Part shown: positions 1 through 64,000 of the stretch, one piece after another
Numbering within the stretch: the stretch's first letter is position 1
Layout: every line of letters starts with the position of its first letter
Source: Owenia fusiformis
Taxonomy: Eukaryota; Annelida; Polychaeta; Sabellida; Oweniidae
Direction of reading: 5' to 3'
DNA: 64,000 bases
NCBI GenBank assembly: GCA_903813345.2
Contig: CAIIXF020000005.1
Location: forward strand, 41,393,394 to 41,457,393
Notes under the pieces: generated by a model
Databases searched by the model: none
What the model saw: the letters and a program-made list of their open reading frames with translations, nothing else
What the model was told of the DNA's origin: nothing
Translations under genes and position numbers: made by a program

Positions 1-277
1 TTCTCAACTCTGAGATGATATTAATAGTGAAACAAAATATGTGATGAGTATCAAAATGGGTTATTGTGTAATATATGTTTATCATGTTAACCATTTGACT
101 ATTCTAAGACGTAAGAAACAAATTATCCTGCAATAGTTCCTTTATATCATGTATAAGAAAGCAGAAGCGGATCTAAAAAGTAACAAGCCAAATTTCAAGT
201 CTTCTAAAATCCCCAAGAAAATCGTTTGGGCCTAAAAAAAATTCAGCCCAAAGTTAGACAATATATGTCATTTCCAG

Positions 278-538
278 GCGAGGCACCTATACTGATGCAT
301 GGTGTGTATTGGGTTCACAAGCAACAGGAATATCTACCCTCTCGCAATACTGATATAACACCTGGACTGACCAAAGAGGAATGCCTTAATAGATGCATCA
401 ATATGACCCAGTTTTTGTGTAAATCTGTTGATTACGTAACAAGTAACCAGGAATGTATTCTCAGTAACAGCAACAGGCAGAATGCATCAACCGTCTCAAG
501 TGAGAATATGGAATATTATGAACGAGTTGAATTAGCAG
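278..538 (+). CDS. Gene A exon: PAN/apple domain 1
   Basis: This 261-nt exon has phase 1-1 ends (ag before 278, gt after 538). It encodes a PAN/apple-type module with the four-cysteine layout EEC..RC..LCKS..ECILS and the family signatures YWVHKQ and YYERVEL. It is the most divergent of the five PAN exons of gene A. The 277 bases to its left hold no exon I can recognise. Confidence 0.87.
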
Positions 539-3500
539 GTAAATATATAGTTTGTAACTCCAGTCTTTAGGAAAAATCATGTGTAAACCACGCAGGCTGT
601 TGTCTGGTTTCCCGAAAAAATCTAGAAATTTCTAACAAGTTATAAGATATATTTTGACATGCATCTCAATAATATGTGAGTGTACTAATATATAATATCT
701 GTATTTCAAATGAACATTGTTATTTACAGTTAACCATTCGGTTTCTACAGAAAAACCCAAAGATGTGTCTGAACCAACTACAGGTACTGTTATTTTTAGT
801 GAAAACAGTAAGGAAAAATACTCCAATGATTCTAATATATTTCTATTGCTCAATGTATTTTTTGTTGGAATGTCACTCTATTACCCAATCACTTACATTC
901 AACGCTCACACCATAATAGTGTTAAAATCAGTTTTCATTTCTGAACATATAATTATCTAATTATGCCTTAAAGTTGTTATAATTTGGAAGCTCTAGTTGT
1001 AGCATTTTCTTATTATATATGTAGTATTTTCCTCTAATTATAACCCTATCTATGATTGATTTCCTAAACTGTTTCGTGTAATCACAATTAAAGAAGTGTG
1101 TTTTAGCTGTCATTGGTCAGACGACCAAAGGGAACCAGGCATCGACATCGCTTCCAGGGGTTTATCCCACTCCTGGACTAGGTAAGTGACGGAGGACATA
1201 TTAAGATTTAAGAAATATAATATACCATAGGATGAAATACAATACACAATACAATACAATTTAACACATTGAACAAACTTTGACACTCTAGATTTCTATG
1301 TCCCACGTTCAGAGTATATTCTATATTCGATGTCGAGAGTATTGAAGTTTGTTCTTCGACACATTCTGTTTTTTGCTGTTTTATGTAATGCTCTGATGTG
1401 CCTTCTAGCACCTGCATCTTTATTTCCATTTTCTTAGTTATCATTTGTACTCAAGATCCGATTTGTTGTATCTAGCATGACACCTACAGAATTTAAAGAA
1501 ATAGATACACTATGCATGTGATTTCCAGGCGAGACACCTACAATGAGGCAAGGCGTTTACTGGGTTCACAAGCAAGGGGAATATCTTCCATCCCTCAATG
1601 ATGATAAGACATTTGGCCTGACAATAGAGGAATGTCTCTATAGATGCATGAACTGGGCCGAATTTTTGTGTAAATCTGTCGACTATGTCGTAAGTTTGCA
1701 AGAATGTATCCTCAGTAAGAGCAACCGAGGAATTACATCCACTGGTTCCAATAATGGAATGGAATATTTTGAACGAGTTGAATTACCAGGTACATGTAAA
1801 ATAGTACTATAATTTAAAAATATACAGGGAGTTTCATAAAAAATGCAACCCACCTAACAATGCATATCTTTGTAACAAATAGGGGATGACAAATCTTGTT
1901 GGGAAGAATTAACGTTCGTTCAATGTCCTTTAAGTTGACAAAGTTTCATCACTGTAGCATGTGTATGTGTTCTATTTGCTGGCCATTTAAAGAACCTGCC
2001 CAAATTTCAACCACTTTTCTGAAGACAGACTTGCACACTATGTGTGATATTGTTGACAACACACGTGTTTTTATCGGAACATAATAATGTTTCTTATCCT
2101 GAAAGAAAGTGTGTATGTTGTCAATAATCCTAGAATCATTGCAGAGCTCAAACTATAGATCATACGAAAGATAAGGACATTTACCAGTCTGTCAGAAGAG
2201 AGGTGGTAGGCATTTGTAGCACATTCTTTATATGGGCAGCAAATGGGACATACATAAGCTACATCGATGAAACTTGCTCAACTCAAAGGACATTGAACTA
2301 CCTTTACTTCTGGCCAAAGAGATTGTTCAACCTTCATTGGTTAAAAAGATATGAATTGTAAAGTATGTGGGTTGCATCTTTTTTGAAACACCCTGTATAT
2401 CAAATACAAGTTAGATTTAGATTACTCCTTCTGGGGAAAAACTATTTTGTTAGTAAAACGGGTTTCATTGCCCTCACATTATATCTGATTGTCCGAAATC
2501 AGACTTTCTAAATGTTTATAATGTGATATTAATGAATGTTTGTTGTGTATTGCAATGCCAACATGAATATTTACAGTCAGTTCTACACTAAAACCAACGA
2601 CAGATGCGCCTGTACCAACAACAGAAACGAGAACAGGCCCAAACACAAGTCAAAAAGGTTAGCGATGCAACAAAATATTTCTCAAAATTCAATTTCAAAT
2701 GGGATATAAATGCTTGTGTTCTCGTATTGAGCTAATAAGTCGAAATACAGGTTGCCAAATAGCGTCGACAAGTAGTTACCCCCGATTTTATATCTACTTC
2801 TGTACAACCTTTCAACATTTCAATTCTGAGACTCTAAGAAGAAGAGTACTTGCTATACGATACAACCTGGGTATATCTATGAAACATCCAGATATTAAGC
2901 ACATGCATTTTCTTTTATGTCTTGTATATCATAGCTGGTAATGCTCAGACAACTAAGGAATCACAGACATCGACACCACTACCAGATGTCTACCCTACCC
3001 CTAGATTAGGTAAGCATTGCTTTGATATGTCTTTGGTAAATTGTACTTAAAGGAATTTTGCAAAAGCGTTATCCCCAGTATGGTGTTTAAACTGCTTCTT
3101 TATTCGGTACATTAATATTCCATAAATACCAAATAAAACAAACAATTTACCAAACCTTTACCCATTCTATGTATGTTTTTTATTTTATCGAATGTAATAA
3201 TCTATACAATTTATATTCGCTAAATCGTTTCACTTGTTCTTTGTGTTGGCATTTACATTTGATATTTATACACAGTGTACATGCATTTGTGTGATGCAGC
3301 GAATCTATTTGTTTTCCTCAACGCACGTATGATTTAATTAATTATTTGTACATTCAGTATTTACATTATTTATATTCGGTAAATACCGAATGCCACATTC
3401 AATAAATTTCGTTATTATTCGATACTTTACGAGACTTTCAGTCACGTGATATATTTGAACGATGTAGAATAGCTGTGCGGCTTGCAAATCTCGAGGTCAC

Positions 3501-6500
3501 GTGACAAAATATCGAACAACAACGAAAGTTATCGAATATTACTTTATTGCATTCGGTAAATAGCAAATTAGCTTTCGGTAAAATGCATCAACTATGTCAT
3601 AGAAAAATAAACCATTTGGTAAATATAGGCAAACTTATTTCGGTAGGGTTCAAATAGAAATTCAATATTGTGCCTATAATGTGTTACTCTTAGGAATACC
3701 ATAACAATTTACGCAAAAACATATCATTGAGCGAATGAAATATGTAATTTAATGCACATGGTAGTAAGTGATTGGCTATTTTGAAAACTTAATTTGCTAT
3801 AACAAACATATAAACGTTTATACCAAATGGAAAAATGTTTTAGCGAATATTAATATTTCCTATTCAGAATATATTTGAATTTAATGAATAAAGAAGCAAA
3901 AATAATGCCATACCCCAGAACAGGTTTATTCGATCGTAAACATTAAATTTCAGAAATAAATTCCTTTGTTGTCATTTCAGTATTGACTTATATTTTTTCT
4001 CATAAATTGACAGTTTCTGACAAAGGGAAATCATGACATTTCGACAAGATATGGTTATTATGAGAATGCATCGCATTTTACAGGCGATGAACCTACAATG
4101 ATGCATGGCGTTTATTGGGTTCACAAGCAAGGGGAATATCTTCCATCCCTCAATGATGATAAGACATTTGGCCTGACCATAGAGGAATGTCTCTTTAGAT
4201 GTATGAACTGGGTAGAGTTTCTGTGTAAATCTATCGATTATGTTGCAAGTATGCAAGAATGTATCCTCAGTAAAAGCAACAGAGAAACCAAATCGACTGG
4301 TTCCAATGATGGAATGGAATATTTTGAACGAGTTGAACTACCAGGTACATGTTAAATATATTAAACAAAGAGTGTATTCAAGCAAGAAAACTATTTGGAA
4401 AACGTAATTTCGGGTTGAACATGGTACCCACCACTCTGGTTACCATAGCAACCATATCTCAAGAACCAATCAAAATTGAGGTGCCAAATTTTAATATATA
4501 ATGTATAAATGTATAACACATATGTGTACCAAGTTTCATAGTAAAAGTCCTATTTTCCTTGAAGTTATGGCATCAACTGCAAAACCTTTTTTGAACCACC
4601 TAAGTATATCAAATGCAATTTGGAAGTAGATGAAGGTTACTCACGGGTTTCATTGCCCTCTTCGTATATCTAATTGTCCGAAATACGATTTTCTAAGTGT
4701 TTATAATGCGATATAAATGAATTTATACTGTGTATTGCAATGTCAACATGAATATTTACAGTCAGTTCTACACTAAAACCAACGACAGATGCGCCTGTAC
4801 CAACAACAGAAACGAGAACAGGTAACAAACACAATTTTTCTCAAAAAGGTCATGTGATTCAACAAAATATTTCTCAAAACTCAATTTCAAGTAGGATATA
4901 AATGCTTGTGTTCTAGTATTGGATTGAGCTAATAAGTCCAACTGCAGGTTACCGAATAGCGTCGACAAGTAGTTACTTTCGCTTTATTTCTACTTCTGTA
5001 CAACCTTTCAACATTTCAATTCTGAGCCTCTAAGAAGTAGAGTACTTGCTATACGATACAACCTGAGTATATCTATGAAACATCCAGATAAGCACATGTA
5101 TTTCATACCTACTGAGGTTCTAGGTACATAATGAGCGAGAATATATACTGTATCTAGGGACCGGGATGGATACACGCTGTATCCATCCCGGTCCCGCTCC
5201 TGAAATTTTTTTTCAATTTTTTTTCGCATTTTTTTGAAAATCTCGCAAACTTTTAGACCAAGATAACGTCTAGTACCTTAGTATGTTTTGGAATTTTGGA
5301 TCTTTATAAGGTATGATGTACCTAGAACCTCAGTAGGTATGAAATACATCTGTTATGTACGGTCGGTTTGGATACAGGGTTTATCCCGCGGGAAATATGT
5401 GTATCTTCCTCGGTCCCTGCGGTCCCTCGGGAGATACACATATTTCCCTTGGGATAAACCCTGTATCCAAAACCTCCCAGTACATAACCCTTATGTATTT
5501 TCTTTTATGTCTTGTATATCATAGCTGGTAATGCTCAGACAACTAAGGAGTCACAGACATCGACATCACTACCAGATGTCTACCCTACCCCTAGATTAGG
5601 TAAGCATTGCTTTGATATGTCTTTGGTAGATTTTACTTGTAGGTATTTGTAATTTGGCAAAAAGGTAAATCTCCGGAACAGGTGTATTTGATCGCTAAAA
5701 ACAAAATTCGAACAGTATACATGTATATTTTTATTAAATTAACAGATTCTGACAAAGGAACATTATGACATTTTGACAAGAATGGTTATTATTTGAATGC
5801 ATCGTATTTTACAGGCGATGAACCTATAATGATGCATGGTGTTTATTGGGTTCACAAGCAAGGAGAATATCTCCCGTCTCGCAATGATAATAAGACATTT
5901 GGCCTGACCAAAGAGGAATGTCTCTATAGATGTATGAACTGGGTCGAGTTTCTTTGTAAATCCATTGATTATGTTGAAAGTATGCAAGAATGTATCCTCA
6001 GTAAGAGTAACAGAGGAATTGCATCGACTGGTTCCAATAGTGGAATGGATTATTTTGAACGAGTTGAATTACCAGGTAACGTCAAAACATAGTTTGGAAT
6101 CCTTGTACCCCTTGTGTGATCATTAAAACTATTAAGAATTTACCCTTTTCCTTTATTACAGAAATCACATGAGTATGAATAATTATAACATTTTCGTTTT
6201 TGAATTGATTCTACATCTACAATTTAACCGACAAACGTTACTGGACCAACATGAAAAGGTTATCAGTTTTTGAATCTCAATTTTGTTTAACTTTATTTAC
6301 AATAGAAGTTTATGGCATTTATTTTTAATGGCAAACATAATCAGGCCTTAATAAGAGATGCCAAACATATGGATGGGGGGGGGGGGGGGGGGGGTGCACT
6401 GAATATTTTACATAATGCCTATTATAGTGATTATGATAATCAACGGTAAATACTTTATATAAATCAAGACGATCTTAATTTTAAATGAATACATTTCTGC

Positions 6501-9500
6501 AAATTAAGATGCATGTTTCAATGTCACTTTCAGACGAGACACCTATAAAGATGCATGGTGTTCTTTGGGTTCACAAGCAAGGGGAATATCTTCCATCCCT
6601 CAATGATGATAAGACATTTGGCCTGACCATAGAGGAATGTCTCTATAGATGTACGAACTGGGTCGAATTTTTGTGTAAATCTGTCGACTATGTCGTAAGT
6701 TTGCAAGAATGTATCCTCAGTAAGAGCAACCGAGGAATTACATCCACTGGTTCCAATAATGGAATGGAATATTTTGAACGAGTTGAACTACCAGGTAAAC
6801 ATTTCCCAGATATAGCATTCGGCATCTAGTGTGTCCATGCAAAAATGTCGAATGGAAACTAATTATATAAGTATGTACTATTAATTCTCTAGAACGTTAT
6901 GCCTTATTTCCTAGTGTTTTGCATTGGTCTACATTAATTATTAGAATTAAATTATAACAAGTTATCTTTAATCAAAATATGTATTTTCCTAATTCTTGGC
7001 CTTTCGTTTTCATAAGACATGCAAGTATAAAGCTGAACCACAAATCACTTTCAGTTCCTCCAATATGTCGATACGACGATTGCCTGAACGGTGGAACGTG
7101 TACAGCCCTTAGCAATGGTCTCACAGAATGTGACTGTGCCCATGGTTTCTGGGGCAGATACTGTGAACAAAGTATTGTATCTATTACAAAAGCAGGCATT
7201 TTTAATTTTTCAAAGAATAAAACTGATCAACATTTTATCTAATAAGCAGTCACTCTGAATATACACAAATAAATCGGGGAGTGATATAGTGAATATTTTG
7301 TTTAAATTATTTTGACATTATAATCATTTTAAAGCAAGCAAAAATTAATTACAATGCGTTTCTTTACCAACATTACACCTCATAACCGCATATTTGTGTG
7401 TTTGCATTCATACACTTGCTTATGCCATCTAGGTACCTCGTACAAACCATGTGCGAAGAATCCTTGTCTAAATGGAGGCTTGTGTATTCCTGCCTCGGAC
7501 GACAACTCTGGCTTTTCATGTGATTGCACCAATAACTTCGAGGGCAAAATTTGTGAATTACCACCAGGTAGCTGTACATAATATTTCTTTTGAAAGTGTG
7601 GGGGTAAAGTAAAAGTACGAAATAAAGAAATGTGTACACTAATGAAGGTACACAATGTCTACATTATGTAACGATGCAATTGGTTAATAATTGAAGTTTC
7701 AGATGTAGCAGTAAATGACAAATTGCATCAATCACATTTTCAGGTCGATGTGAATTCCAACTAGGGTGCGAAGGCAGCGATAGGTCTAGATGTCGCTATA
7801 GGGCTGAATTTTATTGTAATCCTGTATATACTGAAGTCAGCGTTCGCATCACAGCATCTCAGTCTCAGAACACGTGGATTGGTATTGGGTTCTCCATGAG
7901 CAAACGCATGGTAGTATAAATGAGTAAATATTTAATGATAAAATTATATGATATATGAGTATATGATAGACAACATATTATACTACTATATTTTTCATTG
8001 AAATGCAAGGTCGAAGTAGGTTTATTATATCTAATTAGAAGAGATGCCAATAAATATTATTAGTTGACCTTGAACAAAGACACTCTCATCCTCTGTACCC
8101 CTGGTATCACTGTTGCTTTCCTGTGGTGTTCTGTTTCTCACTGCATTTTTGTTTTTTTGTAGCCTAACAGTGATGTAATTACTGGTTGGTTAGATGGCGA
8201 CAGGGGTGTTGTTCAAGACAGGTATTAACGACAAACAGTAATGGCATGATATCGATTTACATTGATAAATGTAAATGTAAAAATGAAAAAAATACACGAA
8301 AGAAATCACAAAGTATCACCCAACCAAAGCAATTGTCTATCATGTAAAACAATGTCACAAACAATATGAAAATATTCTGTGATGAAGAACGTCCATAGCT
8401 TCCATGCGTGTTTTGTCTCTTCAAATGTCACCTATTATTCTTTAGCATAATGCGCGTGAATATATATTTTACAGATGGGCTCAGGGGTATTCCCGACCCA
8501 AGCTAGACCGAACCAACAATCTCATCGACACTGCTGTCTTTACCAACGAAGATGGAACGACGACGATGCAATTCAAGCGAGAACTGAACACAACGGACCC
8601 TGAGGACGTCGGGTTAGGCCCCGACTGCATATATATACTATTTCCTGTTGGTGGTGGATACATCGGAGACAACTATAAAATCTCAAAACATTTGCAGACT
8701 CCAAATGTGACTGCTGAAAAAGTTTGCATCACTACATGTCCTGCGTTTAGTATGTTCCTTGCCAATAGTTTACTAGTGCAATTCAAGATTAATTGTCCAG
8801 TATACGGTTTGTCAATATGTTTTGATTACATTTATGATTTCTTCCTTTTGGACCAATCTAGGTGGTAAATGGAGCCCCACTGTTCCCGAGGCTACAACAA
8901 AATCTCCTGGCTCTATAGGGGATAAATGCCCAGTTATAGATGGGCCACCATCGACCTGCGAAAGCCTATGCTCATCCCATGATGACTGCGATTCTAGTCA
9001 TAGATGCTGCTATAATGGTTGTGGATATGAGTGTTTCAGAATTGAAGGTGAGTTAATGAAGTAGTAAATGGTTACGAATGTCTGTCATCATGTGAATTAA
9101 AATTGAAAATCGATCCTTGCAGCTAGTTTTTGTTGCAATATGGTAGGCCTAGGTCTGTAACTATATATTGAGGTGTTTAATTTTGAAAGGTGAAGAGCCT
9201 GACTCCAAAGAAGATAAATGCCCAGCTATTGATGGCCCACCATCCACTTGTGAACGACAGTGTGAATCCCAAGGTGATTGCCCAGCCGAACATATTTGCT
9301 GTTATAATGGATGCAGTAATGAGTGTATGCGACCAGAACAAGAAGGTATACCAACACAGCCAAGGCACATCTAATGATATACAGAGAAACAAAAATAAAA
9401 CTAATCTTTAGAAGACAATATGCTGAGATTTTTTATAAGCTAGAGCAGTACAGATATATTAGTGCTAGAAGCACCAACTGATAATTATAGTAAAATTATA

Positions 9501-10785
9501 TTACAAAATTACAAAGTTGCATTCCCATATTTTTTACAGTTGATGACAAGAAAGGGGAGTGCCCTCGTGTATCTGAGACTCCCGATACATGTACGAATGA
9601 ATGTAGTGTCAATAGTGAGTGTCCAAGTGAGCTGTTATGTTGCTCTAATGGGTGTTCCTTGCAGTGCATGCAGCCAGTCATTGGGAGTACCAACGACACA
9701 GGTGCGAACATCCACATTTTGCCGGATTTTAAGAATATCATTTTAAAATAAATATGTTCCATTTGGTTCACATTTGGTAAATTCATATTGAGAGGTTTAG
9801 AAAAACTGTGTTATGTGCATTAATTAACCAACTTATCTATATTAGACATGTTTTCAGATATGTTCTTACGAGTTTCTGCTAATCTGGTCAGTGGACACAC
9901 AGGACAGGGAATAGATGGAGCACATGTGTCCCTGTATCATATCACGACTATGTTTAATGGAACTCTCATAGCAACGGGGTAAGACAACCTCAACATAGAA
10001 CTACGCTTCAAATACAATGTCATCAAAATATCGTAACTTTCTGTAACTGTAATATTCTTCAATTCAGCTGAAATAATCAAAATGTCTCTAAAAAACATTT
10101 ACTGAAAATTTCATGGAAAATATCAACTATAGATAAAGTTAGAACATAGTGCATTACTTCTGGGACAACCCTCGTACATATGTATAATTAAGGCATTTCT
10201 CTCTTTTGATAGAAAATGCAGTCACTTGTGAAAGGTCTTTAATTTTTTAGCTAAAACTGTAGAGCGTCAGTTTTGTGAGCGAAAATCCTGGGTTCGATTC
10301 CCATGCGGAGCATTGATCTTTATGTCTAGCTGTTACACTGCAGTTCCTCGGACGAGCGTGTCCAGGGTCGTTACACGTTACATACCATTCTTATTTCAGG
10401 ATCACAGATTCTCAAGGTTATATCTACAACCTTTCTGCCAAAGAAAAACTTGTCCCTAGCAAAACATACGCCCTTCATTTTAACACGGAAAATGGATTTG
10501 ACGCGGTTCAATTTCCATTCATTCAGGTGTGTATAAGGCCGAACAGTAGTTATTTACATGAAAATAATTATTTATGCTAACATAGTTATTCACTTTAATG
10601 TAAAAGCAAATATCTACCCACTCTATTACAATGTCTGTACATTTTATTATTAGGTCAACTTTGTAGTAAGAGATGAAGATGAAAATTACCATTTTACCAT
10701 TGTTGCTAGCAGTTTTTCCTACACTGTCCACCACGCCCCACCACCAAGCCGGGAAATGCTTAGACACATGCTAGAACAGCAGTAG
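278..10785 (+). CDS. Gene A: PAN-EGF-DOMON-WAP-TTR-like secreted multidomain protein (5' partial)
   Basis: I read this as one spliced gene whose 5' end, including any signal peptide, lies left of the window. Exons: 278-538, 730-783, 1107-1181, 1529-1789, 2577-2636, 2935-3009, 4084-4344, 4762-4821, 5525-5599, 5815-6075, 6534-6794, 7055-7171, 7433-7567, 7744-7910, 8163-8221, 8475-8749, 8862-9047, 9190-9345, 9540-9701, 9858-9978, 10400-10526, 10654-10785 (stop TAG). The joined frame stays open for about 1,110 codons. Domain order is five PAN/apple with Thr/Ser/Pro linkers, two EGF, one DOMON, three WAP and a C-terminal transthyretin-like domain. PAN, EGF and WAP are disulfide-rich extracellular modules; DOMON families bind haem or sugar. 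Unlike B, C and D it ends right after the TTR-like domain (EQQ-stop) with no Ser-Gly tail. Splicing is inferred from consensus and phase; the frame is strong evidence, the exact isoform is not known. Confidence 0.85.
730..783 (+). CDS. Gene A exon: Thr/Ser-rich linker type 1 (copy a)
   Basis: An 18-codon phase 1-1 exon (VNHSVSTEKPKDVSEPTT) lies between an ag acceptor and a gt donor. It aligns with the 20-codon linkers at 2577 and 4762. It is probably an O-glycosylated spacer after PAN 1. Confidence 0.65.
1107..1181 (+). CDS. Gene A exon: Thr/Ser/Pro linker type 2 (copy a)
   Basis: A 25-codon phase 1-1 exon contains QTTKGNQASTSLPGVYPTP and is followed by a good donor (GTAAGTG). Near-identical exons sit at 2935 and 5525 in the same place relative to their PAN domains. 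Confidence 0.75.
   Translation: MSLVRRPKGTRHRHRFQGFIPLLD
1529..1789 (+). CDS. Gene A exon: PAN/apple domain 2
   Basis: This 261-nt phase 1-1 exon encodes a PAN/apple module with the same four cysteines as PAN 1. It is closest to PAN 3 and PAN 5, sharing the stretch GEYLPSLNDDKTFGLTIEEC. Confidence 0.9.
1825..2395. mobile_element. Tc1/mariner-type MITE in gene A intron
   Basis: The 571-bp element has terminal inverted repeats of about 45-50 bp: the left end starts CAGGGAGTTTCATAAAAAAT and the right end, read on the other strand, starts CAGGGTGTTTCAAAAAAGAT. TA dinucleotides at 1823-1824 and 2396-2397 fit a Tc1/mariner target duplication. The interior has no transposase frame; the ORF at 1896-2084 looks fortuitous. 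Confidence 0.75.
2577..2636 (+). CDS. Gene A exon: linker type 1 (copy b), damaged donor
   Basis: A 20-codon exon (SSTLKPTTDAPVPTTETRT) is identical in sequence to copy c at 4762-4821, but its donor reads CAG|GCCC where copy c has CAG|GTAA. The exon is symmetric, so skipping it would keep the frame. It may be lost from the mature transcript. Confidence 0.5.
2935..3009 (+). CDS. Gene A exon: linker type 2 (copy b)
   Basis: A 25-codon phase 1-1 exon (NAQTTKESQTSTPLPDVYPT) ends in a strong donor GTAAGC. It is nearly identical to 5525-5599. Confidence 0.78.
   Translation: MVMLRQLRNHRHRHHYQMSTLPLD
3070..3922. mobile_element. AT-rich inverted-repeat element in gene A intron
   Basis: The left end (ATCCCCAGTATGG, then CTGCTTCTTTATTC) is an imperfect inverted match to the right end (GAATAAAGAAGCA, then CCATACCCCAGAA). 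The interior repeats ATTCGGTAAATA-like words in both orientations and has two TCACGTGA-like palindromes. The paralogous intron near 5655-5690 lacks it, reading from GGCAAAAAGG almost directly to CCGGAACAGGTG. Exact ends are uncertain. Confidence 0.6.
4084..4344 (+). CDS. Gene A exon: PAN/apple domain 3
   Basis: A 261-nt phase 1-1 exon with a PAN/apple module (GDEPTMMHGVYWVHKQ at the start, YFERVELPG at the end). It begins the third PAN-linker-linker cassette, which resembles cassette 2 in exons and in intron sequence. Confidence 0.9.
4370..4615. repeat. Degenerate MITE-like intron segment
   Basis: It sits where PAN 2's intron carries the 1825-2395 MITE, and its right end (TTTTTTGAACCACC before TAAGTATATCAAATGCAA) looks like a decayed version of that element's end. 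No clear left partner was found. Confidence 0.3.
4762..4821 (+). CDS. Gene A exon: linker type 1 (copy c)
   Basis: A 20-codon Thr/Pro-rich phase 1-1 exon with an intact donor GTAACA; it is the intact counterpart of 2577-2636. Confidence 0.75.
5101..5495. mobile_element. Nested foldback element inserted in gene A intron
   Basis: There are three nested perfect or near-perfect palindromes: a 34-bp perfect inverted repeat pair (5096-5129 with 5316-5349), an 18-bp stem around 5158-5196 with a 3-base loop, and arms of about 45 bp at 5369-5470. The paralogous intron at 2880-2925 reads straight through, so this is an insertion. ATGTA occurs at both edges and may be the target duplication. Confidence 0.7.
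5525..5599 (+). CDS. Gene A exon: linker type 2 (copy c)
   Basis: A 25-codon phase 1-1 exon, nearly identical to 2935-3009, with donor GTAAGC. Confidence 0.78.
   Translation: MVMLRQLRSHRHRHHYQMSTLPLD
5815..6075 (+). CDS. Gene A exon: PAN/apple domain 4
   Basis: A 261-nt phase 1-1 PAN/apple exon (GDEPIMMHGVYWVHKQ ... YFERVELPG). No linker exons follow it before PAN 5. Confidence 0.9.
6374..6394 (+). repeat. Poly-G tract
   Basis: About 20 consecutive G on the plus strand inside the intron between PAN 4 and PAN 5. Length may vary or be mis-assembled. Confidence 0.9.
6534..6794 (+). CDS. Gene A exon: PAN/apple domain 5
   Basis: A 261-nt phase 1-1 PAN/apple exon (DETPIKMHGVLWVHKQ ... YFERVELPG). 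The 5' breakpoint of the 5093-bp tandem duplication falls inside it at 6740; only its last 55 bases are repeated at 11833-11887. Confidence 0.9.
7055..7171 (+). CDS. Gene A exon: EGF-like domain 1
   Basis: A 39-codon phase 1-1 exon with six cysteines in EGF order (ICRYDDCLNGGTC, then CDCAHGFWGRYC). Confidence 0.9.
7433..7567 (+). CDS. Gene A exon: EGF-like domain 2
   Basis: A 45-codon phase 1-1 exon: CAKNPCLNGGLC, then CDCTNNFEGKIC, a standard six-cysteine EGF module. Confidence 0.9.
7744..8749 (+). CDS. Gene A exons: DOMON domain (three exons)
   Basis: Exons 7744-7910, 8163-8221 and 8475-8749 join in phases 1-0-2-1. The protein starts RCEFQLGCEG and carries the DOMON core: WIGIGFSMSKRM, then NSDVITGWLDG, DRWAQGYSRPKLDR, EDGTTTMQFKREL and NTTDPED. 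DOMON domains (dopamine beta-hydroxylase N-terminal family, cytochrome-type DOMON proteins) bind haem or sugars outside the cell. The Met of KRM sits where haem-binding relatives have an axial ligand, but I cannot decide haem binding from this. No B, C or D exon resembles it. It lies between the EGF and WAP exons. Confidence 0.9.
8862..9047 (+). CDS. Gene A exon: WAP domain 1
   Basis: A 62-codon phase 1-1 exon begins with a Ser/Thr/Pro linker, followed by the WAP four-disulfide core DKCPVIDGPPSTC, C.SHDDC, RCCYNGCGYEC. WAP domains commonly inhibit serine proteases or have antimicrobial activity. Confidence 0.92.
9190..9345 (+). CDS. Gene A exon: WAP domain 2
   Basis: A 52-codon phase 1-1 exon with an eight-cysteine WAP core (DKCPAIDGPPSTC ... 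CCYNGCSNEC). It is very close to WAP 1, probably by recent exon duplication. Confidence 0.92.
9540..9701 (+). CDS. Gene A exon: WAP domain 3
   Basis: A 54-codon phase 1-1 exon: GECPRVSETPDTC, C..NSEC, LLCCSNGCSLQC. It is a divergent third WAP core with a short Asn/Thr tail (GSTNDT). Confidence 0.92.
9858..10785 (+). CDS. Gene A exons: transthyretin/HIU-hydrolase-like domain and stop
   Basis: Exons 9858-9978, 10400-10526 and 10654-10785 join in phases 1-2-0 and end in TAG. Exon 1 (LRVSANLVSGHTGQGIDG ... VSLY) fits the first strands of the transthyretin fold. Exon 2 (TDSQGYIYNL, then TYALHFNTENGF) and exon 3 (VNFVVRDEDENYHFTIVASS, then FSYTV) match the later strands, including the family's YH...SPFSYS region. 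At the residues I can align by eye, the first catalytic His of 5-hydroxyisourate hydrolases is Asn, the Arg of the DGR-type motif is Tyr, and the C-terminal YRGS is missing; only the YH His remains. This suggests a non-catalytic domain. The protein ends EMLRHMLEQQ. Family assignment is by pattern recognition and needs a profile search. Confidence 0.82.
10241..10313 (+). ncRNA. tRNA-like sequence (SINE head or tRNA pseudogene) in intron
   Basis: A degenerate A box (TAGCTAAAACTGTAGAGCG) lies about 40 bases before a perfect B box (GGTTCGATTCC, 10291-10301). The anticodon arm does not pair well, so it is not a working tRNA. It lies between the first two TTR-like exons and recurs at 15334-15406 because of the tandem duplication. 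Confidence 0.6.
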
Positions 10786-11217
10786 CACCCAAACATATAT
10801 TTTAAACATAATGTTGCAATGGAAAAAATATATGATGGGTGACAATCAGTTCAACTACCAATAAGATATTAATCAAGATAAAGGTTAACTATGGCTTAGT
10901 TTAAAAAGGTCTATGCGAGCTAAACATGATTAATAATTCGATGCAAGTCTAGAGTAATGCGGAGCAGGGACTGGGAAAAGATATACAGACTGACAGAGAC
11001 AAGGGAATTACATGTAAAAAGGAAGTTGGTTTCCGAGAAATAGAATGTAGACAGAAGGCATACTTAATGAATTCTTGAAATATTTCTCTGGAGGTTGTCT
11101 TTCAAAAGTATCGGCCTGCATGTCTAATGAATGGAGTGGTCTCAACGAAAAGCTGATCATACTCTTTACATTCGTTTAACTGGATATACCTCGCACAAAA
11201 ACGATGACGAAGTTAAA

Positions 11218-11223
11218 AATAAA
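11218..11223 (+). promoter_or_regulatory. Candidate polyadenylation signal of gene A
   Basis: AATAAA occurs 433 bases after the stop; another at 11465-11470 is an alternative. Nothing else distinguishes them. Confidence 0.3.
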
Positions 11224-12147
11224 GTGGAGCAGTTTCAAATCCCATTTTAATTGTTTTGTAAATGATTATCTTGAAATATCCTTTTTTCAAGAAGTTGTTC
11301 ATATAGTGTAGAAGAAACTTTTGTTATTTTTAAACTGAAAAAACAAGGTCCTCTTTTCAGAAAATAAGTAACAATTTCGGGTCCGAATCCATAGTTTTTC
11401 GTGTAAAACAAGAAAGACAGATGTTTGCTTTGTACGTTTCGTTTTATTTGGTACAATGGAATGAAATAAAATAGGATAAATTATAAGTAGACATACTATT
11501 CTATTTTTAACTAGAGCACGTCATATGGTTTCATCATAGAAGGGATGGATAGGAAATATTACAGGAAAATAGACAGGAAACTGATCTCATCCAATTTGTT
11601 TTCTTTTAATCTAGTAGGTAGGCACGCAAAATCCAAATGACTCAACCATATGAATGCTTATTAAATTTTCTTTGGATTTTGCTTCAGTTGCTCTTTACTA
11701 ATCATGTTTATCGCAAAATGGAAAATTATAACTACAAAACAATTTGAAAAAACAATATGGCCATCGAATTAAATGAGGCCATTCAAATGGACGGTATATA
11801 TAGTCTCACAGAATGAAAAGGAACCATGTACAACATCCACTGGTTCCAATAATGGAATGGAATATTTTGAACGAGTTGAACTACCAGGTAAACATTTCCC
11901 AGATATAGCATTCGGCATCTAGTGTGTCCATGCAAAAATGTCGAATGGAAACTAATTATATAAGTATGTACTATTAATTCTCTAGAACGTTATGCCTTAT
12001 TTCCTAGTGTTTTGCATTGGTCTACATTAATTATTAGAATTAAATTATAACAAGTTATCTTTAATCAAAATATGTATTTTCCTAATTCTTGGCCTTTCGT
12101 TTTCATAAGACATGCAAGTATAAAGCTGAACCACAAATCACTTTCAG

Positions 12148-12660
12148 TTCCTCCAATATGTCGATACGACGATTGCCTGAACGGTGGAACGTGTACAGCC
12201 CTTAGCAATGGTCTCACAGAATGTGACTGTGCCCATGGTTTCTGGGGCAGATACTGTGAACAAAGTATTGTATCTATTACAAAAGCAGGCATTTTTAATT
12301 TTTCAAAGAATAAAACTGATCAACATTTTATCTAATAAGCAGTCACTCTGAATATACACAAATAAATCGGGGAGTGATATAGTGAATATTTTGTTTAAAT
12401 TATTTTGACATTATAATCATTTTAAAGCAAGCAAAAATTAATTACAATGCGTTTCTTTACCAACATTACACCTCATAACCGCATATTTGTGTGTTTGCAT
12501 TCATACACTTGCTTATGCCATCTAGGTACCTCGTACAAACCATGTGCGAAGAATCCTTGTCTAAATGGAGGCTTGTGTATTCCTGCCTCGGACGACAACT
12601 CTGGCTTTTCATGTGATTGCACCAATAACTTCGAGGGCAAAATTTGTGAATTACCACCAG
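12148..12660 (+). CDS. Gene A' exons: two EGF-like domains
   Basis: Exons 12148-12264 and 12526-12660, identical to the gene A EGF exons at 7055 and 7433. Confidence 0.75.
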
Positions 12661-12836
12661 GTAGCTGTACATAATATTTCTTTTGAAAGTGTGGGGGTAA
12701 AGTAAAAGTACGAAATAAAGAAATGTGTACACTAATGAAGGTACACAATGTCTACATTATGTAACGATGCAATTGGTTAATAATTGAAGTTTCAGATGTA
12801 GCAGTAAATGACAAATTGCATCAATCACATTTTCAG

Positions 12837-13842
12837 GTCGATGTGAATTCCAACTAGGGTGCGAAGGCAGCGATAGGTCTAGATGTCGCTATAGGGCTGA
12901 ATTTTATTGTAATCCTGTATATACTGAAGTCAGCGTTCGCATCACAGCATCTCAGTCTCAGAACACGTGGATTGGTATTGGGTTCTCCATGAGCAAACGC
13001 ATGGTAGTATAAATGAGTAAATATTTAATGATAAAATTATATGATATATGAGTATATGATAGACAACATATTATACTACTATATTTTTCATTGAAATGCA
13101 AGGTCGAAGTAGGTTTATTATATCTAATTAGAAGAGATGCCAATAAATATTATTAGTTGACCTTGAACAAAGACACTCTCATCCTCTGTACCCCTGGTAT
13201 CACTGTTGCTTTCCTGTGGTGTTCTGTTTCTCACTGCATTTTTGTTTTTTTGTAGCCTAACAGTGATGTAATTACTGGTTGGTTAGATGGCGACAGGGGT
13301 GTTGTTCAAGACAGGTATTAACGACAAACAGTAATGGCATGATATCGATTTACATTGATAAATGTAAATGTAAAAATGAAAAAAATACACGAAAGAAATC
13401 ACAAAGTATCACCCAACCAAAGCAATTGTCTATCATGTAAAACAATGTCACAAACAATATGAAAATATTCTGTGATGAAGAACGTCCATAGCTTCCATGC
13501 GTGTTTTGTCTCTTCAAATGTCACCTATTATTCTTTAGCATAATGCGCGTGAATATATATTTTACAGATGGGCTCAGGGGTATTCCCGACCCAAGCTAGA
13601 CCGAACCAACAATCTCATCGACACTGCTGTCTTTACCAACGAAGATGGAACGACGACGATGCAATTCAAGCGAGAACTGAACACAACGGACCCTGAGGAC
13701 GTCGGGTTAGGCCCCGACTGCATATATATACTATTTCCTGTTGGTGGTGGATACATCGGAGACAACTATAAAATCTCAAAACATTTGCAGACTCCAAATG
13801 TGACTGCTGAAAAAGTTTGCATCACTACATGTCCTGCGTTTA
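12837..13842 (+). CDS. Gene A' exons: DOMON domain
   Basis: Exons 12837-13003, 13256-13314 and 13568-13842, identical to the gene A DOMON exons. Confidence 0.75.
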
Positions 13843-13954
13843 GTATGTTCCTTGCCAATAGTTTACTAGTGCAATTCAAGATTAATTGTCCAGTATACGG
13901 TTTGTCAATATGTTTTGATTACATTTATGATTTCTTCCTTTTGGACCAATCTAG

Positions 13955-14794
13955 GTGGTAAATGGAGCCCCACTGTTCCCGAGGCTACAACAAAATCTCC
14001 TGGCTCTATAGGGGATAAATGCCCAGTTATAGATGGGCCACCATCGACCTGCGAAAGCCTATGCTCATCCCATGATGACTGCGATTCTAGTCATAGATGC
14101 TGCTATAATGGTTGTGGATATGAGTGTTTCAGAATTGAAGGTGAGTTAATGAAGTAGTAAATGGTTACGAATGTCTGTCATCATGTGAATTAAAATTGAA
14201 AATCGATCCTTGCAGCTAGTTTTTGTTGCAATATGGTAGGCCTAGGTCTGTAACTATATATTGAGGTGTTTAATTTTGAAAGGTGAAGAGCCTGACTCCA
14301 AAGAAGATAAATGCCCAGCTATTGATGGCCCACCATCCACTTGTGAACGACAGTGTGAATCCCAAGGTGATTGCCCAGCCGAACATATTTGCTGTTATAA
14401 TGGATGCAGTAATGAGTGTATGCGACCAGAACAAGAAGGTATACCAACACAGCCAAGGCACATCTAATGATATACAGAGAAACAAAAATAAAACTAATCT
14501 TTAGAAGACAATATGCTGAGATTTTTTATAAGCTAGAGCAGTACAGATATATTAGTGCTAGAAGCACCAACTGATAATTATAGTAAAATTATATTACAAA
14601 ATTACAAAGTTGCATTCCCATATTTTTTACAGTTGATGACAAGAAAGGGGAGTGCCCTCGTGTATCTGAGACTCCCGATACATGTACGAATGAATGTAGT
14701 GTCAATAGTGAGTGTCCAAGTGAGCTGTTATGTTGCTCTAATGGGTGTTCCTTGCAGTGCATGCAGCCAGTCATTGGGAGTACCAACGACACAG
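13955..14794 (+). CDS. Gene A' exons: three WAP domains
   Basis: Exons 13955-14140, 14283-14438 and 14633-14794, identical to the gene A WAP exons. Confidence 0.75.
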
Positions 14795-14950
14795 GTGCGA
14801 ACATCCACATTTTGCCGGATTTTAAGAATATCATTTTAAAATAAATATGTTCCATTTGGTTCACATTTGGTAAATTCATATTGAGAGGTTTAGAAAAACT
14901 GTGTTATGTGCATTAATTAACCAACTTATCTATATTAGACATGTTTTCAG

Positions 14951-15878
14951 ATATGTTCTTACGAGTTTCTGCTAATCTGGTCAGTGGACACACAGGACAG
15001 GGAATAGATGGAGCACATGTGTCCCTGTATCATATCACGACTATGTTTAATGGAACTCTCATAGCAACGGGGTAAGACAACCTCAACATAGAACTACGCT
15101 TCAAATACAATGTCATCAAAATATCGTAACTTTCTGTAACTGTAATATTCTTCAATTCAGCTGAAATAATCAAAATGTCTCTAAAAAACATTTACTGAAA
15201 ATTTCATGGAAAATATCAACTATAGATAAAGTTAGAACATAGTGCATTACTTCTGGGACAACCCTCGTACATATGTATAATTAAGGCATTTCTCTCTTTT
15301 GATAGAAAATGCAGTCACTTGTGAAAGGTCTTTAATTTTTTAGCTAAAACTGTAGAGCGTCAGTTTTGTGAGCGAAAATCCTGGGTTCGATTCCCATGCG
15401 GAGCATTGATCTTTATGTCTAGCTGTTACACTGCAGTTCCTCGGACGAGCGTGTCCAGGGTCGTTACACGTTACATACCATTCTTATTTCAGGATCACAG
15501 ATTCTCAAGGTTATATCTACAACCTTTCTGCCAAAGAAAAACTTGTCCCTAGCAAAACATACGCCCTTCATTTTAACACGGAAAATGGATTTGACGCGGT
15601 TCAATTTCCATTCATTCAGGTGTGTATAAGGCCGAACAGTAGTTATTTACATGAAAATAATTATTTATGCTAACATAGTTATTCACTTTAATGTAAAAGC
15701 AAATATCTACCCACTCTATTACAATGTCTGTACATTTTATTATTAGGTCAACTTTGTAGTAAGAGATGAAGATGAAAATTACCATTTTACCATTGTTGCT
15801 AGCAGTTTTTCCTACACTGTCCACCACGCCCCACCACCAAGCCGGGAAATGCTTAGACACATGCTAGAACAGCAGTAG
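14951..15878 (+). CDS. Gene A' exons: TTR-like domain and stop
   Basis: Exons 14951-15071, 15493-15619 and 15747-15878, identical to gene A. The last exon ends in the same TAG. Confidence 0.75.
15334..15406 (+). ncRNA. tRNA-like sequence, second copy
   Basis: Copy of 10241-10313 carried by the tandem duplication. Confidence 0.55.
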
Positions 15879-16925
15879 CACCCAAACATATATTTTAAAC
15901 ATAATGTTGCAATGGAAAAAATATATGATGGGTGACAATCAGTTCAACTACCAATAAGATATTAATCAAGATAAAGGTTAACTATGGCTTAGTTTAAAAA
16001 GGTCTATGCGAGCTAAACATGATTAATAATTCGATGCAAGTCTAGAGTAATGCGGAGCAGGGACTGGGAAAAGATATACAGACTGACAGAGACAAGGGAA
16101 TTACATGTAAAAAGGAAGTTGGTTTCCGAGAAATAGAATGTAGACAGAAGGCATACTTAATGAATTCTTGAAATATTTCTCTGGAGGTTGTCTTTCAAAA
16201 GTATCGGCCTGCATGTCTAATGAATGGAGTGGTCTCAACGAAAAGCTGATCATACTCTTTACATTCGTTTAACTGGATATACCTCGCACAAAAACGATGA
16301 CGAAGTTAAAAATAAAGTGGAGCAGTTTCAAATCCCATTTTAATTGTTTTGTAAATGATTATCTTGAAATATCCTTTTTTCAAGAAGTTGTTCATATAGT
16401 GTAGAAGAAACTTTTGTTATTTTTAAACTGAAAAAACAAGGTCCTCTTTTCAGAAAATAAGTAACAATTTCGGGTCCGAATCCATAGTTTTTCGTGTAAA
16501 ACAAGAAAGACAGATGTTTGCTTTGTACGTTTCGTTTTATTTGGTACAATGGAATGAAATAAAATAGGATAAATTATAAGTAGACATACTATTCTATTTT
16601 TAACTAGAGCACGTCATATGGTTTCATCATAGAAGGGATGGATAGGAAATATTACAGGAAAATAGACAGGAAACTGATCTCATCCAATTTGTTTTCTTTT
16701 AATCTAGTAGGTAGGCACGCAAAATCCAAATGACTCAACCATATGAATGCTTATTAAATTTTCTTTGGATTTTGCTTCAGTTGCTCTTTACTAATCATGT
16801 TTATCGCAAAATGGAAAATTATAACTACAAAACAATTTGAAAAAACAATATGGCCATCGAATTAAATGAGGCCATTCAAATGGACGGTATATATAGTCTC
16901 ACAGAATGAAAAGGAACCATGTACA

Positions 16926-17350
16926 AGTCATATATAACTTTCACAGCTTTTAAATGTAATTATATTGCGTTGACTGAACAAATGATAACTGAGATTTCGC
17001 CAGAAAGAGTCGATGTCTGTAACTCTGGTGGATAAATCTTTTTATATTTAATTTTTTTAGCCTCCAATACTGAAGAATAGTATACCTATAGTTTATTGTA
17101 TAGTATACATATACTTATACCTTATGCTAATTAAACAATTACAATATCATGAATTATACACAGTTCTGTATGATTGAGCAAAATTTAAACCCAAATTAAC
17201 AATGGATACATTGGAAAATCAGCCAAAGAATCTGCTTTGGTGCATAATAGAGACATTCTTAGTCCAATCTGGACCCAGAAAAAGAGTTGTCATAGTCCTA
17301 ATTTCCCATACCCCATTCTTAGCCCTCTTTGTCCTGTTTTCTGTTTCTTT
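16926..17350. other. Space between convergent genes A' and B
   Basis: AT-rich sequence with no gene. A TTTATT at 17092-17097 gives AATAAA on the minus strand, 254 bases past the gene B stop, and is a candidate polyadenylation signal for B. Confidence 0.4.
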
Positions 17351-17857
17351 TCATCTCGAATCAAATCCAGATCCAGATCCGGAATCCAAGCCAGATCCAG
17401 AACCAGATCCGGAATCCAATCCAGATCCGGAATCTAATTCAGATCCAGAATCCAATTGCGATCCAGAATCCAATCCAGATTCAGAACTAGATCCGGAATC
17501 CGAACCTGATCCGGAATCCGAACCTGATCCGGAATCCAAGCCTAATCCAGAACCATAACTGGAATCAAATCCAGAACCAGAATCCAATCCAGATCCAGAA
17601 CCAGATCCGGAATCCAATCCAGAATCAGATCCAGCATCCAAGCCAGATCCGGAACCAGATCCAGAATCAAATCCGGAGGCAGATCCAGAATCGATGGTGT
17701 CATTCTGACGATCATCCCATTCTCCAGGCATGTTCTCTAAGATGATGGATATCATCTCGCGACTCATTGGCGGTAGTTGGTTTACAGAATATGAGAATCT
17801 TCCTGCCACAACCGTAAAGTGGTACATGTCCTTCTGGCCAGTATGTCGGAAAAACAC
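17351..17857 (-). CDS. Gene B last exon: end of TTR-like domain plus acidic Ser-Gly tail
   Basis: A 507-nt phase 0 exon starts VFFRHTGQKDMYHFTVVAGR, continues FSYSVNQLPP and MISIILENMPGEW, then changes to about 110 residues of DSGSGSG / GLDSGSG-type repeat ending FDSR-stop. The first part aligns with gene A exon 10654. Ser-Gly pairs next to acidic residues match the usual glycosaminoglycan attachment context (as in serglycin-type cores). The tail is encoded by a GATCCGGAATCC-type minisatellite. Confidence 0.87.
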   Translation of the reverse strand: MFFRHTGQKDMYHFTVVAGRFSYSVNQLPPMSREMISIILENMPGEWDDRQNDTIDSGSASGFDSGSGSGSGLDAGSDSGLDSGSGSGSGLDSGSGFDSSYGSGLGLDSGSGSDSGSGSDSGSSSESGLDSGSQLDSGSELDSGSGLDSGSGSGSGLDSGSGSGFDSR

Positions 17858-20800
17858 CTGGAATTACACAGAACATTTCGTTCTTTAATTCAGTTCACAT
17901 GTATTATGGAGCTGGGTTCGATCGTTGGTGTAAATTAAAAGAATGAAAGATTTTGGATTAATAGAAAGTCATAGCTTTCTTAGGTACTGATTCCTTTTTC
18001 GCCCAAATGTGACCAACAAGAATCGAGTCATTTGGAATTAAAAACTAGAAAATATCAACGCCATCAAAGGTTAAGGTAATACAATGTCCTGGATTTGCAA
18101 AAGGTGGGCAATGTTCATTTATTAGATAATTGTCAAAGTTTGATCATTATGGCTACTTATAAACGGATGAATACACGTATCTGTACTTAAAGAGAGAAAC
18201 GTCATTTGCATAGATTTGGTCAACAGAATTGAATACAGGTTTATTAATATTAGGTACGTTGAACTTAAACATAATGCGAAGTCTTTAATTCTCATATCAT
18301 TAGTTTTCGGCCCAATGTGATTCGGACACGTGGGATTCGGAGTGGACGATTGCGATTCGGACGAATGAGAGTCGGACGATTGCGATTCGGACGAATGAGA
18401 TTCGGATGATTGGGATTCGGACGAATGGGATTCGGACCATTTTGATTCGGGAGAATGGGATTCGGACCAAAGGTGTGTGTCATTGGTCCGAATCATTTAT
18501 TCCTTGGATATCTGGTTTCAAGGTACCGTGGTACTTAACAGGAAATGACAAAACAGGAAGTGACAAAGCCATGCTGGATTTCAAACATGTTTTGAACCAA
18601 GATAACAGAGTTCTGTTTTGACCTCCAGTCAGTTTAATTAGTTCCACATGTCCGATGACCAGGATCACAATGAACATGGTCAAAATGACCCCAAACATGA
18701 TGAAATAAATTTTTCTTTTCAGCCCTCTGAAAATGTGACAGAAAATTGCTAAAAGTAGGCGCTTAGGAAAGGTCACTGAACAGAATCTTTTGAATTTGTC
18801 AGAAAACGTGCCCAATATATTGCTCAAAATGTACCACCCGTGTACCGAAAATTGAATGTGTTTGATACACATTAACTTTACATTTTTATAAAACTGACAT
18901 CATGTGGCTATAGTACCCTGATACTTGTTTATTTCGCAATAATTTAATGATGCACCCGAGACGACGATTCTGTCAACAGACCAACATGTCAATTAAGATG
19001 ACGAGAGAAACGAGTGAAGTCGCACGCATTTGGGAAAACCGTGAATTATTTTGTATTGCACGAAATGTTCAATACATACACCCCTTCAAAACAAATAATC
19101 CGAAAATGTATGTGTCCCTTTAAGTCGCCGAATGAAACAGGGAAACAAAACATTGGAAGAGACTAAGGCACTTAGTAAATAAACTAACCTGAATAAAAGG
19201 GTATTGTACATATTCAAAGGCATACTCAGTGCTGAAATACAGGAAATAGTTTCTGCCCCTCTCCAATGGCTCCTTTGTCCGTAAAGTAGTAACATATCCC
19301 ATGTTATCAGTTTTCCTGAAAAACAAGCATAAATAACGAGGTATGCAAAAGTAATGGCCATTTTTGTGGTATGTAAAACATATTCACAGTCAAGTTTATA
19401 GTATGTATTTTGAGTTATATTCAAATACTACTCACCCCATACCAATTAAGGTATGACCACCTCCCATTTCCATCCTTCTCAATGAAACTGGTACATTTGG
19501 CATACCCATTCCCGTCATTGAATTAACAAGGTTCCCAGTCACTTGCAACTTCATAGAGTCTGAAAAGGAGCAGTCTTATCTCATTTATAATCTAGAACAC
19601 AATCACATATGAGATGCATTCATTGATGAATGGCATTCATCATTACATATCATTATTGACCAACTGATTCATTAAAGTTGTATACCTATTGGATTCACGC
19701 AGATCTTTCCACATCCATTTGAGCAACATTTCTTTTTGCCTTGGCACCTGTCATCTTTGTCACATTCATGTGTACATATACCTGCAGAATCAGAATCGAT
19801 TCTTGGGCACATACCAGGTTTCTCTGAAACAAAACCCAAAATACGTACGTTAACATTTATGATCACTTCTGTGTCAATATCAGATATACCTGAATGTCGG
19901 CAGTGCGAACACTCAGCATCAATTGCCAACAAGAAGGAACAGTTCAACTATGAGGGAATAAGTTCGATTTTACATGGACTTCCAAGAGAAAGCAAGACAA
20001 TTTATAGTTTAGCTTAACATTGTTACTGTTTTCCGACTGTCCCAAGAAAATAATTGATATTTACTAGAATAGTAATAACTATAGTAAGAAACAGAAATTC
20101 AGATTAGAGATCAGTAACGAGTTTTAGGCTATCAGAATATGATTGTACATCTTACCACAATGTATTTCTGTACATAGAACATGTCTATCGGTACAAGTAC
20201 ACCTGTTGCATCCATCGTTAGCGGGGAAGGAGGAGCCATTTTGAAAGTATTTACCGTCGTATTTGCACACTGTCAAATAAAATGTATCACTCTAAAGATT
20301 TTCATTAATAAAAAAGCGGATTAAATATGAGTGAAGCTCCAAATATTTCAAAAGTATTTATCATCGACTTGAACACTAACAAATAAAACCAATGGTATTG
20401 GAATCATACCGGAATCACGTTTATCTTGGAATATACCTAAAACGCTGTAAAGTTGAAACGTCAAATATATGAAATATAAGGAATGTATAAAGCCCAACTA
20501 GCGGGCTAATTCAGTTTTTGAATGGATCATGGTCGAGTGTGGTTCGATCAATACTTTTCCGAGCTAATCAGAAATTGAATTGAAGTGTCGCTATATGAAA
20601 TTCATTCCTTTTAACTTGATCTATAAAATTGTTAATGAGCGTTTCTAATATGAGAGTACACATTACAAATGACAAGAAACTTCCCATTGGATAATTTAAT
20701 GAAGATAATATTACCGACATTAATTGGCAGAACCTGGCAAAAATTAGGCAATAGGAAAATTAAAGAATTGAGCAAAATTACCACGTATACAGTAGTTCCA

Positions 20801-23800
20801 AATAAAAGTTCAACTAATATGAAAGTACACATAACAAATAAACTATTTATGAACCCATCAAACCTGGTTTATCTGGACAACTAGGACAGCATTCACCATC
20901 CTTCACTGTAGGTGAGGTGTTGTTTTCACATTGCGGCACCTCGCACGAAAGTGAGTAACACATTGCCCCTTCTTCCATACAAGTGCAATGTAAACATGGA
21001 TTACTAGTTTTGAAATCACCAAGAGGATATTGCTTTCCCTCATAATCACAATCTAAAATGATATTATGGTGATTAACAAACATGGCATAATTGATCGGAA
21101 CATTCAGCAATTCTCTGCACTCAATGAAATGTCATCTCTGGTGTGTTATACAAATATAAGCTTTCATTTGATTATTGCTCTTTAATCATTTATACTGAAT
21201 AGTAATCAATGCAATGTCACCTACATGGGGGAGGTGGTGTAGGTGTTACCGGTGTAGGACACTGGAGACAACACCTTCCTGGTGGTACAAAAGGTAGAGA
21301 TCCATCGTCACACTTTTCTACATTGGCACAGCGAACAGCTCTACAATCTAAATAATGATTTGGGAATCTTTGAGCTCGTTCTTCTCTGTAGCATATAATG
21401 TTTTTGTTAATATGCCTATATGTAAAATTGTGGATATTTTGTTTATCCGTATCTGATAAGCAAAGTCAACGTTGAAAGTTTATAATGTTCAATTAAAATG
21501 AGCAACGTCTGTGCATTATGTTCATTACCTTCACCACATTGCTGGCAACATTCACCAGGTGGCGTATACAAAGTTACACCCTCTTTGCACTTATATAGGG
21601 GACAGTCCACCAAACTGCAGTCTGAAATAAAAGTTAAAATTACGAATGTAAACAAATTTAAACAGGCTTTGCACTTATATAGGGGACAGTCCACAAAACT
21701 GCAGTCTGCAATGAAAGTTAAAACCATGCATGTACATACAAACAAAGCTACACTGTCTTTGCACTTATATAGTGTACAGTCACACGGGTTCACAAAGAAG
21801 GACCTTCTTTGCGATATAGGCTAAGGGCACATGAGATGACAATGCTTACATGATTTTTTAAAAATAAACATTATATTGGTATCTAAAGTTAGTAAACTTG
21901 GATACACGGGACCCCTTCCTTCTCACTGGACTATAGCAGTCGCTCTAATTTGTATTGTTAATAATGCCGAATAACTTACCAGTTTTCATTTTTTCACAGA
22001 AGACACCCTCAAATACATCAGGGCATTTGCAATCAAAAGCTCTGCCATCTTGAGTCATAAACAAACCTCCTCTGGGCACACAGCTAGCATCATTCATACA
22101 AGGGCTTGAGGAACAACCACTCTGCTCTGGAAGATACAACGATTTGTTAGATATGAATCACATTCTTTGTCATATATTGTGTAATTTGAGATGTAACAAA
22201 GTTACCATCTTTGCACTTATATAGGAAACAATTAACCAAACTGCAGTCTAAAATTATATTTAAAATCACGCATGTTAACAAACGTTACCCTTATATTGAG
22301 GACAGTCTGCCAAACTGTAGCCCGAAATTAAATTTAAAATCACGAAAGTTAACACACTTTACATATATATATATATAGGAGACACTCGACCAAACTGCAT
22401 TCTGAAAGTACAGTTCTAAAAGCACACGTGCTTGCAAAGGTTGAGCTTCCTTGCTATTATAAAGAGGCCACAGAATGATAATTTTTAATCAAAGTAGCTA
22501 TAGACACCATATCGTTATCTTAAATTCTGGTAAATACCCGGGGCCCATTCCTTCTTACAAGACTATAGCAGTCATTTTAATATTACTGTAGTATTATAAA
22601 TATTTAAGGATTTAAGCCCTGGACTCAGTGTATTGTTTGCTGAATCATACCATGAAGGTGTTGTTTCCAAACCTTTGCATGACCATGCAGCAGGAATGCA
22701 AAGTTTAGGAAACAACGCCTGAGTGGAATGAAGCAGCTACAATGCATTGAGTCTTGGGCTTAAATTCTTTTCAAACATTACAATTTTTTCTACAAAATGA
22801 TCCAAAAGAAACTAAATCAGTTAAAAGAACACATTTTCAATGACATTTTTTGCAAAGGTCAATTTGGCAAGTCATCAAATCCAATGTGAAAAGTCCAATC
22901 ATCACCATGACAACTGTTTAACTAGTGACCTTGCATGTTTTACTGATATTTCACACACTTTTCTATATGTGAAATACTGTGTTCGGATTGGCTGGAATCA
23001 GACACACCTTGCCATGCTATGTGTGAATGTAGAATAACTAAAAGTGAACTGTACTCGAGATCAGGCTTAATCCATTACCACATACCTATTGGATCCATAC
23101 AGATCTTTCCACATCCATTTGAGCAACATTTCTTTTTGCCTTGGCACTTGTCATCTTTGTCACATTCATGTATACATATACCTACAGAATCAGGATAAAG
23201 CCTTGGGCATATACCAGGTTTCCCTGAAACAAAACAGTAACGTAAACGTTTATCATTAATTACTTTGTCAGTATACACGAATTTCAACTGGGCACACGAA
23301 TCATCCATTCTCCACAATATAGAACACTTCTAAAAGAAGAAATGAATGTGTATTTTAGTTCAGCTTCACATTCAATTCCTTTCTTAATATTCACAGCCGA
23401 AGTATATACAATTGTAGGGGGGACCAGAAATCCAGATCAAAGACAATTACAAGATCATTAAAGTTCTAGGCTATCAGAATATGATTATACATCTTACCAC
23501 AATGTATTTCTGTACATAGAACCTGTCTATCGGTACAAGTACACCTGTTGCATCCATCGTTAGCGGGGAAGGAGGAGCCATTTTGAAAGTATTTACCGTC
23601 GTATTTGCACACTGTCAAATAAAATGTATCATTCTAAAGGTTTTCATTAATGAAAAAGCGGACTAAACACTGAGTGAAGCTCCAAATATTTCAAAAGTAT
23701 TTATTATCGACTTGAACACTGACAAATAAAACCACTGGTATTGGAATCATATCGGAATCACGTTTATCTTGGAATCTAAAGGTATTCCTAAAACACTGTA

Positions 23801-26800
23801 AAAATTAAACGTCAAATATATAAAATATAATAGGGAATTATAAAGCCCAATTAACGGGCTAATTCAATTTTTGAATGGATTATGGTAGAGTGTGGTTCGA
23901 TCAAATAATATTCCGAGCTATTCGTAAATTGAATTGAAGTGTCGCTATAGGAAATTCATACCTTTTAACTTGTTCTATAAAATTGTTAATCAGCGGTTCA
24001 ACCCAAATTTTAACATCATTAGGGCCAATACCAGCTTAGAACTAGAATATGATTTAAATTACGCGGCTCACGACACTCTCAACTGTGAAGTTTGTCTCTA
24101 AACATAATTGTTCAAATATAAGCTTAACTAATATGAGAGTACACATTACAAATGACAAGAAACTTCCCATTGGATAACATAATTTAATTATTTAAGACAT
24201 TAAATCTGCAAAAATTAGGCGATAGGAAAATCAAAGAATTGGGCAAAATTACCAGTATACAGTAGTTCCAAATAAAAGTTCAACTAATATGAAAGTACAC
24301 ATAACAAATATGAACCCATCAAACCTGGTTTATCTGGACAACTAGGACAGCATTCACCATCCTTCACTGTTGGTGAGGTGTTGTTCTCACACTTCGGCAC
24401 TTCGCATGAAGGTGAGTAACACATTACCCCTTCTTCCATACAAGTGCAATGTAAACATGGATTACTAGTTTTAAAATCACCAAGAGGATATTGCTTTCCC
24501 TCATAATCACAATCTGAAATGATATTATGGTGATTAACAAACATGGCGTAATTGAGCGGAACATTCAGCAATTCTCTGCACTCAATGAAATCTCATCCCT
24601 GGTGTGTTATTCAAATATAAGCTTTCATTTGATCATTGCTCTTTAATCATTTATACTGAATAGTAATTAATGCAATGTCACCTACATGGGGGAGGTGGTG
24701 TAGGTGTCGCAGGAGTAGGACACTGGAGACAACATCTTCCTGGTGGTACAAAAGGTAGAGATCCATCGTCACACCTTTCTACATTGGCACAGCGAACAGC
24801 ACTGCAATCTAAATAATGATTTTGGAATCTTTGAGCTCGTTCTTCTCTGTAGCATATATGTTTTTGTTAATATGCCTATATGTAAAATTGTGGATATTTT
24901 GTTTTTCCGAATCTGAGAAGCAAAGTCAACGTTGAAAGTTTATAATGTTCAATTAAAATGAGCAACGTCTGTGCATTATGTTCATTACCTTCACCACATT
25001 GCTGGCAACATTCACCAGGTGGCGTAAACAAAGTTACACCCTCTTTGCACTTATATAGGGGACAGTCCACCAATCTGCAGTCTGAAATAAAAGTTAAAAT
25101 TACGAATGTAAACAAAATTAAACAGTCAGTCCACAAAACTGCAGTCTGAAATGAAAGTTATAACCATGCATGTACATGCAAACAAAGTTACACGGTCTTT
25201 GCACATATGTAGGGTACAGCCTAGAGGTGTCAAGTATTAACCGGTTAACCGGTTAACCGCCGATAATGCCTTGACCGGTCTGTGTTTTTATGGGCGGTTA
25301 GTTGACCGTGTATAATTCTGTTATTTCCCGCGCTTATTTTGCATGCTAATCCGTTTGGTTTTATGGTGTCAGTTTCACGTAAGCTACTCCTACATGTCAT
25401 AAGTCCTATAACTCCTTACAAACATCCAATCAGCAACTTAATCCCTGCCACATTGCTTTCCCGCGCTTACTTTGCATTTTAATCTGTTTGTTTTTCAAGC
25501 GTCAATTTCATGTGAGCTACTCATACATGTGATAGGTCCGATAATTCCTCACAAACATCCAATCAGCAACTTTAATTCCTGCCACATTGCTTTCCCGCGC
25601 TTACTTACATAGAATAGAGTAAAGCTTGACGAACGTAAAAATAAACGCCGATATATCATTTTTCCAATTTTTTCAACTTTCAAGATCGAAGATGAAGATT
25701 TCATTTGAAATTATCAGTTCAAATTTCCCGCCGGTTAACCGACTTTAACCGGTAAAAACCCCCGGTTAACCGGTTAATGCTCAAGCGGTTAATTGACACC
25801 ACTAGTACAGCCACACGGGTTCACAAAGAAGGACCCTCTTTGCGATAAAGCTGACATGCGATGACAATGCATACATAATGTAAACATTATATCAATATCT
25901 AAAATGAGTAAACTTGGATACACGGGATCCCTTCCTTCTTACTGGACTATAGCAGTCGCTTTAATTAGTATTGTTAATATTGCAGAATAACTTACCAGTT
26001 TTCTTGTTTTCACAAAAGTCACCCTCAAATTCATCAGGACAAATGCAATCAAAATCTCTGCCATCTTGAGTCATAAACAAACCTCCTCTGGGCACACAGC
26101 TAGCACCATTCATACAAGGGCTTGAGGAACAACCACTCTGTTCTGGAAGATACAACGATTTGTTAGATATGAATCACATTCTTTGTCATAAATTGAGTAA
26201 TTGGAGATGTAACAAAGTTAACATCTTTGCACTCATTTGGGAAACTAATTCACCAAAGTGCAGTCTGAAATTAAAATCACACATGTCAACAAATTTTACC
26301 CTTAAATATAGGGGACAGTCGACCAAACTGCAGTCTGAAATTAAAGTTAATGCAAAGGGTATTTATATGGAGGACAGTCAGCCAAACTGCATCTGAAACT
26401 AAAGTTAAAATTCACAAATGTAAACAAAGGCATACCCGCTTTGCATTCATATAGAGGACAGTCGACCAAACTGCAGTCTGGAATTAGTTAAAATCACGCA
26501 TATTAACAAAATTATACCCTCTTTGCACTTATATAGAGGAGAGTCGACCTAAAAGCATTCTGAAAGTACAGTTCAAAAATCACACGTGTTCACAAAGGTT
26601 TAGGTTCTTTGCTATTATATAGGAGCCACGAAATGACAATTCTGAATCAAAGTAGACACCACATCGGCATCTAAAATTATAGTTAACTTTGGTTAATGGG
26701 ACCCCTTCTTTCTCACCGGACTAGGGTAGCCACTTGAGATAGTATTGTTATTATGCAGCAGTGAACTGCATTCGAGATCAGGCTTAATCCATTACCACAA

Positions 26801-29800
26801 TACCACATACCTATTGGATCCGTACAGATCTTTCCACATCCATTTGAGCAACATTTCTTTTTGCCTTGGCACCTGTCATCTTTGTCACATTCATGTATGC
26901 ATATACCTACAGAATCAGAATCGATTCTTGGGCACATACCAGGTTTCTCTGAAACAAATAATACGTAAACCACGTTTATCATCAATTACTTCTATGTCAG
27001 TATACCCGAATTTCAGCAGGGCACACGAATCATCCATTCCCCCACAATATAGAACACTTCTAAAAGAAGAAATAAATGTGTCAGCTTCACATTCAATTCC
27101 TTTCCCAATGTTCACAGCCCAAGTATATACAATTGTATGAGGAACCAGAAATCCAGATGCTAAACAATTATAAGAACATTACACCATTTTAAGGCGATCA
27201 AAATATGATTATACATGTTTGGACGTACCACAATGCATTTCTGTACATCGAGCCTGTCTATCGGTACAAATACACCTGTTGCATCCATCGTTAGCGGGGA
27301 AGGAGGAGCCATTTTGAAAGTATTTATCGTCGTATTTGCACACTGTCAAATAAATCAGATTGATATCACTAGTATTCTAATGCTTTTTTGAAAAGGTAGA
27401 CTAAATACTGAGTGAAGCTACAAATATATAAAAAGAATTTATCATCGACTTGAACACTGTCCTTGTTGTAAATGGGTAGGTCAATCATATATGTTGCTTG
27501 CAAATTGGCACCCCTTATGGATGTGGTTCTTCCTTATATTAATGTGTACTTTAATTGAACTGGAGTGGACGCATGTCCATTGATTTGATTTGGAAATACA
27601 ATCGAGAATAGTTAATCTAATCAGGAACAGTCAAATTTAAGATTTATTTTACATAGCATATGTTTTGCTTTGATAATCAAATGTAACATTCATTACCTCC
27701 TTTCTCTTCAGGATCACACACAGGGCAACACACTCCTTCGATATATTCTGGATTATCACATGGAGGTGCTTGACAACTCATAATTGAACACATTTTGGTC
27801 CCCTTTGTTTTCCCGGACTCTAGTTGTTCGCATTTACATTTCATACACGGATCTTCTTGTTCAATTACATCTCCGATATCGTACAACTTGCCATCGATTT
27901 CACATCCTTTTATGAAAAAACATTGAAGCTATTATTTGCACGTATACTTTTGAAAAGGATTTCCAAGACACAAGTGTAGAAACAGATGTGAGATTTAATA
28001 GAATTGAAATGGTCTGATGCTCGTTAATTTGATTTTGACGTAAAATCAACAATATGGTAAACCTATCAGAAAAACTCAAATAAATAAAGATCCATTTGAC
28101 GTAACACATTTTGCCCCAGATAATCAATTTCAGCAATCATTACCTCCTTTCTCTCCAGGATCACACACAGGGCAACACACTCCTTCGATATATTCTGGAT
28201 TATCACATGGTGGTGCTTGACAACTCATAGTTAAACACATTTTGGTTCCCTTTGTTGTCCCGTACTCTAGTTGTTCGCATTTACATTCCATACACGGATC
28301 GTCTTGTTCAATCACATCTCCGATATTGTACAACTTGCCATCAATATCACAACCTTTTTTCATATATATATTTAAAATTACCATTTTATATTGGATGTAT
28401 ACTCCCAACAAAGGATTTTCGATTCATGAGTTTTTATATTAGTCCGATTTTTTCGATATGTTTGTCATTTTGATTAGATTGTATACTTATTCCTTTTTAA
28501 TCAATCGTTGGGTATACCTTTTCCTAAAGGTTCACATGTAGGACAACAAACTCCTTCAATATAGAGTGGATTCTCACAGAAGGTTGGTGCACAGTCAATA
28601 ATTGAACACATCTTAAAGCCCCTCTGCGTTCCATATTGCAATTCACATCTGCAATTGGTACATGGGTCATCCTGCTTAATCTCATCTCCAATATTGTATA
28701 TTGTACCATCAATATCACATCCTTTAAGAGAAGAGTTATCACAAAATTAATGGAAATAGACAATTTCTCTTCGCTTTACAGCTTGCTTGAAATTATTTCA
28801 TAAATTTTGTAGAATTGTCGTGTATGTACCTATATTGAATGTTATCTAGAAGATCTGCATTTTTGAAATTTCAAAAAAACGTTTGATATTTTTGACGTTT
28901 TTCATACTGATCATATCAATAGAAATAGTGCGAGAGCAATCCTATACAGATTAGAATTTTTTATAAAATTTATAAAAATTCCACCAGAAAAAATCATACC
29001 AAAATTAGGGGATTGCATTTTCTTGCATTAGCTTGCATTTTTATTGAGTTTAAACAAACCTCTTAGACCTGGTATTGAGCTAACCCCTCCAGGTGTAGTT
29101 CCATGATGAGAACCTGGCACTGTGGTCCGATCTGGTATTGAGCTAACCCCTCCAGGTGTAGTTCCATGATGAGAACCTGGCACTGTGGTCCGATCTGGTA
29201 TTGAGCTAACCCCTCCATGTGTAGTTCCATGATGAGAACCTGTCACTGTGGTCTGATCTGGTATTGAGCTAACCCCTCCATGTGTAGTTCCATGATGAGA
29301 ACCTGGCACTGTGGTCTGATCTGGTATTGAGCTAACCCCTCCATGTGTAGTTCCATGATGAGAACCTGGCACTGTGGTCTGATCTAGTATTGAGCTAACC
29401 CCTCCAGGTGTAGTTCCATGATGAGAACCTGGCACTGTGGTCCGATTTGGTATTGAGCTAACCCCTCCATGTGTAGTTCCATGATGAGAACCTGGCACTG
29501 TGGTCTGATCTGGTATTGAGCTATCCCCTCCAGGAGTAGTTCCATGATGAGAATGAGTTACTGGCAATGTGGTTTGAGTTTTAGTGTCGGTTGGTGGCTC
29601 CATAGTTCCAGTGGGTCTTGATGTCGGCGGTGGTGATGTAACGCCTGCAAGTCACAATAAATGACATTTATAAGAAATATGTATATAAATATATTTTTGT
29701 TTTTTCATACTTCTATCTGAAAGCTCATAGGCTTACTTGTTATTCAAGTGGATTGATATATATGGGCATATCAGCTTAAACATTGTTGTTATGATCCCTC

Positions 29801-32800
29801 AAATGTCCAGAAGTGAGATTTCCAAAATCGTTATTTTAAATTTAAAATGGCTAAAATATTCACTGAGAGGTCGAAATAGTTCATAAAATGTTTAATTTCA
29901 TGCTCGAAGATCTTAGGGAGAATCTATTCATCAATTGATCGTAAATAAAATGTGTGAAGTTAAATTCTAGAGTCCATTATTGCGATACATAAGTGCATGC
30001 ATGACAAGCTAATGGCAAACTCACATGAAAAAGTACAGTTAATAGGTATACATGTATTCAGTATTTCAAATTCATTTTCGTATTCAAATCATCACTGTAC
30101 ATCATTCGATAAACCGGATAAATCTGCATGCTTTTAAAACTTGAAAATTACACGTCATCCTTTGTACAGGGTCTCCAAAAAACAGGACCGTAAGAAAGTT
30201 GAATAACTCGGTCAATTTTACATATTTTGCCTTGATATTTTAGAATTTTTAGTTCATTCAATGTGAATTGTGAATTTTGTTGTGAAAGTTTCATGATAAT
30301 CTGTCTATTGTTTCATTATAGTATCTTACAAAACATACTCAAAATGGGACTTCTCTCTATGCACAAATAAATCCTGCGAACAAAGTTGTTAATGACCCTT
30401 CATTAGGAGGATGTTAGCCAGAGTACCAAATGTTCTTGGAAGAAACTTGTCCATTCAGAAATACATGTGTGTAGGGGGATCATCAACAACTTTGTTCGCC
30501 TGATTGAATTGTTCATAGAGAGGAGAGGTGCACATTTGGGGCATGTTATCTAACTTTCTTACGGTCCTGTTTTTTAGGACACCATGTAGAAAAAGTTAAA
30601 ATATGTTGCACCCTGTTGAGAAAGACTCACTGAAGTGTTCATGTCTTTCATTAACTTTATCCCACAGATTACAACACACATTTAAGAATAAAATGCAATG
30701 ATTACCTGAGAACTCTACTCTTTCGTAATAATCCATCATATTCATGGATCGGGTAGACCCGACGTCATCTCTATTACTCCTGCTTATGATGCACATCTGC
30801 TTGCTTTGAACATATTCTGCAGATTTGCACTCGAAGGCAGCCATGTTAATACATCTCTCGAGGCACTCTTCCAATGACAGCCCTTCAGTTTTGTCGTCAT
30901 TGTTGCCAGGGAGATATTGACCCTGTTTCCGGACCCAATATGCACCATTCACCTGAACTGGGGTTTCGTCTACAAAGCAATATTTGAAAAATAAGGTGCG
31001 AGTATACCACTTGTTGCTCAAACGAATTTATACTTATATTATTTAACACAATCAAAGTTAAGTGAGACGTATCTTTTCAAGTCGATATTAATATTTACAT
31101 ACATTATTTTTTTATAATGTTTTTTTATTTCAAAGAATAAGCATGTCAAAGCAATTGCAAAAAACAATTACATTTACAGTTACATGGTAAATATACATTT
31201 TACAATTTTACAATACAGTATTGGTTAAACATTAGTCTTTAAGAAATGTTATACCATTGGCAATCTTTTTTATTTAATTGGAAAAAATCATCAGTATCAT
31301 TTGTTTAATTTTGCTTCCATGATTTTCCACTTATCGCCTCTGCCAACCCGTTTGTCCATAATAAAATATTCCTTCACATTACTTATATAACCTTTAAGTG
31401 TTGGTTTTAGCATAAAATGTTTACACAAATAAACATACCTTTTAAAAATACATAGCATATTATTTAGGATGATTGTCTTCTCATTCATACTCGCAGGTCC
31501 TATCAATACATTTTGTTTAGTACATAGCAATGTGAGCTCTAAAGGGAGCCATTGTTTAATGTCATTTAATAAAGCACTTACAATAGTACATTCATACAGA
31601 AGATGGCAAATCGTTTCAGGATTTGCTTTACAAAAAGTGCAAATGTTTGACTCTATGAGTCCACACATTTTTAGGTAATAGTATTAGTTGCTAAAAATCT
31701 ATGAAGGACTTTGTAAGTGAATGATGCTAACTTAGGTTCATAGTTACATGATTATTGATTTGTCTTTTTTAAGTTGATATCAAATAGTTTCATTTCACGT
31801 AAATAAGTTGCCACTGTCACGTTTGGAAATGATGTAGAAAAGAAGTATAAAATAGTAAATATGGAACACATATTATGGTAAAAAGTAGAACCTACTATAA
31901 TTGAGAAGTCTACAATGATTTGTTAAGTACGTATTATAATATGAAAAAAAGTATACAATATCAAGTATGGATAATAATACGAAACATTAGTATCACTGTG
32001 GAGGAACTCATTAAGCGAGTTACGAAAATAGAAATTTTGTTTTCCATGATTCCGTGAGCTTTTGCGAACGAATCACTTCCTAAGACTAAAATACGATACG
32101 AAAATTTGATATAGTAAAGATAAATATGGAGCCTTCAATTAAAGCCATTGTGATGCAAAACATGCTTACGTGAAAACTCTACTCGCTCGTAGTAATCCAT
32201 GTTACCAATGGTTCGAGTGGACCCGGCGTCACCCCTATTACTCGTGCTTATGATGCATATCTGCTTGCTTTGAACATATTCTGCAGATCTGCACTCGAAG
32301 GCAGTCATTTTAGCACATCTCTCGAGGCACTCTTCCAGTGAAAGTCCTTCAGTTTTGTCGTCATTGTTGCCAGGGAGATATTGACCCTGTTTATGGACCC
32401 AATATACACCGTTGACCTCAATTGGGGTTTCGTCTACAGTCAATAACAATAACAATGACAATGCAATGGTTAATAAGGTGTATTTGCTAGAATTGTCTAA
32501 TGTGGTCGTTGAGTCTCTTTCAAGAATACCTTATTTGGATTTGTACTTCGACCATGATATCATAATATTTTTTTATCTTTTAGGTAATGGTTTAAACTTT
32601 TGAAAATATACGCTGATGAGTTTATCACGTCATTGCTTTGCCATTTTAAAAATGTTGTTTTGTTTATGGTTTGTGAAATTTAGGAGAGTTCCCTGTAATT
32701 TACGTGTCTGATGCTATTCTCATTAAATATTTTTTGTTCTAGCAATACCTAATGAAAAGAAAGCCAGGCTAAAGTGATTCATATCACGAATATTGTTAAG

Positions 32801-32896
32801 AAAATGGATATCTTTCATACTAGTCTTACCTCCCTTAACATTGACTATCGCCTCCAATAATAGGACCGTCCCCAGGGCCAGATTGTACAGCTGCAT
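17351..32896 (-). CDS. Gene B: PAN-mucin-VWC-WAP-EGF-TTR-like secreted protein with Ser-Gly tail
   Basis: A complete minus-strand gene of 24 exons whose joined frame runs 1473 codons from ATG (32896) to TGA (17351-17353). Exons 5' to 3': 32896-32830, 32433-32170, 30969-30706, 29644-29060, 28721-28518, 28353-28144, 27906-27697, 27342-27229, 26948-26811, 26142-25996, 25081-24989, 24808-24686, 24513-24325, 23611-23498, 23223-23086, 22126-21980, 21621-21529, 21347-21225, 21052-20864, 20269-20156, 19823-19686, 19559-19436, 19315-19189, 17857-17351. Order: signal peptide, 2 PAN, mucin-like repeat, 3 VWC, then twice (half-VWC N, WAP, EGF, half-VWC C, half-VWC C, VWC), half-VWC N, WAP, TTR-like domain, Ser-Gly tail. 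Probably a secreted matrix or mucus glycoprotein. All internal junctions before the TTR-like exons are phase 1, so alternative exon use would keep frame; the isoform given is the maximal one. Confidence 0.85.
18300..18480. repeat. GATTCGGACGA minisatellite
   Basis: Imperfect tandem copies of an 18-20-bp unit resembling GATTCGGACGAATGAGATTC within the last intron of gene B. Genes C and D lack it. Confidence 0.75.
18480..18872 (-). pseudogene. Possible nested ORF with a membrane anchor, in gene B intron
   Basis: A 130-aa frame has a basic flank then a hydrophobic stretch (YFIMFGVILTMFIVILVIG at about residues 56-74), like the anchor of a type II Golgi or membrane protein. It is followed by a possible N-glycosylation site (NRT) and stops at 18480. 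The corresponding introns of C and D lack it, so it was inserted. It may be a 5' fragment of a captured gene. I do not recognise the product, and it may be fortuitous. Confidence 0.3.
19189..19315 (-). CDS. Gene B exon: TTR-like domain, second exon
   Basis: A 127-nt exon (phase 2 to 0): KTDNMGYVTTLRTKEPLERG, then FLYFSTEYAF and YPFIQ. It matches gene A exon 10400-10526 in length, phase and pattern. Confidence 0.87.
19436..19559 (-). CDS. Gene B exon: TTR-like domain, first exon
   Basis: A 124-nt exon (phase 1 to 2): MKLQVTGNLVNSMTGMGMPN, then VPVSL. It aligns with gene A exon 9858-9978; Asn of GNL sits where active HIU hydrolases have His. Confidence 0.85.
19686..19823 (-). CDS. Gene B exon: WAP domain (third in the protein)
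   Basis: A 46-codon phase 1-1 exon: EKPGMCPRIDSDSAGIC, CDKDDRC, KKCCSNGCGKIC, a complete WAP core. Confidence 0.92.
20156..20269 (-). CDS. Gene B exon: N-terminal half of VWC (third in the protein)
   Basis: A 38-codon phase 1-1 exon: VCKYDGKYFQNGSSF, CNRCTC, then LCTEIHC. It has the first six cysteines of a VWC domain without the second half. The CNxCxC...CTxxxC pattern also resembles pacifastin. Confidence 0.8.
20864..21052 (-). CDS. Gene B exon: full VWC domain (fifth in the protein)
   Basis: A 63-codon phase 1-1 exon: CDYEGKQYPLGDF, PCLHCTCMEEGAMC, CEVPQC, GECCPSC. This is the ten-cysteine von Willebrand factor C pattern, as found in BMP-binding and matrix proteins. Confidence 0.9.
21225..21347 (-). 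CDS. Gene B exon: C-terminal half of VWC with Pro/Thr linker
   Basis: A 41-codon exon: DCRAVRCANVEKC, PPGRCCLQC, then PTPVTPTPPPP. The donor consistent with phase 1 is CCAT|GTAGGT. Confidence 0.78.
21529..21621 (-). CDS. Gene B exon: C-terminal half of VWC
   Basis: A 31-codon phase 1-1 exon: DCSLVDCPLYKCKEGVTLY, PPGECCQQCGE. Confidence 0.8.
21640..21810 (-). repeat. Tandem partial copies of the half-VWC exon start
   Basis: Two further copies of the acceptor and first codons (ACTGCAGT..GGACTGTCCCCTAT on the minus strand) follow the real exon at 21529-21621. They lack the rest of the exon and a donor. Confidence 0.65.
21980..22126 (-). CDS. Gene B exon: EGF-like domain (second in the protein)
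   Basis: A 49-codon phase 1-1 exon: EQSGCSSSPCMNDASC, CKCPDVFEGVFC, an EGF module with a long third loop (GGLFMTQDGRAFD). Confidence 0.85.
22200..22440 (-). repeat. Decayed tandem copies of half-VWC exon start
   Basis: Three or four degenerate units of roughly 75 bp contain CCAAACTGCAGTCTGAAAT-like words, derived from the 5' end of the half-VWC exon and its acceptor. None is a complete exon. Confidence 0.55.
22608..22772. mobile_element. Short foldback MITE
   Basis: About 165 bp forms one imperfect hairpin: GGATTTAAGCCCTGGACTCA pairs with TGAGTCTTGGGCTTAAATTC and the inner TTGTTTCCAAACCTTTGCAT pairs with ATGCAAAGTTTAGGAAACAA. Confidence 0.7.
23086..23223 (-). CDS. Gene B exon: WAP domain (second in the protein)
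   Basis: A 46-codon phase 1-1 exon: GKPGICPRLYPDSVGIC, CDKDDKC, KKCCSNGCGKIC. Confidence 0.92.
23498..23611 (-). CDS. Gene B exon: N-terminal half of VWC (second in the protein)
   Basis: A 38-codon phase 1-1 exon, nearly identical to 20156-20269. Confidence 0.8.
24325..24513 (-). CDS. Gene B exon: full VWC domain (fourth in the protein)
   Basis: A 63-codon phase 1-1 exon: CDYEGKQYPLGDF ... GECCPSCPDKP, close to 20864-21052. Confidence 0.9.
24686..24808 (-). CDS. Gene B exon: C-terminal half of VWC with Pro/Thr linker
   Basis: A 41-codon phase 1-1 exon: DCSAVRCANVERC, PPGRCCLQC, PTPATPTPPPP. Confidence 0.78.
24989..25081 (-). CDS. Gene B exon: C-terminal half of VWC
   Basis: A 31-codon phase 1-1 exon: DCRLVDCPLYKCKEGVTLF, PPGECCQQCGE. 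Confidence 0.8.
25222..25804. mobile_element. hAT-like non-autonomous element with 8-bp target duplication
   Basis: The 583-bp element has ends TAGAGGTGTCAA and, inverted, TAGTGGTGTCAA, followed on each side by TTAACCGGTTAACCGG-type palindromes. The 8-bp duplication GTACAGCC lies at 25214-25221 and 25805-25812. The paralogous intron at 21773-21790 has the uninterrupted site (GTACAGTCACACGGG). TIR and 8-bp duplication fit the hAT superfamily. No transposase frame. Confidence 0.88.
25996..26142 (-). CDS. Gene B exon: EGF-like domain (first in the protein)
   Basis: A 49-codon phase 1-1 exon: EQSGCSSSPCMNGASC, CICPDEFEGDFC. Confidence 0.85.
26220..26590 (-). repeat. Decayed tandem copies of half-VWC exon start
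   Basis: Four to five imperfect units of about 60-80 bp contain GTCGACCAAACTGCAGTCTG-like words. It is the homologue of the 22200-22440 array in the other cassette. Confidence 0.6.
26811..26948 (-). CDS. Gene B exon: WAP domain (first in the protein)
   Basis: A 46-codon phase 1-1 exon: EKPGMCPRIDSDSVGIC, CDKDDRC, KKCCSNGCGKIC. Confidence 0.92.
27229..27342 (-). CDS. Gene B exon: N-terminal half of VWC (first in the protein)
   Basis: A 38-codon phase 1-1 exon: VCKYDDKYFQNGSSF, CNRCIC, ARCTEMHC. Confidence 0.8.
27697..27906 (-). CDS. Gene B exon: full VWC domain (third in the protein)
   Basis: A 70-codon phase 1-1 exon: CEIDGKLYDIGD, PCMKCKCEQ, MCSIMSCQAPPC, EGVCCPVC. It is a VWC with an insertion between Cys 4 and Cys 5. 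Confidence 0.9.
28144..28353 (-). CDS. Gene B exon: full VWC domain (second in the protein)
   Basis: A 70-codon phase 1-1 exon: CDIDGKLYNIGD, PCMECKCEQ, CQAPPC, EGVCCPVC. It is very close to 27697-27906. Confidence 0.9.
28518..28721 (-). CDS. Gene B exon: full VWC domain (first in the protein)
   Basis: A 68-codon phase 1-1 exon: CDIDGTIYNIGD, PCTNCRCELQ, CAPTFC, EGVCCPTC. Confidence 0.88.
29060..29644 (-). CDS. Gene B exon: mucin-like 21-residue tandem repeat
   Basis: A 195-codon exon starts VTSPPPTSRPTGTMEPPTD and holds eight copies of a 21-residue unit like TTVPGSHHGTTPGGVSSIPD. It is rich in Thr, Ser, Pro and Gly, with a His-His pair in every copy, and has no Cys, as expected for an O-glycosylated stalk. 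The donor at 29060 (GTTTGT) keeps phase; an alternative at 29069 would also. Confidence 0.82.
30167..30586. mobile_element. Tc1/mariner-type MITE in gene B intron
   Basis: The 420-bp element has inverted ends of about 40 bp (left CAGGGTCTCCAAAAAACAGG; right, inverted, CATGGTGTCCTAAAAAACAG) that share AGGACCGTAAGAAAGTT, flanked by TA at 30165-30166 and 30587-30588. No transposase. Confidence 0.8.
30706..30969 (-). CDS. Gene B exon: PAN/apple domain 2
   Basis: A 264-nt phase 1-1 exon: DETPVQVNGAYWVRKQGQYL, EECLERC, FECKS, MCIISRSNR, YYERVEFS. Four-cysteine PAN pattern as in gene A. Confidence 0.9.
31060..31760 (-). mobile_element. LINE (non-LTR retrotransposon) 3' fragment
   Basis: The minus-strand frame 31297-31668 reads CTFCKANPETICHLLYEC ... 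LLNDIKQWL, the zinc-knuckle-like C-terminal region of LINE reverse transcriptases. Related codons (YKVLHRFLATN) continue upstream in a broken frame. The 3' end, toward 31060, is A-rich. 5'-truncated relic in gene B's intron. Confidence 0.65.
32170..32433 (-). CDS. Gene B exon: PAN/apple domain 1
   Basis: A 264-nt phase 1-1 exon: DETPIEVNGVYWVHKQGQYL, EECLERC, FECRS, ICIISTSNR, YYERVEFS. Confidence 0.9.
32830..32896 (-). CDS. Gene B first exon: signal peptide
   Basis: ATG at 32896 opens MQLYNLALGTVLLLEAIVNV followed by KG, a short hydrophobic leader ending in a phase 1 donor (GTAAGA). Gene C has the same 22-codon leader exon at 57076, which fixes the start. Confidence 0.85.
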
Positions 32897-33080
32897 CCTG
32901 ATAACGTGTTGTTCACCTTGTTCTTACTCCCGAATTATTACTTGGAATGAATCATGGTTTAAGTACGCAAAGTGGACGCAGTTCATGTAGTAGTTAGTGA
33001 TGCGTCACTCAAAACTTAACAAAACAAAATAATAGCCAACACCGCCCAACCATTTAGCAAGCTATATATACATAGTAGTT
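32897..33080 (-). promoter_or_regulatory. Gene B 5' UTR and candidate TATA box
   Basis: About 40 bases upstream of ATG (GATAACGTGTTGTTCACCTT on the plus strand and on to CGAATTAT) are conserved with gene C at 57080-57125. A TATATA word at 33063-33070 would place the start site about 140 bases before ATG. Confidence 0.35.
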
Positions 33081-34399
33081 TATCGGTCTCTTGAACACAT
33101 TTAAAAACAAAACAGTATTATGACAGGGCAATAAAGTCGACATATTCGACAATATCATACTATTAATCAGTGTATTTCTATATGAAATACCTTGGTGGCT
33201 TAAGATGCAACAATATAGCACGCATGTAAAACGGCATCGCCTTCCTCTGAATTATGTATTTAATGAAACTGTTATATAAGATAAGGGCATGTAAGAGAAA
33301 AGTATACTCTGAAAAACGACTAACGTATGGTTATAATGTGCAAAAGACCCCGTATGGTTTTGAAAATGGTTTAAGACAGTCATATCGTTGACACTACCAC
33401 TCAATAAATACAATTTCATTAAAATAATAATATGTTTATAATATGTTTATAAAAATTAGAAAATATTCCGAATACAATTATTTTGAAAAAAGTGTTGAGG
33501 TGGAGTCCTCATCCAATGATATGAATAGATAATTTTGTCATCCGTGGTAATTACATCGCGTGAAGGGGGCACTGATCCAAGAAAACCATATCTGTAATAA
33601 TAGCGGATATATCCCTAATCACCTCATATGCAAAAAAACACCAATCATAGCACGAGGCAGGATATATCGTGTATTTTTGAGGTTACGATTAGCGTAAAAA
33701 CATTACATATACATATCCCCATCCGTATTTTTGTTACGGACACGTATAGGCTGAGACTAACATAAAAAGTCTCAAATATAGATTAGGTAATGAGCTTTGT
33801 AACATGAGTTTAAGATTAACGTAAAAGGCTACGAAATTGAATGCAAAAATTTACGATAAAAATGACATCACAAATATACGTGGCTTGTATGGCATTTGTT
33901 AGTATATGTCACCATCAAGAACTGTTATTATATATATTTCAGAGAGAACGTGGTATAGCTGCTGTAATGGGGGGGGGGGGGGTGTTGCTAATGGGACGAA
34001 ACGTTAAATGTCTTGCATGATCCAGCAACGAGATTGACACTGAATAGTAAAATTAAACAATTAAAACAACGAGAAAACGACTAACATACTGTTACAATTA
34101 TACTAGTTATGCAACCTCACATGGTATCGTTTATCGCATCAATGGTTGTGTTTGACCACTTAATACGATTTCTATGCAGATTGTATGAGAAATGTTTGTC
34201 GTCCATATTTTAAAGTTCGATGAATGATATTTGATCTATAAATGACATAATTTTTTAGATAAAAACATATTACGTTTTCACATCACCTATCTTCGGCCAT
34301 TTATAGGTAATTACGTATCGCAAATCCTGTAATTGTAATCCTGTAAAGTAAATGGGCTATTTTCGCTAATCTTAATCGCCATATACAGTTATGGGGGAA
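33081..34399. other. Intergenic, nothing recognised
   Basis: AT-rich sequence with no supported frame. It contains a poly-G run of about 14 at 33969-33982. Confidence 0.5.
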
Positions 34400-34409
34400 C
34401 TTATTTTAT

Positions 34410-35309
34410 GGTCGCGAGTAAATCTCAGGCACGACATGGAAATCTGAAATTATAGAGGGCGCAAATCCAAGTGCACTTGTACCGGAAGTCTGTCTAAATA
34501 TGGCGGGACTACACAAATTCGACCTACTTTTGTACCACGTGATGTGTTTTAGCCAATAGCCGAGGGGCTGCTAGATGTCTGTCAAGTTATAGTATTTATG
34601 TCTCAAATAAAAATGCATTATATCTCATCTTATATTGGACTTTTAAGTTACATTATTGAACCCATTAACAGCACACTAAGTGATTTTTCCCGATCCAAAA
34701 ATTTCTTCTGAGCCATTGGTGTTCTTAATTCTAAGTGATTAATCTTGATCCTAGGTGATTGTTATTGATCTTAAGTGATAATGTTTTTGATCCTTAGAAA
34801 TATCCTCATGATCTTGATCTTTGGTATCTGTCTTGATCCTTAGGGATTGGGTCGATCCTAAACAATTTTACAGGTGATTGTTCTTAATCTTAAGTGATTG
34901 TTTTTATTACTTTAAATTTTTCTTGACTCTTCTGGGCAATTATTTGGTTGTGATTCTTAATATTTTGTTTTGATACTGTGATTGTACTCAATTGTTTTAA
35001 TCTTAGTTGATTGTCCCTGGTTTAGGTGATTGTTCCTGATCATAAGTGATTTACCTTGATCCTTGATATTTTTTCTTTACTAAGCTCGGTCAGAACGTGG
35101 TTGATTGTTTTAGAGCATATTAATTGGTCCCTATGTGATTTGTGATCGTGCTGGTCAAATGTGGTTGTACAATGTACAATAGACTATTAATATACTAGTA
35201 TTGTCCAAAATTTCCCGGGAAATCTCATTTCATTTCGCCGTGTGTAAAATGAATATGCGCCCTCTATAATTTCAGATTTCCATGTCGTGCCTGAGATTTA
35301 CTCGCGACC
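34410..35309. mobile_element. MULE-like element with 10-bp target duplication
   Basis: The 900-bp element has inverted ends of about 53 bp: GGTCGCGAGTAAATCTCAGG at 34410 and its complement ending 35309. The 10-bp duplication CTTATTTTAT lies at 34400-34409 and 35310-35319. A 9-11-bp duplication suggests Mutator-like elements. The interior 34660-35130 is made of degenerate GTGATTnTTnTTGATCnTAA-type repeats. No transposase frame. Confidence 0.8.
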
Positions 35310-35324
35310 CTTATTTTATCGATG

Positions 35325-35790
35325 AGCCACGCCCACTTGAAGTACATTTCAGGATGGGTGTGACACATCGATGTCTCATTGAGCAATTCATATTTATCAT
35401 GAGTTGATTGATAATAGGCATCACACAACACTCCATATAGTAAATGAGAGGGTATGTGTGTCGGGGGGGGGGGGGGGGGGGGGGTGAGACGTGCGTCACG
35501 CTTGGAATACACCAGGACAAAAATAACAATTCATTCCAGGTTAATTATTCAGCACTTTCACTTAACTGGTATGGAGAGATTGTGTTCATATCCAAATAGA
35601 TGAACAGGCAGAAAAATACATTTCTGTATACGATGAACATATGTACATTTATGGAAAACAAGAAAGCATCATTGAAATTACTTTGAAGGCTTCTTTTTAT
35701 TTCGGTACAGTCAAGTAGTATAAACTAACCAAAATGTTTGAATTATCAAGTGCTAATCGGAGCATGACACATTGTTTCAAAGGTCAAATT
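35325..35790 (-). repeat. Copy of gene D 3' flank, 7 kb downstream of gene C
   Basis: It aligns along most of its length with 61800-62150 just past the gene D stop: CAGGATGGGTGTG, CATCGATGTCTCATTGAG, TACACCAGGA, AACAGGCAGAAAAATACAT, then GGCTTC..TTTATTTCGGT and AAACTAACCAAAA. It includes a poly-G run at 35464-35484. It is likely the displaced 3' UTR or flank of gene C or a lost paralogue. Confidence 0.65.
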
Positions 35791-36029
35791 CTTGTCTCAG
35801 AGAGGATTAGGCTCAATGACCATACATTGTGCTATAATATTACCGTTGCCCTTTTTAATCAATAAAATATCACAAATTGATGCGAATATCACCCGCCATC
35901 ACAGTCGCTATCGAATAGTTATTAAAGGCAGAATCAGATCTATAGGGGGAGGGGGTGACAAAATTACAAGCAACATGTACAACTGACCTACCAATCTGTT
36001 CCTTACCATCTCAAATACAATATCTCCCA

Positions 36030-36245
36030 AAAGATTCAAGAAAGGACGATTCTCGGTTTGGAGAACGAAGTTCATCAATCTAAATGAGCATTATCCCTGC
36101 TTCGGACAAATTTGATTTTTTTACATAATAAAGATTTGAATGTCTTCCTTTGAATAGTCATAATTTAATTTGGGTAATATTTCTAGATTTTTCGCAAAAA
36201 AATATTAGCGCAGTACACTGATGAACTTCTTTCCCCAAATCGAGA
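36030..36245. repeat. Repeat arm matching 42590-42770
   Basis: GGACGATTCTCGGTTTGGAGAAC at 36043 is inverted at 42730-42760, while ATTATCCCTGCTTC..AC and TTTAATTTGGGTAATATTTCT at 36091-36190 recur in direct orientation at 42594-42690. A rearranged older repeat split by later insertions. Confidence 0.5.
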
Positions 36246-36246
36246 C

Positions 36247-37155
36247 TTGACCGGAAAAAAGGAGACCATTGAAATAGGCAATATCTCCTAAAATAGACTA
36301 GTGACATCAATGAAATTTTGCATACATCAGGACAGTTCTATGGAAATTTGTTCCTGAAAGTGTCAATACAAGCAGTCAACTGGTTCAGGAGCTATGATCA
36401 TTTACATAACATGCTCCAAATAGGCGCAATTGAGACCAACGCAGAGCTGGATACATTTGGCAAATACCCTTACATATTCCGACCTTGTTATGGCATTACA
36501 TTTAGCATTTATTGCCACCTTTAGGTCAGCAATTGTCTCAGGATTGTTTTGGTACACATTGTCTTTCAAATTGCCCCACAAAAAGAAATCAGGTGGATTC
36601 AAATTTGAGGTGTATGGAGACGAAGCTTATCTGACCTATGGCTTCTGACTCAGTGGTCCCACTCAGTAACATGGCACTATGCCCAATACCTAAAGTGACT
36701 CTTAAGATTTGGTAAATCAGCACTTTGGCAACAGGATGATGAACCACATGTCAGATAACCCTTCATTGCCATTACAGCCTAGACTTGAATCCTGCTGATT
36801 TCTTTTTGTATGGATATTTGAAAGACAATCTATACCAAAACAATCCTCAGACTATTGTTGACCTAAAGAAGGCAATCACTGCTATATGTAATGCCATAAT
36901 AATGCCATAGAGGGCAGAACATGTAAGGGTAGTTTGCCATATGAATCCAACTCTGCGTTGGTCTCAATTGTGCCTATTTGGAGCATGTTATGTAAATGAT
37001 CATAGCTCCTGAACCAGTTGAATGCTTGTATTGAAACCTTCAGTAACAAATTTCCATATAACTCTTCCAGTGTATGCAAAATTTCATTGATGGCACTTGT
37101 CTAGTTTAGGAGAAATTGATTACTTCAATGGTCTCCTTTTTTTCCGGTCACCCTG
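36247..37155. mobile_element. Mariner/DDE foldback with two inverted transposase ends
   Basis: Arms of about 400 bp are inverted copies (TTGACCGGAAAAAAGGAGAC at the left, complement with an ACCCTGTA end at 37155). Each arm holds the C-terminal end of a DDE transposase: minus strand 36410-36602 (NPPDFFLWGNLKDNVYQNNP) and plus strand 36780-36910 (LNPADFFLYGYLKDNLYQNN, then an early stop). Both are relics; no complete transposase. Confidence 0.7.
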
Positions 37156-37185
37156 TATATTAAATCGGTCTATTTGAGCATTTAG

Positions 37186-40100
37186 GCCAGGACTCAGCAT
37201 GGGTTTTGGGAAGTTCAAGGGCCACTTGATAGACATAATGTTTCTGAAAGATGACTTCATTTAGCATCAATTCATATATGTCTGGGTCTTTTTAGTTTGT
37301 GGACGAAGGATTCTGAGCAGTTTTACCCCCCTAGAATAATATTTCAGGGGGGTACTATATTATCATTCTATAAAATCAGTTATGCATTAACTATAGCACT
37401 GATTTATACATATTATGTTGCTAGCACTGTAGTCAAGTGTTTCCCAAAGTTATAGGGAGATATGTCGATCGGTTTTGACAAAAACACAATTTATAGTAAT
37501 AACTAAGCATATTTTCATTCGTTTCTTAGTCTCGCCAACTTTATTGTTGCAGCTTCAGAGAAATAATTGGCACCAATACTACTTTAAGAAGTAATCTAAA
37601 ATTATTTCCAATCTATGTGGGGAATTGTAATATAAAGAATGTAATGATACAATACTATTTGGAATTTTTAATATGGCTTTGTTGACCCCTACCCCTTAGA
37701 AATATGAGAAAGTGAAGGTGGCACAATTAGATCAGAAATTCTATAATGAGTACTAATACTCCTCCAAGTAGCATTTTAAAAATGTATGTGTGATATATAG
37801 AGGTAATTTAATGGGAGGGATGGAATATGAATTTTATTTTGAGGGAAAATATGATATTGGCCAAGGAAAACATCATATTGACTGAGGGCAATAGCCCGAG
37901 TGTTAATATGATAGTTCTCGAGGCGAAGGAAATAAATAAAATTCATATTCCACCAACACCATCAATAACCTATTTATTGAATTTTTTTTTTCTGAAACAT
38001 AAAAATCAAGAGAAATCCCCGGGAATGGTTCTGATATAGGATCTGATATGTGATTTAGGCTGATACAGGATCCAATTCGGGGTCTGATATAGGAATCTAG
38101 CTATAATATGGGATCTTTTGAATATCAATTCTATTCCCTGTTTATTTCCCAGGGAAAACATGCTATTATGGAATAATGTTATAATTTTGTAATGATCAAC
38201 TGTTTTTTTTAAATTTTTCTGGATGCCTTTGTTAGTCTAAAGGGTCATTTCTTCATGTTAAATTCTTGTTTTTATATTTTTCTTTTTCTAAAATTTTATC
38301 AAGAATTTCTCTTTATAAGTTAAGGTCTTACGATTCTTATTCAGATGCATCAGTCTGCATTTGTATGCTCATTATTTCATTTAATATATCCTTAAAAGTA
38401 CAATAATCCCAATGATGCCTTGAAGCATGAGCTCTGTCTAGTCCAGCATAGCTTACCCAGGCAGGCACATGTGCATTTTATCAGCTAAGGGATTCCTTCC
38501 AGGGGGAACAGTTAATTGCTATTGAGTCAATGCTGTCAATCTTAAAACTAAATATAGTTTAATAGGGAGTAGCCATATCAGCATCTTCTATACCCCCCCC
38601 TATAATCATTCAATAGGGACAATTGACGTTACATACTTATTCACATAGCCTAAATGCACTGTTTACCACTGAAGGAATCCTACAGTTGATTAAATTCACA
38701 TGTGACTCTAAAATACACCTATACCCATGAAAGAATTCTCACTCGGGAAGTTCAGAGTTCAGCTGCATCTCTGAGGATGCGTTGTAGAGCTGTAAGCTGT
38801 TTGTGCTTCCGAAGAAAATTCTTATATGATTTTTCATGAAGGGATTATATTTTTTATTTGTTAACCCCCCTGTCCCACTCCGTTCATGAGTATATACTCA
38901 CTTACTCCAAAAGTACATGTAGTTCACAAAGCAAAACTTTTAAAGCCATAGCAAAAGATTCTACAGTTGATACATTTCACCTGTTTCTCTGAGGGTTAAG
39001 AAACTGTATAATGTTTGTGGTTTGTGCTCCCAAGGAGAATTTTAATTTACAGTTGTACCTTAACCTCCCCTCACCCCATTCATTAACAAAGGAGGAAAAT
39101 TCTTATATGACTTATCCCTCCCCAATTCATCGATAGAGGATGGCTGATGGTGCTCCCAAGGAGAATTTTAATCTACCTTAACCTCCCCCTCACCTCATTC
39201 ATTAACAAAAAGAGAAGTAAAATGTCTCCACCTGCCGTTTGCTACAGATGTCGACCATTGACTGCCAACTGCCAACCCTCTAACACCATCCACAAAATAC
39301 TATAACAAAAGAAGATAGACAGCAGTCACTTATTCCAAAAGTTTTTCTAATAACATAAAGGGATTCTACAGTAGATACAGTTCACACATATATATGTACC
39401 TCTGAGGGCGGTGTGTGGAACTGTTTACAATTTGTGCTTCAAAGGGAAATCGTAATATGACTTATAAAGCTTATATGTACTACCTCAGAGGGTCATGTTT
39501 GGAACTGTAAAAAGTTTTTGCTCCCAAGAAAAAGGATAGGTATCGATATGGTGAACTGAATTCAACAATGTTTTTCTCTTTAACCAATTATTAAAAGCAT
39601 TCTGTAAAAAACATGGTCCTTTATGTGATTTTGACCGATTGGCAACAATTTAATGCAAAAATTATTTAGAAATATTTTATATAACTGTTTTTGTTAAAGG
39701 CCCCATATAAAGTTTAAACCACTTTGGCTTAAATTGTAGTCTTACCCAATGTTATCAAAGTGTGATATGTGAAACTTTTTTTTTAAATTTCAAAAAGTGG
39801 TTTTTGATAGACTTTTTGTTCCAAAATTTGTGAATTTATCTAAAACCAACTTTTAGAGGTCACTCATATCTTCTAATTAGCCACAATTCATACCAATGCA
39901 TAGCATTCATCTTCCCGTGTTTTTTGCCGAAAAAATTAAGAAAATCGGTTCATAGATAAGCGAGAAATGAACTTATCAGTGCATGAAAATGGTTCTGAGA
40001 AAAATGCATTTCAAAATTTTAGTTCTCATAGAAACCAATGGTACAATGATATGTAAAACATAATTTATTTTTCCTTTTAACCTGGTTAGACAATCAACAT

Positions 40101-42592
40101 TGGTTTTTTTTATGAAAGTCTAACATATTTAGAAAAGATTGACATCGAAAAAAAATTTCAATTTTTTCAAAAAGTTTTTGGTACCTTAGTGACATCACTA
40201 ATGTTTCAAAATATTTTTGATATGCTAAAACATTAAAGTGGCCCATTAAATATGGCATTTTATTATTGAAATAGTGTGTCCTTTGTTCAACCTTTGCATT
40301 GGTGTTAAAAAGATAATATGTTTTGAAATGCATTAAGAAATATTTGATGATTAAGAAATTTCAACTTTTTTTGAAAAATGGCGGGAAATTTGAATATTTG
40401 AGAAATGAAATGCTCACAACTTTTTTTTCAAAATTTTTTTTTCGTTCAAAAATCTCTAAAATCACTTTTTAAGTCCTGACAAATAGTAAATGAATGATAA
40501 AAAAATATTTTCAAACTTTAGACGGGGACTATAACATTTTTTGTTTTTTTTAGTGCAATTGTTTTTTGTTCCTTTCTACCAATTCTTGAGAATGAAATGA
40601 AATGTATCTCCGAACCTTGTTGGAAGAAAATAGCATATATACAACATTTTCTTACACCTCTCAATATTATAGTTATACAAAGGAAATTTTGGTTGATTTT
40701 ACAATAAGTATGCAAAAACAAAAACAAAACCCCCCAAAATAGATAAAAATTAAGTTCAGCCTTTAATTTCATTAATGAGATACTTTTTTAATATCAGCCA
40801 AACCTTCCTTTGTACGATTACAATATTGAGAGACCTCTACACGTTGTGTTTATGTCGTTTTGTTCCAATGAGGTTCGGAAAGATGTTTCATTCATTATGA
40901 TACCAAGGACAAAAGAAGTGTCTCATGTGTTATGTAAAACAATATAGAGAAAAGTATAAAAATATATTTCAAATTATAATGTTACCATCCAAAAGATAAC
41001 CATTAAATTGACGATGTGTAAAATTTTCAGAATGTTTTGATGACTGGTTTAAGAGAAACGTGTATTCAAAAAGTTCACCATATAGATACCACTCCTTTGA
41101 AGATGACTTAACCCCCTTCTGCTCCACTTCATCCATGAGCAAAAGGAGAAAGACAGAAATGATTGTTCAGAAGTATTTCTTATAATATTCCTTTTATATC
41201 TAAAAATGATTCTACAATAGATAAAGTTTGCATGTACCTCTGACTCTGAAAAAACTCTGAATGACTCCCCCTCCCCCCATTTCATTCAATTAATAAGGGA
41301 GAAGGATTGGACTTTTCTCACTTATTCCAAAATTATTTCTTCAAATATCCCCTTTACCCATGTGCAGTTGAGCATAATTCAAGGGTTTGCGTGAGACCCC
41401 CACATGGGAAGTGGTGGAGGTTTTGACAAAATAAAGATTGAGCTGTCAAACTCAAATCATGGGAGTAACCTATTGAGTCAACTTCCCCACCCTGGAAGCA
41501 ATAATAGAGAGTCAAACTTGAAAATTCCTATTATTAACAATATACTTTTGAAAGTCTCTACTCTCAGGACTCTTTGAATGGTGCATACTATTTGAGAATG
41601 TATAATGTTCATGTTCACTAGGAAAATTCTAATTATGTCAAACTTTACATCGTGCACTCTATATTAATAGGCATTCTTAGCATGTACATTATTTTCTTTC
41701 GGCCCATATCTTTCAGCCCATAAATTCCCATCCTCTAGGTCTATATATAAACATTGAAACAGGCTTTTTACCCAAGAAATTTGTGTTTTACGACATTTGT
41801 GAAACTTATTCTTGAAGAAAATAATATACAAGGCAGGACATAAGTAGTCATCATAGAATTTCTGATCCAATTGTGCCCCCTCCGCGTTCTTGTATTTCTA
41901 AGGGGTAGGGGTCAACAAAGCCATATTAAAAATACAAAATAGTACTTTATCATTACATTACTTACATTACAATGTCACATATAGCTTGGAAATGATTTTT
42001 GAATACTACTTGGAGCACTGTTACTGCCTATTATTTCTCTGAAGCTGCAACAATAAAATCGGTAAGACTAAAAAGAGGTAAGGGGTAGGGGTCAACAAAG
42101 CCATATTAAAAATGCAAAATAGTACTAAATCATTACATTCCTTATATTACAATGTCACACATAGCCTGGAAATGATTTTTGATTACTACTTGGAGCACTA
42201 TTACTGACTATTATTTCTCTGAAGCTGCAAAAACAAGATTGGTGAAAATAAAAAGATAACGAAACTATGCGTTTTATTTCGATAAATTATATTTTCTCCC
42301 AAACCAATCAATATATCTTCCTATAACTTTGGGAAACACTTGACTACAGTGCTAGCAACATAATATGTAAAAATCAGTGCTATAGTTAATGTATAACTGA
42401 TTTTATAGAATGATAATATAGTACCCCCCTGAAATATTATTCTAGGGGGGTAAAACTGCTCAGAATCCTTCGTCCACAAACTAAAAAGACCCAGACATAT
42501 ATGAATTGATGCTAAATGAAGTCATCTTTCAGAAACATTATGTCTATCAAGTGGCCCTTGAACTTCCCAAAACCCATGCTGAGTCCTGGCCT
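37186..42592. mobile_element. 5.4-kb element with long terminal inverted repeats
   Basis: The left end GGCCAGGACTCAGCATGGGT is repeated inverted at 42592. The match is almost perfect for about 260 bp and continues with more differences to about 500 bp. TA on both sides may be the target duplication. The inner part of the right arm (GGGGTAGGGGTCAACAAAGC) is present twice, at 41900 and 42080. The 4.3-kb interior has no convincing transposase; it holds one copy of the dispersed repeat at 39699-40540 and short runs of near-repeats at 38650-39540. Confidence 0.75.
39699..40540. repeat. Dispersed repeat family, copy 1
   Basis: It shares long blocks with 52730-53340 and 58700-59880, e.g. TAGTTCTCATAGAAACCAAT, GAGAAATGAACT and GTGGTTTTTGA. 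AT-rich, no coding frame, unknown type. Confidence 0.7.
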
Positions 42593-42594
42593 AA

Positions 42595-43034
42595 TTATCC
42601 CTGCTTCAGACCAATTTGTTATCTTTACATCTTGTAGATTTAAATGTCCTCTTTTAAATATTCATAGTTTAATTTGGGTAATATTTCTATATTTTTCATG
42701 AAAAAAATTATTAGCCCAGGAGACTGTTCTCCAAACCGAGAATCGTCCTTTTATAATCTGGTGAAGTTATTTGGATTCAAAGTGCAAAAATGGGTGAAAA
42801 ATGTTTAAATTCTCCCTACTATATAGAAAGATAATACATTATCGTAAAAATCTTTAGTTTTCCTGAAGTAAAGTGTGAACTTTGGGGATTTTATACAAAA
42901 TAGACATGAAAAGGACATAAGCCAGGAATATTCTAAAATTGAAATATTTTTTTCTTCGGCTGCTTGCTAGATCTCATTCTCTCTTTAATTATATTGGTGA
43001 GTTGTCTGTTCCAGGTCCTTTTCATCGAGGCATA
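42595..43034. other. Region 3' of gene C
   Basis: No gene. The first 180 bases match 36091-36240. No AATAAA is evident on the minus strand close to the gene C stop. Confidence 0.4.
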
Positions 43035-43541
43035 TCACCCGGAACCAGGTTCAGATCCAGAATCCAACCCAGATCCGGAATCCGATTCAGATCCGGGATC
43101 CAACCCAGATTCGGAATCTAAACCAGATCCAGAATCTGATACAGATCCAGAACCAAATCCAGAGTCCAATCCAGATCCGGAATCAAAGCCTAATCCAGAA
43201 CCAGATTCGGAATCCAATCCAGATCCGGAATCCAAGCCTGATCCAGAACCAGATTCGGAATCCAATCCAGATCCGGAATCCAAACCTAATTCAGAACCAG
43301 AACCAGATCCGTATTCCCATCCAGATCCGGAATCCAAACCAGATCCAGAATCCAATCCGGAAGCAGATCCAGAATTGATGGTGTCATTCTTACGACCATC
43401 CCATTCTCCAGGCATGTTCTCTAAGATGATGGATATCATCTCGCGACTCATTGGCGGTAGTTGGTTTACAGAATATGAGAATCTTCCCGCCACAACCGTA
43501 AAGTGGTACATGTCCTTCTGGCCAGTATGTCGGAAAAATAC
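43035..43541 (-). CDS. Gene C last exon: end of TTR-like domain plus Ser-Gly tail
   Basis: A 507-nt phase 0 exon: VFFRHTGQKDMYHFTVVAGR ... ENMPGEWDGRKND, then about 110 residues of DSGSGLDSGSG / SESGSG repeat ending EPGSG and stop. It has the same length as gene B's last exon although the tail repeats differ. Confidence 0.87.
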   Translation of the reverse strand, partial: VFFRHTGQKDMYHFTVVAGRFSYSVNQLPPMSREMISIILENMPGEWDGRKNDTINSGSASGLDSGSGLDSGSGWEYGSGSGSELGLDSGSGLDSESGSGSGLDSGSGLDSESGSGLGFDSGSGLDSGFGSGSVSDSGSGLDSESGLDPGSESDSGSGLDSGSEPGSG

Positions 43542-46500
43542 CTGAAATTACAGAACATTTGCACTTTAATTAATTTAATTTCGAACAATGAAATCAAAGA
43601 ATCTCACATGTAATTGTTGATATTTGGGCTGGTATTTCTTACAAATGCAAGATATAGTTCCTATATTTCGCCTAAGACAGCGTTTTTGAAGTTCCCGCGG
43701 TGCAGTGTCAGTTGCATAATATTTAATAAGTAGTCCCCCAAGGTATCACGAAAAAGAACAATAAGCCCCTGCGGTGCAAATTGCATGGTTACACGTTTTC
43801 AACAAAAACAGCTCATTCAAGCACACTGCTAATTACGATGTGTCAATCTTGTCGCCTAACAGTGTGTGTCAATCGCGTCGCCTAGCAGCTAGATGCACCA
43901 CAGGAATTCGATTGCAATAAACCGTAATGTCTTTCAAAAGAATGATGTGAGTGTAAGTGTGCTTGGATGAACTCTTTTTGTTCAAAATATGAGCATGATG
44001 ATCCAGCAATGGCAAAACAGATATATTTATTTTTGGTTGCTTTGCTCCTTATGAACAATTTCTCTGACCGTTGTATTTACAATTTTAAACATAAATAGAA
44101 CGCAATTGCAAATTGACAAGAAGCAAGAGGGTTTCTGGCTGCTAGACATGTCACGGGGCACTTAGTGTATTACTCACCTGAATAAAAGGGTACTGTAAAT
44201 ACTCAAAGGAATACTCGGTGCTGAAATAAAGGAAATAGTTTCTGCCCCTCTCCAATGGCTTCTTTGTTCTTAAAGTAGTAACATATCCCATGTCATCAGT
44301 TTTACTGAAAACAAGCATATTAAATACATGTGTGAGTTACAAGGGTAATTTGCACATCTTTCTCAATACAAAAATAAACACAATAAATATATTTTTTATT
44401 AGTGATGTGAAGCACAGTAATAAATTAACAATTGAGACTGCGCACAATTTAATAATGCATTACTACTTCTACCGGCCTGCTACCATACCCATTAAGGTTA
44501 ACTACCTCCCATGTCCATCCTTCCCAATAAGCCGGTACATTTGGCATGCCCAGTCCTGTCATTGAATTCACAAGGTTTATGCAAATAATAGTACTACTCA
44601 CCCCATGCCCAGTACTGTACTACCACCTCCCACATCCCTCCTTCCAAGAGTGACATGCTGTACATTTGGCATGCCCATTCCTGTCATTGAATTCACAAGG
44701 TTTATGCAAATAATAGTACTACTCACCCCATGCACAGTACTGTACTACCACCTCCCACATCCCTCCTTCCAAGAGTGACATGCTGTACATTTGGCATGCC
44801 CAGTCCTGTCATTGAATTCATAAGGTGTATGCAAATAATAATACTACTCACCCCATGCCCAGTACTATACGACCACCTCCCATTTCCAGTCTTCCAAGGG
44901 TGACATGTACATTTGGCATGCCCATTCCTGTCATTGAATTCATAAGGTGTATGCAAATAATAGTACTACTCACCCCATGCCCAGTACTGTACTACCACCT
45001 CCCACATCCCTCCTTCCAAGAGTGACATGCTGTACATTTGGCATGCCCATTCCTGTCATTGAATTCACAAGGTGTATGCAAATAATAATACTACTCACCC
45101 CATGCACAGTACTGTACTACCACCTCCCATTTCCAGTCTTCCAAGGGTGACATGTACATTTGGCATGCCCAGTCCTGTCATTGAATTCACAAGGTTTATG
45201 CAAATAATAGTACTACTCACCCCATGCCCAGTACTGTACTACCACCTCCCATTTCCAGTCTTCCAAGGGTGACATGTACATTTGGCATACCCATTCCTGT
45301 CATTGAATTCACAAGGTTCCCAGTTACTTGCAGCTTCATATAGTCTGGAATAAGATCAATCTCATTTATTTAAGATTTGGATGCGGGTAGACATCGTTAC
45401 TTTTCACGAGCCAAACTGCAGTTTGAACGCTGTCTCGGGTTCGGCAGCGCGCATGTTTTTTGCCAAATGACATTTTGGATAAACTTGAATATTAAACAAA
45501 TAGTGACTGCCATTAGGGGAAATAGTACAAAATATTTTCCCGAGGGAATATCCTGTCCACTGACATGTACCCGAGACTGCAGGCCGAGGGAACTAATCAG
45601 TGAACAGGATATTCCAGAGGGGAAACTTTTTACACTTTTTCCCGAAAAATGTGGCAGTCACGATTTGTTTTATTGTATACCCAACATGGGCGTAGCCAGC
45701 TTTGATCACACGAGTCAAGGCGGGTGGTGCGATCGCCAAAATATTTTCGGTTTCGGGGGGGGGGGGGGTGGAATACGAGGGCCAACATTTTTTTAAAGAT
45801 TTGTTTTGAATTTTAGAAAAAATGATGTAATTTCCTTCAAAATTGAACTAGGAGCTTCATTTTAAAGCTCCTTTCTTCTGCTTAAAGCTCTTTTCTTCTT
45901 CTGTCTAATGGTTTCTATTTTTTGGTTATGGGGGGGGGGGGGGGGGCACCCATCGCCCCCCTGGCTACGCCCAAGCCCCGTGTCTTCTGTGGAAACAAAG
46001 AAACAAAATGATAAGCTAAGTATTTTAATTTCATCGGTTAATGCTGACAGGTTCTCATTGGCATGTAAAGGCATTTTGCCTTTCAACTCCCATAATCCAA
46101 GCTAGCAGGTAAGATAAGACGTACTAATGACTGGTCACATGACCTAACTGGTGATTAGTACTTTTAATCTTACCTGTTAGCAGGGATTTAGCATTCTGGT
46201 ATGTCAGAGCCCCTCTTATCTGCCGTTTTGCGAGTCACTTTGGAAGGAAAAAGACAAAGGGGCGCGGCTATCGCGATGGGGATTTAGGACTTTCCAGGGA
46301 ATAAGTTCATCTGTTTCATATCACGTGACCAGGAATTAGCCAATGAGCATCTAGAATACATATGGGGTATATAGAAATTAACCTAATAAGCTCTAATACC
46401 ATGCCTACCAGTACAAGTAAATTCTTTTCTATTGCATACATCTACCTGGAAAGTTTTTTTGTCATATTTGCAGGCTTTCAGAAACACTATATTATCCCAT

Positions 46501-49500
46501 AAAAATTGTAATATATTTACGAATTAAAGTCCATATAGACCAATCAAACCTGGTTTATCTGGACAACTAGGACAGCATTCACCATCCTTCACTGTAGGTG
46601 AGGTGTTGTTTTCACATTGCGGCACTTCACACGAAAGTGAGTAACACATTGCCCCTTCTTCCATACAAGTGCAATGTATACATGGATTACTAGTCTCAAA
46701 ATCCCCAAGAGGATATCGCCTTCCTTCATAATCACAAACTGAAAATATACAATGATTAAAAATTAGCTGTCTTACATCTTGAAGCTGCTGAAGTCTTAGG
46801 AAACTGACATGTCCATTGCTGTCTAATGCTACTTGCCAGGTTGGCAAGCCATTCTGTGACCTAATTTGAGTAGGGGCCATATTATATTGAAACTAAGATG
46901 ACACTGTTATACAATGTTGTATAAATAAATATATATATAATATATAAGACCAATAAAATGCCTACTTAAGTGAACGCTCATATTATAACATAACACTATT
47001 AAACACAACATTCAACACTTTTATCATAAGATTAAACTTACACTTGATGTAGAATTACTGCTGATGGTTCTTGAAATATTAACCTAATTTGATAATTCAT
47101 TTTCACTCAAATATTATTCTCAAAAGTAATCAATTTAAGTTCACCTACATGGGGGAGATGGTGTAGGTGTCACCGATGTAGGACAGTGGGGACAACACTT
47201 TCCTGGTGGTACGATTGGTATAGATCCATCACCACACCTTATTATATTGGCACAGCTAACACCCATACAATCTAAATATTTTTGAAAATTACAACTCATA
47301 TTCGTTTTCTTTACAGCATTCGATGTATTTTTCAATTACCAATAAAAATCATTTAAAAAGATCTATTTCATTTATATGTAAAAATGTAATGTGTATTATA
47401 AAGTATAAAGAACACGGGGAGTAAGTCACTCACCTCTCTTTATTAAAATTATATAGGCTACATTGTATAAGAGTATAATAGCGAGATCAATAGTGCAAAA
47501 ATAGTTCATTCATGGAACGAAGCGTGAAACTTTCCACAATATCATCATAATACTATCCCCTTTGATTTAAGAGCCAGAGCCATTTTTGTGGTCCACTAGA
47601 ATGATCAAAAAGTAGTAAGTACCCCCTCCCACCAAATCCCATGGGGGTGGGGAGATATCGAAATATTTTTTTCATAAAAAATTTCTTTGAATATGGTCAT
47701 ACTACAGTTTTAGAGTGCTATTTTCATGGTAAAGAAATTTTGCAAACATAAAAAGATGATTTATCATCAATTTTTATCATTGTTAAAGACTAATCATGGG
47801 CGACGCCCACTTTTCATACCTTGAACATTTAGGTTATTAAATCTCTATCATGGGTTGAACAAATAAATGTAATTCAGTTTTCTGGATGACACCAGATACC
47901 TTTTTGATGTAAGGTGCTATAATTAATCTTTGCATTTGACTTCTTAAAGGCTTAGACCATATCACACCCCTGTTTAGAAGAAAGCAAGCAACAAATGTCC
48001 CAGATCTACAACATGTATCCACTATTCTATGTACATGTATGTCGAGTCTCTATACTCTCCTGAAGAGAACCTATGCTACAGACACAACTGTCCAGAATTT
48101 AGATGATGATGTGCTTAAACAGTTTGATGAATGGTGTGCTGACCAAGTGCCTAAACAGTTTGATGAATGGTGTGCTGACCAACAGAATGTACCAGTCTTC
48201 AAGCTTTGGTTTCTGATTATTTAAATTGAAATACTGTGCCTTGACTATGTAAGGGCTAATAGGACAGGAGAATTTTCCTCTTTATTTCCAGATGGTTTCT
48301 CTTTGATTTTCATAGTTGTTAAAGACTAGTAATAGGCGACGCCCACTTTTCATATGCTGAACATTTAGGCTATTAAACCTCTTTCATGGGTTGAACCGGA
48401 ACCAGAAAGGCCGCCACAGTCACAGTCTGCAGTCTCTAAATTCTCAAGAGAGCCTATACTACATATACAGAAGCTGTCCAGAATCTAGATAATGAAGTGA
48501 TAAACAGTTTGATGAAAAGTGTGCTGACCAACAGAATGTACCAGTCTTTAAGTTTTGCTTTCAGATTATTTGAATCGAAATACTGTGCCTTAACTAAGTG
48601 TAGGCTACTAGAGAGAAAAATTTCGCTCTTTATCTCCAGTCAATTAGCAAGCTTATCACCTGGTTTTTTGTTTTTTGACCTTGTCAATATACTTGCTGAG
48701 TACCAGTTCAGTATATCATCAGAACTCAAAGTTCAAAAATGGATAGCTTTTGGAAAAGTAAAAAATTTGAAATATCTCACTTCCCATGAAATTGCGTCTC
48801 CCCTTATTTCATGCTCCCACAGGTTCAGACACTACACCAGCAAAGGCTGGGAAAATGATTTGGGTGCCAGTGTAGAAAACATTGCCCCAAGCTTCAGATG
48901 CATGCCAAATGCTAGTAAAATGCAGGGATTGTAATGGACATGACACCTAGCTCAGTGATAATGATAATAGAGTGTTGAAGTGCTTAAATGCACAAAATAG
49001 GATATTTGAACTGCAGTTAAGATACCTAATAAGGTAACTTGTATCAATTAGTCAAAGTGCTCTCATTAAAAGTCAAAATAATGTATCATTAATTGTGAAT
49101 TATATATTATTATATCTTTATATCTAAAAGGGATGTGGCCTTTCAATTGACCTACTTAAAGCATTTATCATCTTAACATAAATAACTGACTTATCTTATC
49201 AATTTTATTCAGCCTTATTAGGTAATTTTCCTATTCATAATAGAAGACTCATTAACTTGTATTAACATTATGTATTAACATGTTGATAAAGTGGGTGTCG
49301 CCCTTGGTCAGGCTTTAATAATGAATATCCATGAGAAATACGGATGCAATCTTGAAAATTGTTTTTAAACACTGAAAATAACATACTAAAAATGAATATA
49401 GATCATATTTAAAAAAATCAACAAAAAAATACTTCCCTCCCCCCAGGATTTGATGGGAGGGCACATTTGCAATTTTTCAGATATCATCAGGACACCATTC

Positions 49501-52500
49501 CCTTTGATTTAAGAGCCAGAGCCATTTTTGTGGTTCACTAGAATGACAAAAAAGCACTTGCATCTTTTTGTTGAGCACTGTTGTTTGCAGCTGCATTTTA
49601 CTAGCATTTGGCATGCATCTGAAGCTTGGGGCAATGTTTTCCACACTGGCATCCAAATTAATTTCCCAGCCTTTGTGGTAATGGATTCCCAACTCAATTG
49701 TGAGGGTGAAGCGAGGACTGACATAGGTATAATTGTCTGGAACCAACTTATGCAACTTATGGTGGGATGTTCTCAATTTGAGTTGTTTTCTTTGTGAACA
49801 TTTCTTGTCTTGCAGCATTTACAGTTATTTCATTATTGTCTCTATTGTATAAAATCACAACAAAACGTTCAATAATTGGAATCCAGATATAGTGTCTGAA
49901 CCTGTTGGGGCATGAAATAAGTCGAGACACATAGTCCTACCATGTCAAAGGGCAGCTGCAATTTCATGAGAAGTGAGATATCTCTAATTTTTTACTTTTC
50001 CAAAAGCTATCCATTTTTGAACTTTGAGTTCTGATGATATACTGAACTGGTACTCAGCAAGCATATTGACAAGGTCAAAAAACAAAAAACCAGGTGATAA
50101 GATTGCTAATTGACTGGAGATAAAGAGGGAAATTCCCTCTCTGATAGCCCACACTTAGTTAAGGCACAGTATTTCGATTCAAATAATCGGAAACCAAAAC
50201 TTAAAGACTGGTACATTCTGTTGGTCAGCACACCTTTCATCAAACTGTTTAGGCACTGGGTCAGCACACCATTCATCAAACTGTTTAAGCACATCATCAT
50301 CTAAATTCTGGAAAGTTGTATCTGTAGCATAGGTTCTCTTCCGGAGAAAATAGAGACTCGACATACATGTACATAGAATAGTGGAAACATGTTGTAGATC
50401 TGGGACATTTGTTGCTTGCTTTCTTCTTCTAAACAGGGTTGTGCTATGGTGTAAGCCTTTAAAAAGTCAAATGCTAAGATTAATTATAGCACCTAACATC
50501 AAAAAGGTATCTGGTGTTATCCAGAAAACTGAATTACATTCATTTGTTCAACCCATGATAGAGATTTAATAATCTAAATGTTCAAGGTATGAAAAGTGGG
50601 CGTCGCCCATGATTAGTCTTTAACAATGATGGAAATCAATGATAAATCATCTTGTTTGTGTTTGCAAAATTTCTTTACCATGAAAATAGCACTCTAAAAC
50701 TGTAGTATGACCATATTCAAAGACATTTCTTTATGAAAAAAATATTCCTATATCTCCTCACCCCCATGGGATTTGGTGGGAGGGGGTACTTACTATTTTT
50801 TGATCATTCTAGTGGACCACAAAAATGGCTCTGGCTCTTAAATCAAAGGGAATGGTATTCTGATGATATGTGGAAAGTTTCATGCTTCGTTCCATGAAGG
50901 AACTATTTGCCTGTTTTCTTGCACTATTGATCTCGCTATAAGACTTACTCCCCATGATAAAGAATATGCATTTATCGAAAAGTAATAAGCCAATATAAGT
51001 GCATGCAAAACGTTGATCAAACCTCAATTTAAATGAGTCAAAAAGTGAGTTATTAATTTCAAACACATCAGTTGACTATGTCATGTTAATTACTTTCTCC
51101 ACATTGCTGGCAACATTCGCCGGGTGGTGTGAACAAGGGTTCAAATTCTCGGCACTTTTGCAGGGGACAGTCTACCAAACTGCAGTCTGAAATTATAGTT
51201 AAAATCAGACGTGTTACATGTTAACAAAGTTTGACCATATCTACATTTGAATAGGGCAGACACACGGCGGGCAAAACATATGGTTTTACAGCAAGATATC
51301 CCCACCAAATACAAAACTAATTAATTCAAAAATTAATGCCGGTGGCGAACGGTGAGCCCACGCGGTTAATGTGCCAGCTACGTAAGTCAGATATATGAGC
51401 AAAATCGTATATTGGTACTATAAGTATGAATAACATTAATGACTCCCACCAGTTGGATCAGTTGGTGTTGGAGTATTTGTTGGTCTAGGGGTCCTAGCAG
51501 TTGTTGGTTTGTTAGTGCTTGCTGTTGCTGGTTTGGCTGTGCTAGCTGTTGTTGGTTTGTTAGTGCTAGGTCTTGTTGCTGGTTTGTCAGTGCTTGCTGT
51601 TGCTGGTTTGGCTGTGCTGGCTGTTGTTGGTTTGTTAGTGCTAGGTCTTGTTGCTGGTTTGTCAGTGCTTGCTGTTGGTGGTTTGGCTGTACTAGGTCTT
51701 GCTGTTGTTGGTTTGACTGTGCTAGGTCTTGTTGCTGGTTTGTCAGTGCTTGTTGTTGCTGGTTTGGCTGTACTAGGTCTTGCTGTTGTTGGTTTGACTG
51801 TGCTAGGTCTTGTTGCTGGTTTGTCAGTGCTTGCTGTTGGTGGTTTGGCTGTACTAGGTCTTGCTGTTGTTGGTTTGACTGTGCTAGATCTTGTTGCTGG
51901 TTTGTCAGTGCTTGTTGTTGTTGGTTTGGCTGTACTAGGTATTGCTGTTGTTGGTTTAACTGTACTAGATCTTGCTGTTGTTGGTTTGGCTGTGCTAGCT
52001 GTTGTTGGTTTGTCAGTACTGGCAGTTGTTGGTTTGGCTGTACTAGGTATTGCTGTTGTTGCTTTGTTAGTGCTAGCTGTTGCTGGTTTGGCTGTGCTAG
52101 CTGTTGTTGGTTTGGCTGTACTAGGTCTTGCTGTTGTTGTATTGTTAGTGCTACCTGTTGTTGGTTTGGCTGTGCTAGGTCTTTGTGGGCTTTCAGTGCT
52201 AGGTCCTCTTGTTGGTGTTGATGTAACTTCGGGAGAAGCTAAATGTATAAATCAAATTCTTAATTATGTCATTAATTCACGATTTGAATTTCAATTTCTA
52301 TTGTAGGACAAAATGGATAATGTATGGCAATTAATTGAATAATATCTTATTTTTTTGACCATCAGCAAAATTTTGGTATCATTGCAAAGCCCCAGTACCA
52401 TAGATTTAGGAATCTTCTCTCGGGCTATTGCTATGGAAACGGACGTTATAAATAACGACCATTTTTAACGAGCATTAATAAGCAAAACATGTATTTGCGA

Positions 52501-55500
52501 ATATCTTTTTTATTATCCATCAGATAATTATGACACGGGTATCAAATGAAAGCTTATGATGCCACATTTGAAATGAGGTAAGAATTATGTAAATTATCTC
52601 ATTAACATAGCAATTGTGATGTCATAACTGAAAATCTTTCAAAAGATTTAATGTAAAAAATAGTTATGTACCTATATAATCCCATTATTTATTAAATGGT
52701 AATGTATACGATGGCTATTTCAAGCAAATTTCAAATAGTGGTTTTTGAAAGACTTTTTATTCGAAAAATCGTCAATTCATTTAAAACTAAATTTTAGAGG
52801 TCACAGATTTTTTTAAATTTAAGTGATAGATTACACTTATGCATTATCGTCACTGTATTTTTTAGAAAAAGAAAGAAAATTGGTTGAAAAATAAACGGGA
52901 AATGAACTCATATGCATGAAAGTGGTTCTGAAAAAATGCATTTAATTAAAAAATTTAATTCTCATAGAAACCAGTGTTCCGGTAATATATTTAAAACACA
53001 ATTCAATCTTCTTTTTAACCTAGTAGGACAATCAGCATTGGTAAAGTTTAACATATGTATAGAAAAGATTGACAAAGAAGATGTTTGCCACCTGAATGAC
53101 AACACTAAGGGTGCAGGATTTTTTTAGATGTAAAAATATTTAAGTGGCACATTAGATAACATTTTATTATTGAAATAGTATGTCCTTTATTCAGACTTTG
53201 CAATGGTGTTAAAATGAAGATATGTTTTACATTGTATATTTGTATATTTGATGATTAAGCATTTTCAACATTTATTTAAAAATGGCGAGAATTTTTTTTC
53301 AAAAATGAATATTTGAGAGAGATGTGACTTTCTTGTATAAGACTTTAGCGATACGATCCTTTCATTGCATCCTCTACTGCATGGTGCTATATTTTGATTC
53401 GTAGTATAAAACTAAGATTAAAACCATATTTAAGGTTGATTTTTGAAAAGTTTTGGGCTTCTAGAATATTAAAAATGCAAAAATCTTGAAATACAAGTTC
53501 TCAAATGGATGAATTCCAGGTAAACCCATGGATGACACATGTTGTTTCGACTTTACAGGTTTCAGTGTACTTATTATGGAATACACGAGGTCACCTGTTA
53601 TATGGTTATAAAGTTGTATGAAAAAATTGTATGAGAACAGCTCACAATTTGCCCCCGAAGTACCCACTTTTTGCTAATAGAGTTTTATAAAAGCTATTTG
53701 CATAAACTTTTCTTAAACTTAATCAATGTTATTTCTATGTTTGTCATGTACAAAAAAGAAAAATTCCAATGATACTGAAAAAATAAAAAATATTGCCTCT
53801 AATAGGGGTGTGTCCTAGGAGGTATAAACCCTCAATAACGGGCACTGGCAATGGGGTGGTAATGTTCACATCAAAATTATAAATTTTAAAAAGACATCTT
53901 GTCGGTATAAGAAATTAAAATTAATAATTTGTATCTTTCGGGTGCACGGGGACAATAATTACCTGAAAGCACCACTCTTTCATAGTAATCCATGTTTCTA
54001 CTGGCTCGGGTTGATCCGGTGTCATCCCTATTACTTCTGCTTATGATACACATCCGATCGTTTGGAACATAGTCCGCAGATCTGCACACAAAAACAGTCA
54101 TTTTAATACATCTTTCGAGGCACTCTTCCAGTGACAGTCCTCTAGCTCTGTCATCGTTGTTGCCAGGGAGATATTGACCTTGTTTACGGACCCAATATAC
54201 ACCGTTCATCTGCATGGGAGCTTCACCTACAATGCAGTAGTTGAAATATGAAACATAACACGACTAGATCAGTCAGAGCCTTTTTAAAGTTCATACACCG
54301 TGTTACGTATGGAAAATAATGTGTAAGTGAAGTGTATCATGATTTGTCATGTATGAAAAACAATAGATCAAAAAAGAAGTCTTGAATGATCCGTCACTTA
54401 AGGAATATGTAATATCATAGAAATTGGTAAGCAATGATTTGTCAATTTTTAAACCTAGTATGCATTATGCTCTGTTATATTAGTTTATATGCTTACCATC
54501 TCTTGGATTGGGATAGGAGATAATGGTTGATTCAGTTGCCGGTCTTGTTGAGTTATCTGAAATGAATGTACAATGTTCACATGATTATAGATAAGAGGAA
54601 AGGAGGATAATTGAAATGTGACAAAATATATGGCATAGTGACAGTGATATGTTTTATAAAACGTATAGTTTTTAGTATCGCCATCCGGACATGCTTGGAA
54701 ACGCAATTTCCATTTCCGTAGAATTGGGTTAATAGAGACTTTAAGTGTTCACATACAGCAACCTATACGTATCAATCGCCCATATACAAATACATGTAAC
54801 TTTCTCATTGTTGAGGTGATCTTCACAGTCGATTGACTTTTCTACTATTCAGATTTTCTTGAATAAATACAAGTGAAAGCTATACTGGTGAATAACAGAA
54901 TATGTGAAAATCAGAAAGATTGACCGTCTAGTTATTTCTTGAGAAATATTTTAATTTAACAATGTTTTAATGAGAAAATGCCCTTTTCAAATAAAAAAGC
55001 ACAATCCAGATTCTCTTTAAAGAAAGACTGATCATTTTGTGGGAAACCAAATGTTATTTAGAAATACACCGTCCGGTTTTTGAAAAAAACGTCGAATGTT
55101 ATGGATTAGTGGGAAATATTATCATTCCGTTGTATATAATGGTATTCTCATTTCCAGGCATGGCTTATGTGAGTACAATAGGTTGCTACTAGTCACTGCT
55201 GTCTAGTTTCTTCTCACTTCTTTAGATGTATGCATACTTTAGTGATTTAGGATTTAGGATTCATTTGACTAGTGGATCACCTGGAGAACAATAACAAATT
55301 CATTAAAAAATCACAACTGTGTACACATTATAAAGGGTACCCATATTCATACTGTCTTATTAAAATTCCAATACGTTTGACTTCGTATTGTAATTGTAAA
55401 AAAACTTTATGGACACCCTGCATATCCATTGAGGTAGCCACTAGATGCCATTTAAACTAAGTGTAACTTATTATTGTAATTCGAGGACCCGCTGGACAAT

Positions 55501-57076
55501 ATACTTCACCAATTTATCATGTTGCGTTACACGTTTAAAAGTTAAATGAAGTTCCTTAAAGGGGTTTAGCAAATTACAGGATTTACAAAATATTTGAAAG
55601 TTCATTAAATATAAACTCTGAAATTCAAACATTGCCATTTTTGGCTATTTTTACAAAATGGCCGACGGACCAGTTCTAAACCTTGGTTCTCCCGTAGTCC
55701 GATTTTGTTAAAAAATTAGTGCAATATCGGAAGCATTTGTAACGTCGTGTTAAAGCGCCGTTGTGATCTAAGAAAATTTCCGAAAAGTGGAATAGCTACC
55801 CGGGAACAGCTAGCCTTCATACAAAAATGCTTACCTGGAACCTCTACTCGCTCGTAGTAATCTATGTTACCATTGGTTTGTGTGGACCCGACGTCACCTC
55901 TATTGCTCGTGCTTATGATGCATATCTGCTGGCGTTGAACATATTCTGCAGATTTGCACTCGAAGTCACCCATGTTAATGCATCTCTCGAGGCACTCTTC
56001 CAGTGACAGTCCTCTAGCTCGGTCATCGTTGTTGCCAGGGAGATACTGACCTTGTTTACGGACCCAATATGAACCATTCACCTCAATTAGGGTTTCGTCT
56101 ACAATTTAATATTTTAAACAATTGCAAGAAATGCTAGAGTCAAGACATATCTAATGGTGTTTGGAGGGGGTGCCAACGACGCCCATATTCTTTGAATTCA
56201 TACTAGGGACACGTCATTGAAATTCTGATATAATATTTTGAAATAAATGCTTCGCACAGTTGGTCACGTTCCCCCGTTGATTTATTATGCAAGTTACATG
56301 TAATGTTCGGGCAACGGAGTGACGGAGATGGACGAAGATACTTCAGCCCACCCCAACTCTATCCATAAACGCTCCCCAGCCCTAACCTCTAACTCTAACC
56401 ATAAAGGAAAATCTGAATTTTTCTCGACCAACCCCAAATATCTTAGCAACTTTTGACAAACTGATAAGATAAATCACATGTCATATGCTATCCTTTTTTA
56501 TCCGAGTTCCGTTTCTTTATGGTTCCTAGAGGAATCCGCTTTATTTTTTATATAGAACTGATTTCATGCATCAAAGCACGGTTTTGTGTTAACATTGCAA
56601 TACAATAAAATCTTTACAGTGTATCGATTATTCGAGTATCGAGTGCTTTTGAAGATTGTGAACTTCACCATTTTACAGGCATCTTTAAATAAAAATAATT
56701 ATTTGACCATCTATGATAATCTACTTAATCTCATATCAATTCCCTAAATTGATTTTGGACTCTGTTTTTAGATTTTGGACTAATTCTATAGGGTGGCCAA
56801 ATGATATCCATGTCATAAAAAGATCCCGCTCTCGACCCCGAGTAGCAATCCTCCTCTAGGCTAATCTACAAGCTAAGCCATTAAAAAGTCGATACAAGTA
56901 TTCTTGTCCTAAAAAAATGTGTTAGTTAAAGAGAAAAAACTTTCCTAAAATCCTTAATGAAATGATTATTCTTCAAAAAAGGGTTACCAGTAAACATTAT
57001 CAATCTTACCTGTTTTAGCATAACCTATCGCCCCCAATAATAGGGTCATCCCCAGGACCAGACTGTACAACTGCAT
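43035..57076 (-). CDS. Gene C: PAN-mucin-VWC-TTR-like secreted protein with Ser-Gly tail
   Basis: A complete minus-strand gene; 11 exons join into 868 codons from ATG (57076) to TGA (43035-43037): 57076-57010, 56098-55835, 54556-54497, 54226-53963, 52238-51450, 51186-51094, 47271-47149, 46738-46550, 45344-45221, 44304-44178, 43541-43035. Order: signal peptide, PAN, linker, PAN, mucin-like repeat, two half-VWC, VWC, TTR-like domain, Ser-Gly tail. It is gene B without the VWC triplet and without any N-half-VWC, WAP or EGF exons. Splice phases match B throughout (1 until the TTR-like domain, then 2 and 0). Introns carry large palindromes and a minisatellite. No WAP-like sequence was seen between 45345 and 46549, so the loss looks real. 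Confidence 0.85.
44178..44304 (-). CDS. Gene C exon: TTR-like domain, second exon
   Basis: A 127-nt exon (phase 2 to 0): KTDDMGYVTTLRTKKPLERG, FLYFSTEYSF, YPFIQ. Confidence 0.87.
44480..45220. repeat. Minisatellite of about 122/125 bp derived from TTR-like exon 1
   Basis: GCAAATAATA recurs at 44581, 44706, 44831, 44953, 45078 and 45200. Each unit contains the middle and 3' end of the TTR-like first exon (GGCATGCCAAATGTACA on the minus strand ... GGAGGTGGTA) and its donor GTGAGTAGTACTATTATTTG. Some units differ by a 3-base TGC insertion. The leftmost unit (about 44470-44580) is the most diverged. The genuine exon lies at the right end (45221-45344). Confidence 0.88.
45221..45344 (-). CDS. Gene C exon: TTR-like domain, first exon
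   Basis: A 124-nt exon (phase 1 to 2): MKLQVTGNLVNSMTGMGMPN, then VHVTLGRLEMGGG. It is the only unit of the local array with a real acceptor (TTCCAG before 45344). Confidence 0.83.
45500..46190. repeat. Cluster of small foldback elements with poly-G
   Basis: Three hairpins: GTGACTGCCATTAGGGGAAA (45504) against the complement near 45640-45661; GGGCGTAGCCAG (45689) against CTGGCTACGCCC (45961-45972), with poly-G runs of 12 (45758) and about 16 (45931) next to the arms; and GCTAGCAGGTAAGATAAGAC (46102) against its complement near 46185. ORFs here are incidental. Confidence 0.6.
46550..46738 (-). CDS. Gene C exon: full VWC domain
   Basis: A 63-codon phase 1-1 exon: CDYEGRRYPLGDF, PCIHCTCMEEGAMC, CEVPQC, GECCPSCPDKP. 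Orthologous in position to the last VWC of gene B. Confidence 0.9.
47149..47271 (-). CDS. Gene C exon: C-terminal half of VWC with Pro/Thr linker
   Basis: A 41-codon phase 1-1 exon: DCMGVSCANIIRCGDGS, PPGKCCPHC, PTSVTPTPSPP. Confidence 0.78.
47416..50953. mobile_element. 3.5-kb palindromic element with inverted gene fragments
   Basis: Arms of about 1.5 kb (47416-48940 and 49480-50953) are inverted copies; the outermost match is GGGGAGTAAGTC against GACTTACTCCCC. Both arms encode the same broken frames: 48039-48224 (+) and 50179-50364 (-) share KRTYATDTT, LDDDVLKQFDEWCAD and QQNVPVF; 48497-48934 (+) and 49477-49818 (-) share ASVENIAPSFRCMPNASKM. I think this is a relic of a repeat-associated protein gene (FDEWC...FKLW type), but the frames are interrupted and the family is not certain. 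It lies in gene C's intron. Confidence 0.75.
51094..51186 (-). CDS. Gene C exon: C-terminal half of VWC
   Basis: A 31-codon phase 1-1 exon: DCSLVDCPLQKCREFEPLF, PPGECCQQCGE. Confidence 0.8.
51450..52238 (-). CDS. Gene C exon: mucin-like Thr/Pro/Lys tandem repeat
   Basis: A 263-codon exon without Met, read between ag at 52239-52240 and donor GTGGGA. It starts SPEVTSTPTRGPST and continues in units like STAKPTTASTDKPATRPSTV, ending TNTPTPTDPT. It is rich in Thr, Ser, Ala, Pro and Lys with no Cys, and probably heavily O-glycosylated and basic. It holds the same place after the second PAN as gene B's mucin exon, but the repeat is unrelated. The large plus-strand frames here are only its antisense. 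Confidence 0.83.
52320..52725. other. Gene C intron, nothing recognised
   Basis: AT-rich intron sequence with no exon or clear element. Confidence 0.4.
52730..53340. repeat. Dispersed repeat family, copy 2
   Basis: It aligns with 39785-40380 and 59507-59790 (blocks such as TTCTCATAGAAACCAGTG, GGGAAATGAACTC and ATTATTGAAATAGTATGTCC). Confidence 0.7.
53963..54226 (-). CDS. Gene C exon: PAN/apple domain 2
   Basis: A 264-nt phase 1-1 exon: GEAPMQMNGVYWVRKQGQYL, EECLERC, FVCRS, MCIISRSNR, YYERVVLS. Confidence 0.9.
54497..54556 (-). CDS. Gene C exon: Thr/Ser linker
   Basis: A 20-codon phase 1-1 exon: DNSTRPATESTIISYPNPRD. It has the same length as the type 1 linker of gene A, and was too short to be found as an ORF. 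Confidence 0.65.
54560..55834. other. Gene C intron, nothing recognised
   Basis: No exon and no clear repeat pair seen between the linker and PAN 1. Confidence 0.4.
55835..56098 (-). CDS. Gene C exon: PAN/apple domain 1
   Basis: A 264-nt phase 1-1 exon: DETLIEVNGSYWVRKQGQYL, EECLERC, FECKS, ICIISTSNR, YYERVEVPG. Confidence 0.9.
56100..57005. other. Gene C first intron, nothing recognised
   Basis: AT-rich sequence with a short CCCTAACCTCTAACTCTAACC stretch at 56380-56400; no exon. Confidence 0.4.
57010..57076 (-). CDS. Gene C first exon: signal peptide
   Basis: ATG at 57076 opens MQLYSLVLGMTLLLGAIGYA followed by KT, with a phase 1 donor GTAAGA. It has the same length and a similar sequence to gene B's leader exon. 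Confidence 0.85.
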
Positions 57077-57200
57077 CCTGATAAAAGTGTTGTTCACCTG
57101 TTGAATCCTCTACTCTCGAATTATAATTAGTCGCACTGGAGTTAAAAAAATTGTGCACTAAGGTCCAGTATTTATTGCAAAGCTAAATTATTAATTTAAT
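57077..57200 (-). promoter_or_regulatory. Gene C 5' UTR, conserved with gene B
   Basis: GTGTTGTTCACCT and CTCnCGAATTAT on the plus strand upstream of ATG match gene B at 32905-32940. No clear TATA box. Confidence 0.35.
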
Positions 57201-57312
57201 CTCACGAATGCTTCCATAGTTTCATTCAGATGAGCTAAAACACAAAAATACTGTTATACTGTACACCCAAATGAATCATTTAAAGCATTTCTATATAAAT
57301 AACATACAATAT

Positions 57313-57833
57313 CACCCCGGATTAGCATGACTACGGTAAAGTCAGATACCGTTGTCACAAATGGCGGACATAACCGTCGCTTCAATTAGATTTTCATGAA
57401 CTGTATGTTTAATAGAGTACCTAGACTAAATCCCTTTGGAACAACAATCAATCAAAGTGTCTTAATACTCATTGTACAGTTAATAATGTTCTACCATCGA
57501 AATAAAGTCTTTAATTTAACCGATCAAAATGAGATACGGGACAACGGACACTGTAATTACCATATGCCGTTGTCTTTCTAAATTACCCAAATTCAGATTC
57601 CGTTGTCATTGACGATATCGAAGAGGCTATATTGTGGCGATTCACGACCCAATTTGATCGAAAATGGGATTTCATATGATACATTATCACAAGAGTTTAA
57701 TGCATGCACAGAATTAACGACGATAAAATCCTATGAAATGAGGACCAAGTGATTAAACAGTTGAAGCGACGGTTATGTCCGCCATTTGTGCCAACGGTTT
57801 CTGACCTTACCGTAGTCAGGCTATTCCGGTGTG
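57313..57833. mobile_element. MITE with inverted ends of about 70 bp
   Basis: Left arm CATGACTACGGTAA, CACAAATGGCGGACATAACC, GTCGCTTCAA; right arm is the complement (TTGAAGCGACGGTTATGTCC ... TTACCGTAGTCA). No coding potential. Confidence 0.75.
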
Positions 57834-57932
57834 AATATGCAAATAGTCTCTTAAATGCCCTCTTAAATACACTTTCTAAAGTTCTTTAGAAATAATCTAA
57901 AATAGTATATATTCCACTTGACAAATTACCTC

Positions 57933-58617
57933 TAAGAACCCAGATTGTAAATTAAGTTGTAAAGTAACTTTACAACTTCACCCTATGCAGATAGAGCCTG
58001 GGGGAAATATTGGGTGCGGAGCAAATGAGCGGAGGGTGCGGAGCTAACGGTCATTTTTGAATTTAAATTTGGGATATTTCTGAAACTAAGCCGTTTTGGG
58101 ACTTCAAATATACCAAGATATGTGTATTTGACACCAAATATCAATACAATTGTGAAAATAGTAGCGCAATTCATTCTATAGCGACGCAGTGTGCCTTAAA
58201 CCTTTCCCAGACCTATATATTTTGAAATTTCCGATTTTTTATAAAATCACACAGATACTGCCTGGCTTCCAAGATGCAAAAATAATTTGCATGGGTATCT
58301 TGAACACCATTTGCTGAATGCTGGGGACGCAGTATTAAAAGGATAGTCTCAAAATATATAGGTCTGGGAAATGTTTAAGGCATACTGCGTCGCTATAAAA
58401 TGAATTGCACTACTATTTTCACAATTTTATTGATATTTGGTGTCAAATACACATATCTTGGTATATTTGAAGTCCCAAAACGGCTTAGTTTCAGAAATAT
58501 CCCAATTTTAAATTCAAAAATGACCGTTAGCTCCGCACCCTCCGCTCATTTGCGCCGCACCCAATATTTCCCACAGGCTCTGTCTGCATAGGGTGAACTT
58601 ACGATCTGGGTTCTTTA
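57933..58617. mobile_element. Foldback element with arms of about 250 bp
   Basis: Left and right arms are inverted copies with very few differences; short frames 57983-58174 (-) and 58400-58591 (+) are the same sequence seen in both arms and need not be genes. Outer ends AAGAACCCAGAT and ATCTGGGTTCTT pair. Confidence 0.75.
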
Positions 58618-58699
58618 ATGGACACAGTAGGTATGACCAAAATATTGCAATAACTGACTTTATTTACTAATATCAAAAGCTTGAAACTGGAAATAATGT

Positions 58700-59880
58700 T
58701 AAAGACTCCATACAAAGTTTCAACCACCTTAGTGTGTCTTACCAAATGTTATCGAAATGTGTGGTTTGTGAAAAGTAGCACGTAGGTTATTGCAAACAAT
58801 TTCAGACGGTTATATCTTGGTTTATAACTAATTTCTGACAATGAAGACATGTTTATCTTTTAGATCCATTCATTATCTCAAAGAAAATTATATACAGTAA
58901 TAATAAAGTCAAACAAACTCGGAGATATTAAACTAGCAATCAACCCATCAATACACTTTTCAAAGATGTTAACCTCATTTTCACCGAAAATGCAATCATT
59001 TTTACATTGTTTAATGCATTACTATTCTTTATTTTAATATATCAAATATTTCTTGAAAGATAAACTTAATTGCTTTAAGATACCTGTAGATGTTCCCCAT
59101 GTTATTTCTCCATTGAAAAATTTCATGCTATCCATTGGTTTCAGTTCATTTTGATCATCCAAATTCAGTATCTTTAAAGTCCCTGGAGCAATCAACTTTT
59201 CCTCTTAGGAAATAGAACATGTCTCAAAGCAAATTCTAATTATGCATTCAACAATATAATAAAAGGTTGCATTTTTGGTGAAAATTAGATCAACATTTTT
59301 GAAAAAGTATGTTGATTGGTCCATTGCCCCTTCAATATCTCTTCTAGGTCTGATTAACTAAATTATCATTATATATACTTTTCTTGAAGATAATGAATGT
59401 ACCTAAAAGATACACCCATGTCCATGATCAGAAAATATTCATAATTCAAGTTAGAATTGTTTGAAATTGTTTGTGATAACCCACGTGCTCCTTTGTTTTT
59501 AGAATTTCAAAAAGTAGTTTTTAGGTTTTTAAGGACTCGGAAAATCGTGAATCTATCTAAAACTAAATTGTAGAGATTATACATATATTTTAATAAACGA
59601 TAATTCACACCGATGCGTAGCATTTGGCCGCATGTGTCTTCTGCATTAGTTTATAAATGGGCGAGAAATGAACTAATACACGAAAATTGTCCAGAGAAAA
59701 ATGGATTTTAAAATTCTAGTTCTCATAGAAACCAATGATGCGGTAATATTTAAAACACTATATTTATTCTTCTTTTCAACCTTCTTTTGTATAGTGTAGC
59801 ATATTTAGAAAAAATGACCAAGAAAATAATTTTGAATTTTACATCTTTTTCCTAAAATAATTCTAAAATAACTTTTAATG
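58700..59880. repeat. Dispersed repeat family, copy 3
   Basis: Its start (CATACAAAGTTTCAACCAC) matches 39707 (CATATAAAGTTTAAACCAC), and 59507-59790 matches the rest of copy 1. It is interrupted by unrelated sequence at about 58900-59490. Confidence 0.65.
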
Positions 59881-59883
59881 TCC

Positions 59884-60045
59884 GCGATAAAACACTCTGC
59901 CGGCGCCCGGGCGATGTCTAAAATCGGCCGATGAGGCTCGATCATCGCCGGCGCCCGTACGATGCCCGAGAGGCTCGCCGGCCGATTTTGAACATAATAT
60001 TCATCGGCCGGACGCCGTAGTGAAAATCTGAGCCTATGTGACCAA
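59884..60045. mobile_element. GC-rich insertion with CCGGCGCCCG motifs
   Basis: About 160 bases are strikingly GC-rich against AT-rich surroundings, with GCCGGCGCCCGnnCGATG twice and CGGCCGATG / CATCGGCCG inverted. Sequence on both sides resembles the dispersed repeat family. Ends not defined. Confidence 0.5.
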
Positions 60046-60439
60046 GGCATTAAAAGGAGTGCGGAAAGTATCGCAACAGATTTCGGGCAGTCATATGTTG
60101 GATTTTGGCTATTTTCTGATGACTTAAACAGGTGCATATGTTAGACCAATGCATTACCTCCAGGAAAAGCACTCATAGAGATAATAAAATAATTTTTACT
60201 TTGAGACAGGGAAGATGCGAACAACCCATCCACTTGTTTTTTCGGATCCGGAAATTGTCCTGATTGCTGATGCTATACATTAGTACAACAATCGTTTATC
60301 CATTGAACACATCCTATCTCCACAAAAAATCATGATGATTCTGTATTGAAAAAATTATTCAAAGATTAGTGGGTGGCAAACACGTACATTTGTGTTCTAT
60401 ATGTAAACGCGGTATATGGCATATATTCATGGTTGCGCG

Positions 60440-60650
60440 GTATTTGTGATACAGGTGAATATGCCATACTCACCTGCGGTATATGGCATATTCCGCAGGT
60501 GAGTATGCGATATTCCGCAGTGAATATGCGATACATTGATTTCAGTGAATACCCGATACGCACCTGCGGAATATGACATACTCACTTGCGGAATATGCCA
60601 TATTACGCAGGTGAATATGACATATACCGCAGGTGAAAACGTGATACAGA
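60440..60650. repeat. Array of palindromic CACCTGCGGnATATG motifs
   Basis: About eight copies of CACCTGCGG or CCGCAGGTG alternate in orientation, separated by ATATGnCATA words; two or three more lie at 60945-61000. Short frames across it are by-products. Confidence 0.75.
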
Positions 60651-61109
60651 AAGCCTTGATTTGATTGGTTGCGAGAATCGACTCTAAATGTAAAACAACG
60701 CTGGATTACCAATATAGTTAGTTAGTATATGAATCCTGGATTGATTGAGTAAGTTTATTACGCGAGATTGGTGAATTAAACTTCTGCTAAGTTAATATAT
60801 TCGATACACAGTACTGTTGATTCAGTAATCATTATATTAATCTATAACGTTTTACTTGTTCGTTCAATGGATGCAGTTATTGACGTCGACAATTGCGTAC
60901 TTCCGTATCACGTTCTCATTGGTTAGTGTGTATGCCATATACCGCAGGTGAATCTGTCATACACCGCAAGTGAATATGTCATATTCGTTGCGGAATATGA
61001 CATATTTTTTGTATCGAGTTTACCGCGTAACACTATATACACTAGTATACTTTTAACACAAACGTATGAAAATGATTGACGTGAACACAAATGTGACACC
61101 ATTTCGATC

Positions 61110-61795
61110 ATGAACCATTAAGTCAGATTGTGAAATCAATTAGGATAAAATGTGCCGTTAACCTATTGGTTCGTCATAAGTATATGATTTACATGAAATC
61201 AGTATATGACCAAAATTTGTAACTTACAAATAATGTGAATTAAATTTTTGAAAACCTCATTTCTTCATACCCAAGTTGCAGGAAGTAATTAAATATGTAT
61301 TGAGTTAAAAGAAAATACAATAACTAAAGTAAATTCAAAGCAAATGATTCATACTATAATATAAATTAATAATTTGTAATTCTTTGATTTATTCCCAAAT
61401 TTCTTTTACAAAAATGTAATTAAAAATTGTGTATTGAAAAAGTTTTTTTTGTCACGCGCATACAAATCTTTATCACGAACTTAGGTTTAGAAATAGGTTT
61501 GGAATAAAGTAGGCTAAAACACTCAGTTTGATTACTTTCTTCACATCTTATATTGGAATTAGAGTAAAACATTTTGTTTTAATACCCTTTCAGCACCCTT
61601 ATTAAATGTGTATTTCATAATTATGTTTCTAAGTCTAAGTTAAATGTAATGGCGTTATACACCCTCGGCTAAATACTTTTTATTAATATTCATCCTTAAC
61701 ATAGCAATGATGCCTCTATTCTGAATATGGGTCCGAGTTGGCTTGGGTCAAATTTGACCAGATACCTTTTAAACATTATTAGGAATGAACCTATG
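61110..61795. other. Intergenic, nothing recognised
   Basis: AT-rich, no gene or clear repeat. Confidence 0.4.
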
Positions 61796-61799
61796 TACT

Positions 61800-62220
61800 T
61801 TAAGTGGTACACTTCATCAGGATGGGTGTGGTACATCGATGTCTCATTGAGTGATCCTCATTTATCAGTGAGTTGAAAATATGGATCACACTACATAAAA
61901 AATGAGCTGGGGGAAGAGACATGTGTCATGGCTTGGAGTACACCAGGATAAAAATTCAGGTTCAGTACCTTCACTTGTAGAGAGAATCCAACAGAGGAAC
62001 AGGCAGAAAAATACATGTATACTATGAACATATTTGTGGAAAACAATAAAGCAATATTACTTCAAAGGCTTCGTTTTATTTCGGTGCAATCAAGTATTAT
62101 AAACTAACCAAAAAGGTTTGAATTATTAAGTGGTAACTGGTTGTAACTGGAGCATGTCACGTGGTCTTGAATTTGATCAGTTTCTCTTTTCCCGTTTCAG
62201 GTCTTTCTCCTCAAGAAATA
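61800..62220 (-). promoter_or_regulatory. Gene D 3' UTR / flank with polyadenylation signal
   Basis: TTTATT at 62075-62080 gives AATAAA on the minus strand about 140 bases past the gene D stop. The block is copied at 35325-35790. Confidence 0.45.
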
Positions 62221-62559
62221 TTACCCAGAACCAGGTCCAGAACCAGATCCAGAATTCAATTCCGATCCAGAACCAGATCCGGAATCCAAGCCAGATCCAG
62301 AACCAGATACGGAATCCAAGCCAGATCCAGAACCAGATCCGGAATCAAATCCAGATCCAGAATCCAAACCAGATTCAGAATCAAATCCAGAATCGATGTC
62401 GTCATTCTTATCATCATCCCATTTTCCAGGCATGTTCTCTAAGATGATGGATATCATCTCGCGACTCATTGGCGGTAGTTGATTTACAGAATAGGAGAAT
62501 CTTCCTGCCACAACCGTAAAGTGGTACATGTCCTTCTGGCCAGTATGTCGGAAAAACAC
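62221..62559 (-). CDS. Gene D last exon: end of TTR-like domain plus short Ser-Gly tail
   Basis: A 339-nt phase 0 exon. After ENMPGKWDDDKNDDIDSG comes DSGSGSGSGLD-type repeat. The repeat array is 168 bases shorter than in B and C. Confidence 0.87.
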   Translation of the reverse strand: MFFRHTGQKDMYHFTVVAGRFSYSVNQLPPMSREMISIILENMPGKWDDDKNDDIDSGFDSESGLDSGSGFDSGSGSGSGLDSVSGSGSGLDSGSGSGSELNSGSGSGPGSG

Positions 62560-63614
62560 CTGAAATGAAATAACATATAAATGCACTTGTACTTGTCGGA
62601 CAATGAAATCAGAGAAGGTTGCATGTAATTGTACATTTTGAATAAGGTCTGTTCGTATTCGTTACTAGTTATCGAAGTGGCTAAATATGTAAATGTGACA
62701 AAAGACAATTGGGGTAATTCAGAATTAAAACAAATGTAGACTAGCCGTGTTGTACAGCGCCACCTAATGTTGTGGTAATTGAAGTGCACTGGCTATACAG
62801 AGTGGGTAATGCACTTTCATAAAATAATTTCAAGATGAGAAAAAATGTCCGTTTTGAGAATCGTTTTGCTTAGTGTTTTGATATATTAGTCTCGAGACAA
62901 TGTGGATGAATATATATATAGATAGAGATGATATAGATAACTGAAGATAAAAATGTGATATTGAACGAACCAATTTGAGCAAAATGAGCAATGGAGAACA
63001 GATATTTTTATTTTGGGTTACTTTGCTTCTTATGTATATTGTCTGTTTGGCAATTTCTTCTATAATTTAATACATGTTTGTACATGAAAATGTTTTCAAA
63101 TGAATGAAGTTGGGAAATAAAACACAAGTACAGTCAATAACGACAGTTGAGCAAGAGAGTTGCAGTCTCATGTGGTGCTTTTAGATGAACACATGTAAAG
63201 CCCACCTGTATAAAAGGGTACTGTACATATTCAAAGGAATACTCAGTGCTGAAATACAGGAAATAGTCTCTGCCCCTCTCCAATGGCTCCTTTGTCCGTA
63301 AAGTAGTAACATATCCCATGTCATCAGTGTTCCTGAAAACAAGCATAAATACATGTATAAGTTACAAGGGTAATTTGCACATTTTCTTAAATATAGAAAT
63401 AAACAAAATAAATATATATTTTATTTGTGATTTGTTAAGCACAATAATTAACAATTGAGACTGCGTACGATCCAATAATGCACTACTCACCCCATACCCA
63501 TTAAGGTATGACCACCTCCCATTTCCATCCTTCCCAATGAGACTGGTACATTTGGCATTCCCATTCCTGTCATTGAATTAACAAGGTTCCCAGTCACTTG
63601 CAGCTTCATAGAGT
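62221..63614 (-). CDS. Gene D: 3' end of a fourth TTR-like paralogue
   Basis: Three exons are in the window: 63614-63491, 63332-63206 and 62559-62221 (stop TAA). They encode the TTR-like domain (MKLQVTGNLVNSMTGMGMPN; NTDDMGYVTTLRTKEPLERG; VFFRHTGQKDMYHFTVVAGR) and a Ser-Gly tail. Phases 1-2-0 match A, B and C. The tail is about half as long as in B and C and ends SGSGPGSG. The first exon is phase 1, so upstream modules are expected beyond the right edge. Confidence 0.85.
63206..63332 (-). CDS. Gene D exon: TTR-like domain, second exon
   Basis: A 127-nt exon (phase 2 to 0), NTDDMGYVTTL ... FLYFSTEYSF ... YPFIQ, nearly identical to B and C. Confidence 0.87.
63491..63614 (-). CDS. Gene D exon: TTR-like domain, first exon
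   Basis: A 124-nt exon (phase 1 to 2), MKLQVTGNLVNSMTGMGMPN then VPVSLGRMEMGGG. Downstream is the ordinary intron, with no minisatellite of the gene C type. Confidence 0.85.
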
Positions 63615-64000
63615 CTGGAATAGGTTCATTCTCGTTTATTAAATAACTCAAATTTGTTTACAAATAGTCCATAGTACGAATAGATAATGATTGTGATTAG
63701 AAATGTCGAAATTCTGCCTAAAACACGTGAAATAAGGAAACATCGTAACTTCAAATGTACAATACCAGCAGTGATACTTGGATTCGACTCATGTATGTCT
63801 GTCACCGCCTGCATCCATAAATGCATCAACAAATTTGAATTTTTAAAAGAGGAGACATTTTGGAAAGTTTTAATATTTGCATGCTATCAAATTATCCATA
63901 ATGACATATACATAAATATGTGAGCATAAGTGCCAAGGGAAACGACTAAAAGTGTTCACAGCAAGAAAAGGAAAACGTCTATGTGTACACCACTCATAAG
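63615..64000. other. Gene D intron at right edge, nothing recognised
   Basis: No exon seen before the window ends. Confidence 0.4.

Follow-up and report, generated by a model that had tools for sequence, protein, structure and literature searches.

A transthyretin/HIU-hydrolase-type domain closes a family of modular proteins in Owenia fusiformis

What does a domain of the transthyretin (TTR)/HIU-hydrolase (HIUase) type do at the end of long modular proteins? This question is raised by a window of 64,000 nucleotides in the genome of the annelid Owenia fusiformis (contig CAIIXF020000005.1, positions 41,393,394 to 41,457,393), in which the same three-exon TTR domain closes four units, unit 1 on the forward strand and units 2-4 on the reverse strand.

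Organisation of the fused units

The TTR exons were placed by gene models and Pfam. Those of unit 1 lie at 9858-9978, 10400-10526 and 10654-10785, including the stop, and correspond to residues 635-759 of P0001, a 759-aa protein of the public annotation. On the reverse strand, they occupy 19559-19436, 19315-19189 and 17857-17351 in unit 2, 45344-45221, 44304-44178 and 43541-43035 in unit 3, and 63614-63491, 63332-63206 and 62559-62221 in unit 4. Ser-Gly-rich tails extend beyond the domain in units 2-4, and across units 2-5 the C-terminal extensions are Ser-Gly-rich or acidic. In unit 2, TTR exon 3 continues directly into a Ser-Gly-Asp tail. Further fused copies were sought by tblastn (E 0.01) in 224 kb around the cluster, and a further fused unit, unit 5, lies past the right end of the window. 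A genome-wide search with the TTR profile PF00576 matched only two exons of a stand-alone enzyme; it was read exon by exon and listed not even the fused exons of the window, so it is uninformative on other fused copies. Rfam gave no match at gathering scores.

Two duplications were found within the cluster. Positions 6740-11832 recur as an exact 5,093-bp tandem repeat in the contig sequence at 11833-16925 on the forward strand (100% identity, introns included; tblastn); this copy begins within a PAN exon and repeats the EGF, DOMON, WAP and TTR exons. In unit 3, part of TTR exon 1 is present as seven tandem copies spaced 122-125 bp apart (44521-45339, reverse strand; tblastn); all but the first copy in reading direction are incomplete. 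The exon coordinates and the exact copy thus agree with the preliminary description, which had listed four paralogous units plus a partial duplicate sharing a three-exon C-terminal TTR domain.

Upstream of its TTR exons, unit 1 carries five PAN exons (278-538, 1529-1789, 4014-4344, 5815-6075 and 6534-6794; gene model, five PF00024 stretches and tblastn), two EGF exons (7055-7171 and 7433-7567), two DOMON exons (7744-7910 and 8446-8749) and three WAP exons (8862-9047, 9190-9345 and 9540-9701). All four module types were confirmed by Pfam, and the modelled EGF, DOMON and WAP exons are also found in P0001. In units 1 and 5, the PAN exons are preceded by sequence encoding a MAM domain. The gene models gave no working join of MAM to PAN, and MAM-to-PAN splicing remains putative because, in the unit 5 model, a stop interrupts the reading frame at the junction of the MAM exons with the linker. 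In a scan of units 1 and 5 for signal-peptide exons, one candidate was found upstream of unit 1 and none for unit 5.

Unit 2 (reverse strand) begins with two PAN exons (32433-32170 and 30969-30706; gene model and Pfam), followed by a mucin-like Thr/Ser/His repeat exon with 63-bp repeats (29060-29644) and by VWC, WAP and EGF-like exons in repeated order, with three WAP and several VWC exons (19686-28721; gene model, Pfam and tblastn). Pfam recognised its PAN, VWC and WAP modules; the EGF-like exons were absent from the Pfam listing at E 0.01 and are assigned from sequence and tblastn. Unit 3 (reverse strand) has two PAN exons (56098-55835 and 54226-53963; gene model and Pfam), a mucin-like Pro/Ser/Thr/Lys repeat exon (51439-52238), and VWC and half-VWC exons at about 51187-51101, 47308-47149 and 46738-46550 (gene model, Pfam and tblastn); PAN and VWC were the modules found by Pfam. 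Both mucin-like exons are labelled by composition and repeats and are included in the gene models. The PAN, mucin-like, EGF-like and VWC exons of unit 4 lie past the right end of the window, and its Pfam scan covered the TTR domain; in unit 5, Pfam found PAN, EGF and WAP. The modules first listed for these proteins (PAN, EGF, WAP, VWC, DOMON and mucin) were therefore borne out by Pfam except for the mucin stretches and the unit 2 EGF-like exons, which were assigned from the sequence and, for the EGF-like exons, also by tblastn, while the MAM domain and the Ser-Gly tails had been overlooked.

Could the TTR exons instead form small genes of their own, with no splicing to the unrelated PAN/VWC genes beside them? 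Symmetric 1-1 phases were modelled for 12/16 non-TTR exons in unit 1, 20/20 in unit 2 and 4/6 in unit 3, but the gene models of units 1-3 impose phase agreement on neighbouring exons, which leaves room for such an arrangement. Against it, P0001 joins the unit 1 modules to the TTR domain independently of our models, as the preliminary description had proposed for these genes. Our unit 1 model equals P0001 from the fourth PAN onward, except for the first TTR residues and a middle piece of DOMON that is present in P0001 and absent from the exon model. In addition, a module exon lies 0.13 to 1.2 kb ahead of the first TTR exon in all five units, and in each the latter is readable from an acceptor of phase 1, as are the module exons. 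We regard separate genes as extremely unlikely.

A TTR domain that has lost the enzyme signature

The C-terminal domain is of the TTR/HIUase type. PF00576 scored 46.2, 32.5, 33.6, 35.6 and 30.6 bits in units 1 to 5, respectively (gathering score, 25.3 bits), and 38.2 bits when the unit 2 domain was scanned alone. For the isolated domain, PF00576 alone exceeded its cut-off among the families listed; a match to PITM1-3 (E 0.19) fell under its own cut-off. The Pfam check of the last ~125 residues thus gave the family that had been expected. The predicted structure of unit 1 has the TTR fold with two four-stranded sheets; its C-terminal helix lies within blocks of pLDDT 53-67.

The Owenia genome also contains a normal-looking stand-alone HIUase gene with all signature residues. 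The two introns of the fused domain have the same positions and phases as those of this gene. The fused domains form one clade and are under purifying selection. In alignment, the enzyme signature of His, Arg, His and a C-terminal YRGS reads Asn, Tyr, His and absent in all five fused units. TIGR02962, which describes the enzyme itself (equivalog cut-off, 87.45 bits), gave 47.3 bits for unit 1 and 35.3 bits for unit 2, the two units scanned, compared with 132.4 bits for the Owenia HIUase as a control.

These results bear on whether the domain is an active secreted HIUase, or a related hydrolase, fused to matrix proteins. Family membership and the one retained catalytic His speak for activity; the lost residues, the missed TIGR02962 cut-off and the continued presence of an ordinary enzyme gene speak against it. 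In Salmonella TLP, moreover, H6A, H95A and Y108F each abolish rapid hydrolysis (PMC4324301). Activity is accordingly very improbable. Judged from its residues, the fused domain looks enzymatically dead and has probably lost HIUase chemistry.

Possible roles of the C-terminal domain

We take the sheet that lines the transthyretin channel to be formed by strands D, A, G and H. In units 2-5, this inner sheet is invariant at 25/26 positions compared with 19/32 for the outer sheet (p 0.0014), a contrast that is not significant with unit 1 included (p 0.11) and is confounded because strands G and H are encoded by exon 3, which has diverged little: its dS is 0.08-0.17, compared with 0.17-0.87 for exon 1. 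For exon 2, dS was 0.08-0.29 in three pairs and not computable in three. Conserved strands G and H were therefore rejected as proof of an interface, since silent changes are also few in exon 3, and gene conversion may account for part of the inner-sheet conservation.

The conserved sheet could point to a secreted carrier or receptor for small ligands (iodinated tyrosines, pigments or lipids), binding them in a tetramer channel and tethered to matrix by the other modules. The transthyretin branch became a hormone carrier through few changes of the same fold (PMC4324301). However, transthyretin position 119, where Thr is reported to be key for channel opening (PMC4324301), aligns with a His of unit 1 and with Asn in each of units 2-5, and together with the confounded sheet contrast this makes a carrier improbable.

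A monomeric folded cap that shields or terminates the chain, or that binds a different matrix protein, is suggested by the EF region, which is four residues shorter than in HIUase enzymes and has no predicted EF helix. Known relatives argue otherwise: transthyretin assembles as a homotetramer (PMC6694296), and the recombinant TLPs of four species also proved tetrameric (PMC4324301). We consider a monomer possible but rather unlikely.

Somewhat more probable than not, in our judgement, is that these genes encode secreted modular glycoproteins ending in a non-enzymatic, HIUase-derived cap that most likely joins chains in the extracellular matrix. PAN would come first, with MAM further upstream in units 1 and 5, followed by a variable middle of EGF, VWC, WAP, DOMON and mucin-like parts. 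The cap would go back to an HIUase gene whose three core exons were captured with introns in place, probably joined the family a single time, and may then have spread by tandem duplication. Serving as a structural cap without catalysis, it would most likely link the C-termini of two to four long chains by non-covalent contacts, an analogy drawn from the homotetrameric transthyretin and HIUase and in line with the multimers that the preliminary description had suggested. The setting would be mucus, the lining of the tube or some other extracellular matrix. We infer secretion, oligomerisation, the matrix role and glycosaminoglycan attachment to the tails. A more specific proposal, which we put forward tentatively, is that the exon-shuffled dead HIUase is a cysteine-free oligomerisation hub whose tetramers unite four PAN/VWC/mucin arms in a star-shaped particle of matrix or mucus, the Ser-Gly tails of which possibly bear glycosaminoglycans.

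Comparison with known families and significance

HIUases (TIGR02962; PDB 2h1x, presumably the zebrafish enzyme; E. coli 2g2n) share superfamily and fold with the fused domain and are its closest PDB sequences; a particular relationship to transthyretin is therefore not apparent. Unlike them, the fused units are multidomain, of secreted type and C-terminally extended, and lack the signature His, Arg and YRGS. Modular proteins of mucus and matrix, as a general class, are built from VWC, EGF, PAN, WAP and mucin repeats; the fused units share with them these modules, mostly phase 1-1 exons and Thr/Ser-rich stretches. To our knowledge, no such protein carries a TTR-fold cap at its end.

The preliminary description knew of no family with this fusion, and we likewise found none, neither in the literature among the matches listed nor in other animals by protein searches needing shared exact 5-residue words. 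A search with the unit 2 TTR region against 427 candidates of ~783-2,492 aa, a size range above P0001, gave no relative at E 0.001. The view of the TTR fold as normally stand-alone, taken in the preliminary description, holds with an exception, as plant TTL/allantoin synthase joins OHCU decarboxylase to HIUase (PMC4324301; PDB 5z5m). There too the fold is linked to another domain; the plant protein is a bifunctional peroxisomal enzyme, in contrast to extracellular modules with an apparently dead domain. Vertebrate transthyretin descends from an HIUase, has lost the enzyme activity and acts outside cells (PMC4324301), but it stands alone and has Thr at position 119.

The change from enzyme to hormone carrier makes the transthyretin fold a textbook example. 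If HIUase exons were joined to extracellular modules in a separate lineage, this would provide an independent and testable case of a metabolic enzyme becoming a structural part, with the ordinary enzyme gene in the same genome giving a direct comparison. Were the domain a hub, the fold would have a third role in addition to catalysis and hormone transport. An oligomerising cap would suggest a route by which a worm could assemble branched polymers of matrix or mucus with no C-terminal disulphide linkage.

Four units with a C-terminal TTR domain

In the window (contig CAIIXF020000005.1, 41,393,394–41,457,393) of the 498 Mb genome of Owenia fusiformis, a tube-dwelling annelid, six-frame reading and splice-site models gave four units. 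Unit 1 (forward strand) has five PAN exons, two EGF, DOMON and three WAP modules and then the TTR domain (PF00576), and every module was matched by Pfam. Unit 2 (reverse strand) has two PAN exons and one mucin-like repeat exon, then a recurring series of VWC, WAP and EGF-like exons and finally TTR. Pfam matched its WAP, VWC, PAN and TTR modules; the EGF-like exons were absent from the Pfam matches and all remaining matches (VWC2L, TILa and pacifastin) were sub-threshold. Unit 3 (reverse strand) joins two PAN exons, a mucin-like exon, and VWC and half-VWC exons to TTR. The TTR exons of unit 4 (reverse strand) fall within the window; the two PAN, mucin-like, EGF-like and VWC exons of this unit are located past the window end. 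Outside the window lies a fifth unit, whose TTR exons (76,958–76,180 on the window scale) come after PAN, three EGF and WAP modules. By tblastn (E 0.01) across 224 kb (60 kb to the left, the window and 100 kb to the right), no TTR exons were found besides those of units 1–5 and a duplicate. Splice models, Pfam and tblastn thus bear out the four units with a three-exon C-terminal TTR domain proposed in the preliminary description. Its 'partial duplicate' proved to be an exact 5,093-bp tandem repeat (6740–16925) that begins inside a PAN exon and is 100% identical including introns. Because there are zero differences over 5 kb of introns and exons, this is either a very recent duplication or an assembly artefact.

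Several further features were observed. Hand-joined exons 5′ of the PAN exons gave MAM domains (PF00629), putatively spliced to PAN, in unit 1 (83.9 bits; −6898 to −4020, left flank) and unit 5 (96.2 bits; 82941 to 81714, right flank). Unit 3 has, flanked by two of its half-VWC exons, a large inverted repeat (47750–50656; three blocks 94–95% complementary), probably a mobile element. Two mariner-type transposase-like pieces, recognised by eye on opposite strands (36405–36907), adjoin an inverted-repeat pair.

Splicing of the TTR exons to upstream modules, as previously claimed, is upheld in unit 1 by an annotated protein, P0001 (NCBI, 'unnamed protein product, partial [Owenia fusiformis]'). 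Found by protein search and 95% identical to the C-terminal part of our unit 1 model, P0001 joins two PAN, two EGF, DOMON, three WAP and TTR; it is independent of our gene models and is known here as annotation, not as transcript. In all five units a module exon precedes the first TTR exon by 0.13 to 1.2 kb, and that exon is readable from a phase-1 acceptor, matching the ends of extracellular modules. Since the models force neighbouring phases to agree, this match alone is weak evidence of fusion.

Origin and divergence of the TTR exons

A stand-alone HIU hydrolase is also encoded in this genome, on contig C7, and its spliced product passes TIGR02962 (132.4 bits). Both introns of this gene share alignment positions and phases (2 and 0) with the four window copies and unit 5; vertebrate transthyretin has introns at equivalent places. 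The five fused copies and five HIU hydrolases form separate groups, divided by a long branch, in a small FastTree phylogeny restricted to these ten sequences (support 1.000). A single capture of HIU-hydrolase core exons, with tandem duplication later, would explain this most simply. Unit 1 is identical to units 2–5 at only 52 to 56 of 125 positions, and the first duplication is therefore old.

Among units 2–5, TTR exon 3 (17351–17857 in unit 2, 43035–43541 in unit 3 and 62221–62559 in unit 4) differs at only 2 to 6 of 123 bases, whereas 18 to 27 of the preceding 60 intron bases are identical (ungapped). Either gene conversion or selection at the DNA level could account for this likeness beside a diverged intron. 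Exon arrays were also seen: part of TTR exon 1 in unit 3 is present as seven tandem copies (44521–45339; spacing 122–125 bp), and part of the homologous exon in the stand-alone HIU hydrolase gene as five (320–796 of its locus, L004; spacing 99–105 bp), four of them with the acceptor region. Two family members that are not linked share this kind of array.

Predicted function of the fused domain

The Owenia HIU hydrolase carries the signature His (STHVLD), Arg (SDGRV), His (HHHVP) and YRGS. Each of the five fused copies lacks YRGS and carries Asn, Tyr and His, in that order, at the three other signature sites. A Salmonella TLP lost rapid hydrolysis when mutated to H6A, H95A or Y108F (PMC4324301), and the two fused domains scanned (47.3 and 35.3) missed the TIGR02962 equivalog cut-off of 87.45. 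Given these lost residues, the Salmonella mutants and the missed cut-off, the fused domains are very probably not HIU hydrolases. A vertebrate-type thyroid-hormone carrier is also unlikely, because the alignment places a residue other than Thr at transthyretin position 119. The domain is nevertheless maintained, as dN/dS is 0.16–0.22 in all six pairs among units 2–5.

Exon 3 of units 2–4 extends into Ser-Gly-Asp repeats (31, 28 and 18 Ser-Gly pairs, respectively); the unit 5 tail is Asp/Lys and unit 1 ends soon after the TTR domain. Ser-Gly repeats next to acidic residues typically serve as sites of glycosaminoglycan attachment, and through such putative sites units 2–4 would be proteoglycan-like.

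A proposed assembly role

For the TTR domain, our first choice is a putative assembly role through oligomerisation. Recombinant TLPs from Arabidopsis, C. elegans, E. coli and Salmonella are tetramers, like transthyretin (PMC4324301). Cysteine is absent from all five copies of the fused domain, against 52 cysteines elsewhere in P0001, and any association would therefore be non-covalent. In exon 1 of units 2–5, 1/9 variable codons were non-silent in strand A and the AB loop, versus 8/13 in strands B and C (P = 0.031). Against this reading, the excess of conserved positions in the inner sheet among units 2–5 (25/26 versus 19/32 in the outer; P = 0.0014) arises partly from the low dS of exon 3 (0.08–0.17, versus 0.17–0.87 for exon 1; exon 2, 0.08–0.29 in three pairs and not computable for the three with unit 5). 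With unit 1 included, the contrast was not significant (15/26 versus 11/32; P = 0.11). Because of this and the confounding by exon 3, we still infer, rather than demonstrate, oligomerisation.

P0001 was the only TTR-containing match among 5.8 billion sequences in three protein searches by a method that requires shared exact words. The unit 1 C-terminal query gave two matches from 1,850 candidates, the second a nematode DOMON/TIL protein without PF00576 among its listed domains; the unit 2 TTR region gave none from 427 candidates, and a further search one from 97. The fusion was undescribed among the literature matches listed, on the domain as well as on Owenia and its tube, a coverage that leaves out most subscription journals and all of bioRxiv. 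Within these sources, the earlier statement that no such family is described holds; given that literature range and the need for exact words in the protein search, other animals may also carry the fusion. Plant TTL (PDB 5z5m) is a known fusion of the TTR fold, but it joins two enzymes (PMC4324301). The fold and modules are themselves known; what is undescribed in the sources searched is their combination and proposed role.
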